Assembly (NCBI GenBank): GCA_034509925.1
Contig: CM067529.1
Location: forward strand, 11,107,001-11,171,000
Direction of reading: 5' to 3'
DNA length: 64,000 nucleotides
Source: Hirudinaria manillensis
Taxonomy: Eukaryota; Annelida; Clitellata; Hirudinida; Hirudinidae
Position numbers and translations under genes: made by a program. Under the pieces are notes generated by a model, which was not told the DNA's origin, did not search any database, and saw only the letters and a program-made list of their open reading frames with translations. Below are positions 1-64,000 of this stretch, piece by piece (position 1 is the first letter of the stretch; every line of letters begins with the position of its first letter).

Positions 1-63
1 GGGACTCGAACCCGCAATCCCCGGCTTAGGAGGCCGATGCCTTATCCATTAGGCCACGGAGGC
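1..63 (-). tRNA. tRNA-Arg(CCT), 3' part cut by window edge
   Basis: Unit 1. The window begins inside the T arm, so the gene's last ten bases are missing. Next copy 331 bp right. Confidence 0.93.
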
Positions 64-321
64 GCGTTACATGGGATGCTCCGATCGTTTTACTCGATTC
101 AGACTTCGCCAACGACTTTTCGCGTCCCGCACGAGCGAAACGTAGAGCTCACCTTTCTTGGCCTCCCTTCAAAAGAACGGCCGTCAATCGGATCGCACGC
201 TTCGAAAAGCGTCGTCAGAAAACCTGCAAAACGCCCTTCATTCAGCCTGGCTTTCTGCGTACGGAGCCGCAATTGCCGAGACGAACGGTCGCTCGCAATT
301 CCTTAAAACTCCAACGCCCTA

Positions 322-394
322 CACCTCCGACGGGACTCGAACCCGCAATCCCCGGCTTAGGAGGCCGATGCCTTATCCATTAGGCCACGGAGGC
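322..394 (-). tRNA. tRNA-Arg(CCT), reference copy
   Basis: Unit 2, used as the reference. The 73 nt fold into a full cloverleaf: 7-bp acceptor stem with a G1-U72 wobble, 4-bp D stem, 5-bp anticodon stem around the loop CTCCTAA (anticodon CCT, reading the Arg codon AGG), 5-base variable loop, 5-bp T stem with TTCGAGT, discriminator G73. There is no intron and no encoded CCA. Box A (TGGCCTAATGG) is at 377-387 and box B (GGTTCGAGTCC) at 333-343. The minus-strand TTTT at 305-308 is the Pol III terminator, after a 13-nt trailer. Next copy 331 bp right. Confidence 0.97.
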
Positions 395-652
395 GCGTTA
401 CATGGGATGCTCCGATCGTTTTACTCGATTCAGACTTCGCCAACGACTTTTCGCGTCCCGCACGAGCGAAACGTAGAGCTCACCTTTCTTGGCCTCCCTT
501 CAAAAGAACGGCCGTCAATCGGATCGCACGCTTCGAAAAGCGTCGTCAGAAAACCTGCAAAACGCCCTTCATTCAGCCTGGCTTTCTGCGTACGGAGCCG
601 CAATTGCCGAGACGAACGGTCGCTCGCAATTCCTTAAAACTCCAACGCCCTA

Positions 653-725
653 CACCTCCGACGGGACTCGAACCCGCAATCCCCGGCTTAGGAGGCCGAT
701 GCCTTATCCATTAGGCCACGGAGGC
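653..725 (-). tRNA. tRNA-Arg(CCT)
   Basis: Unit 3; next copy 331 bp right. Confidence 0.96.
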
Positions 726-983
726 GCGTTACATGGGATGCTCCGATCGTTTTACTCGATTCAGACTTCGCCAACGACTTTTCGCGTCCCGCACGAGCGA
801 AACGTAGAGCTCACCTTTCTTGGCCTCCCTTCAAAAGAACGGCCGTCAATCGGATCGCACGCTTCGAAAAGCGTCGTCAGAAAACCTGCAAAACGCCCTT
901 CATTCAGCCTGGCTTTCTGCGTACGGAGCCGCAATTGCCGAGACGAACGGTCGCTCGCAATTCCTTAAAACTCCAACGCCCTA

Positions 984-1056
984 CACCTCCGACGGGACTC
1001 GAACCCGCAATCCCCGGCTTAGGAGGCCGATGCCTTATCCATTAGGCCACGGAGGC
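984..1056 (-). tRNA. tRNA-Arg(CCT)
   Basis: Unit 4; next copy 341 bp right (first unit with the 10-bp insert). Confidence 0.96.
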
Positions 1057-1324
1057 GCGTTACATGGGATGCTCCGATCGTTTTACTCGATTCAGACTTC
1101 GCCAACGACTTTTCGCGTCCCGCACGAGCGAAACGTAGAGCTCACCTTTCTTGGCCTCCCTTCAAAAGAACGGCCGTCAGTCGGATCGCACGCTTCGAAG
1201 AGCGACGAATAGCGTCGTCAGAAAACCTGCAAAACGCCCTTCATTCAGCCTGGCTTTCTGCGTACGGAGCCGCAATTGCCGAGACGAACGGTCGCTCGCA
1301 ATTCCTTAAAACTCCAACGCCCTA

Positions 1325-1397
1325 CACCTCCGACGGGACTCGAACCCGCAATCCCCGGCTTAGGAGGCCGATGCCTTATCCATTAGGCCACGGAGGC
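1325..1397 (-). tRNA. tRNA-Arg(CCT)
   Basis: Unit 5; first of twelve consecutive 331-bp units. Confidence 0.96.
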
Positions 1398-1655
1398 GCG
1401 TTACATGGGATGCTCCGATCGTTTTACTCGATTCAGACTTCGCCAACGACTTTTCGCGTCCCGCACGAGCGAAACGTAGAGCTCACCTTTCTTGGCCTCC
1501 CTTCAAAAGAACGGCCGTCAATCGGATCGCACGCTTCGAAAAGCGTCGTCAGAAAACCTGCAAAACGCCCTTCATTCAGCCTGGCTTTCTGCGTACGGAG
1601 CCGCAATTGCCGAGACGAACGGTCGCTCGCAATTCCTTAAAACTCCAACGCCCTA

Positions 1656-1728
1656 CACCTCCGACGGGACTCGAACCCGCAATCCCCGGCTTAGGAGGCC
1701 GATGCCTTATCCATTAGGCCACGGAGGC
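1656..1728 (-). tRNA. tRNA-Arg(CCT)
   Basis: Unit 6; next copy 331 bp right. Confidence 0.96.
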
Positions 1729-1986
1729 GCGTTACATGGGATGCTCCGATCGTTTTACTCGATTCAGACTTCGCCAACGACTTTTCGCGTCCCGCACGAG
1801 CGAAACGTAGAGCTCACCTTTCTTGGCCTCCCTTCAAAAGAACGGCCGTCAATCGGATCGCACGCTTCGAAAAGCGTCGTCAGAAAACCTGCAAAACGCC
1901 CTTCATTCAGCCTGGCTTTCTGCGTACGGAGCCGCAATTGCCGAGACGAACGGTCGCTCGCAATTCCTTAAAACTCCAACGCCCTA

Positions 1987-2059
1987 CACCTCCGACGGGA
2001 CTCGAACCCGCAATCCCCGGCTTAGGAGGCCGATGCCTTATCCATTAGGCCACGGAGGC
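1987..2059 (-). tRNA. tRNA-Arg(CCT)
   Basis: Unit 7; next copy 331 bp right. Confidence 0.96.
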
Positions 2060-2317
2060 GCGTTACATGGGATGCTCCGATCGTTTTACTCGATTCAGAC
2101 TTCGCCAACGACTTTTCGCGTCCCGCACGAGCGAAACGTAGAGCTCACCTTTCTTGGCCTCCCTTCAAAAGAACGGCCGTCAATCGGATCGCACGCTTCG
2201 AAAAGCGTCGTCAGAAAACCTGCAAAACGCCCTTCATTCAGCCTGGCTTTCTGCGTACGGAGCCGCAATTGCCGAGACGAACGGTCGCTCGCAATTCCTT
2301 AAAACTCCAACGCCCTA

Positions 2318-2390
2318 CACCTCCGACGGGACTCGAACCCGCAATCCCCGGCTTAGGAGGCCGATGCCTTATCCATTAGGCCACGGAGGC
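2318..2390 (-). tRNA. tRNA-Arg(CCT)
   Basis: Unit 8; next copy 331 bp right. Its spacer is a recombinant: long-type SNPs without the 10-bp insert. Confidence 0.96.
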
Positions 2391-2648
2391 GCGTTACATG
2401 GGATGCTCCGATCGTTTTACTCGATTCAGACTTCGCCAACGACTTTTCGCGTCCCGCACGAGCGAAACGTAGAGCTCACCTTTCTTGGCCTCCCTTCAAA
2501 AGAACGGCCGTCAGTCGGATCGCACGCTTCGAAGAGCGTCGTCAGAAAACCTGCAAAACGCCCTTCATTCAGCCTGGCTTTCTGCGTACGGAGCCGCAAT
2601 TGCCGAGACGAACGGTCGCTCGCAATTCCTTAAAACTCCAACGCCCTA

Positions 2649-2721
2649 CACCTCCGACGGGACTCGAACCCGCAATCCCCGGCTTAGGAGGCCGATGCCT
2701 TATCCATTAGGCCACGGAGGC
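2649..2721 (-). tRNA. tRNA-Arg(CCT)
   Basis: Unit 9; next copy 331 bp right. Confidence 0.96.
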
Positions 2722-2979
2722 GCGTTACATGGGATGCTCCGATCGTTTTACTCGATTCAGACTTCGCCAACGACTTTTCGCGTCCCGCACGAGCGAAACG
2801 TAGAGCTCACCTTTCTTGGCCTCCCTTCAAAAGAACGGCCGTCAATCGGATCGCACGCTTCGAAAAGCGTCGTCAGAAAACCTGCAAAACGCCCTTCATT
2901 CAGCCTGGCTTTCTGCGTACGGAGCCGCAATTGCCGAGACGAACGGTCGCTCGCAATTCCTTAAAACTCCAACGCCCTA

Positions 2980-3052
2980 CACCTCCGACGGGACTCGAAC
3001 CCGCAATCCCCGGCTTAGGAGGCCGATGCCTTATCCATTAGGCCACGGAGGC
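2980..3052 (-). tRNA. tRNA-Arg(CCT)
   Basis: Unit 10; next copy 331 bp right. Confidence 0.96.
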
Positions 3053-3310
3053 GCGTTACATGGGATGCTCCGATCGTTTTACTCGATTCAGACTTCGCCA
3101 ACGACTTTTCGCGTCCCGCACGAGCGAAACGTAGAGCTCACCTTTCTTGGCCTCCCTTCAAAAGAACGGCCGTCAATCGGATCGCACGCTTCGAAAAGCG
3201 TCGTCAGAAAACCTGCAAAACGCCCTTCATTCAGCCTGGCTTTCTGCGTACGGAGCCGCAATTGCCGAGACGAACGGTCGCTCGCAATTCCTTAAAACTC
3301 CAACGCCCTA

Positions 3311-3383
3311 CACCTCCGACGGGACTCGAACCCGCAATCCCCGGCTTAGGAGGCCGATGCCTTATCCATTAGGCCACGGAGGC
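3311..3383 (-). tRNA. tRNA-Arg(CCT)
   Basis: Unit 11; next copy 331 bp right. Confidence 0.96.
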
Positions 3384-3641
3384 GCGTTACATGGGATGCT
3401 CCGATCGTTTTACTCGATTCAGACTTCGCCAACGACTTTTCGCGTCCCGCACGAGCGAAACGTAGAGCTCACCTTTCTTGGCCTCCCTTCAAAAGAACGG
3501 CCGTCAATCGGATCGCACGCTTCGAAAAGCGTCGTCAGAAAACCTGCAAAACGCCCTTCATTCAGCCTGGCTTTCTGCGTACGGAGCCGCAATTGCCGAG
3601 ACGAACGGTCGCTCGCAATTCCTTAAAACTCCAACGCCCTA

Positions 3642-3714
3642 CACCTCCGACGGGACTCGAACCCGCAATCCCCGGCTTAGGAGGCCGATGCCTTATCCAT
3701 TAGGCCACGGAGGC
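3642..3714 (-). tRNA. tRNA-Arg(CCT)
   Basis: Unit 12; next copy 331 bp right. Confidence 0.96.
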
Positions 3715-3972
3715 GCGTTACATGGGATGCTCCGATCGTTTTACTCGATTCAGACTTCGCCAACGACTTTTCGCGTCCCGCACGAGCGAAACGTAGAGCT
3801 CACCTTTCTTGGCCTCCCTTCAAAAGAACGGCCGTCAATCGGATCGCACGCTTCGAAAAGCGTCGTCAGAAAACCTGCAAAACGCCCTTCATTCAGCCTG
3901 GCTTTCTGCGTACGGAGCCGCAATTGCCGAGACGAACGGTCGCTCGCAATTCCTTAAAACTCCAACGCCCTA

Positions 3973-4045
3973 CACCTCCGACGGGACTCGAACCCGCAAT
4001 CCCCGGCTTAGGAGGCCGATGCCTTATCCATTAGGCCACGGAGGC
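3973..4045 (-). tRNA. tRNA-Arg(CCT)
   Basis: Unit 13; next copy 331 bp right. Confidence 0.96.
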
Positions 4046-4303
4046 GCGTTACATGGGATGCTCCGATCGTTTTACTCGATTCAGACTTCGCCAACGACTT
4101 TTCGCGTCCCGCACGAGCGAAACGTAGAGCTCACCTTTCTTGGCCTCCCTTCAAAAGAACGGCCGTCAATCGGATCGCACGCTTCGAAAAGCGTCGTCAG
4201 AAAACCTGCAAAACGCCCTTCATTCAGCCTGGCTTTCTGCGTACGGAGCCGCAATTGCCGAGACGAACGGTCGCTCGCAATTCCTTAAAACTCCAACGCC
4301 CTA

Positions 4304-4376
4304 CACCTCCGACGGGACTCGAACCCGCAATCCCCGGCTTAGGAGGCCGATGCCTTATCCATTAGGCCACGGAGGC
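4304..4376 (-). tRNA. tRNA-Arg(CCT)
   Basis: Unit 14; next copy 331 bp right. Confidence 0.96.
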
Positions 4377-4634
4377 GCGTTACATGGGATGCTCCGATCG
4401 TTTTACTCGATTCAGACTTCGCCAACGACTTTTCGCGTCCCGCACGAGCGAAACGTAGAGCTCACCTTTCTTGGCCTCCCTTCAAAAGAACGGCCGTCAA
4501 TCGGATCGCACGCTTCGAAAAGCGTCGTCAGAAAACCTGCAAAACGCCCTTCATTCAGCCTGGCTTTCTGCGTACGGAGCCGCAATTGCCGAGACGAACG
4601 GTCGCTCGCAATTCCTTAAAACTCCAACGCCCTA

Positions 4635-4707
4635 CACCTCCGACGGGACTCGAACCCGCAATCCCCGGCTTAGGAGGCCGATGCCTTATCCATTAGGCCA
4701 CGGAGGC
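4635..4707 (-). tRNA. tRNA-Arg(CCT)
   Basis: Unit 15; next copy 331 bp right. Confidence 0.96.
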
Positions 4708-4965
4708 GCGTTACATGGGATGCTCCGATCGTTTTACTCGATTCAGACTTCGCCAACGACTTTTCGCGTCCCGCACGAGCGAAACGTAGAGCTCACCTTT
4801 CTTGGCCTCCCTTCAAAAGAACGGCCGTCAATCGGATCGCACGCTTCGAAAAGCGTCGTCAGAAAACCTGCAAAACGCCCTTCATTCAGCCTGGCTTTCT
4901 GCGTACGGAGCCGCAATTGCCGAGACGAACGGTCGCTCGCAATTCCTTAAAACTCCAACGCCCTA

Positions 4966-5038
4966 CACCTCCGACGGGACTCGAACCCGCAATCCCCGGC
5001 TTAGGAGGCCGATGCCTTATCCATTAGGCCACGGAGGC
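4966..5038 (-). tRNA. tRNA-Arg(CCT)
   Basis: Unit 16; next copy 331 bp right. Confidence 0.96.
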
Positions 5039-5296
5039 GCGTTACATGGGATGCTCCGATCGTTTTACTCGATTCAGACTTCGCCAACGACTTTTCGCGT
5101 CCCGCACGAGCGAAACGTAGAGCTCACCTTTCTTGGCCTCCCTTCAAAAGAACGGCCGTCAATCGGATCGCACGCTTCGAAAAGCGTCGTCAGAAAACCT
5201 GCAAAACGCCCTTCATTCAGCCTGGCTTTCTGCGTACGGAGCCGCAATTGCCGAGACGAACGGTCGCTCGCAATTCCTTAAAACTCCAACGCCCTA

Positions 5297-5369
5297 CACC
5301 TCCGACGGGACTCGAACCCGCAATCCCCGGCTTAGGAGGCCGATGCCTTATCCATTAGGCCACGGAGGC
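5297..5369 (-). tRNA. tRNA-Arg(CCT)
   Basis: Unit 17; next copy 332 bp right because of one extra T in the spacer near 5465. Confidence 0.96.
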
Positions 5370-5628
5370 GCGTTACATGGGATGCTCCGATCGTTTTACT
5401 CGATTCAGACTTCGCCAACGACTTTTCGCGTCCCGCACGAGCGAAACGTAGAGCTCACCTTTCTTTGGCCTCCCTTCAAAAGAACGGCCGTCAATCGGAT
5501 CGCACGCTTCGAAAAGCGTCGTCAGAAAACCTGCAAAACGCCCTTCATTCAGCCTGGCTTTCTGCGTACGGAGCCGCAATTGCCGAGACGAACGGTCGCT
5601 CGCAATTCCTTAAAACTCCAACGCCCTA

Positions 5629-5701
5629 CACCTCCGACGGGACTCGAACCCGCAATCCCCGGCTTAGGAGGCCGATGCCTTATCCATTAGGCCACGGAGG
5701 C
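5629..5701 (-). tRNA. tRNA-Arg(CCT)
   Basis: Unit 18; next copy 341 bp right. Start of a block rich in long units (18-26). Confidence 0.96.
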
Positions 5702-5969
5702 GCGTTGCATGGGATGCTCCGATCGTTTTACTCGATTCAGACTTCGCCAACGACTTTTCGCGTCCCGCACGAGCGAAACGTAGAGCTCACCTTTCTTGGC
5801 CTCCCTTCAAAAGAACGGCCGTCAGTCGGATCGCACGCTTCGAAGAGCGACGAATAGCGTCGTCAGAAAACCTGCAAAACGCCCTTCATTCAGCCTGGCT
5901 TTCTGCGTACGGAGCCGCAATTGCCGAGACGAACGGTCGCTCGCAATTCCTTAAAACTCCAACGCCCTA

Positions 5970-6042
5970 CACCTCCGACGGGACTCGAACCCGCAATCCC
6001 CGGCTTAGGAGGCCGATGCCTTATCCATTAGGCCACGGAGGC
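5970..6042 (-). tRNA. tRNA-Arg(CCT)
   Basis: Unit 19; next copy 341 bp right. Confidence 0.96.
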
Positions 6043-6310
6043 GCGTTACATGGGATGCTCCGATCGTTTTACTCGATTCAGACTTCGCCAACGACTTTTC
6101 GCGTCCCGCACGAGCGAAACGTAGAGCTCACCTTTCTTGGCCTCCCTTCAAAAGAACGGCCGTCAGTCGGATCGCACGCTTCGAAGAGCGACGAATAGCG
6201 TCGTCAGAAAACCTGCAAAACGCCCTTCATTCAGCCTGGCTTTCTGCGTACGGAGCCGCAATTGCCGAGACGAACGGTCGCTCGCAATTCCTTAAAACTC
6301 CAACGCCCTA

Positions 6311-6383
6311 CACCTCCGACGGGACTCGAACCCGCAATCCCCGGCTTAGGAGGCCGATGCCTTATCCATTAGGCCACGGAGGC
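6311..6383 (-). tRNA. tRNA-Arg(CCT)
   Basis: Unit 20; next copy 341 bp right. Confidence 0.96.
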
Positions 6384-6651
6384 GCGTTACATGGGATGCT
6401 CCGATCGTTTTACTCGATTCAGACTTCGCCAACGACTTTTCGCGTCCCGCACGAGCGAAACGTAGAGCTCACCTTTCTTGGCCTCCCTTCAAAAGAACGG
6501 CCGTCAGTCGGATCGCACGCTTCGAAGAGCGACGAATAGCGTCGTCAGAAAACCTGCAAAACGCCCTTCATTCAGCCTGGCTTTCTGCGTACGGAGCCGC
6601 AATTGCCGAGACGAACGGTCGCTCGCAATTCCTTAAAACTCCAACGCCCTA

Positions 6652-6724
6652 CACCTCCGACGGGACTCGAACCCGCAATCCCCGGCTTAGGAGGCCGATG
6701 CCTTATCCATTAGGCCACGGAGGC
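6652..6724 (-). tRNA. tRNA-Arg(CCT)
   Basis: Unit 21; next copy 331 bp right. Confidence 0.96.
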
Positions 6725-6982
6725 GCGTTACATGGGATGCTCCGATCGTTTTACTCGATTCAGACTTCGCCAACGACTTTTCGCGTCCCGCACGAGCGAA
6801 ACGTAGAGCTCACCTTTCTTGGCCTCCCTTCAAAAGAACGGCCGTCAATCGGATCGCACGCTTCGAAAAGCGTCGTCAGAAAACCTGCAAAACGCCCTTC
6901 ATTCAGCCTGGCTTTCTGCGTACGGAGCCGCAATTGCCGAGACGAACGGTCGCTCGCAATTCCTTAAAACTCCAACGCCCTA

Positions 6983-7055
6983 CACCTCCGACGGGACTCG
7001 AACCCGCAATCCCCGGCTTAGGAGGCCGATGCCTTATCCATTAGGCCACGGAGGC
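6983..7055 (-). tRNA. tRNA-Arg(CCT)
   Basis: Unit 22; next copy 341 bp right; 5' flank carries the GCTTCG variant. Confidence 0.96.
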
Positions 7056-7323
7056 GCGTTGCATGGGATGCTTCGATCGTTTTACTCGATTCAGACTTCG
7101 CCAACGACTTTTCGCGTCCCGCACGAGCGAAACGTAGAGCTCACCTTTCTTGGCCTCCCTTCAAAAGAACGGCCGTCAGTCGGATCGCACGCTTCGAAGA
7201 GCGACGAATAGCGTCGTCAGAAAACCTGCAAAACGCCCTTCATTCAGCCTGGCTTTCTGCGTACGGAGCCGCAATTGCCGAGACGAACGGTCGCTCGCAA
7301 TTCCTTAAAACTCCAACGCCCTA

Positions 7324-7396
7324 CACCTCCGACGGGACTCGAACCCGCAATCCCCGGCTTAGGAGGCCGATGCCTTATCCATTAGGCCACGGAGGC
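7324..7396 (-). tRNA. tRNA-Arg(CCT)
   Basis: Unit 23; next copy 341 bp right. Confidence 0.96.
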
Positions 7397-7664
7397 GCGT
7401 TACATGGGATGCTCCGATCGTTTTACTCGATTCAGACTTCGCCAACGACTTTTCGCGTCCCGCACGAGCGAAACGTAGAGCTCACCTTTCTTGGCCTCCC
7501 TTCAAAAGAACGGCCGTCAGTCGGATCGCACGCTTCGAAGAGCGACGAATAGCGTCGTCAGAAAACCTGCAAAACGCCCTTCATTCAGCCTGGCTTTCTG
7601 CGTACGGAGCCGCAATTGCCGAGACGAACGGTCGCTCGCAATTCCTTAAAACTCCAACGCCCTA

Positions 7665-7737
7665 CACCTCCGACGGGACTCGAACCCGCAATCCCCGGCT
7701 TAGGAGGCCGATGCCTTATCCATTAGGCCACGGAGGC
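7665..7737 (-). tRNA. tRNA-Arg(CCT)
   Basis: Unit 24; next copy 341 bp right. Confidence 0.96.
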
Positions 7738-8005
7738 GCGTTACATGGGATGCTCCGATCGTTTTACTCGATTCAGACTTCGCCAACGACTTTTCGCGTC
7801 CCGCACGAGCGAAACGTAGAGCTCACCTTTCTTGGCCTCCCTTCAAAAGAACGGCCGTCAGTCGGATCGCACGCTTCGAAGAGCGACGAATAGCGTCGTC
7901 AGAAAACCTGCAAAACGCCCTTCATTCAGCCTGGCTTTCTGCGTACGGAGCCGCAATTGCCGAGACGAACGGTCGCTCGCAATTCCTTAAAACTCCAACG
8001 CCCTA

Positions 8006-8078
8006 CACCTCCGACGGGACTCGAACCCGCAATCCCCGGCTTAGGAGGCCGATGCCTTATCCATTAGGCCACGGAGGC
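8006..8078 (-). tRNA. tRNA-Arg(CCT)
   Basis: Unit 25; next copy 341 bp right. Confidence 0.96.
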
Positions 8079-8346
8079 GCGTTACATGGGATGCTCCGAT
8101 CGTTTTACTCGATTCAGACTTCGCCAACGACTTTTCGCGTCCCGCACGAGCGAAACGTAGAGCTCACCTTTCTTGGCCTCCCTTCAAAAGAACGGCCGTC
8201 AGTCGGATCGCACGCTTCGAAGAGCGACGAATAGCGTCGTCAGAAAACCTGCAAAACGCCCTTCATTCAGCCTGGCTTTCTGCGTACGGAGCCGCAATTG
8301 CCGAGACGAACGGTCGCTCGCAATTCCTTAAAACTCCAACGCCCTA

Positions 8347-8419
8347 CACCTCCGACGGGACTCGAACCCGCAATCCCCGGCTTAGGAGGCCGATGCCTTA
8401 TCCATTAGGCCACGGAGGC
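8347..8419 (-). tRNA. tRNA-Arg(CCT)
   Basis: Unit 26; next copy 341 bp right. Confidence 0.96.
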
Positions 8420-8687
8420 GCGTTACATGGGATGCTCCGATCGTTTTACTCGATTCAGACTTCGCCAACGACTTTTCGCGTCCCGCACGAGCGAAACGTA
8501 GAGCTCACCTTTCTTGGCCTCCCTTCAAAAGAACGGCCGTCAGTCGGATCGCACGCTTCGAAGAGCGACGAATAGCGTCGTCAGAAAACCTGCAAAACGC
8601 CCTTCATTCAGCCTGGCTTTCTGCGTACGGAGCCGCAATTGCCGAGACGAACGGTCGCTCGCAATTCCTTAAAACTCCAACGCCCTA

Positions 8688-8760
8688 CACCTCCGACGGG
8701 ACTCGAACCCGCAATCCCCGGCTTAGGAGGCCGATGCCTTATCCATTAGGCCACGGAGGC
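8688..8760 (-). tRNA. tRNA-Arg(CCT)
   Basis: Unit 27; next copy 331 bp right. Confidence 0.96.
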
Positions 8761-9018
8761 GCGTTACATGGGATGCTCCGATCGTTTTACTCGATTCAGA
8801 CTTCGCCAACGACTTTTCGCGTCCCGCACGAGCGAAACGTAGAGCTCACCTTTCTTGGCCTCCCTTCAAAAGAACGGCCGTCAATCGGATCGCACGCTTC
8901 GAAAAGCGTCGTCAGAAAACCTGCAAAACGCCCTTCATTCAGCCTGGCTTTCTGCGTACGGAGCCGCAATTGCCGAGACGAACGGTCGCTCGCAATTCCT
9001 TAAAACTCCAACGCCCTA

Positions 9019-9091
9019 CACCTCCGACGGGACTCGAACCCGCAATCCCCGGCTTAGGAGGCCGATGCCTTATCCATTAGGCCACGGAGGC
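9019..9091 (-). tRNA. tRNA-Arg(CCT)
   Basis: Unit 28; next copy 331 bp right. Confidence 0.96.
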
Positions 9092-9349
9092 GCGTTGCAT
9101 GGGATGCTCCGATCGTTTTACTCGATTCAGACTTCGCCAACGACTTTTCGCGTCCCGCACGAGCGAAACGTAGAGCTCACCTTTCTTGGCCTCCCTTCAA
9201 AAGAACGGCCGTCAATCGGATCGCACGCTTCGAAAAGCGTCGTCAGAAAACCTGCAAAACGCCCTTCATTCAGCCTGGCTTTCTGCGTACGGAGCCGCAA
9301 TTGCCGAGACGAACGGTCGCTCGCAATTCCTTAAAACTCCAACGCCCTA

Positions 9350-9422
9350 CACCTCCGACGGGACTCGAACCCGCAATCCCCGGCTTAGGAGGCCGATGCC
9401 TTATCCATTAGGCCACGGAGGC
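9350..9422 (-). tRNA. tRNA-Arg(CCT)
   Basis: Unit 29; next copy 341 bp right. Confidence 0.96.
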
Positions 9423-9690
9423 GCGTTACATGGGATGCTCCGATCGTTTTACTCGATTCAGACTTCGCCAACGACTTTTCGCGTCCCGCACGAGCGAAAC
9501 GTAGAGCTCACCTTTCTTGGCCTCCCTTCAAAAGAACGGCCGTCAGTCGGATCGCACGCTTCGAAGAGCGACGAATAGCGTCGTCAGAAAACCTGCAAAA
9601 CGCCCTTCATTCAGCCTGGCTTTCTGCGTACGGAGCCGCAATTGCCGAGACGAACGGTCGCTCGCAATTCCTTAAAACTCCAACGCCCTA

Positions 9691-9763
9691 CACCTCCGAC
9701 GGGACTCGAACCCGCAATCCCCGGCTTAGGAGGCCGATGCCTTATCCATTAGGCCACGGAGGC
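9691..9763 (-). tRNA. tRNA-Arg(CCT)
   Basis: Unit 30; next copy 341 bp right. Confidence 0.96.
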
Positions 9764-10031
9764 GCGTTACATGGGATGCTCCGATCGTTTTACTCGATTC
9801 AGACTTCGCCAACGACTTTTCGCGTCCCGCACGAGCGAAACGTAGAGCTCACCTTTCTTGGCCTCCCTTCAAAAGAACGGCCGTCAGTCGGATCGCACGC
9901 TTCGAAGAGCGACGAATAGCGTCGTCAGAAAACCTGCAAAACGCCCTTCATTCAGCCTGGCTTTCTGCGTACGGAGCCGCAATTGCCGAGACGAACGGTC
10001 GCTCGCAATTCCTTAAAACTCCAACGCCCTA

Positions 10032-10104
10032 CACCTCCGACGGGACTCGAACCCGCAATCCCCGGCTTAGGAGGCCGATGCCTTATCCATTAGGCCACGG
10101 AGGC
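10032..10104 (-). tRNA. tRNA-Arg(CCT)
   Basis: Unit 31; next copy 331 bp right. Confidence 0.96.
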
Positions 10105-10362
10105 GCGTTACATGGGATGCTCCGATCGTTTTACTCGATTCAGACTTCGCCAACGACTTTTCGCGTCCCGCACGAGCGAAACGTAGAGCTCACCTTTCTT
10201 GGCCTCCCTTCAAAAGAACGGCCGTCAATCGGATCGCACGCTTCGAAAAGCGTCGTCAGAAAACCTGCAAAACGCCCTTCATTCAGCCTGGCTTTCTGCG
10301 TACGGAGCCGCAATTGCCGAGACGAACGGTCGCTCGCAATTCCTTAAAACTCCAACGCCCTA

Positions 10363-10435
10363 CACCTCCGACGGGACTCGAACCCGCAATCCCCGGCTTA
10401 GGAGGCCGATGCCTTATCCATTAGGTCACGGAGGC
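10363..10435 (-). tRNA. tRNA-Arg(CCT), G10A variant
   Basis: Unit 32; next copy 341 bp right. G10 is A, which breaks the first D-stem pair (G10-C25) and changes box A from TGGC to TGAC, so both folding and Pol III promoter strength may suffer. Confidence 0.9.
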
Positions 10436-10703
10436 GCGTTACATGGGATGCTCCGATCGTTTTACTCGATTCAGACTTCGCCAACGACTTTTCGCGTCCC
10501 GCACGAGCGAAACGTAGAGCTCACCTTTCTTGGCCTCCCTTCAAAAGAACGGCCGTCAGTCGGATCGCACGCTTCGAAGAGCGACGAATAGCGTCGTCAG
10601 AAAACCTGCAAAACGCCCTTCATTCAGCCTGGCTTTCTGCGTACGGAGCCGCAATTGCCGAGACGAACGGTCGCTCGCAATTCCTTAAAACTCCAACGCC
10701 CTA

Positions 10704-10776
10704 CACCTCCGACGGGACTCGAACCCGCAATCCCCGGCTTAGGAGGCCGATGCCTTATCCATTAGGCCACGGAGGC
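10704..10776 (-). tRNA. tRNA-Arg(CCT)
   Basis: Unit 33; next copy 341 bp right. Confidence 0.96.
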
Positions 10777-11044
10777 GCGTTACATGGGATGCTCCGATCG
10801 TTTTACTCGATTCAGACTTCGCCAACGACTTTTCGCGTCCCGCACGAGCGAAACGTAGAGCTCACCTTTCTTGGCCTCCCTTCAAAAGAACGGCCGTCAG
10901 TCGGATCGCACGCTTCGAAGAGCGACGAATAGCGTCGTCAGAAAACCTGCAAAACGCCCTTCATTCAGCCTGGCTTTCTGCGTACGGAGCCGCAATTGCC
11001 GAGACGAACGGTCGCTCGCAATTCCTTAAAACTCCAACGCCCTA

Positions 11045-11117
11045 CACCTCCGACGGGACTCGAACCCGCAATCCCCGGCTTAGGAGGCCGATGCCTTATC
11101 CATTAGGCCACGGAGGC
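11045..11117 (-). tRNA. tRNA-Arg(CCT)
   Basis: Unit 34; its spacer has the 10-bp insert and the 1-bp C loss. Confidence 0.96.
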
Positions 11118-11384
11118 GCGTTACATGGGATGCTCCGATCGTTTTACTCGATTCAGACTTCGCCAACGACTTTTCGCGTCCGCACGAGCGAAACGTAGAG
11201 CTCACCTTTCTTGGCCTCCCTTCAAAAGAACGGCCGTCAGTCGGATCGCACGCTTCGAAGAGCGACGAATAGCGTCGTCAGAAAACCTGCAAAACGCCCT
11301 TCATTCAGCCTGGCTTTCTGCGTACGGAGCCGCAATTGCCGAGACGAACGGTCGCTCGCAATTCCTTAAAACTCCAACGCCCTA

Positions 11385-11458
11385 CACCTCCGACGGGACT
11401 CGAACCCGCAATCCCAGGGCTAGGAAGTTCGATGCCTTATCCATTAGGCCACGGAGGC
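11385..11458 (-). pseudogene. tRNA-Arg-derived copy with scrambled anticodon arm
   Basis: Unit 35. Acceptor, D and T arms match the consensus, but the segment from the anticodon stem to the variable loop is replaced (plus strand ATCCCAGGGCTAGGAAGTTC) and is 1 nt longer, giving 74 nt. The normal 5-bp anticodon stem cannot form around a 7-base loop. Boxes A and B are intact, so it may still be transcribed, but it is probably not a functional tRNA-Arg. Next copy 331 bp right. Confidence 0.85.
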
Positions 11459-11716
11459 GCGTTGCATGGGATGCTCCGATCGTTTTACTCGATTCAGACT
11501 TCGCCAACGACTTTTCGCGTCCCGCACGAGCGAAACGTAGAGCTCACCTTTCTTGGCCTCCCTTCAAAAGAACGGCCGTCAATCGGATCGCACGCTTCGA
11601 AAAGCGTCGTCAGAAAACCTGCAAAACGCCCTTCATTCAGCCTGGCTTTCTGCGTACGGAGCCGCAATTGCCGAGACGAACGGTCGCTCGCAATTCCTTA
11701 AAACTCCAACGCCCTA

Positions 11717-11789
11717 CACCTCCGACGGGACTCGAACCCGCAATCCCCGGCTTAGGAGGCCGATGCCTTATCCATTAGGCCACGGAGGC
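11717..11789 (-). tRNA. tRNA-Arg(CCT)
   Basis: Unit 36; next copy 331 bp right; recombinant spacer haplotype. Confidence 0.96.
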
Positions 11790-12047
11790 GCGTTACATGG
11801 GATGCTCCGATCGTTTTACTCGATTCAGACTTCGCCAACGACTTTTCGCGTCCCGCACGAGCGAAACGTAGAGCTCACCTTTCTTGGCCTCCCTTCAAAA
11901 GAACGGCCGTCAGTCGGATCGCACGCTTCGAAAAGCGTCGTCAGAAAACCTGCAAAACGCCCTTCATTCAGCCTGGCTTTCTGCGTACGGAGCCGCAATT
12001 GCCGAGACGAACGGTCGCTCGCAATTCCTTAAAACTCCAACGCCCTA

Positions 12048-12120
12048 CACCTCCGACGGGACTCGAACCCGCAATCCCCGGCTTAGGAGGCCGATGCCTT
12101 ATCCATTAGGCCACGGAGGC
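12048..12120 (-). tRNA. tRNA-Arg(CCT)
   Basis: Unit 37; next copy 331 bp right. Confidence 0.96.
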
Positions 12121-12378
12121 GCGTTGCATGGGATGCTCCGATCGTTTTACTCGATTCAGACTTCGCCAACGACTTTTCGCGTCCCGCACGAGCGAAACGT
12201 AGAGCTCACCTTTCTTGGCCTCCCTTCAAAAGAACGGCCGTCAATCGGATCGCACGCTTCGAAAAGCGTCGTCAGAAAACCTGCAAAACGCCCTTCATTC
12301 AGCCTGGCTTTCTGCGTACGGAGCCGCAATTGCCGAGACGAACGGTCGCTCGCAATTCCTTAAAACTCCAACGCCCTA

Positions 12379-12451
12379 CACCTCCGACGGGACTCGAACC
12401 CGCAATCCCCGGCTTAGGAGGCCGATGCCTTATCCATTAGGCCACGGAGGC
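12379..12451 (-). tRNA. tRNA-Arg(CCT)
   Basis: Unit 38; next copy 331 bp right. Confidence 0.96.
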
Positions 12452-12709
12452 GCGTTGCATGGGATGCTCCGATCGTTTTACTCGATTCAGACTTCGCCAA
12501 CGACTTTTCGCGTCCCGCACGAGCGAAACGTAGAGCTCACCTTTCTTGGCCTCCCTTCAAAAGAACGGCCGTCAATCGGATCGCACGCTTCGAAAAGCGT
12601 CGTCAGAAAACCTGCAAAACGCCCTTCATTCAGCCTGGCTTTCTGCGTACGGAGCCGCAATTGCCGAGACGAACGGTCGCTCGCAATTCCTTAAAACTCC
12701 AACGCCCTA

Positions 12710-12782
12710 CACCTCCGACGGGACTCGAACCCGCAATCCCCGGCTTAGGAGGCCGATGCCTTATCCATTAGGCCACGGAGGC
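12710..12782 (-). tRNA. tRNA-Arg(CCT)
   Basis: Unit 39; next copy 341 bp right. Confidence 0.96.
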
Positions 12783-13050
12783 GCGTTACATGGGATGCTC
12801 CGATCGTTTTACTCGATTCAGACTTCGCCAACGACTTTTCGCGTCCCGCACGAGCGAAACGTAGAGCTCACCTTTCTTGGCCTCCCTTCAAAAGAACGGC
12901 CGTCAGTCGGATCGCACGCTTCGAAGAGCGACGAATAGCGTCGTCAGAAAACCTGCAAAACGCCCTTCATTCAGCCTGGCTTTCTGCGTACGGAGCCGCA
13001 ATTGCCGAGACGAACGGTCGCTCGCAATTCCTTAAAACTCCAACGCCCTA

Positions 13051-13123
13051 CACCTCCGACGGGACTCGAACCCGCAATCCCCGGCTTAGGAGGCCGATGC
13101 CTTATCCATTAGGCCACGGAGGC
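13051..13123 (-). tRNA. tRNA-Arg(CCT)
   Basis: Unit 40; next copy 331 bp right. Confidence 0.96.
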
Positions 13124-13381
13124 GCGTTACATGGGATGCTCCGATCGTTTTACTCGATTCAGACTTCGCCAACGACTTTTCGCGTCCCGCACGAGCGAAA
13201 CGTAGAGCTCACCTTTCTTGGCCTCCCTTCAAAAGAACGGCCGTCAATCGGATCGCACGCTTCGAAAAGCGTCGTCAGAAAACCTGCAAAACGCCCTTCA
13301 TTCAGCCTGGCTTTCTGCGTACGGAGCCGCAATTGCCGAGACGAACGGTCGCTCGCAATTCCTTAAAACTCCAACGCCCTA

Positions 13382-13454
13382 CACCTCCGACGGGACTCGA
13401 ACCCGCAATCCCCGGCTTAGGAGGCCGATGCCTTATCCATTAGGCCACGGAGGC
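13382..13454 (-). tRNA. tRNA-Arg(CCT)
   Basis: Unit 41; next copy 341 bp right. Confidence 0.96.
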
Positions 13455-13722
13455 GCGTTACATGGGATGCTCCGATCGTTTTACTCGATTCAGACTTCGC
13501 CAACGACTTTTCGCGTCCCGCACGAGCGAAACGTAGAGCTCACCTTTCTTGGCCTCCCTTCAAAAGAACGGCCGTCAGTCGGATCGCACGCTTCGAAGAG
13601 CGACGAATAGCGTCGTCAGAAAACCTGCAAAACGCCCTTCATTCAGCCTGGCTTTCTGCGTACGGAGCCGCAATTGCCGAGACGAACGGTCGCTCGCAAT
13701 TCCTTAAAACTCCAACGCCCTA

Positions 13723-13795
13723 CACCTCCGACGGGACTCGAACCCGCAATCCCCGGCTTAGGAGGCCGATGCCTTATCCATTAGGCCACGGAGGC
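13723..13795 (-). tRNA. tRNA-Arg(CCT)
   Basis: Unit 42; next copy 331 bp right. Confidence 0.96.
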
Positions 13796-14053
13796 GCGTT
13801 ACATGGGATGCTCCGATCGTTTTACTCGATTCAGACTTCGCCAACGACTTTTCGCGTCCCGCACGAGCGAAACGTAGAGCTCACCTTTCTTGGCCTCCCT
13901 TCAAAAGAACGGCCGTCAATCGGATCGCACGCTTCGAAAAGCGTCGTCAGAAAACCTGCAAAACGCCCTTCATTCAGCCTGGCTTTCTGCGTACGGAGCC
14001 GCAATTGCCGAGACGAACGGTCGCTCGCAATTCCTTAAAACTCCAACGCCCTA

Positions 14054-14126
14054 CACCTCCGACGGGACTCGAACCCGCAATCCCCGGCTTAGGAGGCCGA
14101 TGCCTTATCCATTAGGCCACGGAGGC
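14054..14126 (-). tRNA. tRNA-Arg(CCT)
   Basis: Unit 43; next copy 331 bp right; recombinant spacer haplotype. Confidence 0.96.
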
Positions 14127-14384
14127 GCGTTACATGGGATGCTCCGATCGTTTTACTCGATTCAGACTTCGCCAACGACTTTTCGCGTCCCGCACGAGCG
14201 AAACGTAGAGCTCACCTTTCTTGGCCTCCCTTCAAAAGAACGGCCGTCAGTCGGATCGCACGCTTCGAAAAGCGTCGTCAGAAAACCTGCAAAACGCCCT
14301 TCATTCAGCCTGGCTTTCTGCGTACGGAGCCGCAATTGCCGAGACGAACGGTCGCTCGCAATTCCTTAAAACTCCAACGCCCTA

Positions 14385-14457
14385 CACCTCCGACGGGACT
14401 CGAACCCGCAATCCCCGGCTTAGGAGGCCGATGCCTTATCCATTAGGCCACGGAGGC
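14385..14457 (-). tRNA. tRNA-Arg(CCT)
   Basis: Unit 44; next copy 330 bp right. Confidence 0.96.
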
Positions 14458-14714
14458 GCGTTACATGGGATGCTCCGATCGTTTTACTCGATTCAGACTT
14501 CGCCAACGACTTTTCGCGTCCGCACGAGCGAAACGTAGAGCTCACCTTTCTTGGCCTCCCTTCAAAAGAACGGCCGTCAATCGGATCGCACGCTTCGAAA
14601 AGCGTCGTCAGAAAACCTGCAAAACGCCCTTCATTCAGCCTGGCTTTCTGCGTACGGAGCCGCAATTGCCGAGACGAACGGTCGCTCGCAATTCCTTAAA
14701 ACTCCAACGCCCTA

Positions 14715-14787
14715 CACCTCCGACGGGACTCGAACCCGCAATCGCCGGCTTAGGAGGCCGATGCCTTATCCATTAGGCCACGGAGGC
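14715..14787 (-). tRNA. tRNA-Arg(CCT), G44C variant
   Basis: Unit 45; next copy 331 bp right. G44 in the variable loop is C, probably tolerated. Unit 103 shares the change. Confidence 0.95.
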
Positions 14788-15045
14788 GCGTTACATGGGA
14801 TGCTCCGATCGTTTTACTCGATTCAGACTTCGCCAACGACTTTTCGCGTCCCGCACGAGCGAAACGTAGAGCTCACCTTTCTTGGCCTCCCTTCAAAAGA
14901 ACGGCCGTCAATCGGATCGCACGCTTCGAAAAGCGTCGTCAGAAAACCTGCAAAACGCCCTTCATTCAGCCTGGCTTTCTGCGTACGGAGCCGCAATTGC
15001 CGAGACGAACGGTCGCTCGCAATTCCTTAAAACTCCAACGCCCTA

Positions 15046-15118
15046 CACCTCCGACGGGACTCGAACCCGCAATCCCCGGCTTAGGAGGCCGATGCCTTAT
15101 CCATTAGGCCACGGAGGC
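15046..15118 (-). tRNA. tRNA-Arg(CCT)
   Basis: Unit 46; next copy 330 bp right. Confidence 0.96.
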
Positions 15119-15375
15119 GCGTTGCATGGGATGCTCCGATCGTTTTACTCGATTCAGTCTTCGCCAACGACTTTTCGCGTCCGCACGAGCGAAACGTAGA
15201 GCTCACCTTTCTTGGCCTCCCTTCAAAAGAACGGCCGTCAATCGGATCGCACGCTTCGAAAAGCGTCGTCAGAAAACCTGCAAAACGCCCTTCATTCAGC
15301 CTGGCTTTCTGCGTACGGAGCCGCAATTGCCGAGACGAACGGTCGCTCGCAATTCCTTAAAACTCCAACGCCCTA

Positions 15376-15448
15376 CACCTCCGACGGGACTCGAACCCGC
15401 AATCCCCGGCTTAGGAGGCCGATGCCTTATCCATTAGGCCACGGAGGC
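15376..15448 (-). tRNA. tRNA-Arg(CCT)
   Basis: Unit 47; next copy 340 bp right. Confidence 0.96.
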
Positions 15449-15715
15449 GCGTTACATGGGATGCTCCGATCGTTTTACTCGATTCAGACTTCGCCAACGA
15501 CTTTTCGCGTCCGCACGAGCGAAACGTAGAGCTCACCTTTCTTGGCCTCCCTTCAAAAGAACGGCCGTCAGTCGGATCGCACGCTTCGAAGAGCGACGAA
15601 TAGCGTCGTCAGAAAACCTGCAAAACGCCCTTCATTCAGCCTGGCTTTCTGCGTACGGAGCCGCAATTGCCGAGACGAACGGTCGCTCGCAATTCCTTAA
15701 AACTCCAACGCCCTA

Positions 15716-15788
15716 CACCTCCGACGGGACTCGAACCCGCAATCCCCGGCTTAGGAGGCCGATGCCTTATCCATTAGGCCACGGAGGC
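15716..15788 (-). tRNA. tRNA-Arg(CCT)
   Basis: Unit 48; next copy 331 bp right. Confidence 0.96.
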
Positions 15789-16046
15789 GCGTTACATGGG
15801 ATGCTCCGATCGTTTTACTCGATTCAGACTTCGCCAACGACTTTTCGCGTCCCGCACGAGCGAAACGTAGAGCTCACCTTTCTTGGCCTCCCTTCAAAAG
15901 AACGGCCGTCAATCGGATCGCACGCTTCGAAAAGCGTCGTCAGAAAACCTGCAAAACGCCCTTCATTCAGCCTGGCTTTCTGCGTACGGAGCCGCAATTG
16001 CCGAGACGAACGGTCGCTCGCAATTCCTTAAAACTCCAACGCCCTA

Positions 16047-16119
16047 CACCTCCGACGGGACTCGAACCCGCAATCCCCGGCTTAGGAGGCCGATGCCTTA
16101 TCCATTAGGCCACGGAGGC
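16047..16119 (-). tRNA. tRNA-Arg(CCT)
   Basis: Unit 49; next copy 341 bp right; first unit of a six-unit (2006-bp) length pattern. Confidence 0.96.
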
Positions 16120-16387
16120 GCGTTACATGGGATGCTCCGATCGTTTTACTCGATTCAGACTTCGCCAACGACTTTTCGCGTCCCGCACGAGCGAAACGTA
16201 GAGCTCACCTTTCTTGGCCTCCCTTCAAAAGAACGGCCGTCAGTCGGATCGCACGCTTCGAAGAGCGACGAATAGCGTCGTCAGAAAACCTGCAAAACGC
16301 CCTTCATTCAGCCTGGCTTTCTGCGTACGGAGCCGCAATTGCCGAGACGAACGGTCGCTCGCAATTCCTTAAAACTCCAACGCCCTA

Positions 16388-16460
16388 CACCTCCGACGGG
16401 ACTCGAACCCGCAATCCCCGGCTTAGGAGGCCGATGCCTTATCCATTAGGCCACGGAGGC
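16388..16460 (-). tRNA. tRNA-Arg(CCT)
   Basis: Unit 50; next copy 331 bp right. Confidence 0.96.
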
Positions 16461-16718
16461 GCGTTACATGGGATGCTCCGATCGTTTTACTCGATTCAGA
16501 CTTCGCCAACGACTTTTCGCGTCCCGCACGAGCGAAACGTAGAGCTCACCTTTCTTGGCCTCCCTTCAAAAGAACGGCCGTCAATCGGATCGCACGCTTC
16601 GAAAAGCGTCGTCAGAAAACCTGCAAAACGCCCTTCATTCAGCCTGGCTTTCTGCGTACGGAGCCGCAATTGCCGAGACGAACGGTCGCTCGCAATTCCT
16701 TAAAACTCCAACGCCCTA

Positions 16719-16791
16719 CACCTCCGACGGGACTCGAACCCGCAATCCCCGGCTTAGGAGGCCGATGCCTTATCCATTAGGCCACGGAGGC
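16719..16791 (-). tRNA. tRNA-Arg(CCT)
   Basis: Unit 51; next copy 331 bp right. Confidence 0.96.
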
Positions 16792-17049
16792 GCGTTACAT
16801 GGGATGCTCCGATCGTTTTACTCGATTCAGACTTCGCCAACGACTTTTCGCGTCCCGCACGAGCGAAACGTAGAGCTCACCTTTCTTGGCCTCCCTTCAA
16901 AAGAACGGCCGTCAATCGGATCGCACGCTTCGAAAAGCGTCGTCAGAAAACCTGCAAAACGCCCTTCATTCAGCCTGGCTTTCTGCGTACGGAGCCGCAA
17001 TTGCCGAGACGAACGGTCGCTCGCAATTCCTTAAAACTCCAACGCCCTA

Positions 17050-17122
17050 CACCTCCGACGGGACTCGAACCCGCAATCCCCGGCTTAGGAGGCCGATGCC
17101 TTATCCATTAGGCCACGGAGGC
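17050..17122 (-). tRNA. tRNA-Arg(CCT)
   Basis: Unit 52; next copy 331 bp right. Confidence 0.96.
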
Positions 17123-17380
17123 GCGTTACATGGGATGCTCCGATCGTTTTACTCGATTCAGACTTCGCCAACGACTTTTCGCGTCCCGCACGAGCGAAAC
17201 GTAGAGCTCACCTTTCTTGGCCTCCCTTCAAAAGAACGGCCGTCAATCGGATCGCACGCTTCGAAAAGCGTCGTCAGAAAACCTGCAAAACGCCCTTCAT
17301 TCAGCCTGGCTTTCTGCGTACGGAGCCGCAATTGCCGAGACGAACGGTCGCTCGCAATTCCTTAAAACTCCAACGCCCTA

Positions 17381-17453
17381 CACCTCCGACGGGACTCGAA
17401 CCCGCAATCCCCGGCTTAGGAGGCCGATGCCTTATCCATTAGGCCACGGAGGC
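17381..17453 (-). tRNA. tRNA-Arg(CCT)
   Basis: Unit 53; next copy 341 bp right. Confidence 0.96.
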
Positions 17454-17721
17454 GCGTTACATGGGATGCTCCGATCGTTTTACTCGATTCAGACTTCGCC
17501 AACGACTTTTCGCGTCCCGCACGAGCGAAACGTAGAGCTCACCTTTCTTGGCCTCCCTTCAAAAGAACGGCCGTCAGTCGGATCGCACGCTTCGAAGAGC
17601 GACGAATAGCGTCGTCAGAAAACCTGCAAAACGCCCTTCATTCAGCCTGGCTTTCTGCGTACGGAGCCGCAATTGCCGAGACGAACGGTCGCTCGCAATT
17701 CCTTAAAACTCCAACGCCCTA

Positions 17722-17794
17722 CACCTCCGACGGGACTCGAACCCGCAATCCCCGGCTTAGGAGGCCGATGCCTTATCCATTAGGCCACGGAGGC
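17722..17794 (-). tRNA. tRNA-Arg(CCT)
   Basis: Unit 54; next copy 331 bp right. Confidence 0.96.
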
Positions 17795-18052
17795 GCGTTA
17801 CATGGGATGCTCCGATCGTTTTACTCGATTCAGACTTCGCCAACGACTTTTCGCGTCCCGCACGAGCGAAACGTAGAGCTCACCTTTCTTGGCCTCCCTT
17901 CAAAAGAACGGCCGTCAATCGGATCGCACGCTTCGAAAAGCGTCGTCAGAAAACCTGCAAAACGCCCTTCATTCAGCCTGGCTTTCTGCGTACGGAGCCG
18001 CAATTGCCGAGACGAACGGTCGCTCGCAATTCCTTAAAACTCCAACGCCCTA

Positions 18053-18125
18053 CACCTCCGACGGGACTCGAACCCGCAATCCCCGGCTTAGGAGGCCGAT
18101 GCCTTATCCATTAGGCCACGGAGGC
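18053..18125 (-). tRNA. tRNA-Arg(CCT)
   Basis: Unit 55; next copy 341 bp right; second round of the six-unit pattern. Confidence 0.96.
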
Positions 18126-18393
18126 GCGTTACATGGGATGCTCCGATCGTTTTACTCGATTCAGACTTCGCCAACGACTTTTCGCGTCCCGCACGAGCGA
18201 AACGTAGAGCTCACCTTTCTTGGCCTCCCTTCAAAAGAACGGCCGTCAGTCGGATCGCACGCTTCGAAGAGCGACGAATAGCGTCGTCAGAAAACCTGCA
18301 AAACGCCCTTCATTCAGCCTGGCTTTCTGCGTACGGAGCCGCAATTGCCGAGACGAACGGTCGCTCGCAATTCCTTAAAACTCCAACGCCCTA

Positions 18394-18466
18394 CACCTCC
18401 GACGGGACTCGAACCCGCAATCCCCGGCTTAGGAGGCCGATGCCTTATCCATTAGGCCACGGAGGC
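18394..18466 (-). tRNA. tRNA-Arg(CCT)
   Basis: Unit 56; next copy 331 bp right; recombinant spacer haplotype. Confidence 0.96.
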
Positions 18467-18724
18467 GCGTTACATGGGATGCTCCGATCGTTTTACTCGA
18501 TTCAGACTTCGCCAACGACTTTTCGCGTCCCGCACGAGCGAAACGTAGAGCTCACCTTTCTTGGCCTCCCTTCAAAAGAACGGCCGTCAGTCGGATCGCA
18601 CGCTTCGAAAAGCGTCGTCAGAAAACCTGCAAAACGCCCTTCATTCAGCCTGGCTTTCTGCGTACGGAGCCGCAATTGCCGAGACGAACGGTCGCTCGCA
18701 ATTCCTTAAAACTCCAACGCCCTA

Positions 18725-18797
18725 CACCTCCGACGGGACTCGAACCCGCAATCCCCGGCTTAGGAGGCCGATGCCTTATCCATTAGGCCACGGAGGC
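18725..18797 (-). tRNA. tRNA-Arg(CCT)
   Basis: Unit 57; next copy 331 bp right. Confidence 0.96.
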
Positions 18798-19055
18798 GCG
18801 TTACATGGGATGCTCCGATCGTTTTACTCGATTCAGACTTCGCCAACGACTTTTCGCGTCCCGCACGAGCGAAACGTAGAGCTCACCTTTCTTGGCCTCC
18901 CTTCAAAAGAACGGCCGTCAATCGGATCGCACGCTTCGAAAAGCGTCGTCAGAAAACCTGCAAAACGCCCTTCATTCAGCCTGGCTTTCTGCGTACGGAG
19001 CCGCAATTGCCGAGACGAACGGTCGCTCGCAATTCCTTAAAACTCCAACGCCCTA

Positions 19056-19128
19056 CACCTCCGACGGGACTCGAACCCGCAATCCCCGGCTTAGGAGGCC
19101 GATGCCTTATCCATTAGGCCACGGAGGC
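19056..19128 (-). tRNA. tRNA-Arg(CCT)
   Basis: Unit 58; next copy 331 bp right. Confidence 0.96.
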
Positions 19129-19386
19129 GCGTTACATGGGATGCTCCGATCGTTTTACTCGATTCAGACTTCGCCAACGACTTTTCGCGTCCCGCACGAG
19201 CGAAACGTAGAGCTCACCTTTCTTGGCCTCCCTTCAAAAGAACGGCCGTCAATCGGATCGCACGCTTCGAAAAGCGTCGTCAGAAAACCTGCAAAACGCC
19301 CTTCATTCAGCCTGGCTTTCTGCGTACGGAGCCGCAATTGCCGAGACGAACGGTCGCTCGCAATTCCTTAAAACTCCAACGCCCTA

Positions 19387-19459
19387 CACCTCCGACGGGA
19401 CTCGAACCCGCAATCCCCGGCTTAGGAGGCCGATGCCTTATCCATTAGGCCACGGAGGC
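19387..19459 (-). tRNA. tRNA-Arg(CCT)
   Basis: Unit 59; next copy 341 bp right. Confidence 0.96.
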
Positions 19460-19727
19460 GCGTTACATGGGATGCTCCGATCGTTTTACTCGATTCAGAC
19501 TTCGCCAACGACTTTTCGCGTCCCGCACGAGCGAAACGTAGAGCTCACCTTTCTTGGCCTCCCTTCAAAAGAACGGCCGTCAGTCGGATCGCACGCTTCG
19601 AAGAGCGACGAATAGCGTCGTCAGAAAACCTGCAAAACGCCCTTCATTCAGCCTGGCTTTCTGCGTACGGAGCCGCAATTGCCGAGACGAACGGTCGCTC
19701 GCAATTCCTTAAAACTCCAACGCCCTA

Positions 19728-19800
19728 CACCTCCGACGGGACTCGAACCCGCAATCCCCGGCTTAGGAGGCCGATGCCTTATCCATTAGGCCACGGAGGC
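19728..19800 (-). tRNA. tRNA-Arg(CCT)
   Basis: Unit 60; next copy 331 bp right. Confidence 0.96.
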
Positions 19801-20058
19801 GCGTTACATGGGATGCTCCGATCGTTTTACTCGATTCAGACTTCGCCAACGACTTTTCGCGTCCCGCACGAGCGAAACGTAGAGCTCACCTTTCTTGGCC
19901 TCCCTTCAAAAGAACGGCCGTCAATCGGATCGCACGCTTCGAAAAGCGTCGTCAGAAAACCTGCAAAACGCCCTTCATTCAGCCTGGCTTTCTGCGTACG
20001 GAGCCGCAATTGCCGAGACGAACGGTCGCTCGCAATTCCTTAAAACTCCAACGCCCTA

Positions 20059-20131
20059 CACCTCCGACGGGACTCGAACCCGCAATCCCCGGCTTAGGAG
20101 GCCGATGCCTTATCCATTAGGCCACGGAGGC
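20059..20131 (-). tRNA. tRNA-Arg(CCT)
   Basis: Unit 61; next copy 341 bp right; third round of the six-unit pattern. Confidence 0.96.
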
Positions 20132-20399
20132 GCGTTACATGGGATGCTCCGATCGTTTTACTCGATTCAGACTTCGCCAACGACTTTTCGCGTCCCGCAC
20201 GAGCGAAACGTAGAGCTCACCTTTCTTGGCCTCCCTTCAAAAGAACGGCCGTCAGTCGGATCGCACGCTTCGAAGAGCGACGAATAGCGTCGTCAGAAAA
20301 CCTGCAAAACGCCCTTCATTCAGCCTGGCTTTCTGCGTACGGAGCCGCAATTGCCGAGACGAACGGTCGCTCGCAATTCCTTAAAACTCCAACGCCCTA

Positions 20400-20472
20400 C
20401 ACCTCCGACGGGACTCGAACCCGCAATCCCCGGCTTAGGAGGCCGATGCCTTATCCATTAGGCCACGGAGGC
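20400..20472 (-). tRNA. tRNA-Arg(CCT)
   Basis: Unit 62; next copy 331 bp right. Confidence 0.96.
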
Positions 20473-20730
20473 GCGTTGCATGGGATGCTCCGATCGTTTT
20501 ACTCGATTCAGACTTCGCCAACGACTTTTCGCGTCCCGCACGAGCGAAACGTAGAGCTCACCTTTCTTGGCCTCCCTTCAAAAGAACGGCCGTCAATCGG
20601 ATCGCACGCTTCGAAAAGCGTCGTCAGAAAACCTGCAAAACGCCCTTCATTCAGCCTGGCTTTCTGCGTACGGAGCCGCAATTGCCGAGACGAACGGTCG
20701 CTCGCAATTCCTTAAAACTCCAACGCCCTA

Positions 20731-20803
20731 CACCTCCGACGGGACTCGAACCCGCAATCCCCGGCTTAGGAGGCCGATGCCTTATCCATTAGGCCACGGA
20801 GGC
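20731..20803 (-). tRNA. tRNA-Arg(CCT)
   Basis: Unit 63; next copy 331 bp right. Confidence 0.96.
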
Positions 20804-21061
20804 GCGTTACATGGGATGCTCCGATCGTTTTACTCGATTCAGACTTCGCCAACGACTTTTCGCGTCCCGCACGAGCGAAACGTAGAGCTCACCTTTCTTG
20901 GCCTCCCTTCAAAAGAACGGCCGTCAATCGGATCGCACGCTTCGAAAAGCGTCGTCAGAAAACCTGCAAAACGCCCTTCATTCAGCCTGGCTTTCTGCGT
21001 ACGGAGCCGCAATTGCCGAGACGAACGGTCGCTCGCAATTCCTTAAAACTCCAACGCCCTA

Positions 21062-21134
21062 CACCTCCGACGGGACTCGAACCCGCAATCCCCGGCTTAG
21101 GAGGCCGATGCCTTATCCATTAGGCCACGGAGGC
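21062..21134 (-). tRNA. tRNA-Arg(CCT)
   Basis: Unit 64; next copy 331 bp right. Confidence 0.96.
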
Positions 21135-21392
21135 GCGTTACATGGGATGCTCCGATCGTTTTACTCGATTCAGACTTCGCCAACGACTTTTCGCGTCCCG
21201 CACGAGCGAAACGTAGAGCTCACCTTTCTTGGCCTCCCTTCAAAAGAACGGCCGTCAATCGGATCGCACGCTTCGAAAAGCGTCGTCAGAAAACCTGCAA
21301 AACGCCCTTCATTCAGCCTGGCTTTCTGCGTACGGAGCCGCAATTGCCGAGACGAACGGTCGCTCGCAATTCCTTAAAACTCCAACGCCCTA

Positions 21393-21465
21393 CACCTCCG
21401 ACGGGACTCGAACCCGCAATCCCCGGCTTAGGAGGCCGATGCCTTATCCATTAGGCCACGGAGGC
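21393..21465 (-). tRNA. tRNA-Arg(CCT)
   Basis: Unit 65; next copy 340 bp right. Recombinant spacer: short-type SNPs with the 10-bp insert. Confidence 0.96.
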
Positions 21466-21732
21466 GCGTTGCATGGGATGCTCCGATCGTTTTACTCGAT
21501 TCAGTCTTCGCCAACGACTTTTCGCGTCCGCACGAGCGAAACGTAAAGCTCACCTTTCTTGGCCTCCCTTCAAAAGAACGGCCGTCAATCGGATCGCACG
21601 CTTCGAAAAGCGACGAATAGCGTCGTCAGAAAACCTGCAAAACGCCCTTCATTCAGCCTGGCTTTCTGCGTACGGAGCCGCAATTGCCGAGACGAACGGT
21701 CGCTCGCAATTCCTTAAAACTCCAACGCCCTA

Positions 21733-21805
21733 CACCTCCGACGGGACTCGAACCCGCAATCCCCGGCTTAGGAGGCCGATGCCTTATCCATTAGGCCACG
21801 GAGGC
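21733..21805 (-). tRNA. tRNA-Arg(CCT)
   Basis: Unit 66; next copy 331 bp right. Confidence 0.96.
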
Positions 21806-22063
21806 GCGTTACATGGGATGCTCCGATCGTTTTACTCGATTCAGACTTCGCCAACGACTTTTCGCGTCCCGCACGAGCGAAACGTAGAGCTCACCTTTCT
21901 TGGCCTCCCTTCAAAAGAACGGCCGTCAATCGGATCGCACGCTTCGAAAAGCGTCGTCAGAAAACCTGCAAAACGCCCTTCATTCAGCCTGGCTTTCTGC
22001 GTACGGAGCCGCAATTGCCGAGACGAACGGTCGCTCGCAATTCCTTAAAACTCCAACGCCCTA

Positions 22064-22136
22064 CACCTCCGACGGGACTCGAACCCGCAATCCCCGGCTT
22101 AGGAGGCCGATGCCTTATCCATTAGGCCACGGAGGC
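22064..22136 (-). tRNA. tRNA-Arg(CCT)
   Basis: Unit 67; next copy 331 bp right. Confidence 0.96.
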
Positions 22137-22394
22137 GCGTTGCATGGGATGCTCCGATCGTTTTACTCGATTCAGACTTCGCCAACGACTTTTCGCGTCC
22201 CGCACGAGCGAAACGTAGAGCTCACCTTTCTTGGCCTCCCTTCAAAAGAACGGCCGTCAATCGGATCGCACGCTTCGAAAAGCGTCGTCAGAAAACCTGC
22301 AAAACGCCCTTCATTCAGCCTGGCTTTCTGCGTACGGAGCCGCAATTGCCGAGACGAACGGTCGCTCGCAATTCCTTAAAACTCCAACGCCCTA

Positions 22395-22467
22395 CACCTC
22401 CGACGGGACTCGAACCCGCAATCCCCGGCTTAGGAGGCCGATGCCTTATCCATTAGGCCACGGAGGC
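22395..22467 (-). tRNA. tRNA-Arg(CCT)
   Basis: Unit 68; next copy 331 bp right. Confidence 0.96.
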
Positions 22468-22725
22468 GCGTTACATGGGATGCTCCGATCGTTTTACTCG
22501 ATTCAGACTTCGCCAACGACTTTTCGCGTCCCGCACGAGCGAAACGTAGAGCTCACCTTTCTTGGCCTCCCTTCAAAAGAACGGCCGTCAATCGGATCGC
22601 ACGCTTCGAAAAGCGTCGTCAGAAAACCTGCAAAACGCCCTTCATTCAGCCTGGCTTTCTGCGTACGGAGCCGCAATTGCCGAGACGAACGGTCGCTCGC
22701 AATTCCTTAAAACTCCAACGCCCTA

Positions 22726-22798
22726 CACCTCCGACGGGACTCGAACCCGCAATCCCCGGCTTAGGAGGCCGATGCCTTATCCATTAGGCCACGGAGGC
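22726..22798 (-). tRNA. tRNA-Arg(CCT)
   Basis: Unit 69; next copy 331 bp right. Confidence 0.96.
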
Positions 22799-23056
22799 GC
22801 GTTACATGGGATGCTCCGATCGTTTTACTCGATTCAGACTTCGCCAACGACTTTTCGCGTCCCGCACGAGCGAAACGTAGAGCTCACCTTTCTTGGCCTC
22901 CCTTCAAAAGAACGGCCGTCAATCGGATCGCACGCTTCGAAAAGCGTCGTCAGAAAACCTGCAAAACGCCCTTCATTCAGCCTGGCTTTCTGCGTACGGA
23001 GCCGCAATTGCCGAGACGAACGGTCGCTCGCAATTCCTTAAAACTCCAACGCCCTA

Positions 23057-23129
23057 CACCTCCGACGGGACTCGAACCCGCAATCCCCGGCTTAGGAGGC
23101 CGATGCCTTATCCATTAGGCCACGGAGGC
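23057..23129 (-). tRNA. tRNA-Arg(CCT)
   Basis: Unit 70; next copy 331 bp right; recombinant spacer haplotype. Confidence 0.96.
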
Positions 23130-23387
23130 GCGTTACATGGGATGCTCCGATCGTTTTACTCGATTCAGACTTCGCCAACGACTTTTCGCGTCCCGCACGA
23201 GCGAAACGTAGAGCTCACCTTTCTTGGCCTCCCTTCAAAAGAACGGCCGTCAGTCGGATCGCACGCTTCGAAAAGCGTCGTCAGAAAACCTGCAAAACGC
23301 CCTTCATTCAGCCTGGCTTTCTGCGTACGGAGCCGCAATTGCCGAGACGAACGGTCGCTCGCAATTCCTTAAAACTCCAACGCCCTA

Positions 23388-23460
23388 CACCTCCGACGGG
23401 ACTCGAACCCGCAATCCCCGGCTTAGGAGGCCGATGCCTTATCCATTAGGCCACGGAGGC
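23388..23460 (-). tRNA. tRNA-Arg(CCT)
   Basis: Unit 71; next copy 331 bp right; recombinant spacer haplotype. Confidence 0.96.
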
Positions 23461-23718
23461 GCGTTACATGGGATGCTCCGATCGTTTTACTCGATTCAGA
23501 CTTCGCCAACGACTTTTCGCGTCCCGCACGAGCGAAACGTAGAGCTCACCTTTCTTGGCCTCCCTTCAAAAGAACGGCCGTCAGTCGGATCGCACGCTTC
23601 GAAAAGCGTCGTCAGAAAACCTGCAAAACGCCCTTCATTCAGCCTGGCTTTCTGCGTACGGAGCCGCAATTGCCGAGACGAACGGTCGCTCGCAATTCCT
23701 TAAAACTCCAACGCCCTA

Positions 23719-23791
23719 CACCTCCGACGGGACTCGAACCCGCAATCCCCGGCTTAGGAGGCCGATGCCTTATCCATTAGGCCACGGAGGC
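23719..23791 (-). tRNA. tRNA-Arg(CCT)
   Basis: Unit 72; next copy 331 bp right. Confidence 0.96.
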
Positions 23792-24049
23792 GCGTTACAT
23801 GGGATGCTCCGATCGTTTTACTCGATTCAGACTTCGCCAACGACTTTTCGCGTCCCGCACGAGCGAAACGTAGAGCTCACCTTTCTTGGCCTCCCTTCAA
23901 AAGAACGGCCGTCAATCGGATCGCACGCTTCGAAAAGCGTCGTCAGAAAACCTGCAAAACGCCCTTCATTCAGCCTGGCTTTCTGCGTACGGAGCCGCAA
24001 TTGCCGAGACGAACGGTCGCTCGCAATTCCTTAAAACTCCAACGCCCTA

Positions 24050-24122
24050 CACCTCCGACGGGACTCGAACCCGCAATCCCCGGCTTAGGAGGCCGATGCC
24101 TTATCCATTAGGCCACGGAGGC
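24050..24122 (-). tRNA. tRNA-Arg(CCT)
   Basis: Unit 73; next copy 341 bp right. Confidence 0.96.
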
Positions 24123-24390
24123 GCGTTGCATGGGATGCTCCGATCGTTTTACTCGATTCAGACTTCGCCAACGACTTTTCGCGTCCCGCACGAGCGAAAC
24201 GTAGAGCTCACCTTTCTTGGCCTCCCTTCAAAAGAACGGCCGTCAGTCGGATCGCACGCTTCGAAGAGCGACGAATAGCGTCGTCAGAAAACCTGCAAAA
24301 CGCCCTTCATTCAGCCTGGCTTTCTGCGTACGGAGCCGCAATTGCCGAGACGAACGGTCGCTCGCAATTCCTTAAAACTCCAACGCCCTA

Positions 24391-24463
24391 CACCTCCGAC
24401 GGGACTCGAACCCGCAATCCCCGGCTTAGGAGGCCGATGCCTTATCCATTAGGCCACGGAGGC
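24391..24463 (-). tRNA. tRNA-Arg(CCT)
   Basis: Unit 74; next copy 331 bp right. Confidence 0.96.
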
Positions 24464-24721
24464 GCGTTACATGGGATGCTCCGATCGTTTTACTCGATTC
24501 AGACTTCGCCAACGACTTTTCGCGTCCCGCACGAGCGAAACGTAGAGCTCACCTTTCTTGGCCTCCCTTCAAAAGAACGGCCGTCAATCGGATCGCACGC
24601 TTCGAAAAGCGTCGTCAGAAAACCTGCAAAACGCCCTTCATTCAGCCTGGCTTTCTGCGTACGGAGCCGCAATTGCCGAGACGAACGGTCGCTCGCAATT
24701 CCTTAAAACTCCAACGCCCTA

Positions 24722-24794
24722 CACCTCCGACGGGACTCGAACCCGCAATCCCCGGCTTAGGAGGCCGATGCCTTATCCATTAGGCCACGGAGGC
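24722..24794 (-). tRNA. tRNA-Arg(CCT)
   Basis: Unit 75; next copy 331 bp right. Confidence 0.96.
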
Positions 24795-25052
24795 GCGTTA
24801 CATGGGATGCTCCGATCGTTTTACTCGATTCAGACTTCGCCAACGACTTTTCGCGTCCCGCACGAGCGAAACGTAGAGCTCACCTTTCTTGGCCTCCCTT
24901 CAAAAGAACGGCCGTCAATCGGATCGCACGCTTCGAAAAGCGTCGTCAGAAAACCTGCAAAACGCCCTTCATTCAGCCTGGCTTTCTGCGTACGGAGCCG
25001 CAATTGCCGAGACGAACGGTCGCTCGCAATTCCTTAAAACTCCAACGCCCTA

Positions 25053-25125
25053 CACCTCCGACGGGACTCGAACCCGCAATCCCCGGCTTAGGAGGCCGAT
25101 GCCTTATCCATTAGGCCACGGAGGC
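25053..25125 (-). tRNA. tRNA-Arg(CCT)
   Basis: Unit 76; next copy 331 bp right. Confidence 0.96.
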
Positions 25126-25383
25126 GCGTTACATGGGATGCTCCGATCGTTTTACTCGATTCAGACTTCGCCAACGACTTTTCGCGTCCCGCACGAGCGA
25201 AACGTAGAGCTCACCTTTCTTGGCCTCCCTTCAAAAGAACGGCCGTCAATCGGATCGCACGCTTCGAAAAGCGTCGTCAGAAAACCTGCAAAACGCCCTT
25301 CATTCAGCCTGGCTTTCTGCGTACGGAGCCGCAATTGCCGAGACGAACGGTCGCTCGCAATTCCTTAAAACTCCAACGCCCTA

Positions 25384-25456
25384 CACCTCCGACGGGACTC
25401 GAACCCGCAATCCCCGGCTTAGGAGGCCGATGCCTTATCCATTAGGCCACGGAGGC
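25384..25456 (-). tRNA. tRNA-Arg(CCT)
   Basis: Unit 77; next copy 341 bp right. Confidence 0.96.
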
Positions 25457-25724
25457 GCGTTACATGGGATGCTCCGATCGTTTTACTCGATTCAGACTTC
25501 GCCAACGACTTTTCGCGTCCCGCACGAGCGAAACGTAGAGCTCACCTTTCTTGGCCTCCCTTCAAAAGAACGGCCGTCAGTCGGATCGCACGCTTCGAAG
25601 AGCGACGAATAGCGTCGTCAGAAAACCTGCAAAACGCCCTTCATTCAGCCTGGCTTTCTGCGTACGGAGCCGCAATTGCCGAGACGAACGGTCGCTCGCA
25701 ATTCCTTAAAACTCCAACGCCCTA

Positions 25725-25797
25725 CACCTCCGACGGGACTCGAACCCGCAATCCCCGGCTTAGGAGGCCGATGCCTTATCCATTAGGCCACGGAGGC
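25725..25797 (-). tRNA. tRNA-Arg(CCT)
   Basis: Unit 78; next copy 331 bp right. Confidence 0.96.
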
Positions 25798-26055
25798 GCG
25801 TTACATGGGATGCTCCGATCGTTTTACTCGATTCAGACTTCGCCAACGACTTTTCGCGTCCCGCACGAGCGAAACGTAGAGCTCACCTTTCTTGGCCTCC
25901 CTTCAAAAGAACGGCCGTCAATCGGATCGCACGCTTCGAAAAGCGTCGTCAGAAAACCTGCAAAACGCCCTTCATTCAGCCTGGCTTTCTGCGTACGGAG
26001 CCGCAATTGCCGAGACGAACGGTCGCTCGCAATTCCTTAAAACTCCAACGCCCTA

Positions 26056-26128
26056 CACCTCCGACGGGACTCGAACCCGCAATCCCCGGCTTAGGAGGCC
26101 GATGCCTTATCCATTAGGCCACGGAGGC
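26056..26128 (-). tRNA. tRNA-Arg(CCT)
   Basis: Unit 79; next copy 331 bp right. Confidence 0.96.
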
Positions 26129-26386
26129 GCGTTACATGGGATGCTCCGATCGTTTTACTCGATTCAGACTTCGCCAACGACTTTTCGCGTCCCGCACGAG
26201 CGAAACGTAGAGCTCACCTTTCTTGGCCTCCCTTCAAAAGAACGGCCGTCAATCGGATCGCACGCTTCGAAAAGCGTCGTCAGAAAACCTGCAAAACGCC
26301 CTTCATTCAGCCTGGCTTTCTGCGTACGGAGCCGCAATTGCCGAGACGAACGGTCGCTCGCAATTCCTTAAAACTCCAACGCCCTA

Positions 26387-26459
26387 CACCTCCGACGGGA
26401 CTCGAACCCGCAATCCCCGGCTTAGGAGGCCGATGCCTTATCCATTAGGCCACGGAGGC
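26387..26459 (-). tRNA. tRNA-Arg(CCT)
   Basis: Unit 80; next copy 341 bp right. Confidence 0.96.
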
Positions 26460-26727
26460 GCGTTACATGGGATGCTCCGATCGTTTTACTCGATTCAGAC
26501 TTCGCCAACGACTTTTCGCGTCCCGCACGAGCGAAACGTAGAGCTCACCTTTCTTGGCCTCCCTTCAAAAGAACGGCCGTCAGTCGGATCGCACGCTTCG
26601 AAGAGCGACGAATAGCGTCGTCAGAAAACCTGCAAAACGCCCTTCATTCAGCCTGGCTTTCTGCGTACGGAGCCGCAATTGCCGAGACGAACGGTCGCTC
26701 GCAATTCCTTAAAACTCCAACGCCCTA

Positions 26728-26800
26728 CACCTCCGACGGGACTCGAACCCGCAATCCCCGGCTTAGGAGGCCGATGCCTTATCCATTAGGCCACGGAGGC
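26728..26800 (-). tRNA. tRNA-Arg(CCT)
   Basis: Unit 81; next copy 341 bp right. Confidence 0.96.
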
Positions 26801-27068
26801 GCGTTACATGGGATGCTCCGATCGTTTTACTCGATTCAGACTTCGCCAACGACTTTTCGCGTCCCGCACGAGCGAAACGTAGAGCTCACCTTTCTTGGCC
26901 TCCCTTCAAAAGAACGGCCGTCAGTCGGATCGCACGCTTCGAAGAGCGACGAATAGCGTCGTCAGAAAACCTGCAAAACGCCCTTCATTCAGCCTGGCTT
27001 TCTGCGTACGGAGCCGCAATTGCCGAGACGAACGGTCGCTCGCAATTCCTTAAAACTCCAACGCCCTA

Positions 27069-27141
27069 CACCTCCGACGGGACTCGAACCCGCAATCCCC
27101 GGCTTAGGAGGCCGATGCCTTATCCATTAGGCCACGGAGGC
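27069..27141 (-). tRNA. tRNA-Arg(CCT)
   Basis: Unit 82; next copy 330 bp right. Confidence 0.96.
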
Positions 27142-27398
27142 GCGTTACATGGGATGCTCCGATCGTTTTACTCGATTCAGACTTCGCCAACGACTTTTCG
27201 CGTCCGCACGAGCGAAACGTAGAGCTCACCTTTCTTGGCCTCCCTTCAAAAGAACGGCCGTCAATCGGATCGCACGCTTCGAAAAGCGTCGTCAGAAAAC
27301 CTGCAAAACGCCCTTCATTCAGCCTGGCTTTCTGCGTACGGAGCCGCAATTGCCGAGACGAACGGTCGCTCGCAATTCCTTAAAACTCCAACGCCCTA

Positions 27399-27471
27399 CA
27401 CCTCCGACGGGACTCGAACCCGCAATCCCCGGCTTAGGAGGCCGATGCCTTATCCATTAGGCCACGGAGGC
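27399..27471 (-). tRNA. tRNA-Arg(CCT)
   Basis: Unit 83; next copy 331 bp right. Confidence 0.96.
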
Positions 27472-27729
27472 GCGTTACATGGGATGCTCCGATCGTTTTA
27501 CTCGATTCAGACTTCGCCAACGACTTTTCGCGTCCCGCACGAGCGAAACGTAGAGCTCACCTTTCTTGGCCTCCCTTCAAAAGAACGGCCGTCAATCGGA
27601 TCGCACGCTTCGAAAAGCGTCGTCAGAAAACCTGCAAAACGCCCTTCATTCAGCCTGGCTTTCTGCGTACGGAGCCGCAATTGCCGAGACGAACGGTCGC
27701 TCGCAATTCCTTAAAACTCCAACGCCCTA

Positions 27730-27802
27730 CACCTCCGACGGGACTCGAACCCGCAATCCCCGGCTTAGGAGGCCGATGCCTTATCCATTAGGCCACGGAG
27801 GC
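27730..27802 (-). tRNA. tRNA-Arg(CCT)
   Basis: Unit 84; next copy 341 bp right. Confidence 0.96.
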
Positions 27803-28070
27803 GCGTTACATGGGATGCTCCGATCGTTTTACTCGATTCAGACTTCGCCAACGACTTTTCGCGTCCCGCACGAGCGAAACGTAGAGCTCACCTTTCTTGG
27901 CCTCCCTTCAAAAGAACGGCCGTCAGTCGGATCGCACGCTTCGAAGAGCGACGAATAGCGTCGTCAGAAAACCTGCAAAACGCCCTTCATTCAGCCTGGC
28001 TTTCTGCGTACGGAGCCGCAATTGCCGAGACGAACGGTCGCTCGCAATTCCTTAAAACTCCAACGCCCTA

Positions 28071-28143
28071 CACCTCCGACGGGACTCGAACCCGCAATCC
28101 CCGGCTTAGGAGGCCGATGCCTTATCCATTAGGCCACGGAGGC
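28071..28143 (-). tRNA. tRNA-Arg(CCT)
   Basis: Unit 85; next copy 331 bp right. Confidence 0.96.
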
Positions 28144-28401
28144 GCGTTGCATGGGATGCTCCGATCGTTTTACTCGATTCAGACTTCGCCAACGACTTTT
28201 CGCGTCCCGCACGAGCGAAACGTAGAGCTCACCTTTCTTGGCCTCCCTTCAAAAGAACGGCCGTCAATCGGATCGCACGCTTCGAAAAGCGTCGTCAGAA
28301 AACCTGCAAAACGCCCTTCATTCAGCCTGGCTTTCTGCGTACGGAGCCGCAATTGCCGAGACGAACGGTCGCTCGCAATTCCTTAAAACTCCAACGCCCT
28401 A

Positions 28402-28474
28402 CACCTCCGACGGGACTCGAACCCGCAATCCCCGGCTTAGGAGGCCGATGCCTTATCCATTAGGCCACGGAGGC
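28402..28474 (-). tRNA. tRNA-Arg(CCT)
   Basis: Unit 86; next copy 331 bp right. Confidence 0.96.
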
Positions 28475-28732
28475 GCGTTGCATGGGATGCTCCGATCGTT
28501 TTACTCGATTCAGACTTCGCCAACGACTTTTCGCGTCCCGCACGAGCGAAACGTAGAGCTCACCTTTCTTGGCCTCCCTTCAAAAGAACGGCCGTCAATC
28601 GGATCGCACGCTTCGAAAAGCGTCGTCAGAAAACCTGCAAAACGCCCTTCATTCAGCCTGGCTTTCTGCGTACGGAGCCGCAATTGCCGAGACGAACGGT
28701 CGCTCGCAATTCCTTAAAACTCCAACGCCCTA

Positions 28733-28805
28733 CACCTCCGACGGGACTCGAACCCGCAATCCCCGGCTTAGGAGGCCGATGCCTTATCCATTAGGCCACG
28801 GAGGC
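28733..28805 (-). tRNA. tRNA-Arg(CCT)
   Basis: Unit 87; next copy 330 bp right. Confidence 0.96.
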
Positions 28806-29062
28806 GCGTTACATGGGATGCTCCGATCGTTTTACTCGATTCAGACTTCGCCAACGACTTTTCGCGTCCGCACGAGCGAAACGTAGAGCTCACCTTTCTT
28901 GGCCTCCCTTCAAAAGAACGGCCGTCAATCGGATCGCACGCTTCGAAAAGCGTCGTCAGAAAACCTGCAAAACGCCCTTCATTCAGCCTGGCTTTCTGCG
29001 TACGGAGCCGCAATTGCCGAGACGAACGGTCGCTCGCAATTCCTTAAAACTCCAACGCCCTA

Positions 29063-29135
29063 CACCTCCGACGGGACTCGAACCCGCAATCCCCGGCTTA
29101 GGAGGCCGATGCCTTATCCATTAGGCCACGGAGGC
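29063..29135 (-). tRNA. tRNA-Arg(CCT)
   Basis: Unit 88; next copy 331 bp right. Confidence 0.96.
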
Positions 29136-29393
29136 GCGTTACATGGGATGCTCCGATCGTTTTACTCGATTCAGACTTCGCCAACGACTTTTCGCGTCCC
29201 GCACGAGCGAAACGTAGAGCTCACCTTTCTTGGCCTCCCTTCAAAAGAACGGCCGTCAATCGGATCGCACGCTTCGAAAAGCGTCGTCAGAAAACCTGCA
29301 AAACGCCCTTCATTCAGCCTGGCTTTCTGCGTACGGAGCCGCAATTGCCGAGACGAACGGTCGCTCGCAATTCCTTAAAACTCCAACGCCCTA

Positions 29394-29466
29394 CACCTCC
29401 GACGGGACTCGAACCCGCAATCCCCGGCTTAGGAGGCCGATGCCTTATCCATTAGGCCACGGAGGC
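29394..29466 (-). tRNA. tRNA-Arg(CCT)
   Basis: Unit 89; next copy 337 bp right. It has the 10-bp insert but a private 4-bp loss 10 bp upstream of the tRNA. Confidence 0.96.
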
Positions 29467-29730
29467 GCGTTACATTGCTTCGATCGTTTTACTCGATTCA
29501 GACTTCGCCAACGACTTTTCGCGTCCCGCACGAGCGAAACGTAGAGCTCACCTTTCTTGGCCTCCCTTCAAAAGAACGGCCGTCAGTCGGATCGCACGCT
29601 TCGAAGAGCGACGAATAGCGTCGTCAGAAAACCTGCAAAACGCCCTTCATTCAGCCTGGCTTTCTGCGTACGGAGCCGCAATTGCCGAGACGAACGGTCG
29701 CTCGCAATTCCTTAAAACTCCAACGCCCTA

Positions 29731-29803
29731 CACCTCCGACGGGACTCGAACCCGCAATCCCCGGCTTAGGAGGCCGATGCCTTATCCATTAGGCCACGGA
29801 GGC
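29731..29803 (-). tRNA. tRNA-Arg(CCT)
   Basis: Unit 90; next copy 331 bp right. Confidence 0.96.
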
Positions 29804-30061
29804 GCGTTACATGGGATGCTCCGATCGTTTTACTCGATTCAGACTTCGCCAACGACTTTTCGCGTCCCGCACGAGCGAAACGTAGAGCTCACCTTTCTTG
29901 GCCTCCCTTCAAAAGAACGGCCGTCAATCGGATCGCACGCTTCGAAAAGCGTCGTCAGAAAACCTGCAAAACGCCCTTCATTCAGCCTGGCTTTCTGCGT
30001 ACGGAGCCGCAATTGCCGAGACGAACGGTCGCTCGCAATTCCTTAAAACTCCAACGCCCTA

Positions 30062-30134
30062 CACCTCCGACGGGACTCGAACCCGCAATCCCCGGCTTAG
30101 GAGGCCGATGCCTTATCCATTAGGCCACGGAGGC
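30062..30134 (-). tRNA. tRNA-Arg(CCT)
   Basis: Unit 91; next copy 341 bp right. Confidence 0.96.
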
Positions 30135-30402
30135 GCGTTACATGGGATGCTCCGATCGTTTTACTCGATTCAGACTTCGCCAACGACTTTTCGCGTCCCG
30201 CACGAGCGAAACGTAGAGCTCACCTTTCTTGGCCTCCCTTCAAAAGAACGGCCGTCAGTCGGATCGCACGCTTCGAAGAGCGACGAATAGCGTCGTCAGA
30301 AAACCTGCAAAACGCCCTTCATTCAGCCTGGCTTTCTGCGTACGGAGCCGCAATTGCCGAGACGAACGGTCGCTCGCAATTCCTTAAAACTCCAACGCCC
30401 TA

Positions 30403-30475
30403 CACCTCCGACGGGACTCGAACCCGCAATCCCCGGCTTAGGAGGCCGATGCCTTATCCATTAGGCCACGGAGGC
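30403..30475 (-). tRNA. tRNA-Arg(CCT)
   Basis: Unit 92; next copy 331 bp right. Confidence 0.96.
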
Positions 30476-30733
30476 GCGTTACATGGGATGCTCCGATCGT
30501 TTTACTCGATTCAGACTTCGCCAACGACTTTTCGCGTCCCGCACGAGCGAAACGTAGAGCTCACCTTTCTTGGCCTCCCTTCAAAAGAACGGCCGTCAAT
30601 CGGATCGCACGCTTCGAAAAGCGTCGTCAGAAAACCTGCAAAACGCCCTTCATTCAGCCTGGCTTTCTGCGTACGGAGCCGCAATTGCCGAGACGAACGG
30701 TCGCTCGCAATTCCTTAAAACTCCAACGCCCTA

Positions 30734-30806
30734 CACCTCCGACGGGACTCGAACCCGCAATCCCCGGCTTAGGAGGCCGATGCCTTATCCATTAGGCCAC
30801 GGAGGC
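30734..30806 (-). tRNA. tRNA-Arg(CCT)
   Basis: Unit 93; next copy 330 bp right. Confidence 0.96.
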
Positions 30807-31063
30807 GCGTTGCATGGGATGCTCCGATCGTTTTACTCGATTCAGACTTCGCCAACGACTTTTCGCGTCCGCACGAGCGAAACGTAGAGCTCACCTTTCT
30901 TGGCCTCCCTTCAAAAGAACGGCCGTCAATCGGATCGCACGCTTCGAAAAGCGTCGTCAGAAAACCTGCAAAACGCCCTTCATTCAGCCTGGCTTTCTGC
31001 GTACGGAGCCGCAATTGCCGAGACGAACGGTCGCTCGCAATTCCTTAAAACTCCAACGCCCTA

Positions 31064-31136
31064 CACCTCCGACGGGACTCGAACCCGCAATCCCCGGCTT
31101 AGGAGGCCGATGCCTTATCCATTAGGCCACGGAGGC
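31064..31136 (-). tRNA. tRNA-Arg(CCT)
   Basis: Unit 94; next copy 341 bp right. Confidence 0.96.
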
Positions 31137-31404
31137 GCGTTACATGGGATGCTCCGATCGTTTTACTCGATTCAGACTTCGCCAACGACTTTTCGCGTCC
31201 CGCACGAGCGAAACGTAGAGCTCACCTTTCTTGGCCTCCCTTCAAAAGAACGGCCGTCAGTCGGATCGCACGCTTCGAAGAGCGACGAATAGCGTCGTCA
31301 GAAAACCTGCAAAACGCCCTTCATTCAGCCTGGCTTTCTGCGTACGGAGCCGCAATTGCCGAGACGAACGGTCGCTCGCAATTCCTTAAAACTCCAACGC
31401 CCTA

Positions 31405-31477
31405 CACCTCCGACGGGACTCGAACCCGCAATCCCCGGCTTAGGAGGCCGATGCCTTATCCATTAGGCCACGGAGGC
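31405..31477 (-). tRNA. tRNA-Arg(CCT)
   Basis: Unit 95; next copy 341 bp right. Confidence 0.96.
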
Positions 31478-31745
31478 GCGTTACATGGGATGCTCCGATC
31501 GTTTTACTCGATTCAGACTTCGCCAACGACTTTTCGCGTCCCGCACGAGCGAAACGTAGAGCTCACCTTTCTTGGCCTCCCTTCAAAAGAACGGCCGTCA
31601 GTCGGATCGCACGCTTCGAAGAGCGACGAATAGCGTCGTCAGAAAACCTGCAAAACGCCCTTCATTCAGCCTGGCTTTCTGCGTACGGAGCCGCAATTGC
31701 CGAGACGAACGGTCGCTCGCAATTCCTTAAAACTCCAACGCCCTA

Positions 31746-31818
31746 CACCTCCGACGGGACTCGAACCCGCAATCCCCGGCTTAGGAGGCCGATGCCTTAT
31801 CCATTAGGCCACGGAGGC
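31746..31818 (-). tRNA. tRNA-Arg(CCT)
   Basis: Unit 96; next copy 331 bp right. Confidence 0.96.
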
Positions 31819-32076
31819 GCGTTACATGGGATGCTCCGATCGTTTTACTCGATTCAGACTTCGCCAACGACTTTTCGCGTCCCGCACGAGCGAAACGTAG
31901 AGCTCACCTTTCTTGGCCTCCCTTCAAAAGAACGGCCGTCAATCGGATCGCACGCTTCGAAAAGCGTCGTCAGAAAACCTGCAAAACGCCCTTCATTCAG
32001 CCTGGCTTTCTGCGTACGGAGCCGCAATTGCCGAGACGAACGGTCGCTCGCAATTCCTTAAAACTCCAACGCCCTA

Positions 32077-32149
32077 CACCTCCGACGGGACTCGAACCCG
32101 CAATCCCCGGCTTAGGAGGCCGATGCCTTATCCATTAGGCCACGGAGGC
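32077..32149 (-). tRNA. tRNA-Arg(CCT)
   Basis: Unit 97; next copy 341 bp right. Confidence 0.96.
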
Positions 32150-32417
32150 GCGTTACATGGGATGCTCCGATCGTTTTACTCGATTCAGACTTCGCCAACG
32201 ACTTTTCGCGTCCCGCACGAGCGAAACGTAGAGCTCACCTTTCTTGGCCTCCCTTCAAAAGAACGGCCGTCAGTCGGATCGCACGCTTCGAAGAGCGACG
32301 AATAGCGTCGTCAGAAAACCTGCAAAACGCCCTTCATTCAGCCTGGCTTTCTGCGTACGGAGCCGCAATTGCCGAGACGAACGGTCGCTCGCAATTCCTT
32401 AAAACTCCAACGCCCTA

Positions 32418-32490
32418 CACCTCCGACGGGACTCGAACCCGCAATCCCCGGCTTAGGAGGCCGATGCCTTATCCATTAGGCCACGGAGGC
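32418..32490 (-). tRNA. tRNA-Arg(CCT)
   Basis: Unit 98; next copy 331 bp right. Confidence 0.96.
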
Positions 32491-32748
32491 GCGTTACATG
32501 GGATGCTCCGATCGTTTTACTCGATTCAGACTTCGCCAACGACTTTTCGCGTCCCGCACGAGCGAAACGTAGAGCTCACCTTTCTTGGCCTCCCTTCAAA
32601 AGAACGGCCGTCAATCGGATCGCACGCTTCGAAAAGCGTCGTCAGAAAACCTGCAAAACGCCCTTCATTCAGCCTGGCTTTCTGCGTACGGAGCCGCAAT
32701 TGCCGAGACGAACGGTCGCTCGCAATTCCTTAAAACTCCAACGCCCTA

Positions 32749-32821
32749 CACCTCCGACGGGACTCGAACCCGCAATCCCCGGCTTAGGAGGCCGATGCCT
32801 TATCCATTAGGCCACGGAGGC
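32749..32821 (-). tRNA. tRNA-Arg(CCT)
   Basis: Unit 99; next copy 330 bp right. Confidence 0.96.
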
Positions 32822-33078
32822 GCGTTACATGGGATGCTCCGATCGTTTTACTCGATTCAGACTTCGCCAACGACTTTTCGCGTCCGCACGAGCGAAACGT
32901 AGAGCTCACCTTTCTTGGCCTCCCTTCAAAAGAACGGCCGTCAATCGGATCGCACGCTTCGAAAAGCGTCGTCAGAAAACCTGCAAAACGCCCTTCATTC
33001 AGCCTGGCTTTCTGCGTACGGAGCCGCAATTGCCGAGACGAACGGTCGCTCGCAATTCCTTAAAACTCCAACGCCCTA

Positions 33079-33151
33079 CACCTCCGACGGGACTCGAACC
33101 CGCAATCCCCGGCTTAGGAGGCCGATGCCTTATCCATTAGGCCACGGAGGC
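33079..33151 (-). tRNA. tRNA-Arg(CCT)
   Basis: Unit 100; next copy 331 bp right. Confidence 0.96.
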
Positions 33152-33409
33152 GCGTTACATGGGATGCTCCGATCGTTTTACTCGATTCAGACTTCGCCAA
33201 CGACTTTTCGCGTCCCGCACGAGCGAAACGTAGAGCTCACCTTTCTTGGCCTCCCTTCAAAAGAACGGCCGTCAATCGGATCGCACGCTTCGAAAAGCGT
33301 CGTCAGAAAACCTGCAAAACGCCCTTCATTCAGCCTGGCTTTCTGCGTACGGAGCCGCAATTGCCGAGACGAACGGTCGCTCGCAATTCCTTAAAACTCC
33401 AACGCCCTA

Positions 33410-33482
33410 CACCTCCGACGGGACTCGAACCCGCAATCCCCGGCTTAGGAGGCCGATGCCTTATCCATTAGGCCACGGAGGC
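33410..33482 (-). tRNA. tRNA-Arg(CCT)
   Basis: Unit 101; next copy 341 bp right. Confidence 0.96.
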
Positions 33483-33750
33483 GCGTTACATGGGATGCTC
33501 CGATCGTTTTACTCGATTCAGACTTCGCCAACGACTTTTCGCGTCCCGCACGAGCGAAACGTAGAGCTCACCTTTCTTGGCCTCCCTTCAAAAGAACGGC
33601 CGTCAGTCGGATCGCACGCTTCGAAGAGCGACGAATAGCGTCGTCAGAAAACCTGCAAAACGCCCTTCATTCAGCCTGGCTTTCTGCGTACGGAGCCGCA
33701 ATTGCCGAGACGAACGGTCGCTCGCAATTCCTTAAAACTCCAACGCCCTA

Positions 33751-33823
33751 CACCTCCGACGGGACTCGAACCCGCAATCCCCGGCTTAGGAGGCCGATGC
33801 CTTATCCATTAGGCCACGGAGGC
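33751..33823 (-). tRNA. tRNA-Arg(CCT)
   Basis: Unit 102; next copy 331 bp right. Confidence 0.96.
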
Positions 33824-34081
33824 GCGTTACATGGGATGCTCCGATCGTTTTACTCGATTCAGACTTCGCCAACGACTTTTCGCGTCCCGCACGAGCGAAA
33901 CGTAGAGCTCACCTTTCTTGGCCTCCCTTCAAAAGAACGGCCGTCAATCGGATCGCACGCTTCGAAAAGCGTCGTCAGAAAACCTGCAAAACGCCCTTCA
34001 TTCAGCCTGGCTTTCTGCGTACGGAGCCGCAATTGCCGAGACGAACGGTCGCTCGCAATTCCTTAAAACTCCAACGCCCTA

Positions 34082-34154
34082 CACCTCCGACGGGACTCGA
34101 ACCCGCAATCGCCGGCTTAGGAGGCCGATGCCTTATCCATTAGGCCACGGAGGC
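34082..34154 (-). tRNA. tRNA-Arg(CCT), G44C variant
   Basis: Unit 103; next copy 330 bp right. Same variable-loop change as unit 45, about 19 kb away. Confidence 0.95.
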
Positions 34155-34411
34155 GCGTTGCATGGGATGCTCCGATCGTTTTACTCGATTCAGACTTCGC
34201 CAACGACTTTTCGCGTCCGCACGAGCGAAACGTAGAGCTCACCTTTCTTGGCCTCCCTTCAAAAGAACGGCCGTCAATCGGATCGCACGCTTCGAAAAGC
34301 GTCGTCAGAAAACCTGCAAAACGCCCTTCATTCAGCCTGGCTTTCTGCGTACGGAGCCGCAATTGCCGAGACGAACGGTCGCTCGCAATTCCTTAAAACT
34401 CCAACGCCCTA

Positions 34412-34484
34412 CACCTCCGACGGGACTCGAACCCGCAATCCCCGGCTTAGGAGGCCGATGCCTTATCCATTAGGCCACGGAGGC
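34412..34484 (-). tRNA. tRNA-Arg(CCT)
   Basis: Unit 104; next copy 330 bp right. Confidence 0.96.
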
Positions 34485-34741
34485 GCGTTGCATGGGATGC
34501 TCCGATCGTTTTACTCGATTCAGACTTCGCCAACGACTTTTCGCGTCCGCACGAGCGAAACGTAGAGCTCACCTTTCTTGGCCTCCCTTCAAAAGAACGG
34601 CCGTCAATCGGATCGCACGCTTCGAAAAGCGTCGTCAGAAAACCTGCAAAACGCCCTTCATTCAGCCTGGCTTTCTGCGTACGGAGCCGCAATTGCCGAG
34701 ACGAACGGTCGCTCGCAATTCCTTAAAACTCCAACGCCCTA

Positions 34742-34814
34742 CACCTCCGACGGGACTCGAACCCGCAATCCCCGGCTTAGGAGGCCGATGCCTTATCCAT
34801 TAGGCCACGGAGGC
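34742..34814 (-). tRNA. tRNA-Arg(CCT)
   Basis: Unit 105; next copy 330 bp right. Confidence 0.96.
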
Positions 34815-35071
34815 GCGTTACATGGGATGCTCCGATCGTTTTACTCGATTCAGACTTCGCCAACGACTTTTCGCGTCCGCACGAGCGAAACGTAGAGCTC
34901 ACCTTTCTTGGCCTCCCTTCAAAAGAACGGCCGTCAATCGGATCGCACGCTTCGAAAAGCGTCGTCAGAAAACCTGCAAAACGCCCTTCATTCAGCCTGG
35001 CTTTCTGCGTACGGAGCCGCAATTGCCGAGACGAACGGTCGCTCGCAATTCCTTAAAACTCCAACGCCCTA

Positions 35072-35144
35072 CACCTCCGACGGGACTCGAACCCGCAATC
35101 CCCGGCTTAGGAGGCCGATGCCTTATCCATTAGGCCACGGAGGC
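35072..35144 (-). tRNA. tRNA-Arg(CCT)
   Basis: Unit 106; next copy 341 bp right, from +10, -1 and a private +1 A near 35192. Confidence 0.96.
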
Positions 35145-35412
35145 GCGTTGCATGGGATGCTCCGATCGTTTTACTCGATTCAGACTTCGCCAAACGACTT
35201 TTCGCGTCCGCACGAGCGAAACGTAGAGCTCACCTTTCTTGGCCTCCCTTCAAAAGAACGGCCGTCAGTCGGATCGCACGCTTCGAAGAGCGACGAATAG
35301 CGTCGTCAGAAAACCTGCAAAACGCCCTTCATTCAGCCTGGCTTTCTGCGTACGGAGCCGCAATTGCCGAGACGAACGGTCGCTCGCAATTCCTTAAAAC
35401 TCCAACGCCCTA

Positions 35413-35485
35413 CACCTCCGACGGGACTCGAACCCGCAATCCCCGGCTTAGGAGGCCGATGCCTTATCCATTAGGCCACGGAGGC
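35413..35485 (-). tRNA. tRNA-Arg(CCT)
   Basis: Unit 107; next copy 331 bp right. Confidence 0.96.
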
Positions 35486-35743
35486 GCGTTACATGGGATG
35501 CTCCGATCGTTTTACTCGATTCAGACTTCGCCAACGACTTTTCGCGTCCCGCACGAGCGAAACGTAGAGCTCACCTTTCTTGGCCTCCCTTCAAAAGAAC
35601 GGCCGTCAATCGGATCGCACGCTTCGAAAAGCGTCGTCAGAAAACCTGCAAAACGCCCTTCATTCAGCCTGGCTTTCTGCGTACGGAGCCGCAATTGCCG
35701 AGACGAACGGTCGCTCGCAATTCCTTAAAACTCCAACGCCCTA

Positions 35744-35816
35744 CACCTCCGACGGGACTCGAACCCGCAATCCCCGGCTTAGGAGGCCGATGCCTTATCC
35801 ATTAGGCCACGGAGGC
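35744..35816 (-). tRNA. tRNA-Arg(CCT)
   Basis: Unit 108; next copy 341 bp right. Confidence 0.96.
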
Positions 35817-36084
35817 GCGTTACATGGGATGCTCCGATCGTTTTACTCGATTCAGACTTCGCCAACGACTTTTCGCGTCCCGCACGAGCGAAACGTAGAG
35901 CTCACCTTTCTTGGCCTCCCTTCAAAAGAACGGCCGTCAGTCGGATCGCACGCTTCGAAGAGCGACGAATAGCGTCGTCAGAAAACCTGCAAAACGCCCT
36001 TCATTCAGCCTGGCTTTCTGCGTACGGAGCCGCAATTGCCGAGACGAACGGTCGCTCGCAATTCCTTAAAACTCCAACGCCCTA

Positions 36085-36157
36085 CACCTCCGACGGGACT
36101 CGAACCCGCAATCCCCGGCTTAGGAGGCCGATGCCTTATCCATTAGGCCACGGAGGC
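36085..36157 (-). tRNA. tRNA-Arg(CCT)
   Basis: Unit 109; next copy 331 bp right. Confidence 0.96.
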
Positions 36158-36415
36158 GCGTTGCATGGGATGCTCCGATCGTTTTACTCGATTCAGACTT
36201 CGCCAACGACTTTTCGCGTCCCGCACGAGCGAAACGTAGAGCTCACCTTTCTTGGCCTCCCTTCAAAAGAACGGCCGTCAATCGGATCGCACGCTTCGAA
36301 AAGCGTCGTCAGAAAACCTGCAAAACGCCCTTCATTCAGCCTGGCTTTCTGCGTACGGAGCCGCAATTGCCGAGACGAACGGTCGCTCGCAATTCCTTAA
36401 AACTCCAACGCCCTA

Positions 36416-36488
36416 CACCTCCGACGGGACTCGAACCCGCAATCCCCGGCTTAGGAGGCCGATGCCTTATCCATTAGGCCACGGAGGC
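36416..36488 (-). tRNA. tRNA-Arg(CCT)
   Basis: Unit 110; next copy 331 bp right. Confidence 0.96.
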
Positions 36489-36746
36489 GCGTTGCATGGG
36501 ATGCTCCGATCGTTTTACTCGATTCAGACTTCGCCAACGACTTTTCGCGTCCCGCACGAGCGAAACGTAGAGCTCACCTTTCTTGGCCTCCCTTCAAAAG
36601 AACGGCCGTCAATCGGATCGCACGCTTCGAAAAGCGTCGTCAGAAAACCTGCAAAACGCCCTTCATTCAGCCTGGCTTTCTGCGTACGGAGCCGCAATTG
36701 CCGAGACGAACGGTCGCTCGCAATTCCTTAAAACTCCAACGCCCTA

Positions 36747-36819
36747 CACCTCCGACGGGACTCGAACCCGCAATCCCCGGCTTAGGAGGCCGATGCCTTA
36801 TCCATTAGGCCACGGAGGC
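36747..36819 (-). tRNA. tRNA-Arg(CCT)
   Basis: Unit 111; next copy 341 bp right. Confidence 0.96.
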
Positions 36820-37087
36820 GCGTTACATGGGATGCTCCGATCGTTTTACTCGATTCAGACTTCGCCAACGACTTTTCGCGTCCCGCACGAGCGAAACGTA
36901 GAGCTCACCTTTCTTGGCCTCCCTTCAAAAGAACGGCCGTCAGTCGGATCGCACGCTTCGAAGAGCGACGAATAGCGTCGTCAGAAAACCTGCAAAACGC
37001 CCTTCATTCAGCCTGGCTTTCTGCGTACGGAGCCGCAATTGCCGAGACGAACGGTCGCTCGCAATTCCTTAAAACTCCAACGCCCTA

Positions 37088-37160
37088 CACCTCCGACGGG
37101 ACTCGAACCCGCAATCCCCGGCTTAGGAGGCCGATGCCTTATCCATTAGGCCACGGAGGC
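37088..37160 (-). tRNA. tRNA-Arg(CCT)
   Basis: Unit 112; next copy 330 bp right. Confidence 0.96.
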
Positions 37161-37417
37161 GCGTTGCATGGGATGCTCCGATCGTTTTACTCGATTCAGA
37201 CTTCGCCAACGACTTTTCGCGTCCGCACGAGCGAAACGTAGAGCTCACCTTTCTTGGCCTCCCTTCAAAAGAACGGCCGTCAATCGGATCGCACGCTTCG
37301 AAAAGCGTCGTCAGAAAACCTGCAAAACGCCCTTCATTCAGCCTGGCTTTCTGCGTACGGAGCCGCAATTGCCGAGACGAACGGTCGCTCGCAATTCCTT
37401 AAAACTCCAACGCCCTA

Positions 37418-37490
37418 CACCTCCGACGGGACTCGAACCCGCAATCCCCGGCTTAGGAGGCCGATGCCTTATCCATTAGGCCACGGAGGC
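37418..37490 (-). tRNA. tRNA-Arg(CCT)
   Basis: Unit 113; next copy 330 bp right. Confidence 0.96.
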
Positions 37491-37747
37491 GCGTTGCATG
37501 GGATGCTCCGATCGTTTTACTCGATTCAGACTTCGCCAACGACTTTTCGCGTCCGCACGAGCGAAACGTAGAGCTCACCTTTCTTGGCCTCCCTTCAAAA
37601 GAACGGCCGTCAATCGGATCGCACGCTTCGAAAAGCGTCGTCAGAAAACCTGCAAAACGCCCTTCATTCAGCCTGGCTTTCTGCGTACGGAGCCGCAATT
37701 GCCGAGACGAACGGTCGCTCGCAATTCCTTAAAACTCCAACGCCCTA

Positions 37748-37820
37748 CACCTCCGACGGGACTCGAACCCGCAATCCCCGGCTTAGGAGGCCGATGCCTT
37801 ATCCATTAGGCCACGGAGGC
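37748..37820 (-). tRNA. tRNA-Arg(CCT)
   Basis: Unit 114; next copy 341 bp right; GCTTCG variant in the 5' flank. Confidence 0.96.
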
Positions 37821-38088
37821 GCGTTGCATGGGATGCTTCGATCGTTTTACTCGATTCAGACTTCGCCAACGACTTTTCGCGTCCCGCACGAGCGAAACGT
37901 AGAGCTCACCTTTCTTGGCCTCCCTTCAAAAGAACGGCCGTCAGTCGGATCGCACGCTTCGAAGAGCGACGAATAGCGTCGTCAGAAAACCTGCAAAACG
38001 CCCTTCATTCAGCCTGGCTTTCTGCGTACGGAGCCGCAATTGCCGAGACGAACGGTCGCTCGCAATTCCTTAAAACTCCAACGCCCTA

Positions 38089-38161
38089 CACCTCCGACGG
38101 GACTCGAACCCGCAATCCCCGGCTTAGGAGGCCGATGCCTTATCCATTAGGCCACGGAGGC
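38089..38161 (-). tRNA. tRNA-Arg(CCT)
   Basis: Unit 115; next copy 341 bp right. Confidence 0.96.
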
Positions 38162-38429
38162 GCGTTACATGGGATGCTCCGATCGTTTTACTCGATTCAG
38201 ACTTCGCCAACGACTTTTCGCGTCCCGCACGAGCGAAACGTAGAGCTCACCTTTCTTGGCCTCCCTTCAAAAGAACGGCCGTCAGTCGGATCGCACGCTT
38301 CGAAGAGCGACGAATAGCGTCGTCAGAAAACCTGCAAAACGCCCTTCATTCAGCCTGGCTTTCTGCGTACGGAGCCGCAATTGCCGAGACGAACGGTCGC
38401 TCGCAATTCCTTAAAACTCCAACGCCCTA

Positions 38430-38502
38430 CACCTCCGACGGGACTCGAACCCGCAATCCCCGGCTTAGGAGGCCGATGCCTTATCCATTAGGCCACGGAG
38501 GC
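38430..38502 (-). tRNA. tRNA-Arg(CCT)
   Basis: Unit 116; next copy 330 bp right. Confidence 0.96.
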
Positions 38503-38759
38503 GCGTTACATGGGATGCTCCGATCGTTTTACTCGATTCAGACTTCGCCAACGACTTTTCGCGTCCGCACGAGCGAAACGTAGAGCTCACCTTTCTTGGC
38601 CTCCCTTCAAAAGAACGGCCGTCAATCGGATCGCACGCTTCGAAAAGCGTCGTCAGAAAACCTGCAAAACGCCCTTCATTCAGCCTGGCTTTCTGCGTAC
38701 GGAGCCGCAATTGCCGAGACGAACGGTCGCTCGCAATTCCTTAAAACTCCAACGCCCTA

Positions 38760-38832
38760 CACCTCCGACGGGACTCGAACCCGCAATCCCCGGCTTAGGA
38801 GGCCGATGCCTTATCCATTAGGCCACGGAGGC
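38760..38832 (-). tRNA. tRNA-Arg(CCT)
   Basis: Unit 117; next copy 341 bp right. Private spacer changes: GTTTAACTC near 38857 and GCTTGGAAG near 38969. Confidence 0.96.
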
Positions 38833-39100
38833 GCGTTACATGGGATGCTCCGATCGTTTAACTCGATTCAGACTTCGCCAACGACTTTTCGCGTCCCGCA
38901 CGAGCGAAACGTAGAGCTCACCTTTCTTGGCCTCCCTTCAAAAGAACGGCCGTCAATCGGATCGCACGCTTGGAAGAGCGACGAATAGCGTCGTCAGAAA
39001 ACCTGCAAAACGCCCTTCATTCAGCCTGGCTTTCTGCGTACGGAGCCGCAATTGCCGAGACGAACGGTCGCTCGCAATTCCTTAAAACTCCAACGCCCTA

Positions 39101-39173
39101 CACCTCCGACGGGACTCGAACCCGCAATCCCCGGCTTAGGAGGCCGATGCCTTATCCATTAGGCCACGGAGGC
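39101..39173 (-). tRNA. tRNA-Arg(CCT)
   Basis: Unit 118; next copy 331 bp right. Private spacer changes near 39214 and 39270. Confidence 0.96.
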
Positions 39174-39431
39174 GCGTTACATGGGATGCTCCGATCGTTT
39201 TACTCGATTCAGACGTCGCCAACGACTTTTCGCGTCCCGCACGAGCGAAACGTAGAGCTCACCTTTCTTTGCCTCCCTTCAAAAGAACGGCCGTCAATCG
39301 GATCGCACGCTTCGAAAAGCGTCGTCAGAAAACCTGCAAAACGCCCTTCATTCAGCCTGGCTTTCTGCGTACGGAGCCGCAATTGCCGAGACGAACGGTC
39401 GCTCGCAATTCCTTAAAACTCCAACGCCCTA

Positions 39432-39504
39432 CACCTCCGACGGGACTCGAACCCGCAATCCCCGGCTTAGGAGGCCGATGCCTTATCCATTAGGTCACGG
39501 AGGC
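39432..39504 (-). tRNA. tRNA-Arg(CCT), G10A variant
   Basis: Unit 119; next copy 341 bp right. Same D-stem and box A change as unit 32. Confidence 0.9.
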
Positions 39505-39772
39505 GCGTTGCATGGGATGCTTCGATCGTTTTACTCGATTCAGACTTCGCCAACGACTTTTCGCGTCCCGCACGAGCGAAACGTAGAGCTCACCTTTCTT
39601 GGCCTCCCTTCAAAAGAACGGCCGTCAGTCGGATCGCACGCTTCGAAGAGCGACGAATAGCGTCGTCAGAAAACCTGCAAAACGCCCTTCATTCAGCCTG
39701 GCTTTCTGCGTACGGAGCCGCAATTGCCGAGACGAACGGTCGCTCGCAATTCCTTAAAACTCCAACGCCCTA

Positions 39773-39845
39773 CACCTCCGACGGGACTCGAACCCGCAAT
39801 CCCCGGCTTAGGAGGCCGATGCCTTATCCATTAGGCCACGGAGGC
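39773..39845 (-). tRNA. tRNA-Arg(CCT)
   Basis: Unit 120; next copy 340 bp right. Confidence 0.96.
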
Positions 39846-40112
39846 GCGTTGCATGGGATGCTCCGATCGTTTTACTCGATTCAGACTTCGCCAACGACTT
39901 TTCGCGTCCGCACGAGCGAAACGTAGAGCTCACCTTTCTTGGCCTCCCTTCAAAAGAACGGCCGTCAGTCGGATCGCACGCTTCGAAGAGCGACGAATAG
40001 CGTCGTCAGAAAACCTGCAAAACGCCCTTCATTCAGCCTGGCTTTCTGCGTACGGAGCCGCAATTGCCGAAACGAACGGTCGCTCGCAATTCCTTAAAAC
40101 TCCAACGCCCTA

Positions 40113-40185
40113 CACCTCCGACGGGACTCGAACCCGCAATCCCCGCCTTAGGAGGCCGATGCCTTATCCATTAGGCCACGGAGGC
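40113..40185 (-). tRNA. tRNA-Arg(CCT), anticodon-stem mismatch
   Basis: Unit 121; next copy 330 bp right. C40 is G, giving a G30-G40 mismatch in the anticodon stem; the anticodon itself is intact. Confidence 0.88.
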
Positions 40186-40442
40186 GCGTTGCATGGGATG
40201 CTCCGATCGTTTTACTCGATTCAGACTTCGCCAACGACTTTTCGCGTCCGCACGAGCGAAACGTAGAGCTCACCTTTCTTGGCATCCCTTCAAAAGAACG
40301 GCCGTCAATCGGATCGCACGCTTCGAAAAGCGTCGTCAGAAAACCTGCAAAACGCCCTTCATTCAGCCTGGCTTTCTGCGTACGGAGCCGCAATTGCCGA
40401 GACGAACGGTCGCTCGCAATTCCTTAAAACTCCAACGCCCTA

Positions 40443-40515
40443 CACCTCCGACGGGACTCGAACCCGCAATCCCCGGCTTAGGAGGCCGATGCCTTATCCA
40501 TTAGGCCACGGAGGC
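40443..40515 (-). tRNA. tRNA-Arg(CCT)
   Basis: Unit 122; next copy 331 bp right. Confidence 0.96.
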
Positions 40516-40773
40516 GCGTTACATGGGATGCTCCGATCGTTTTACTCGATTCAGACTTCGCCAACGACTTTTCGCGTCCCGCACGAGCGAAACGTAGAGC
40601 TCACCTTTCTTGGCCTCCCTTCAAAAGAACGGCCGTCAATCGGATCGCACGCTTCGAAAAGCGTCGTCAGAAAACCTGCAAAACGCCCTTCATTCAGCCT
40701 GGCTTTCTGCGTACGGAGCCGCAATTGCCGAGACGAACGGTCGCTCGCAATTCCTTAAAACTCCAACGCCCTA

Positions 40774-40846
40774 CACCTCCGACGGGACTCGAACCCGCAA
40801 TCCCCGGCTTAGGAGGCCGATGCCTTATCCATTAGGCCACGGAGGC
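40774..40846 (-). tRNA. tRNA-Arg(CCT)
   Basis: Unit 123; next copy 341 bp right; shares the GCTTGGAAG spacer change with unit 117. Confidence 0.96.
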
Positions 40847-41114
40847 GCGTTACATGGGATGCTCCGATCGTTTTACTCGATTCAGACTTCGCCAACGACT
40901 TTTCGCGTCCCGCACGAGCGAAACGTAGAGCTCACCTTTCTTGGCCTCCCTTCAAAAGAACGGCCGTCAATCGGATCGCACGCTTGGAAGAGCGACGAAT
41001 AGCGTCGTCAGAAAACCTGCAAAACGCCCTTCATTCAGCCTGGCTTTCTGCGTACGGAGCCGCAATTGCCGAGACGAACGGTCGCTCGCAATTCCTTAAA
41101 ACTCCAACGCCCTA

Positions 41115-41187
41115 CACCTCCGACGGGACTCGAACCCGCAATCCCCGGCTTAGGAGGCCGATGCCTTATCCATTAGGCCACGGAGGC
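41115..41187 (-). tRNA. tRNA-Arg(CCT)
   Basis: Unit 124; next copy 331 bp right. Confidence 0.96.
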
Positions 41188-41445
41188 GCGTTACATGGGA
41201 TGCTCCGATCGTTTTACTCGATTCAGACTTCGCCAACGACTTTTCGCGTCCCGCACGAGCGAAACGTAGAGCTCACCTTTCTTGGCCTCCCTTCAAAAGA
41301 ACGGCCGTCAATCGGATCGCACGCTTCGAAAAGCGTCGTCAGAAAACCTGCAAAACGCCCTTCATTCAGCCTGGCTTTCTGCGTACGGAGCCGCAATTGC
41401 CGAGACGAACGGTCGCTCGCAATTCCTTAAAACTCCAACGCCCTA

Positions 41446-41518
41446 CACCTCCGACGGGACTCGAACCCGCAATCCCCGGCTTAGGAGGCCGATGCCTTAT
41501 CCATTAGGCCACGGAGGC
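41446..41518 (-). tRNA. tRNA-Arg(CCT)
   Basis: Unit 125; next copy 340 bp right; GCTTCG flank as in unit 119. Confidence 0.96.
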
Positions 41519-41785
41519 GCGTTGCATGGGATGCTTCGATCGTTTTACTCGATTCAGACTTCGCCAACGACTTTTCGCGTCCGCACGAGCGAAACGTAGA
41601 GCTCACCTTTCTTGGCCTCCCTTCAAAAGAACGGCCGTCAGTCGGATCGCACGCTTCGAAGAGCGACGAATAGCGTCGTCAGAAAACCTGCAAAACGCCC
41701 TTCATTCAGCCTGGCTTTCTGCGTACGGAGCCGCAATTGCCGAGACGAACGGTCGCTCGCAATTCCTTAAAACTCCAACGCCCTA

Positions 41786-41858
41786 CACCTCCGACGGGAC
41801 TCGAACCCGCAATCCCCGGCTTAGGAGGCCGATGCCTTATCCATTAGGCCACGGAGGC
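41786..41858 (-). tRNA. tRNA-Arg(CCT)
   Basis: Unit 126; next copy 341 bp right. Private GTACGGCAC change in the spacer near 41919. Confidence 0.96.
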
Positions 41859-42126
41859 GCGTTACATGGGATGCTCCGATCGTTTTACTCGATTCAGACT
41901 TCGCCAACGACTTTTCGCGTACGGCACGAGCGAAACGTAGAGCTCACCTTTCTTGGCCTCCCTTCAAAAGAACGGCCGTCAGTCGGATCGCACGCTTCGA
42001 AGAGCGACGAATAGCGTCGTCAGAAAACCTGCAAAACGCCCTTCATTCAGCCTGGCTTTCTGCGTACGGAGCCGCAATTGCCGAGACGAACGGTCGCTCG
42101 CAATTCCTTAAAACTCCAACGCCCTA

Positions 42127-42199
42127 CACCTACGACGGGACTCGAACCCGCAATCCCCGGCTTAGGAGGCCGATGCCATATCCATTAGGTCACGGAGGC
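42127..42199 (-). pseudogene. tRNA-Arg(CCT) copy with three stem-breaking changes
   Basis: Unit 127. Three body changes: G10A (D stem and box A), A22U (opposes U13, a second D-stem loss) and G68U (opposes C5 in the acceptor stem). Together they make a stable cloverleaf unlikely. Anticodon and box B are intact. Next copy 331 bp right. Confidence 0.75.
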
Positions 42200-42457
42200 G
42201 CGTTACATGGGATGCTCCGATCGTTTTACTCGATTCAGACTTCGCCAACGACTTTTCGCGTCCCGCACGAGCGAAACGTAGAGCTCACCTTTCTTGGCCT
42301 CCCTTCATAAGAACGGCCGTCAATCGGATCGCACGCTTCGAAAAGCGTCGTCAGAAAACCTGCAAAACGCCCTTCATTCAGCCTGGCTTTCTGCGTACGG
42401 AGCCGCAATTGCCGAGACGAACGGTCGCTCGCAATTCCTTAAAACTCCAACGCCCTA

Positions 42458-42530
42458 CACCTCCGACGGGACTCGAACCCGCAATCCCCGGCTTAGGAGG
42501 CCGATGCCTTATCCATTAGGCCACGGAGGC
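42458..42530 (-). tRNA. tRNA-Arg(CCT)
   Basis: Unit 128; next copy 331 bp right. Confidence 0.96.
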
Positions 42531-42788
42531 GCGTTACATGGGATGCTCCGATCGTTTTACTCGATTCAGACTTCGCCAACGACTTTTCGCGTCCCGCACG
42601 AGCGAAACGTAGAGCTCACCTTTCTTGGCCTCCCTTCAAAAGAACGGCCGTCAATCGGATCGCACGCTTCGAAAAGCGTCGTCAGAAAACCTGCAAAACG
42701 CCCTTCATTCAGCCTGGCTTTCTGCGTACGGAGCCGCAATTGCCGAGACGAACGGTCGCTCGCAATTCCTTAAAACTCCAACGCCCTA

Positions 42789-42861
42789 CACCTCCGACGG
42801 GACTCGAACCCGCAATCCCCGGCTTAGGAGGCCGATGCCTTATCCATTAGGCCACTGAGGC
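42789..42861 (-). tRNA. tRNA-Arg(CCT), terminal copy with C6A
   Basis: Unit 129, the last copy. C6 is A, opposing G67 in the acceptor stem. Its 5' spacer shows several changes from about 42950 and ends near 43018, where similarity to the array stops. Confidence 0.85.
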
Positions 42862-43184
42862 GCGTTACATGGGATGCTCCGATCGTTTTACTCGATTCAG
42901 ACTTCGCCAACGACTTTTCGCGTCCCGCACGAGCGAAACGTAGAGCTCACTTTTCTTCGTCTCCGTTCAAAAGAAACGCCGTCAGTCGGATCGCACGCTT
43001 CGAAAAGCGACGAATAGCTTAATGCTTATTAAGAGGGACTTAAGTAAAACACAATAACTTCGTCCCCAATCCTCACATTTTTGTTTACGTTTGTTATAGT
43101 ATTTCGGGTGCACTTGAATGGAACTCATTACACGTTACGCCAAGAGACGCACGAAAATTCACCTAAACATTGCATTGCATTTGC

Positions 43185-43195
43185 TTTATTTTATT
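43185..43195 (-). other. Candidate poly(A) signals of the FIP1 gene
   Basis: Two abutting AATAAA hexamers on the minus strand (43190-43195 and 43185-43190), about 145 nt past the FIP1 stop codon. They lie about 170 bp before the tRNA array, so the FIP1 transcript probably ends between 43019 and 43180. That strip otherwise holds no feature I recognise. Confidence 0.55.
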
Positions 43196-43339
43196 TATAT
43201 CGTTTTTCCATGTAATTAAATTTTCGTGTAATTCTCAACGTGTCTGTCATTTTATTAACGTGAAAGTCATTTAAATGTTATTATCTGTAACTTTGAAAAG
43301 TTAACTGTCCATTGTTGTAGTCAGTTCCTTTTTTTTTGT

Positions 43340-46300
43340 CTACTTTTTGTGATCTGGCGAACTACTGCTTTTTCTCCTTTCCTTTTCGCTGCCCGAGCTG
43401 CTACTTCTGGAACGTTCGTGTCTGTGCTTCCTCGAACTGTACCTGCTTCCGGATCTGTAATCGTCGTGCGGACTCTTTTCCCTCCTACTGCTGCCGTTTA
43501 GATACAAATAAAAACATTTAATAAGTTAAATTATTTAATGTAACCAAAACAAGATTTAGAAAAAAATATATATATAATTGCAACTTTTTTTGGGGCAGGG
43601 GAGTGAATTAGAAATTAAATCAATTTAGTTTATATTTAGCATATGCATACAAGGTGTACCTTCTACTAGAATAATGCCTGGAACTCCTTTCCTCATCCCT
43701 GTAACCGTGGTGACGGCTGTGATGACGCGATGACCTCGACATGTCGTAGTCTCTCCTCCTGTCCCTGTCGTGTGCGCTTCTGTCCCTGTCATACTCCCGT
43801 CGACGACTCCTATCTCGGGATCTGTGGCGGGAGTCGCTCCTCGAGTATGCCGGGGATTTCCTGGACGCAAAAAGGTTTCGATTTACTTTTTCAATTGATT
43901 TTAAAATATCAAATAGATTTTTGTAACTTCTAATTGTTGGACTTAAGAAGTAATTTATATGATCGCACTTTGGTCAACTAAGACACATACCTCTCAGATG
44001 TTTCATATTTTTCTCTGGATTTGCGACCGGTTTCCTCAGTCGAGCTGCTACTGATCTCGGACTCTCTAGATCGACTGCCACTTCTGCCCCACTGGGGTGG
44101 TCTCTCTTCGGAATGAATTGGCACTTTCCTGGACAACAAAGGGAAACAAAGACGAGTCGTTAGAAGCTTGCTTTTGATATTCAAAATAATTTCTTACTAC
44201 TAATCAAAGCATAGATAAACTGTCTATTTCGATCTTTCATTTTAAAAATTATATAAATCAATTAATTCATTCATTAACAGCATCAGGAAGACGAAGCAAT
44301 TTCTAAGACTGACCTGGAATCCCATGGAGGAGGAGGCATTCCAGTGGGTCCCTGGAAAGCAGGCGGAGCCCCAAAGATGCTCTCCATCCTGAAAGGTGGC
44401 CGATCTGGAAAGCCCGGTACCCCGCGTCTTTCGTGATTCACGGCCGTGGGTGGCGGTCCCCCAATCATCGGTGGTCTAAAGAAGGCTGGAAGGAACATGT
44501 TTAGTCAATTTGTAATTCTTTTGCAAGTGCATTTACATTTTTCCTTTGCATATCTTGACATAAAAATATCATTGATAAACACTAACGATCAAACTGTCCT
44601 GCGATTGGAGGAGGAGCGAAATTTGGGGGAGGAGCCACGAGTATGGGAGGATGTCCAATGATGCCTTGACGGTTAACAACCAAACAGATTAATAAGTCTC
44701 AGTAAAGTTGCAGAAACCAGTTAATCTGACACATGTAAGTCATGATTTCTAGTTTCAATACTGCCAAATGCAGATGCTAGTAGCAAACAGCAATGTACCA
44801 CAACAACCACTAGTACTAACTACCAGTTTCATGGCAACTCTGACACCTCACCTGGTGGTCCAATGACCGGGTGTCCGAGGGCACCTGGTGGCAAAGATGA
44901 CGGAGGGGGGATGGCAAAGTCTGGAGGCGGCATATTCAACATAGGAGGTGGAATGGACATGCTGATCGGCATGACGGTGGCGACGCTTGTTGCTGGTGAT
45001 TGACTGTGAGGAATTGGCAAGTAATTGATTGACAATGTTAATAACTATAATACATTGACAATAATCTTTGTAATGATAATTATAATATCATTATATATAA
45101 AAATAATAATCACAATGTTATTGTAATAACAATAATATTAATAGAGCTAAAGGCCTTTACCATTTTTAAATAAAATAAATTATGAGCAAAAGTATAAGTG
45201 GATGATTAGCCTTGCTGTACCTTTTCCATGCAGTTATCATTATCATAAAGTTATCATTATTACACAAACAGTCCAAATAAAAATTTCAATCATGCAACAT
45301 GTTCCAATCGACAAGGGTAGACCAAACACCGTAGCTGGAGCCTAACCTCGTTGGAACATCCGTGAATTCCTGTTGGGGCCTCCTCGAATCCCTCTGAGTG
45401 CCCCCAATCACGTCTATCACCCCAGACTGCTTCGGTGTTCCCCCGCTACTCTGACCCAGGCTGGTCATCCTTTGGCCAGATTGTCGACGGTTCATTCCAA
45501 GATAGGTGGCATCTGCAGGGACAGGTGTAAATCAATAGGACTCAAATTGATGAGAAAATAAACATTGATGATCATAATTTGCAAAGTATGTCAGTATGAC
45601 AAAATTGGTATCACACATCATAATTTGGTTATATCATTAAAGACATTGAGAATATAAGTATCATAAAGTATAGTATGATACAACATGATATCAAAATATA
45701 AAGTATTATGCATGAGCTATTTTATATTAAATCAAATTAAAGCACATATTCTCACCCATGTCATTGGATGAATCCCCAGCAATCTGGCCATTGCCCTGAA
45801 GAAACAATTGTCACTTGTTTCAAAATAATTATTAAAATGTTAAATACATAAATATGCCAATAATTTCCTGTGACATCACGTGACAATGCTCATTTGCAAT
45901 TTACATTATTATGTTAATTTTAAAAAATGTTTGTTCAACCCATCCACCCAAAAACATATTTTTCATCTTAAAACCAGCTTAAACAGATACAGGCATGCTT
46001 GATGAGCAAGGGTTCAGTATAACAGCAATTAACAACTTATAGAATGATTGAAATACATTGGATCTTCTCCATTCAATCCAAACATACCACGATGAGACCA
46101 GATCTGCAGTTGTTTTCCAGTCTCAGCCTCCTCTGCTTCTCGCAGTATTTCATCCACGTATCCTCCGTGAAGCCGTAGTTGAAATAGTCGGTTATGTCGG
46201 CACCTGAGACGGATTCGATGATGATGATGATTATGATGACCAATGCACCGGGTATTAATGAAAAAGATGAAGGACAACAATATTGTTAAATGAAACAAAA

Positions 46301-48120
46301 GATATGCTGGTTATTATAATTTAATTTATCACAATTCAAAGTATGCAAACAAAATTCTTTGACAAGTCGTTTAACTATGTTCAGTTCGAATAACCGGCCA
46401 TAGCTGAATAGTATAGCTGTATAGCTTCATGCAAATATTCCAACTAATTAACTATAGTTCTACAATTGTACAGTAAACAATTAATAAACACTAATAAATA
46501 TTCATTTGTAATTTACTAATAATCCATATCTATGGATGTTTAATAACTTTCACAACTAATAAAACAATTCTTCAATTCAAACACAAGGATAACCGACCTG
46601 GCTTCCTCCAGGGCTTCTCATCGATTTTGATAGAGTTGAGGTCGTACTCGTAGATCTGAACCCCTTTGACGTTCCCCACGGCATCGACATCGACGCCCTT
46701 CGACGGGGCTTTCGAGGAGTTTGTGGCGGGCAGACTGACAGGGGCACCTACTGCGACTGATTAAGGCTCAGCGATTAGGAGATGATTAAGAGGTAACAAT
46801 AAATCAACAAATGACACATCATATACTTGAGTTAACATTAGTGTGTGTGTTTTATAAATTTAAAAAATGTATGAATAAAAAGAAATGTTAATAGAAATAC
46901 TATTATTTTTGCCAGAAAACATATTATTTTGTTTTTAAGACTAAAAGACTAATATTTATTAGTAGGGCCTCGAGCACAAGCTCAAACTATACAATCAAAA
47001 AATATGAGAACAAAAGGAACTCCAAAATCATGAATAAATATTCAAACAATCCTCACCTGCAACTTGTGGTCCTGGGTATTTGCTAGGAAAGAAAAAGAGC
47101 TCAGATCAGCCTTCCATATTTAAGATACAACATGCAAACCAGTGATCATCCAAGGAATATGGACAGCATCACGAGCATGATAAACATAAATAAGGAGGAG
47201 ATACCAACTCGTATATCTCCTTTATATCTCTCAGGGTGACCTGAACGTCATCATCGCCGGAATCGTCGTAATCCGACTTGTTGTTGGTGTCGTCATCGTC
47301 GTCGTTGCCGTGACGATTGTTGGTGACGTCTTCGCCGTCCGTGAAGTCGGCTTCGTTGGCGTCACCTCCTTCGCCGGTCAGTCTGTCGATCCCGTCGGAT
47401 TTCATTCCGTTCATTCCCTTCTCCTCGGGTTCCTGGTCAAATGGCTAACAAGGCTAGTTTGTTGACAATGATGTCTCATAAATGGGACTCAATCAAGAAT
47501 TATAGGAAACATCAGCAATACTTGTACATTTTTGCATTCATAATACAGATTTAACTTTATAAATAATCAGTCAAATGTAATTAAGTAATGGCTTGATATA
47601 TGCACTCCAAAAACATCTTAACATAGTAACGTTGGCAAGTTGTACAAGTTTTTGAATTTATAAGGCAATCGGATCAACATTGATGCAAAACCACACATAT
47701 TTAGCATGTATTTGATGTATTTATTATAGATGAGTTCAGATCTAATTCAGATCAACAGATGAGAACCTAACACATCAACTGTTAAGATTATTTCATTTAC
47801 CAACCTCCATAGCCTCGAGTTTATCCAATTCATCTCTTTCGTTCTGGTTATTATCCGTCGAGTTGCTAACAGAAATAATACACACTTTATGGCTTTATAA
47901 CAAACAACTTTTTCAAGATTTGCGATAATCAGTAACCACAATGGGTATGACATGGAAAAACATTGTCCGAAACAACTCACTCTAAGGTATCTTTTAAGAC
48001 ATCGTTGTCTGAAATACATCATACATTTTATATCTATTTTCTATTATAATTGGAAACTATAAATAAACTAGTCGTACCGTATAGCCATGAATCCTCGTTT
48101 TCGTTATCTATCGACGCCAT
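43340..48120 (-). CDS. FIP1L1: Fip1/FIP1L1 homolog, pre-mRNA 3'-end processing factor
   Basis: Fip1 is the subunit of the cleavage and polyadenylation specificity factor that bridges the poly(A) signal recognition module and poly(A) polymerase in the nucleus. My splice model has 15 coding exons, all GT-AG and phase-consistent: 48078-48120, 47981-48008, 47805-47865, 47209-47432, 47057-47082, 46598-46750, 46088-46203, 45756-45795, 45347-45512, 44852-45003, 44587-44664, 44314-44485, 43991-44128, 43660-43860, 43340-43490. They join to 1749 nt, 582 aa, close to the human length of about 594. Order along the protein: short acidic N-terminus with the DSWLY motif; Asp-rich stretch leading into VQVTLRDIK; the diagnostic Fip1 motif at about 146-208 ([36 protein letters not shown]); IDVIGG; a Pro-rich middle (exons 10-12); an Arg/Ser/Asp-rich C-terminus as in animal FIP1L1, which binds U-rich RNA. 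Exons 2 and 5 are only 28 and 26 nt. Start is the ATG of [14 protein letters not shown]. The gene is complete and transcribed towards the tRNA array. Confidence 0.93.
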
Positions 48121-48169
48121 TTTCAAAATTTACTTTTGCAAATTTGTTGTTGCCTTACAAAAATTAAAC

Positions 48170-48575
48170 AAACCGTCGGGGAGTCGAAGATCAAATAAAT
48201 CTCTTTTATGTAAATTTAAATAATGCGTGCTAAAGAATTCTATATCCTTATAAATAAAAATGTAATATGTTTTTGTATCAAATGAATGTTCTCTGAAAGT
48301 TCTTAACCAATTGCTTTGAAATTTTGACACAACTTAATACTCGATTAGAGGAGTGTTTTTATATAGGTTTCATATAAATGTCTAACTATATCAGGTAAAA
48401 ATAAGCTTTATTCGAAAATCTTGCTACTCATTGGACGTGAAAAAGACGAGCATTTAAATTTTTATGTAAATTATAAGATTAAATAATTTTATGACGTTAT
48501 TATATTACATTTATCTTTGGCTAGTTTCCTCTAGAAACTGTATTAGTGAAATATCAAACAGCATTGTGAAATTGT
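48170..48575. repeat. Dispersed repeat, copy 1 of a direct pair
   Basis: The segment with AACCAATTGCTTTGAAATTT (48305-48324) and ATATAGGTTTCATATAAATG recurs as copy 2 about 360 bp to the right, and the 3' part near 48525-48575 (GTGAAATTGTAAAAA) recurs too. Copy 1 holds about 130 bp more internal sequence. No coding potential. It starts within about 50 bp upstream of the FIP1 start codon, so it may form that gene's 5' flank. Boundaries are approximate. A non-autonomous element is the likely origin (inference). Confidence 0.6.
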
Positions 48576-48604
48576 AAAAATAAACATATAAGAAAATCTG
48601 TGCT

Positions 48605-48828
48605 TTAACATTCCTTTACAAATAAAAATTTAACTGTGTACGTAATCAATGTTATCTGAAAGTTCTTTACCAATTGCCTTGAAATTTTGACATAACATAG
48701 CACTCGATTAGACGAGTGTTTTTATATAGGTTTCATATAAATGTCATTAAACGTTATTAATTCATTTTGGTTTGATTCCTAGAGAAGATGTATCAGTAGA
48801 ACATCAAATTGTGAAATTGTAAAAAAAA
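48605..48828. repeat. Dispersed repeat, copy 2 of a direct pair
   Basis: Diverged direct copy of 48170-48575 with an internal deletion. Similarity runs from CTTTACAAATAAAAATTTAA to GTGAAATTGTAAAAA. It directly precedes a broken ORF and a Helitron helicase relic, so the pair may be flanking parts of the same transposon (inference). Confidence 0.55.
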
Positions 48829-48868
48829 AGTTTGCAAAAGTCGTTTTTTGTCATTTTGAATCGAAATT

Positions 48869-49324
48869 ATGCCAAGACCAAGAAGGCCAATTGTGAAATA
48901 AGAACTGCGGCCTTTTAAAGATATCGAAGAATTGAACACTATTATCAAAACAACAGATACCCTGATGGTTGCCATCAGTGACCAAGGAAAGCAAATAAAT
49001 GTTCTGCGACAAAACTTGAAGGAAGTAAACAAACTTTCCGTCCAAAAGCTGGAAGAAAGTAAAGAAGGAACAAAACAATGGAGTTTGTTTCAAAACAAAG
49101 CTGAAACTCTAATAACTGGTATAGGAAAAGTTCAGGGTTCAACAAAAGTAACATTTATTAACAGGAAATCAAAGATTGAAAACAATGATGATAGTCAAAG
49201 GAAAAAAAGAACATCATCATTGGTCTCGACAACAGTTGCAGGATATGATGGATATTATTTATGCAGAGGAAGATCGACAGCAGATATAAGTAAATTAGCA
49301 GTAAAACAAATGCGAAATAGTTGA
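48869..49324 (+). pseudogene. Broken ORF of unknown family
   Basis: From the ATG at 48869 the frame reads MPRPRRPIVK, a TAA at codon 11, then 141 open codons to a TGA at 49322-49324. The open part is rich in Lys, Gln, Glu and Ser, with a heptad-like stretch (INVLRQNLKEVNKLSVQKL) that may form a coiled coil, and a basic segment. I do not recognise the family. It sits between a transposon-like repeat and a Helitron helicase fragment on the same strand, so it is more likely transposon-derived than a host gene. The short ORF and early stop argue for a dead copy, although translation from an internal ATG (48932) cannot be excluded. Confidence 0.4.
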
Positions 49325-49750
49325 TCTGACTTCAGGACGAATTTCATTGCCTCATAATTTCTGTAATTTCGTGACGACAAAAGACGAATTGATTGAAAAA
49401 GTACTTCCAAATATTCCAACCAATTATAAGAATCATGATTGGCTGAGTGAACAGCTATTCTTGAGGCCAAGAACAAATATGTCTATGAACTGAACAATAT
49501 CAATCAATCCAACATTCAAAGTGAGACAGTCATGTATAAGTCAAATCGACAATGTTGTGGAAGCAGATGAAGCAGTTAAATATACAACAAAATTTTTAAT
49601 TCAATCGTTATGCCAGGTATTCTACTACAGATACTGCAACTGAAAGTCGGCGAGCCATGTTACGAAATTTCAACCAACCAAAACTTTGTAACGGCACGCG
49701 GCGTGCAATAAAACATGTTAAATCAATCCTTCCCTGTGATAAATGAGATT
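49319..49750 (+). pseudogene. Decayed Helitron Pif1-like helicase fragment
   Basis: Conceptual translation across frameshifts gives segments typical of the Pif1-family helicase domain of Helitron Rep/helicase proteins: VDLTSGRISLPHNFCNFVTT, then DELIEKVLPNIPTNYKNHDW and LSE; after a shift, AILEAKNKYVYELNNINQSN; after another, VVEADEAVKYTTKF; and finally MLRNFNQPKLCNGTRRAIKH. At least three frame changes and stop codons lie between them, so it cannot make a functional enzyme. Only the C-terminal part of the helicase is seen; no Rep (HUH) domain and no Helitron terminal hairpin were found nearby. The stretch from 49751 to 49971 holds nothing I recognise. Confidence 0.75.
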
Positions 49751-49971
49751 ATGAGTGATTTCAATTTCAAGAACAATTTATATTAATACTCACATGCACA
49801 TAGAATCTACATTTCTAAGAAATTCAGAAAGATTATTAAACAAACTTGCCGAACTTCTAGTAAATTAGCATGAACAAATCTTGATTTATCAGGTATAAGC
49901 ATTACTTAAGGTTATTAGCAACAACTATTTTCTTAGAAATGAAAGCCATAAACCTGAAAGTCGAAAAGGGT

Positions 49972-50043
49972 TGGAGATGACGGGGTTTGAACCCGTGACC
50001 TCTCACATGCGAAGCGAGCGCTCTACCACTGAGCTACATCCCC
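49972..50043 (-). tRNA. tRNA-Ala(CGC), copy 1
   Basis: A 72-nt cloverleaf starting GGGGATGTAGCTCAGTGG. Anticodon stem CTCGC/GTGAG encloses loop TTCGCAT (anticodon CGC, reading GCG). G3-U70, typical of tRNA-Ala identity, cannot be formed exactly here: the third pair reads G-C by my alignment, so check it. T loop TTCAAAC, discriminator A73. A minus-strand TTTT at 49964-49967 is the terminator. Confidence 0.9.
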
Positions 50044-50285
50044 ACGGAGAGCGGCCCGCCGATGTAATCATATTTAACTTGGACAATTATAAAACTATTT
50101 TTTACCATTACTGATTGGAGTATACTCTGCTATTAATTTCTAACGCAGTTTGGAAAGATTTCCAAGAGATAACAAAATAACTCTTAAAATTTTCTTTGAC
50201 CGATCAAAAGCTAGAGATTAGAGAGGAACCTGAACTGACTTTCGAGAAATAGATTTGACAACCACATTGTAGCAGAAAAAGTAAC

Positions 50286-50357
50286 TGGAGATGACGGGGA
50301 TTGAACCCGTGACCTCTCACATGCGAAGCGAGCGCTCTACCACTGAGCTACATCCCC
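50286..50357 (-). tRNA. tRNA-Ala(CGC), copy 2
   Basis: Same body as copy 1 except for the T loop (TTCAATC). A minus-strand TTTTT at 50276-50280 is the terminator. The 5' flank (50358-50440) resembles that of copy 3. Confidence 0.92.
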
Positions 50358-50459
50358 ACTATAATGGCCATGCATGACCATAAACAACTGGACATAATAT
50401 CCTAACTCATAGAGGCTGATTGTAAGTGCTTTGGCACAAAAACGACCACCAGAAAAACG

Positions 50460-50531
50460 TGGAGATGACGGGGGTTGAACCCGTGGCCTCTCACATGCGA
50501 AGCGAGCGCTCTACCACTGAGCTACATCCCC
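50460..50531 (-). tRNA. tRNA-Ala(CGC), copy 3
   Basis: Third copy, 174 bp from copy 2. It differs by GGCC for GGTCA next to the T stem and by T loop TTCAACC. Terminator TTTTT (minus) at 50453-50457. The shared 5' flank with copy 2 (AACTGGACATAATA) marks a local tandem duplication. Confidence 0.92.
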
Positions 50532-50679
50532 GGTACAATGGTCCCTTATGACCATCAACAACTGGACATAATAATACATAATTCGTACAGCCTGGTCTAA
50601 AGTGTTATGGCAAAATATTTTATAAATATGTGAGTGCTCATTATTTTGTATGACAGAACGCACGATTCATTCAATTGTT

Positions 50680-50775
50680 TATTCTAAATTTATTTTATTT
50701 ATTTATTTATTCAAACTGAAGGGCCCAATAGGACCACTAACACAGTTTTCGATTTCCAATTCGAGCAAGGACAAA
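50680..50775 (-). mobile_element. Possible 3' end of a non-LTR retroelement
   Basis: On the minus strand a segment ending CCTATTGGGCCCTTCAGTTT runs into an (AATA)n tail at 50690-50711, the usual look of a LINE 3' end. No reverse transcriptase coding was recognised upstream, so the family is unknown and this may be only a simple repeat beside unique sequence. Confidence 0.3.
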
Positions 50776-53028
<2,253 letters not shown>

Positions 53029-56000
53029 ATGGCGACCTCGGGTGGCGTAATTGAACGGTAAAGGAGTTAACTTTTAAAAAATATTCTACCGAATTTCGTT
53101 GGATATAAATCAAAGAAAAGAAATCTTTGGAGTAATATATTGGTTGTTTGCGACGATTCCTTGCAACACGTCGATTTCTAAAGATCTTAGTTTAGGGTTG
53201 TTTACAGAGCAATCGATGAAATGAGGTTGACACCAGTTTTTGTTACGTTTCTTGATTATTTTTATTATTATTATTTTATTGAATCTGATAATGCCGTTCG
53301 AGAGCTGAGAATTTTTGTAAATTTTTACATCTTGTGTATTTCGGAATTATTTTTAATGTTGTTTGTCGTGTCGTAATTTTATTCACCTCATATGGCGCTA
53401 TGTTTAACTAATCAAACATAGAATTAAAATTTAATCAGCTTTATCTAGCCAAAGGCAGTCAGCGAAGCGCGTAACGAAATTATTTGTAACGTGGAAAATT
53501 AACGAGAAAACGTGATCTTCGTCAGTCGGATTATAATAAACTACCAATAATTAGCAAACGCCCTCCATAAAGCGAGTCCCATTCAATGCCTTTGTAAAAC
53601 ATAAAATTTTCTGGCAGCTCGAAGCTGACAGCCGTTCTCAAGAAACTTCACGGCAAGTCCTTCAACAGTCTGCCTTTCAACGACAATGCATCCGGAGTTC
53701 ACCTGGACTCCATCTTTCCACCTTCAGACAGCGACATTTCCAGCAACAGAGAACCCACGCCCGAAGCCACTGAGCTGAAGTCCGAGCCGGACGAACAGGA
53801 AGTCACGACGACGGGCGAAGAAATAAATCCCGCAGAAGATGTTTCCGATCCTCCCGAGGAGACCGAGAAAGATTTGGTCGCACCCGACGACCCCATCCCC
53901 TCGGATAAATTTCTGGTTTTGAAAGAATGCCTGGAGAAACTGGATTGCTTCAGCGACTCCATGGTGACTACGCCCACTTCTGCGGACAGGGAAGCGACGG
54001 AGGAAAACGTCGAAGTCAAGAGTGAGGATATGAAGGTGAGTCTTGCGATCAACTTTTGAGTGTGAGATGCCAATTCATTTTCTTGGTGATATGTGTGGCA
54101 GTTTATTATTTTTATTTTGTTTTGTTATTTCCAAAGGTTTTATTGTGATTGTGATTATAACAACAGAGAACCCACAACAACTACAACAATGCTATAAATA
54201 CAAGTGGTGTGATCACAAATGTTCTAAATTCAAAATTTGGCATTTATTTTTTATTGATCAAAATCTAACAAATTTAATGACATGTCACAATATCATTGTG
54301 TGATATTTTGGAAAAGTAAATATTGCCAGCTCATAAAAATTAAACAAAATTACATTTAAAGTTTTGCTCAGATGAATCCAAGTTTATTTTCATTTTGAGG
54401 ATTGATTTATTGCATCGATCAGCATTGTTTCTTGGCATTAATCTGTGAATATGTTTGATAATCTTTCTCTAATTCCTCTTGATCAGATGTAAGAATAATT
54501 CTTAGAAGAATTTCATGTCAGCGGTCACCGCTCTGTGTAGCAACTTTGAGCCATGCATTGGTTCCGACTAGAATCAATTGTTTTGTAGCCAATGTTAAAT
54601 TTATTTTTAATCAAATTTAATTTTTTGCACAGCACTAATTTGAATTGGGTTCACATTAACTTACAAAAAACCTAAGTTATATCATCAATTGTCATTCACT
54701 TGAAGCACCAATCTTTTCTAGAAATTAATTAACGAATTGATTGATTATTAACTTAATTGTTAATAAAATATTAATATTAAAGTTAATGATTAACTCTATT
54801 AATGACTATAACAACAAAGATGGAGTCTTTGACTTGTCTTTCGATTGTGGCACAATTCTCAGAAAATCACAAAGTTTTCCTGAAAGTTGTTTTTTTTCTT
54901 CCTTTTTGCAGATACCCGACGAATTGAATAAGAAATCGAGAAGGTGAATGAGTTGGAATATTTTATTGGATTTATTTATGTATTTTGAAAGTAAATTAAT
55001 TATTAAATGAATAATAAATTAATAATAATAATAATAATAATCCCAAACTATACATCAACTTGGAATATAAGTCATGTATATTACTATTTTTTGGTCTAAT
55101 CATCTTTAATTCTATGGATTTTTTCATGTTCTTTTCTATCATAAATGCTTACATTTAACATGCTGGTGACTTGTTGTCATGTGATTGGACAGTCTCATAA
55201 GCCAAAAATAGTGTCATAATGGGATTGCTCTGCATTGGCAAATGCTGATTTAATGAGCCATTATTATTATTATTATTATAATTGTTATTATTATTATTTT
55301 ATGACATCCATTTGTTCAAAGGGTTTCACAGATTTTAAGTAGGAATATTTTTTTTAATTTATATTAAATTAGAGATTAAAACCTTAAAAAAATTTTATTT
55401 CTATTTCCATGGCCAACCTTTTAAACTTTCCATCAAGATTTCTGTAAATTTATTTTTAATAATACACCATAATTCTTCTTAATTTTTCTTTAATTTGTCT
55501 GATTTGATTGATCGAGTCATTTTTCTAAATGCATTTCCAATGTATCCGTGGTTGTGCAAGTGACTTAACGTCATTTTAAAAATTGATAATAAATGTATTG
55601 TAGTAAATTAGTAAGTTAAAGATATTAATAAAGATATACATATATTACAAAAAAGTGGGTATTAATAACGATATATGTAATACATAATGGATATTATATA
55701 TTAATGGTATATATAATACATAATAGATATAATAATGGTATATATAATAATAATAATAATAATACATAATAGATATATTAATGTTATATATAATACAGAT
55801 ATTAATAATGGTATATATATTACAGATATTAATAATGATATATATAATACAGATATTAATAAAGGTATATATAATACATAATGGATATTAATAACTTAAA
55901 GTTCACATAATGTATCACAGAAAACAGCAAAAAACCCACAGATGTGTGGCCCTTGATGACTCACTCCTTCACTCCCCTTCGTTAGAAAGGCACTCGTTGA

Positions 56001-59000
56001 ACTCTGACGGTTTTCCCCTCAAAGGGGACGATGACCGACCGGATTTTCCAAATGATCTCTCGGAAACGAAACTAGAAATCGAGAGTCCTTTTGATTTGCC
56101 AGAAGGTGTGTGGAAGTCTTAATAAAAGATTTTTTTAAAAAATAGCTTGCGTTAATCGGATAATTATATAATTCCTATTAAATATTATAAAATCTTATTT
56201 ATGGAACTATTTAAAATTATGTTAATCATAATGAATATAAATTGCCTGTGAGACTAACTAAAATTTTATTATTAATAAACCATTAATGAGTAGCATGATT
56301 TTACCTGGATGGAGGAACACAAAAAAAATGGATTATTTCTTTTTTTATTCTTGGAATTGATTAATTTAAGTGATTAATTCATTGAAATCTTATTAATTCA
56401 TCGTTGAAATCTTTTCGTAAAAGGAACCGTCTTCGTTCAACCCGAATCCGTTGACACTTCTCCCAAGGTCGTCTCCTTGGAGACCTCAAGGTCAAAGAAA
56501 ATATTCAAAGGAGGTAATGATGAGTGAATGAATGAATTAATGGATATGTGTATGGATGAATGAATGAATGAATAAATCATGAATGAGTGAGCGAGTGAGT
56601 GGATGAATGGATGTATGAATGAATGGTGATAAATTGTTTCTTGTGCTAATGATGGTCATTCAAGTACATTTCATTTGTCAAATTTTTATCATGATGAAAA
56701 TCAATGATGATGATGATGACAATGATGATGACGATGATGATAATGACGGTGATGATGTTGACGACGATGACGATGGTGACTGTGATGTTTATGCAGATGT
56801 TAAAGATAATAATGATGATGGTTAGAGAAGACAAACAAAAAAGCATGGCTTCAATGATTTCTTTTTATTGATTCACAACAACCTGCTGGAAATGTTCGAA
56901 TCACCTGGTCTGCGGACATGATTTGCAACTTGCTATTTGTCAGTTGGCACCGATGCGTGCTTGCGTGCGGTCTTGCGAGGTGTGAACCCATGACTGGGTT
57001 GCATTTCATCAATTTCTTTCATTCGTTCGTTTGTTCATCTCTCTGTATATCTTGTTTTGTTTGCTTCCACATCTCTCACATCTCAGTCAATGCCCCACAC
57101 ATAAAATTGATATCATATTTTGTTATTGAATTCATGTCTCAAGGTTTCATTGGATTGAGTTACTGAAACATATGGATGCTGTTGTTATAAGTTATCATCT
57201 GCTTTTTCATAGTAACTGCACTTAATTTATGCTATGGAATTAAGCATTTATATAAAACAAAAGCCAACATTAAACTCCATCACCAGGCTTGCGATGATTT
57301 TGATAATGATGCTGATACTTAAAAATAAAAAACACTAGTGAATACTACTGAATGTTTATAAAATATTTTGTAAATTATATGATTATATTAATTAAAAATT
57401 GTTTATATTATTTACAAATTAGTTAATTAATTATAAAGTAACATCACCAACTCCTCCTTTAATGTCTCCCTATCCCCTTGGTCCCACAGGCAGCCTGGAA
57501 ACTGCCATCCTGCACTGCACTGCCTGCAACAAACAGCTGGGCATCGACGGACTTACGGACTACCACAGGCATCCGATGCTCAAAGTACTCGTCTGCAGGG
57601 TTGGTGCTTCTGTCTTTGGAGTGCATTGAATTGTAAATTGTGAATTAATTGTAAATTTTGAATTAATCGTGAATTGTGAATTAATCGTGAATTGTGAATT
57701 AATTGTAAATTGTGAATTAATCCTAAATTGTGAATTAATCGTGAATTGTGAATTAATCGTAAATTGTGAATTAATCATGAATTGTGAATTAATCGTGAAT
57801 TGTGAATTAATCGTAAATTGTGAATTAATCGTAAATTGTGAATTAATCGTGAATTGTGAATTAATCGTAAATTGTGAATTAATCGTGAATTGTGAATTAA
57901 TCGTGAATTGTGAATTAATCGTAAATTGTGAATTAATCATGAATTGTGAATTAATCGTAAATTGTGAATTAATCGTGAATTGTGAATTAATCGTAAATTG
58001 TGAATTAATCATGAATTGTGAATTAATCGTGAATTGTGAATTAATCGTAAATTGTGAATTAATCGTGAATTGTGAATTAATCGTGAATTGTGAATTAATC
58101 ATAAATTGAATTGACACCACAACATCAAAAACTTCATTTACCTGGCACATTCATATTCCTAATCAATATTCATATATTCTTAATCAATATTTATATATTC
58201 CTAATCATTATTCATATATTCCTAATCAATATTCATATATTCCTAATCATTATTCATATATTCCTAATCATTATTCATATATTCCTAATCAATATTCATA
58301 TTCCTATATTCCTAATCATTATCACTCTGACATCCCTAACATTAAATGGTCAATTCAAACAGCAACTATTGATTTGTTGACAGTATGGAATACTTTTGTT
58401 TTGTTCAGTTTGAAAATGATGTATATATGTGTGCACAATATATTGATTAAATATATAAATTATATAGTATATAACACACAGTCTTTAATAATATTTATAA
58501 TATTATGTTTAATATATATATCGGATAATCTTTAATAATATATATGGTAATATAAATAATGACATCTGTAAAATAATCTATCACATGTCATAATAATCTA
58601 TCACGTCTCATATTATATATAGCATGCAATATTATTTAATAATATCCATAATATATGATAAATTATAATATATCCTTCCAGAAATGTTACAACCTGTATA
58701 TCTATGTTACAATAATATATTTAATGCTTATGAGATAATCTTTAATAATATCTATGATAATATAAATAATAATATCCATAAAATAATAATCCATATCATA
58801 TCTTCCCAGAAATGTTACAACTGGTACATCGGTGCCGAGATCGACCAAGACACGGACGGCACGGACGAACAATGTCGTTGGTGTCGTCAGGGCGGGGACC
58901 TGATCTGCTGCGACTTCTGCCACAACTCCTTCTGCAAGAGCTGCATTCGCAGGAATCTCGGACGAAAGGAGCTGAACTCCATCCTCGATGCAGGTTTGTC

Positions 59001-61734
59001 TGATCTGGATTCGTTCGTCCATTTGTCCTTCCATCCATCCATCTGTCTGTCCATCCATGTATCGATCTGTCTGTCATCCATGTATCGATCTGTCTGTCAT
59101 CCATGTATCGATCTGATTCGTCCAGCTACCCTCTCTCCATGAGATCTTTATGACTTGAATCATAAAACAAAACTCCTCAAATGTGATGCTTTTGTTTTTC
59201 TTTTGTTTTCTGAAATTCTAAATTCATAGATAAATTAATTACGAATCCCGTCGGCAGACGACTCCTCCAAGTGGAAGTGCTACGTCTGCGACCCGAGGCG
59301 TCTGCTAGGCCTGATCGAGCACTGCTCCGGAGTCATGGAAGCGCTGGCCAAGCAGGAGAAGAAGCAGCAGGAGATGGAGCTGAAGAGGAAGAGGAACGTC
59401 AAGACCGCTCAGCCGAACCAGGCCACCGCCTCCTCGACTCCTTCGACCGTCGTCCGTCCGTCCAGCACCTTCGCGACGGCAGCTACCGGAAAGCCGTCGT
59501 TGCCTGCCTCTGCCGGCCAGCAGCAAGGTCATTCGAAGGTCACCAGGACGCTAGAACTGTTTAGGAGGAATAGCGATGGAAAGATGGAACCGAAAGTCAT
59601 CCAGGTGGGATCCTTAGGATGATTTATAATCAGAATGATTGGGATTAATAAATTAAAACTATTAATTCTATTCTTAAGAAGAGTGTAATATGATCAAGCT
59701 AATTTTTCTTTCTTTCTTGAAATTATCTTAAATTTGAAACTAAAGACTGAAAACCATTCAACCTTGATGCTTTAGCCGAAGCCCGTCAACCTCAACCATT
59801 CATTCCCTGGCATCTCGTCGTCATCCGACGGCGTCGCGACCGTCAAGTCGGGTGCCCAAGTCAAAACCGGTCCCGTCACGAACCACCCTTCCGCATCTTC
59901 ATCGTCCTCTTCGTCCGTGCAACCGCCAGCCATCGGAGCGGTCGCTACCCAATATCTGAGGAACTTACAAAAAGTCGAGAAGCTGATCACCCTCACCTCG
60001 AACATGGAGCTGACGCTCACGAACCTCCTCAAAGAGAACAAGAAACTATCGCATTCTACGGGCACTTCTTCCACCACCACCACCACCGCTACCTCCGCAA
60101 CCTCCTCTGACCAGACTGAGGTCAACCAAAAGATGGGAGCCATTTGCAGAAAGCTGCTCAAAGCTCACAACATCTATCTTGACACTTATAAAGCCGTCTC
60201 CGAAATCGGAGGGACCAGGAGGCCTCTGCTGGCCGCGTCGTCATCGTCCACGGCACTGAAGGTTCCCGCCGTCAGTCTCCTGTCGAGTCAAAAAACCCAT
60301 AAGGTGAACGCCTTCTCATCTCTGATCAAAGAACCGACAGGCAATGGAAAAATCCTCGTCTGCAAAGTCGCTAGTCAGTCGAAACAGGACGATGAAAATC
60401 GAATCCGTCTTCAGAGCAAGGTTTGGGTGACTAAAAGCGTGGCGGGTTCCATAGCGACGGGGAACAACAACAACAAGCAGCAGCAGACGCCGCAGGCCTC
60501 CGGTTCTCGAGTCGTGCACGGGGACTTTGCGAAGCCGACTCGAACGGTGATCAAGATCAAGCCCGCCGGAAACGTCGTCGCTTCCGGCAGCATCCCTTTG
60601 ATCATCAACGACTCCAACGGTCAACAGAAAGTGGTGCTGGCACCGATCGTGGTGAAGCCGGTTCCTTCCTCGTCGAATCGGACGAGTTCTCCCGTCGTCG
60701 ACAAGAACACGATCGTCTCCAAAGACAGCGAGGTTTGCGTCATTTCCGACAGCGAAGACGAAGCGGAGAGGACAGACACCGTCAACCTTCCCGAAATCAT
60801 AATTCACGACGTCGTCGTGGAAGACAGCAGGAGCATCCTCCATGCGAATCAGCAGCAGAAGCAGCAACAACAGCTGCAGCAGCAGAGCGTAGATTCGACG
60901 GAAAAGTCGAACGGACTCGTTCTGACGGACAAATTCCTGAACTCGACCGAGGTCGACTCCTCTACGAAGAAGACCGAAGACGATCGCAAGACCTCTCCGA
61001 GACACAAAAGGAAGAAGGAAAACGACGACGACTTTGTACTTGAAGTACACTCGTCTGCCAAGAGACGCAAGGACGATCACGAAGGCACGAACCCGAAAAA
61101 GAATCGGGAAGAGACGTCTCCGGCTTCTCGGACGACGGAAGCGTCGGTTAGGGTTCAAATCGAACTGCAATCTCGAGACCCGGACGATAACAAGGTGACG
61201 TCTTCGGAAAAGACTCCTCCTCCTCTTCTTGCATCGGCAGACGTCGAAAAAGGCGAATCGAAATCCCGAGTTTCGTCCTCGGAGCACGACGGGTCGCAAG
61301 CCGACGTCAAGATGCCGAAGAAACGTGGAAGGAAGCGCAAAGCCGAGAAAGAGGCGCAAGTCCCGAGCTCGCCACGGAACGAACTCAAACTCGACGACGT
61401 GGCCCAGCCCTGCCTCAGGCGATCCGCCAGGCGGTCGTCCCTTCCATCTACGGAAGCGAACGACCCCGAACCCACCAAGGTGGCCAGAAAATCGACCTCC
61501 GAAGCCCGGGGAGAAGGCGAGGCCGCCAAAGACGACTGCGACAAAAGTTCAGGAGGCGTCGACAGAGCTGCGAAGAAGAAAGTCGATCTTTTGTCGAAGC
61601 CCACGCCCCCTGCGGTTCGGACCAGGCGCTCTCTCGCCTCCATTCCCGACAACGTCTCGGCCACGGAAAAGGTCAAGGTCAAGGCAGCTTCGCGAATCAC
61701 CAGGGCAGCGAATAGGAAATCTTCGGGGTGCTGA
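53029..61734 (+). CDS. ATRX-type ADD-domain protein without helicase
   Basis: Nine exons in my model, all GT-AG and in phase: 53029-53057, 53618-54035, 54912-54943, 55921-56105, 56424-56513, 57490-57599, 58810-58993, 59258-59604, 59776-61734; 3354 nt, about 1117 aa. The exon 4 acceptor could instead be at 55942 (7 aa fewer). The ADD domain spans about 255-375: a GATA-like finger (Cys261, 264, 287, 290), then a PHD finger (Cys310, 313, 322, 325, 330, 333, 357, 360) with EQCRWC, LICCDFCHN and RNLGRKEL, nearly as in ATRX. In ATRX this module reads H3 tails with unmethylated K4 and trimethylated K9, so a heterochromatin reader is likely. Residues after about 515 (KVEKLITLTSNMELTLTNLL and NIYLDTYKAV) resemble the helical segment behind the ATRX ADD. 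The rest is charged and disordered, with PAVSL (629-633), VCVISDSEDE (785-794), a polyQ stretch and basic KKRGRKRK signals for nuclear entry. The frame stops at 61732-61734 with no SNF2 domain. This resembles Drosophila ADD1, which is encoded apart from the XNP helicase. Confidence 0.92.
55620..55900. repeat. AT-rich imperfect tandem repeat in intron 3
   Basis: Irregular repeats of a TATATATAATACA plus GATATTAATAA motif, about 30 bp apart, just upstream of the exon 4 acceptor. Noncoding. Confidence 0.75.
56519..56632. repeat. GAAT/GGAT tetranucleotide repeat in intron 5
   Basis: Degenerate (GAAT)n with GAGT, GGAT and GTAT variants, starting only a few bases after the exon 5 donor. Confidence 0.85.
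56703..56822. repeat. GAT/GAC trinucleotide tract in intron 5
   Basis: Degenerate (GAT)n with GAC and GGT variants. The poly-Asp open frame across it is not supported as a gene. Confidence 0.85.
57630..58107. repeat. 18-bp minisatellite in intron 6
   Basis: About 26 copies of GAATTGTGAATTAATCGT, with alternate versions (TAA for TGA, CAT for CGT) arranged in a mixed order. It begins about 30 bp after the exon 6 donor, inside the region that splits the ADD domain. Because 18 is a multiple of three, both strands stay open and give artificial six-residue repeat peptides. Confidence 0.97.
58146..58320. repeat. 21-bp minisatellite in intron 6
   Basis: About eight copies of ATTCATATATTCCTAATCAAT and close variants, starting about 40 bp after the 18-bp minisatellite. 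Confidence 0.93.
58515..58809 (+). repeat. Intron 6 tandem duplication with a ghost exon 7 boundary
   Basis: GATAATCTTTAATAATAT occurs near 58524 and again at 58734. The copied block carries the 3' splice region: TTCCAG followed by AAATGTTACAAC at 58682, about 130 bp before the true acceptor and the same exon 7 start at 58810. The ghost exon would read KCYNLYI and soon meet a stop, so the downstream copy is the working one. Confidence 0.75.
59048..59116. repeat. 23-bp repeat in intron 7
   Basis: Three copies of a 23-bp unit starting CATCCATGTATCGATCTG, within a wider region of CATC/TGTC-like repeats (59020-59116). Confidence 0.9.
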
Positions 61735-61769
61735 GTCCGTCTCGAATGCACCGAAGCGTCCCTTTTGTA

Positions 61770-61775
61770 AATAAA
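61770..61775 (+). other. Candidate poly(A) signal of the ADD gene
   Basis: AATAAA 36 nt after the TGA stop. It would give a very short 3' UTR. Another AATAAA at 62854-62859 could serve a longer form. Confidence 0.5.
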
Positions 61776-64000
61776 CCGACTCTCGGCGGACGGTCCGTCC
61801 GTCTTCCGGTCCAGAGTTCGAGGTCGGAATCATGGTTTCTTCGCGGATGACCGGACCGTGTCGGTCGTCCTTGACCGACGAAGCATCGTTCTGGTCCAGG
61901 AGTCCTAAAGCGTTTGCACTTCTTTTCCAGTTCAATTTTCACTGCCATTTCTGACATTTAGAGACAAATTGAGGAAATTAGGGAAAATAGTTTGTCACGT
62001 AAAGTTTGAAAGGTTTCAATAGCTCCTTTTTTTCATTTTGTAAGCCTGCCTTGGAGGATGTCTTTTGTCCTCTTATTCCCCTTACCTGGTTGACTGTTAT
62101 TCTTGAGGCTGATGATGATGACGATGTCAAGACTGACCCAAGTGTATTACTACTAGGGAGACCCTTGGGGTGATAATTCCTCTCATTATAATAATATGAT
62201 TATTATTATTATTGTTATTATAAATATTTGTTACATGTTACTGTTATTATTAATCAGTAAGTAATTGTTTTTCACTCTTTGCTATTATCGCTCGGAGTGT
62301 CATGAATACGAACGATTATCAGCCTTATTGCCTTCAAAGCTATTGTTATTATTACAAGCAGTTAGTTAACACTGTAACTATTATTATTAATATTATTAAT
62401 ATTATTATCATTATTATTATTGTTATTATTATTATTAATGTTGCCATTCCACTGTTTATTTTCCATTTCTCGTATCTTGGCAAGCTCAACCACCTAAGTT
62501 GCCTTTCAGTCTCGAGTCAAGAGATGCCTTCTTTGTACACTTTTTTTTTTTAAAAACCTTTTAACAGCCAATCGGAGGTGGCGCCACCCGACGGTCGGTG
62601 CTTCCTGCTGGGACGTTTTGTTGGCCTTTTGTCCCCTGATAAAGAAAAGGTTCTGACTTTGGAATTAGGGTTTTGGATTCTGTGCCCCTGTGTGCTGTCA
62701 GCCATCACTGAAGGAAATGCATCGTCTTGGACCATTCAAAATGAATCTGAACTTAAGGGCCTCGACCTCTCGGTCGGGGGGCAGTTTCGTTCGGTGCAGA
62801 GAATCAACGTTTCAAAGGATTAAGGCCTTGCAGGGCACCTGAGTGTGTATGTTAATAAACGTGTTATTAATTATTAGCTTTAACTTTTTTGTGTACAGCC
62901 ATTTTATGCAGTCTTTAACTTCCAGACTTTTGGACGTCTCTTTTGACATTTTGACATGCGCAAATAATTTTTTTGACGGGCATCTCCGAAATGAATTCTG
63001 CTTTCTGAAGATGATGATGATTGTGATAATGATGATGATGATGATGATGATGTTAATGATGAGCAGAAACATTGGAGTGTTCACTGGAATTGCAATAACA
63101 TCACGACGATGTTAATATTTTTACTAACTATTTATTATCTTTGCTGTCCAAAATATAAAAAAAAAGCTGGCACAGAACGAACGTTAAAAGCTCCAACTTA
63201 TTTTTTTAGATATTTTGAGAAATTATTTTCATTTAATTCCTGCTAAATTACCAAATAATAATACTTTGCAATTATTTAAAAAAAAACTGATTTAAGTGAT
63301 TTTTTTTAAAATTTTTATTTTAATAATTCACGCTTCCTTTCCGAAACCGAACTAACGAACGAAGGTTCGGCTGGATTCATCTATTCAAAGATATTCATCC
63401 TTGAAGATTTTCAGACTTTCCTTCTTTATTCTTCTTTTGCTTTATTTTTTTACCGACGTTGAGCTGATGGTGCTAGGTTGCTAAGCTGTTGTCTTTCCCG
63501 ATCGAAGCGATAAGAACGGAGCGTTGATGCATCAGTTGATGCGCCAATTCGGAATAGAATTCGTTTTCTCCCTCTTTTTATTTTCCCCCTTGCCTGGTTG
63601 GTTTGCCTCTAATTTTTGTTTTTCGTGTTTTCTTAACAACCTCTCTGGCTGGCTTGGTTTAACACTCTGACTCTGACTGACCGTTCTGGAAGGGATATTT
63701 GCGGAGTTGCCTTTCTGATATTCACGCTTTGTAACATAATTTGATCATTGTTTTCGTTCAACTGGTTCCGAGTTGGCCATTTGTTTGATTTCTTAACGAA
63801 CGAGGACAGCAAATAAATCTTTTTTTTCCCTCAATTATTCAAATTGTTGCCGTTAAGTTGGCAGTTAAGACTAACAACGGAGGAGTTGCGGCGAGGTTGC
63901 ATAATCGGCGTCGCTTTTGCTGGTGACCATAGTAACGTGTCGGGAGTTTTTGGAAATACCTTATAGGGAGAAATGTAGCGCTTGCAGGGTTAGGGCTTAG
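61776..64000. other. Region downstream of the ADD gene, no gene seen
   Basis: Contains (TTA)n tracts (about 62195-62225 and 62380-62440), a (GAT)n tract (about 63008-63063) and homopolymer runs. I find no SNF2/helicase coding and no convincing exon up to the window end. The GC-richer stretch 63850-64000 could belong to the next gene's 5' region, but there is no evidence beyond composition. Confidence 0.5.

Follow-up and report, generated by a model that had tools for sequence, protein, structure and literature searches.

In Xenopus, a 3.18-kb tRNA repeat occurs in more than 100 tandem copies, an animal array in which, unlike the leech array described here, each unit holds several tRNA types. 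The array units of Entamoeba contain 1 to 5 tRNA types, and one of them, [R-TCT], forms a single-isoacceptor arginine array according to the available part of its description (PMC2652664), which corrects the view, expressed in the original prediction for the leech locus, that known arrays mix isoacceptors. In plants, single-isoacceptor clusters comprise 27 tRNA-Pro genes in Arabidopsis and 28 tRNA-Ile genes in maize, and clusters of non-identical tRNA genes reach 110 members, as given in the accessible portion of PMC12652284. The tandem array of tRNA-Arg(CCT) genes of Hirudinaria manillensis joins this known kind of tRNA array and, for leeches, is not previously reported in the searchable literature: titles and abstract openings yielded nothing on tRNA arrays in any leech or other annelid, and the available portion of PMC13299783 (146 in Bonellia) does not mention them.

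The window, a stretch of 64,000 nucleotides, opens at C4:11107001, inside the array, and cuts off its left part; for whole-array counts, ten 10-kb stretches upstream were joined to it, and all copy numbers given are those of the assembly. By unit similarity, the whole array occupies C4:11090892-11150009 (~59 kb) and harbors 176 tRNA-Arg(CCT) genes, spanning C4:11090972 to 11149861, plus one ruined copy. In the window, TRF reported a single 331-bp array with 98% matches (Table 1), ARAGORN called 127 tRNA-Arg(CCT) genes, all on the minus strand, and Rfam gave 132 tRNA matches above cut-off, consisting of three tRNA-Ala genes and 129 matches in the array, a number that takes in one copy truncated at the left end of the window as well as the degenerate copy. 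These results bear out the prediction of a single array of at least 43 kb with at least 129 copies of one isoacceptor in one orientation. The 175 spacings between the 176 genes were mostly of 331 (94), 341 (52), 330 (21) and 340 bp (5), with 332, 337 and 672 bp once each, the last one resulting from the degenerate copy. The existence of the tandem array as observed is confirmed, and with 176 near-identical copies a chance model is unnecessary. Besides the tRNA-Ala(CGC) genes in the window, five further ones are placed, inverted, beyond the other side of the array.

Table 1. Positions within the window of the array, of the parts of one typical gene and of neighboring features
Feature	Position	Strand	Basis
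Window part of the tRNA-Arg(CCT) tandem array	1..43009	-	ARAGORN, TRF, Rfam, unit similarity
Degenerate copy, scrambled anticodon arm	11385..11458	-	Rfam, 41.6 bits
Typical intact tRNA-Arg(CCT) gene	42458..42530	-	Rfam RF00005, 64.8 bits; 73 nt
A box TGGCCTAATGG of the typical gene	42513..42523	-	A-box consensus in 173/176 copies
Anticodon CCT of the typical gene	42495..42497	-	Anticodon loop kept in 176/176 copies
B box GGTTCGAGTCC of the typical gene	42469..42479	-	B-box consensus in 174/176 copies
Pol III terminator TTTT of the typical gene	42441..42444	-	TTTT within 25 nt in 175/176 copies
Diverged array edge adjoining unique DNA	42863..43009	-	Sequence; rare unit types concentrate at both edges
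Three tRNA-Ala(CGC) genes	49969..50531	-	ARAGORN, Rfam

The typical gene is intron-free, does not encode the CCA, and presents the acceptor, D and anticodon stems in its minimum-energy fold; the single-strand fold of the tRNA had an unremarkable z-score (-1.25), from which no evidence was drawn. The claim that every copy carries box A, box B and TTTT was nearly right, each signal being absent from one to three of the 176 copies (Table 1) and all three occurring together in 170. A fraction of the copies is probably transcribed. A search of positions 42300-64000, which include about two units, revealed no Rfam family other than tRNA above cut-off in the spacer, and a sub-threshold match to RF04354 (28.4 versus 65.7 bits), antisense to the tRNA gene, was taken as chance.

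The copies are highly uniform, since 166 of the 176 genes are identical over their 73 nt. Among the 175 units, 41 distinct unit sequences were found, and those occurring only once made up 17 of the 24 edge units versus 14 of the 151 inner ones (p 2.9e-10; three other edge widths also gave p <1e-6), a concentration at the edges such as unequal exchange would be expected to produce. Runs tests revealed no block structure in the succession of unit types (z 0.59 and 1.40). This internal variety also bears on the idea that the copy number was inflated, or the array collapsed, during assembly. At 59 kb, the array exceeds the mean HiFi read length (18.73 kb), and with an assembly QV of 33.53 (PMC10671345) about 26 base errors would be expected over its length, so that some of the 18 variable sites that each occur in just one copy may be errors. 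Nevertheless, the longest exact repeat, of 2,647 bp, is far shorter than the mean read (PMC10671345) and was counted for a real array, no exact repeat exceeds 8 units, the edges differ from the interior, and the array has no N. Such an artefact is highly improbable, and a grossly wrong assembly is unlikely.

The Arg(CCT) pattern gave 174 matches genome-wide, the first 100 listed being all on C4, and 174 within the array's own stretch, so that outside the array the assembly contains no further gene with the searched pattern. A tRNA-derived SINE was rejected because this distribution involves no dispersal; moreover, a unit-based DNA search, in which very common words are passed over and the array itself does not appear, gave only tRNA parts elsewhere. 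A bacterial or organellar origin was likewise discarded, as the mitochondrial contig is separate, COX1 is that of a leech and the genome matches the HiFi/Hi-C leech assembly.

The array is not singular in its genome, which carries at least three further tRNA arrays, of Gly(TCC), of paired Thr(AGT)/Leu(CAG) and of intron-bearing Arg(TCT). The last one, on C10, was found through 56 matches of a pattern with a gap for the intron, and an Arg(TCT) pattern allowing no intron gave 0 matches. The traits of tandem arrays observed here are near-identical head-to-tail units that include the spacer, intact tRNA genes, and several isoacceptor arrays in one genome. The CGN decoders amounted to about 11 genes where seen (Arg(ACG) 5, Arg(CCG) 3, Arg(TCG) at least 3), and Arg(ACG), Arg(CCG) and Ala(CGC) genes lie in small groups where seen; the pattern search behind the Arg(ACG) and Arg(CCG) counts gave 36 matches versus 4 in the control, and 28 of the 28 matches tested received no tRNA call. 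A B-box pattern matched 3863 times versus 434 in the control, most matches being unplaced, and 0 of 20 dispersed matches from the start of C1 received a tRNA call, which indicates that the reversed-pattern control underestimates chance matches and that many single B-box matches are due to chance.

Taken together, the locus is probably a working Pol III multigene array that unequal exchange keeps uniform and that supplies AGG-reading tRNA. In this mechanism, about 176 cytosolic tRNA-Arg(CCT) copies, each carrying an internal promoter and a terminator, would supply the tRNA. Exchange inside the tandem block, by unequal crossing-over or by gene conversion, would be the homogenising force that keeps the copies alike, much as rDNA and 5S arrays are kept, and high dosage may be the reason for the array's persistence; the locus is one of several isoacceptor-specific tRNA arrays of the leech genome. 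A neutral or selfish satellite carrying a tRNA gene, amplified by exchange, with few copies supplying tRNA and the rest as silent passengers, would fit the lack of a constraint signal: variable sites make up a similar share of the gene (8 of 73) and of the spacer (25 of 258; p 0.82), and the array accordingly shows no sign of purifying selection acting on individual copies, a result also counted against the working array. However, just one copy of the 177 is clearly ruined, another 10 carrying one or three substitutions, and the arrays of Arg(CCT), Gly(TCC) and Thr/Leu, which hold different tRNA genes, have unrelated spacers, as blastn revealed only a 10-bp piece shared outside the tRNA genes.

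Codon use weighs on both of these explanations. In proteasome exon pieces, a small sample of 1,130 codons from 20 of 30 matches, each trimmed to its longest stop-free run, AGG accounted for 19 of 53 arginine codons, and AGG plus AGA for 40 of 53. The claim that AGG is frequent in both protein genes of the window stands for the large ATRX exon (13 of 38 arginine codons), FIP1 codons being uncounted; in that exon, AGR codons are the minority (18 of 38, versus 20 of 38 for CGN). The 232 AGR-decoding genes compare with about 11 CGN genes, against a codon use of 40 to 13 in the proteasome sample, so that demand matches supply in direction, in one sample, and not in size. The facts that both AGR decoders are arrayed and CGN decoders are few were counted for the working array, and the supply out of proportion to codon use, together with the AGR minority in the ATRX exon, against it. 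The excess of copies over codon demand fits a satellite, but both arrayed arginine decoders read the codons that prevail in the proteasome sample, and the satellite explanation is on the whole unlikely. Since Arg(TCT) could decode AGG by wobble, the Arg(CCT) array need not be essential, which was likewise counted against the working array.

The base composition of the spacer (GC 0.539, CpG o/e 1.67) differs from its AT-rich surroundings (GC 0.336-0.352) and would suit a block that serves as a chromatin boundary or as a Pol III/TFIIIC insulator, with tRNA output as a secondary matter; the human 1q23.3 tRNA VNTR is proposed to be a boundary element in the accessible portion of PMC4041453. On the other hand, the Arg, Gly and Thr/Leu units have only that 10-bp piece in common, and this explanation has very little probability. 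The CpG value, itself weak evidence, lends no support to a methylated form of the heterochromatic block that had also been suggested.

As a tentative wider reading, a bilaterian could have moved many isoacceptors singly into dedicated homogenised arrays with copy numbers from tens to about 200, one or a few loci setting the whole supply of each tRNA, with AGR decoders arrayed and CGN decoders not; within it, the arrays may have arisen after a shift of arginine codons to AGA/AGG, or may have driven it. With every Arg(CCT) gene detected in the assembly lying at one locus, the old question of a dosage effect of tRNA arrays becomes directly testable, and array-length differences between individuals, variant copies that mark units and a single locus to map provide handles for this question. 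With these findings, an annelid joins the few animals in which large single-isoacceptor tRNA arrays are known; they also suggest that tRNA genes may be undercounted where assemblies are fragmented.

As far as the available parts of the respective papers describe them, the known systems share distinct features with the leech array. Entamoeba has the same tandem units, near-uniform copies and single-isoacceptor arginine array, but it is a protist whose arrays exceed 10% of the genome, whereas the leech is a bilaterian animal, and in E. histolytica and E. dispar the genes are separated by short tandem repeats, whereas TRF lists none shorter inside the leech 331-bp unit (PMC2652664). The ncRNA tandem arrays of Hydractinia include tRNA arrays and resemble the leech array, although this species is a cnidarian in which other RNA genes are arrayed as well (PMC11067881). 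The large tDNA clusters of Nematostella and teleosts also reach fifty and more tRNA genes, but in Nematostella and zebrafish these are mostly mixed pairs (PMC2888827). The human 1q23.3 tRNA VNTR is likewise a GC-rich tandem tRNA repeat, in this case with a 7.3-kb unit, several tRNA genes and 9-43 units per allele (PMC4041453). Finally, the Arabidopsis and maize clusters are, as in the leech, tandem and composed of one isoacceptor, but with about six times fewer copies (PMC12652284).

The block had been predicted to cover at least 43 kb and to carry at least 129 tRNA-Arg(CCT) genes in one orientation, and both figures were borne out within the window. TRF described positions 1 to 43009 as a single array of a 331-bp unit (98% matches), ARAGORN called 127 tRNA-Arg(CCT) genes between 321 and 42862, all on the minus strand, and Rfam at gathering thresholds returned 132 tRNA matches, three of them tRNA-Ala and 129 in the array; of these 129, one is truncated where the window ends and another is a degenerate copy. 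The start of the window (C4:11107001-11171000) falls inside the array, and joining the window to ten upstream stretches of the same contig (C4) gave 176 genes from C4:11090972 to C4:11149861, as counted in the assembly, with unit similarity extending from C4:11090892 to 11150009 (~59 kb).

The genome assembly comprises 148.43 Mb in 23 contigs and is taken to be the published Hirudinaria manillensis assembly, which has 13 chromosomes (14.76 down to 8.30 Mb), nine small scaffolds and a 15,581-bp mitochondrial genome and was built from 23.80 Gb of HiFi reads (mean 18.73 kb) with a QV of 33.53 (PMC10671345). Its mitochondrial COX1 is slightly closer to that of another leech, Poecilobdella javanica (97% identity), than to that of H. 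manillensis (96%). That paper states that small RNA repeats were not found, and its main text does not contain the word tRNA (PMC10671345). A full-length COX1 on another contig (C9:3026446-3027786) scored equal to the mitochondrial copy on C23 and is either a copy recently transferred to the nucleus or an error in scaffolding; a COX1 fragment was located at C3:11667942.

The tRNA-Arg(CCT) gene is 73 nt long, without intron or encoded CCA, and 166 of the 176 copies are identical, nine having one differing site and one having three. The anticodon loop was preserved in every copy (176/176). The expectation that each copy would present box A, box B and a TTTT terminator held for 170/176 and failed for the remaining six; taken singly, the A-box consensus was found in 173 copies, the B-box consensus in 174 and TTTT within 25 nt of the gene in 175. 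Genes were spaced mostly by 331 bp (94) or 341 bp (52), followed by 330 (21) and 340 (5), with 332, 337 and 672 bp occurring once each. The 331- and 341-bp unit types, differing by 10 bp in the spacer, were intermingled, and no block order was detectable along the array (runs test z 1.40).

The 175 intervals comprised 41 distinct unit sequences, and the longest exact repeat reached 2,647 bp, equivalent to eight units. Unique unit sequences were crowded at both edges when 12 units were taken per end (17/24 edge vs 14/151 inner units, p 2.9e-10), as they were with 10, 15 and 20 units (p 5.0e-7, 5.7e-8 and 2.7e-7). Such a pile-up of single-occurrence units is the known outcome of unequal exchange in tandem repeats. 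Alignment of the 174 units, leaving out the 672-bp unit, revealed 18 single-copy variant sites, some of which may be errors, since the assembly QV implies ~26 base errors in 59 kb. In the same alignment no purifying selection was detected (segregating sites 8/73 in the gene vs 25/258 in the spacer, p 0.82), and the lower mismatch density per site and unit of the gene (0.00094 vs 0.00425 in the spacer) is due to a few common spacer variants and does not count as a sign of constraint. The copies are too alike to reveal whether selection acts. The main rival explanation, a passive satellite in which few Arg(CCT) copies are active, is considered unlikely. The best reading is that an ordinary Pol III gene was multiplied and kept uniform by exchange, supplying Arg(CCU) tRNA: each copy would be transcribed by Pol III from its internal promoter to its terminator, exchange within the block would keep the copies uniform, and these would feed the cellular Arg(CCU) tRNA pool. 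The copy number in the assembly, the signals, the confinement to one locus and the uniformity were observed directly, whereas transcription, exchange and a dosage effect are inferred.

The Arg(CCT) pattern CCTAA-13N-GGTTCGANTCC, which misses genes with other variable-loop lengths or B boxes, gave 174 matches genome-wide, each in reverse orientation; the 100 that were listed lie without exception on C4. The same pattern gave 174 matches in the array's stretch alone, and thus every gene of this pattern sits in the array. Arg(UCU) tRNA could decode AGG through wobble, so that this sole locus need not be essential. A general B-box pattern (GGTTCRANYCC) matched 3863 times in the whole genome vs 434 for the reversed control; however, 0/20 dispersed matches at the start of C1 received a tRNA call, indicating that chance matches are commoner than the control implies and that 3863 is not convertible to a gene number. 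Other leeches were reported with 429 tRNA genes (Hirudo medicinalis draft, PMC7303139) and 1308 tRNAs (Dinobdella ferox, PMC10494388).

Features located in and around the Arg(CCT) array and elsewhere in the assembly (bare positions refer to the window; C1, C4, C5, C10 and C13 are contigs)
Feature	Location	Orientation	Details
Degenerate tRNA-Arg copy	11385-11458	minus	Rfam 41.6 bits; anticodon arm ruined; 177th copy
tRNA-Ala(CGC), 3 genes	49969-50531, right of array	minus	
tRNA-Ala(CGC), 5 genes	C4:11084921-11087125, left of array	plus	
Fip1-motif gene	right of array		Pfam PF05182, E 1.3e-16
ATRX-like gene	right of array		piece of 61 residues; ATRX is its best PDB match (E 2.9e-26)
Gly(TCC) array	C1:3362108 to between 3.450 (beyond 3450114) and 3.480 Mb		293-bp unit
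Thr(AGT)/Leu(CAG) array	C1:5585510-5629335	opposite orientations	585-bp unit
Arg(TCT) array	C10:3311695-3324216		56/64 pattern matches (control 12); mostly 224- or 230-bp spacing
Arg(CCG) genes, 3	C5		pattern match
Arg(ACG) genes, 5	C13		pattern match

At least three further arrays were found. The Gly(TCC) pattern matched 195 times genome-wide, 100 of these matches being listed; irregular spacing and fewer matches were observed around 3379-3393 kb of C1. The Thr(AGT)/Leu(CAG) array amounts to ~75 units by length and spacing. One 701-bp piece of the Arg(TCT) array, whose first unit appears truncated, gave two Rfam tRNA matches, both scoring 57.2 bits and carrying a long anticodon-loop insert; the unspliced gene was called Pyl(CTA) by ARAGORN, and Arg(TCT) once the 18-nt insert after the anticodon was removed. 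Apart from the tRNA genes themselves, a 10-bp piece is all that the Arg, Gly and Thr/Leu units have in common, which argues that these arrays arose separately.

A pattern for CGN-reading Arg tRNAs gave 36 matches vs 4 for the control, comprising three Arg(CCG), five Arg(ACG) and 28 others, none of which (0/28) received a tRNA call. Three Arg(TCG) genes, whose B box differs from the pattern, were met by similarity, and their number is therefore at least three. CGN-reading genes are thus few, about 11. As proposed originally, AGG is frequent: among the 53 Arg codons of a proteasome sample (20 of 30 exon matches, each trimmed to the longest stretch without a stop, giving 1,130 codons), AGA occurred 21 times, AGG 19, CGT 7, CGC 3, CGA 3 and CGG 0, and the 38 of the large ATRX exon comprised 13 AGG, 5 AGA and a majority of 20 CGN. 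The arrayed Arg tRNAs match the commoner Arg codons of the proteasome sample, but the AGA/AGG to CGN gene ratio (232 to about 11) is much more strongly skewed than that sample's codon ratio (40 to 13), and dosage accounts at best for the direction of the bias, not its size.

Contig C4 measures 13,643,184 bases and its nearer end is ~2.5 Mb from the array, which therefore lies away from the chromosome ends, provided that C4 is complete. The tRNA-Ala flanks share a 255-bp inverted match (90%), perhaps the trace of an ancient inverted duplication on either side of the array. The CpG observed/expected ratio was 1.67 in the spacer vs 0.93 and 1.21 in the flanks, giving no sign of long methylation. 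The ATRX-like piece matched only PHD in Pfam, below cut-off; between exons of this gene lie an 18-bp minisatellite (26 copies, 57636-58108) and a 21-bp one (7 copies, 58153-58301). A broken coding-like stretch at 48870-49700, between the FIP1 and tRNA-Ala genes, is possibly a transposon remnant.

Known tandem tRNA arrays had been thought to mix isoacceptors, which is contradicted by Entamoeba, whose units hold between one and five types of tRNA, the array [R-TCT] having a single isoacceptor (PMC2652664); that study reports codon use and gene number to be unlinked (PMC2652664). Nematostella and teleosts were reported to have clusters of fifty and more tDNAs (PMC2888827), plants to have clusters of 27 and 28 genes for one isoacceptor (PMC12652284), and human 1q23.3 to carry a tRNA VNTR (PMC4041453). 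The leech array shows the tested features of this kind, except for one, the location of nearly all tRNA genes of the genome in arrays, on which the result points neither way. Large, clean and confined to one isoacceptor, it exemplifies a known kind rather than a new one.
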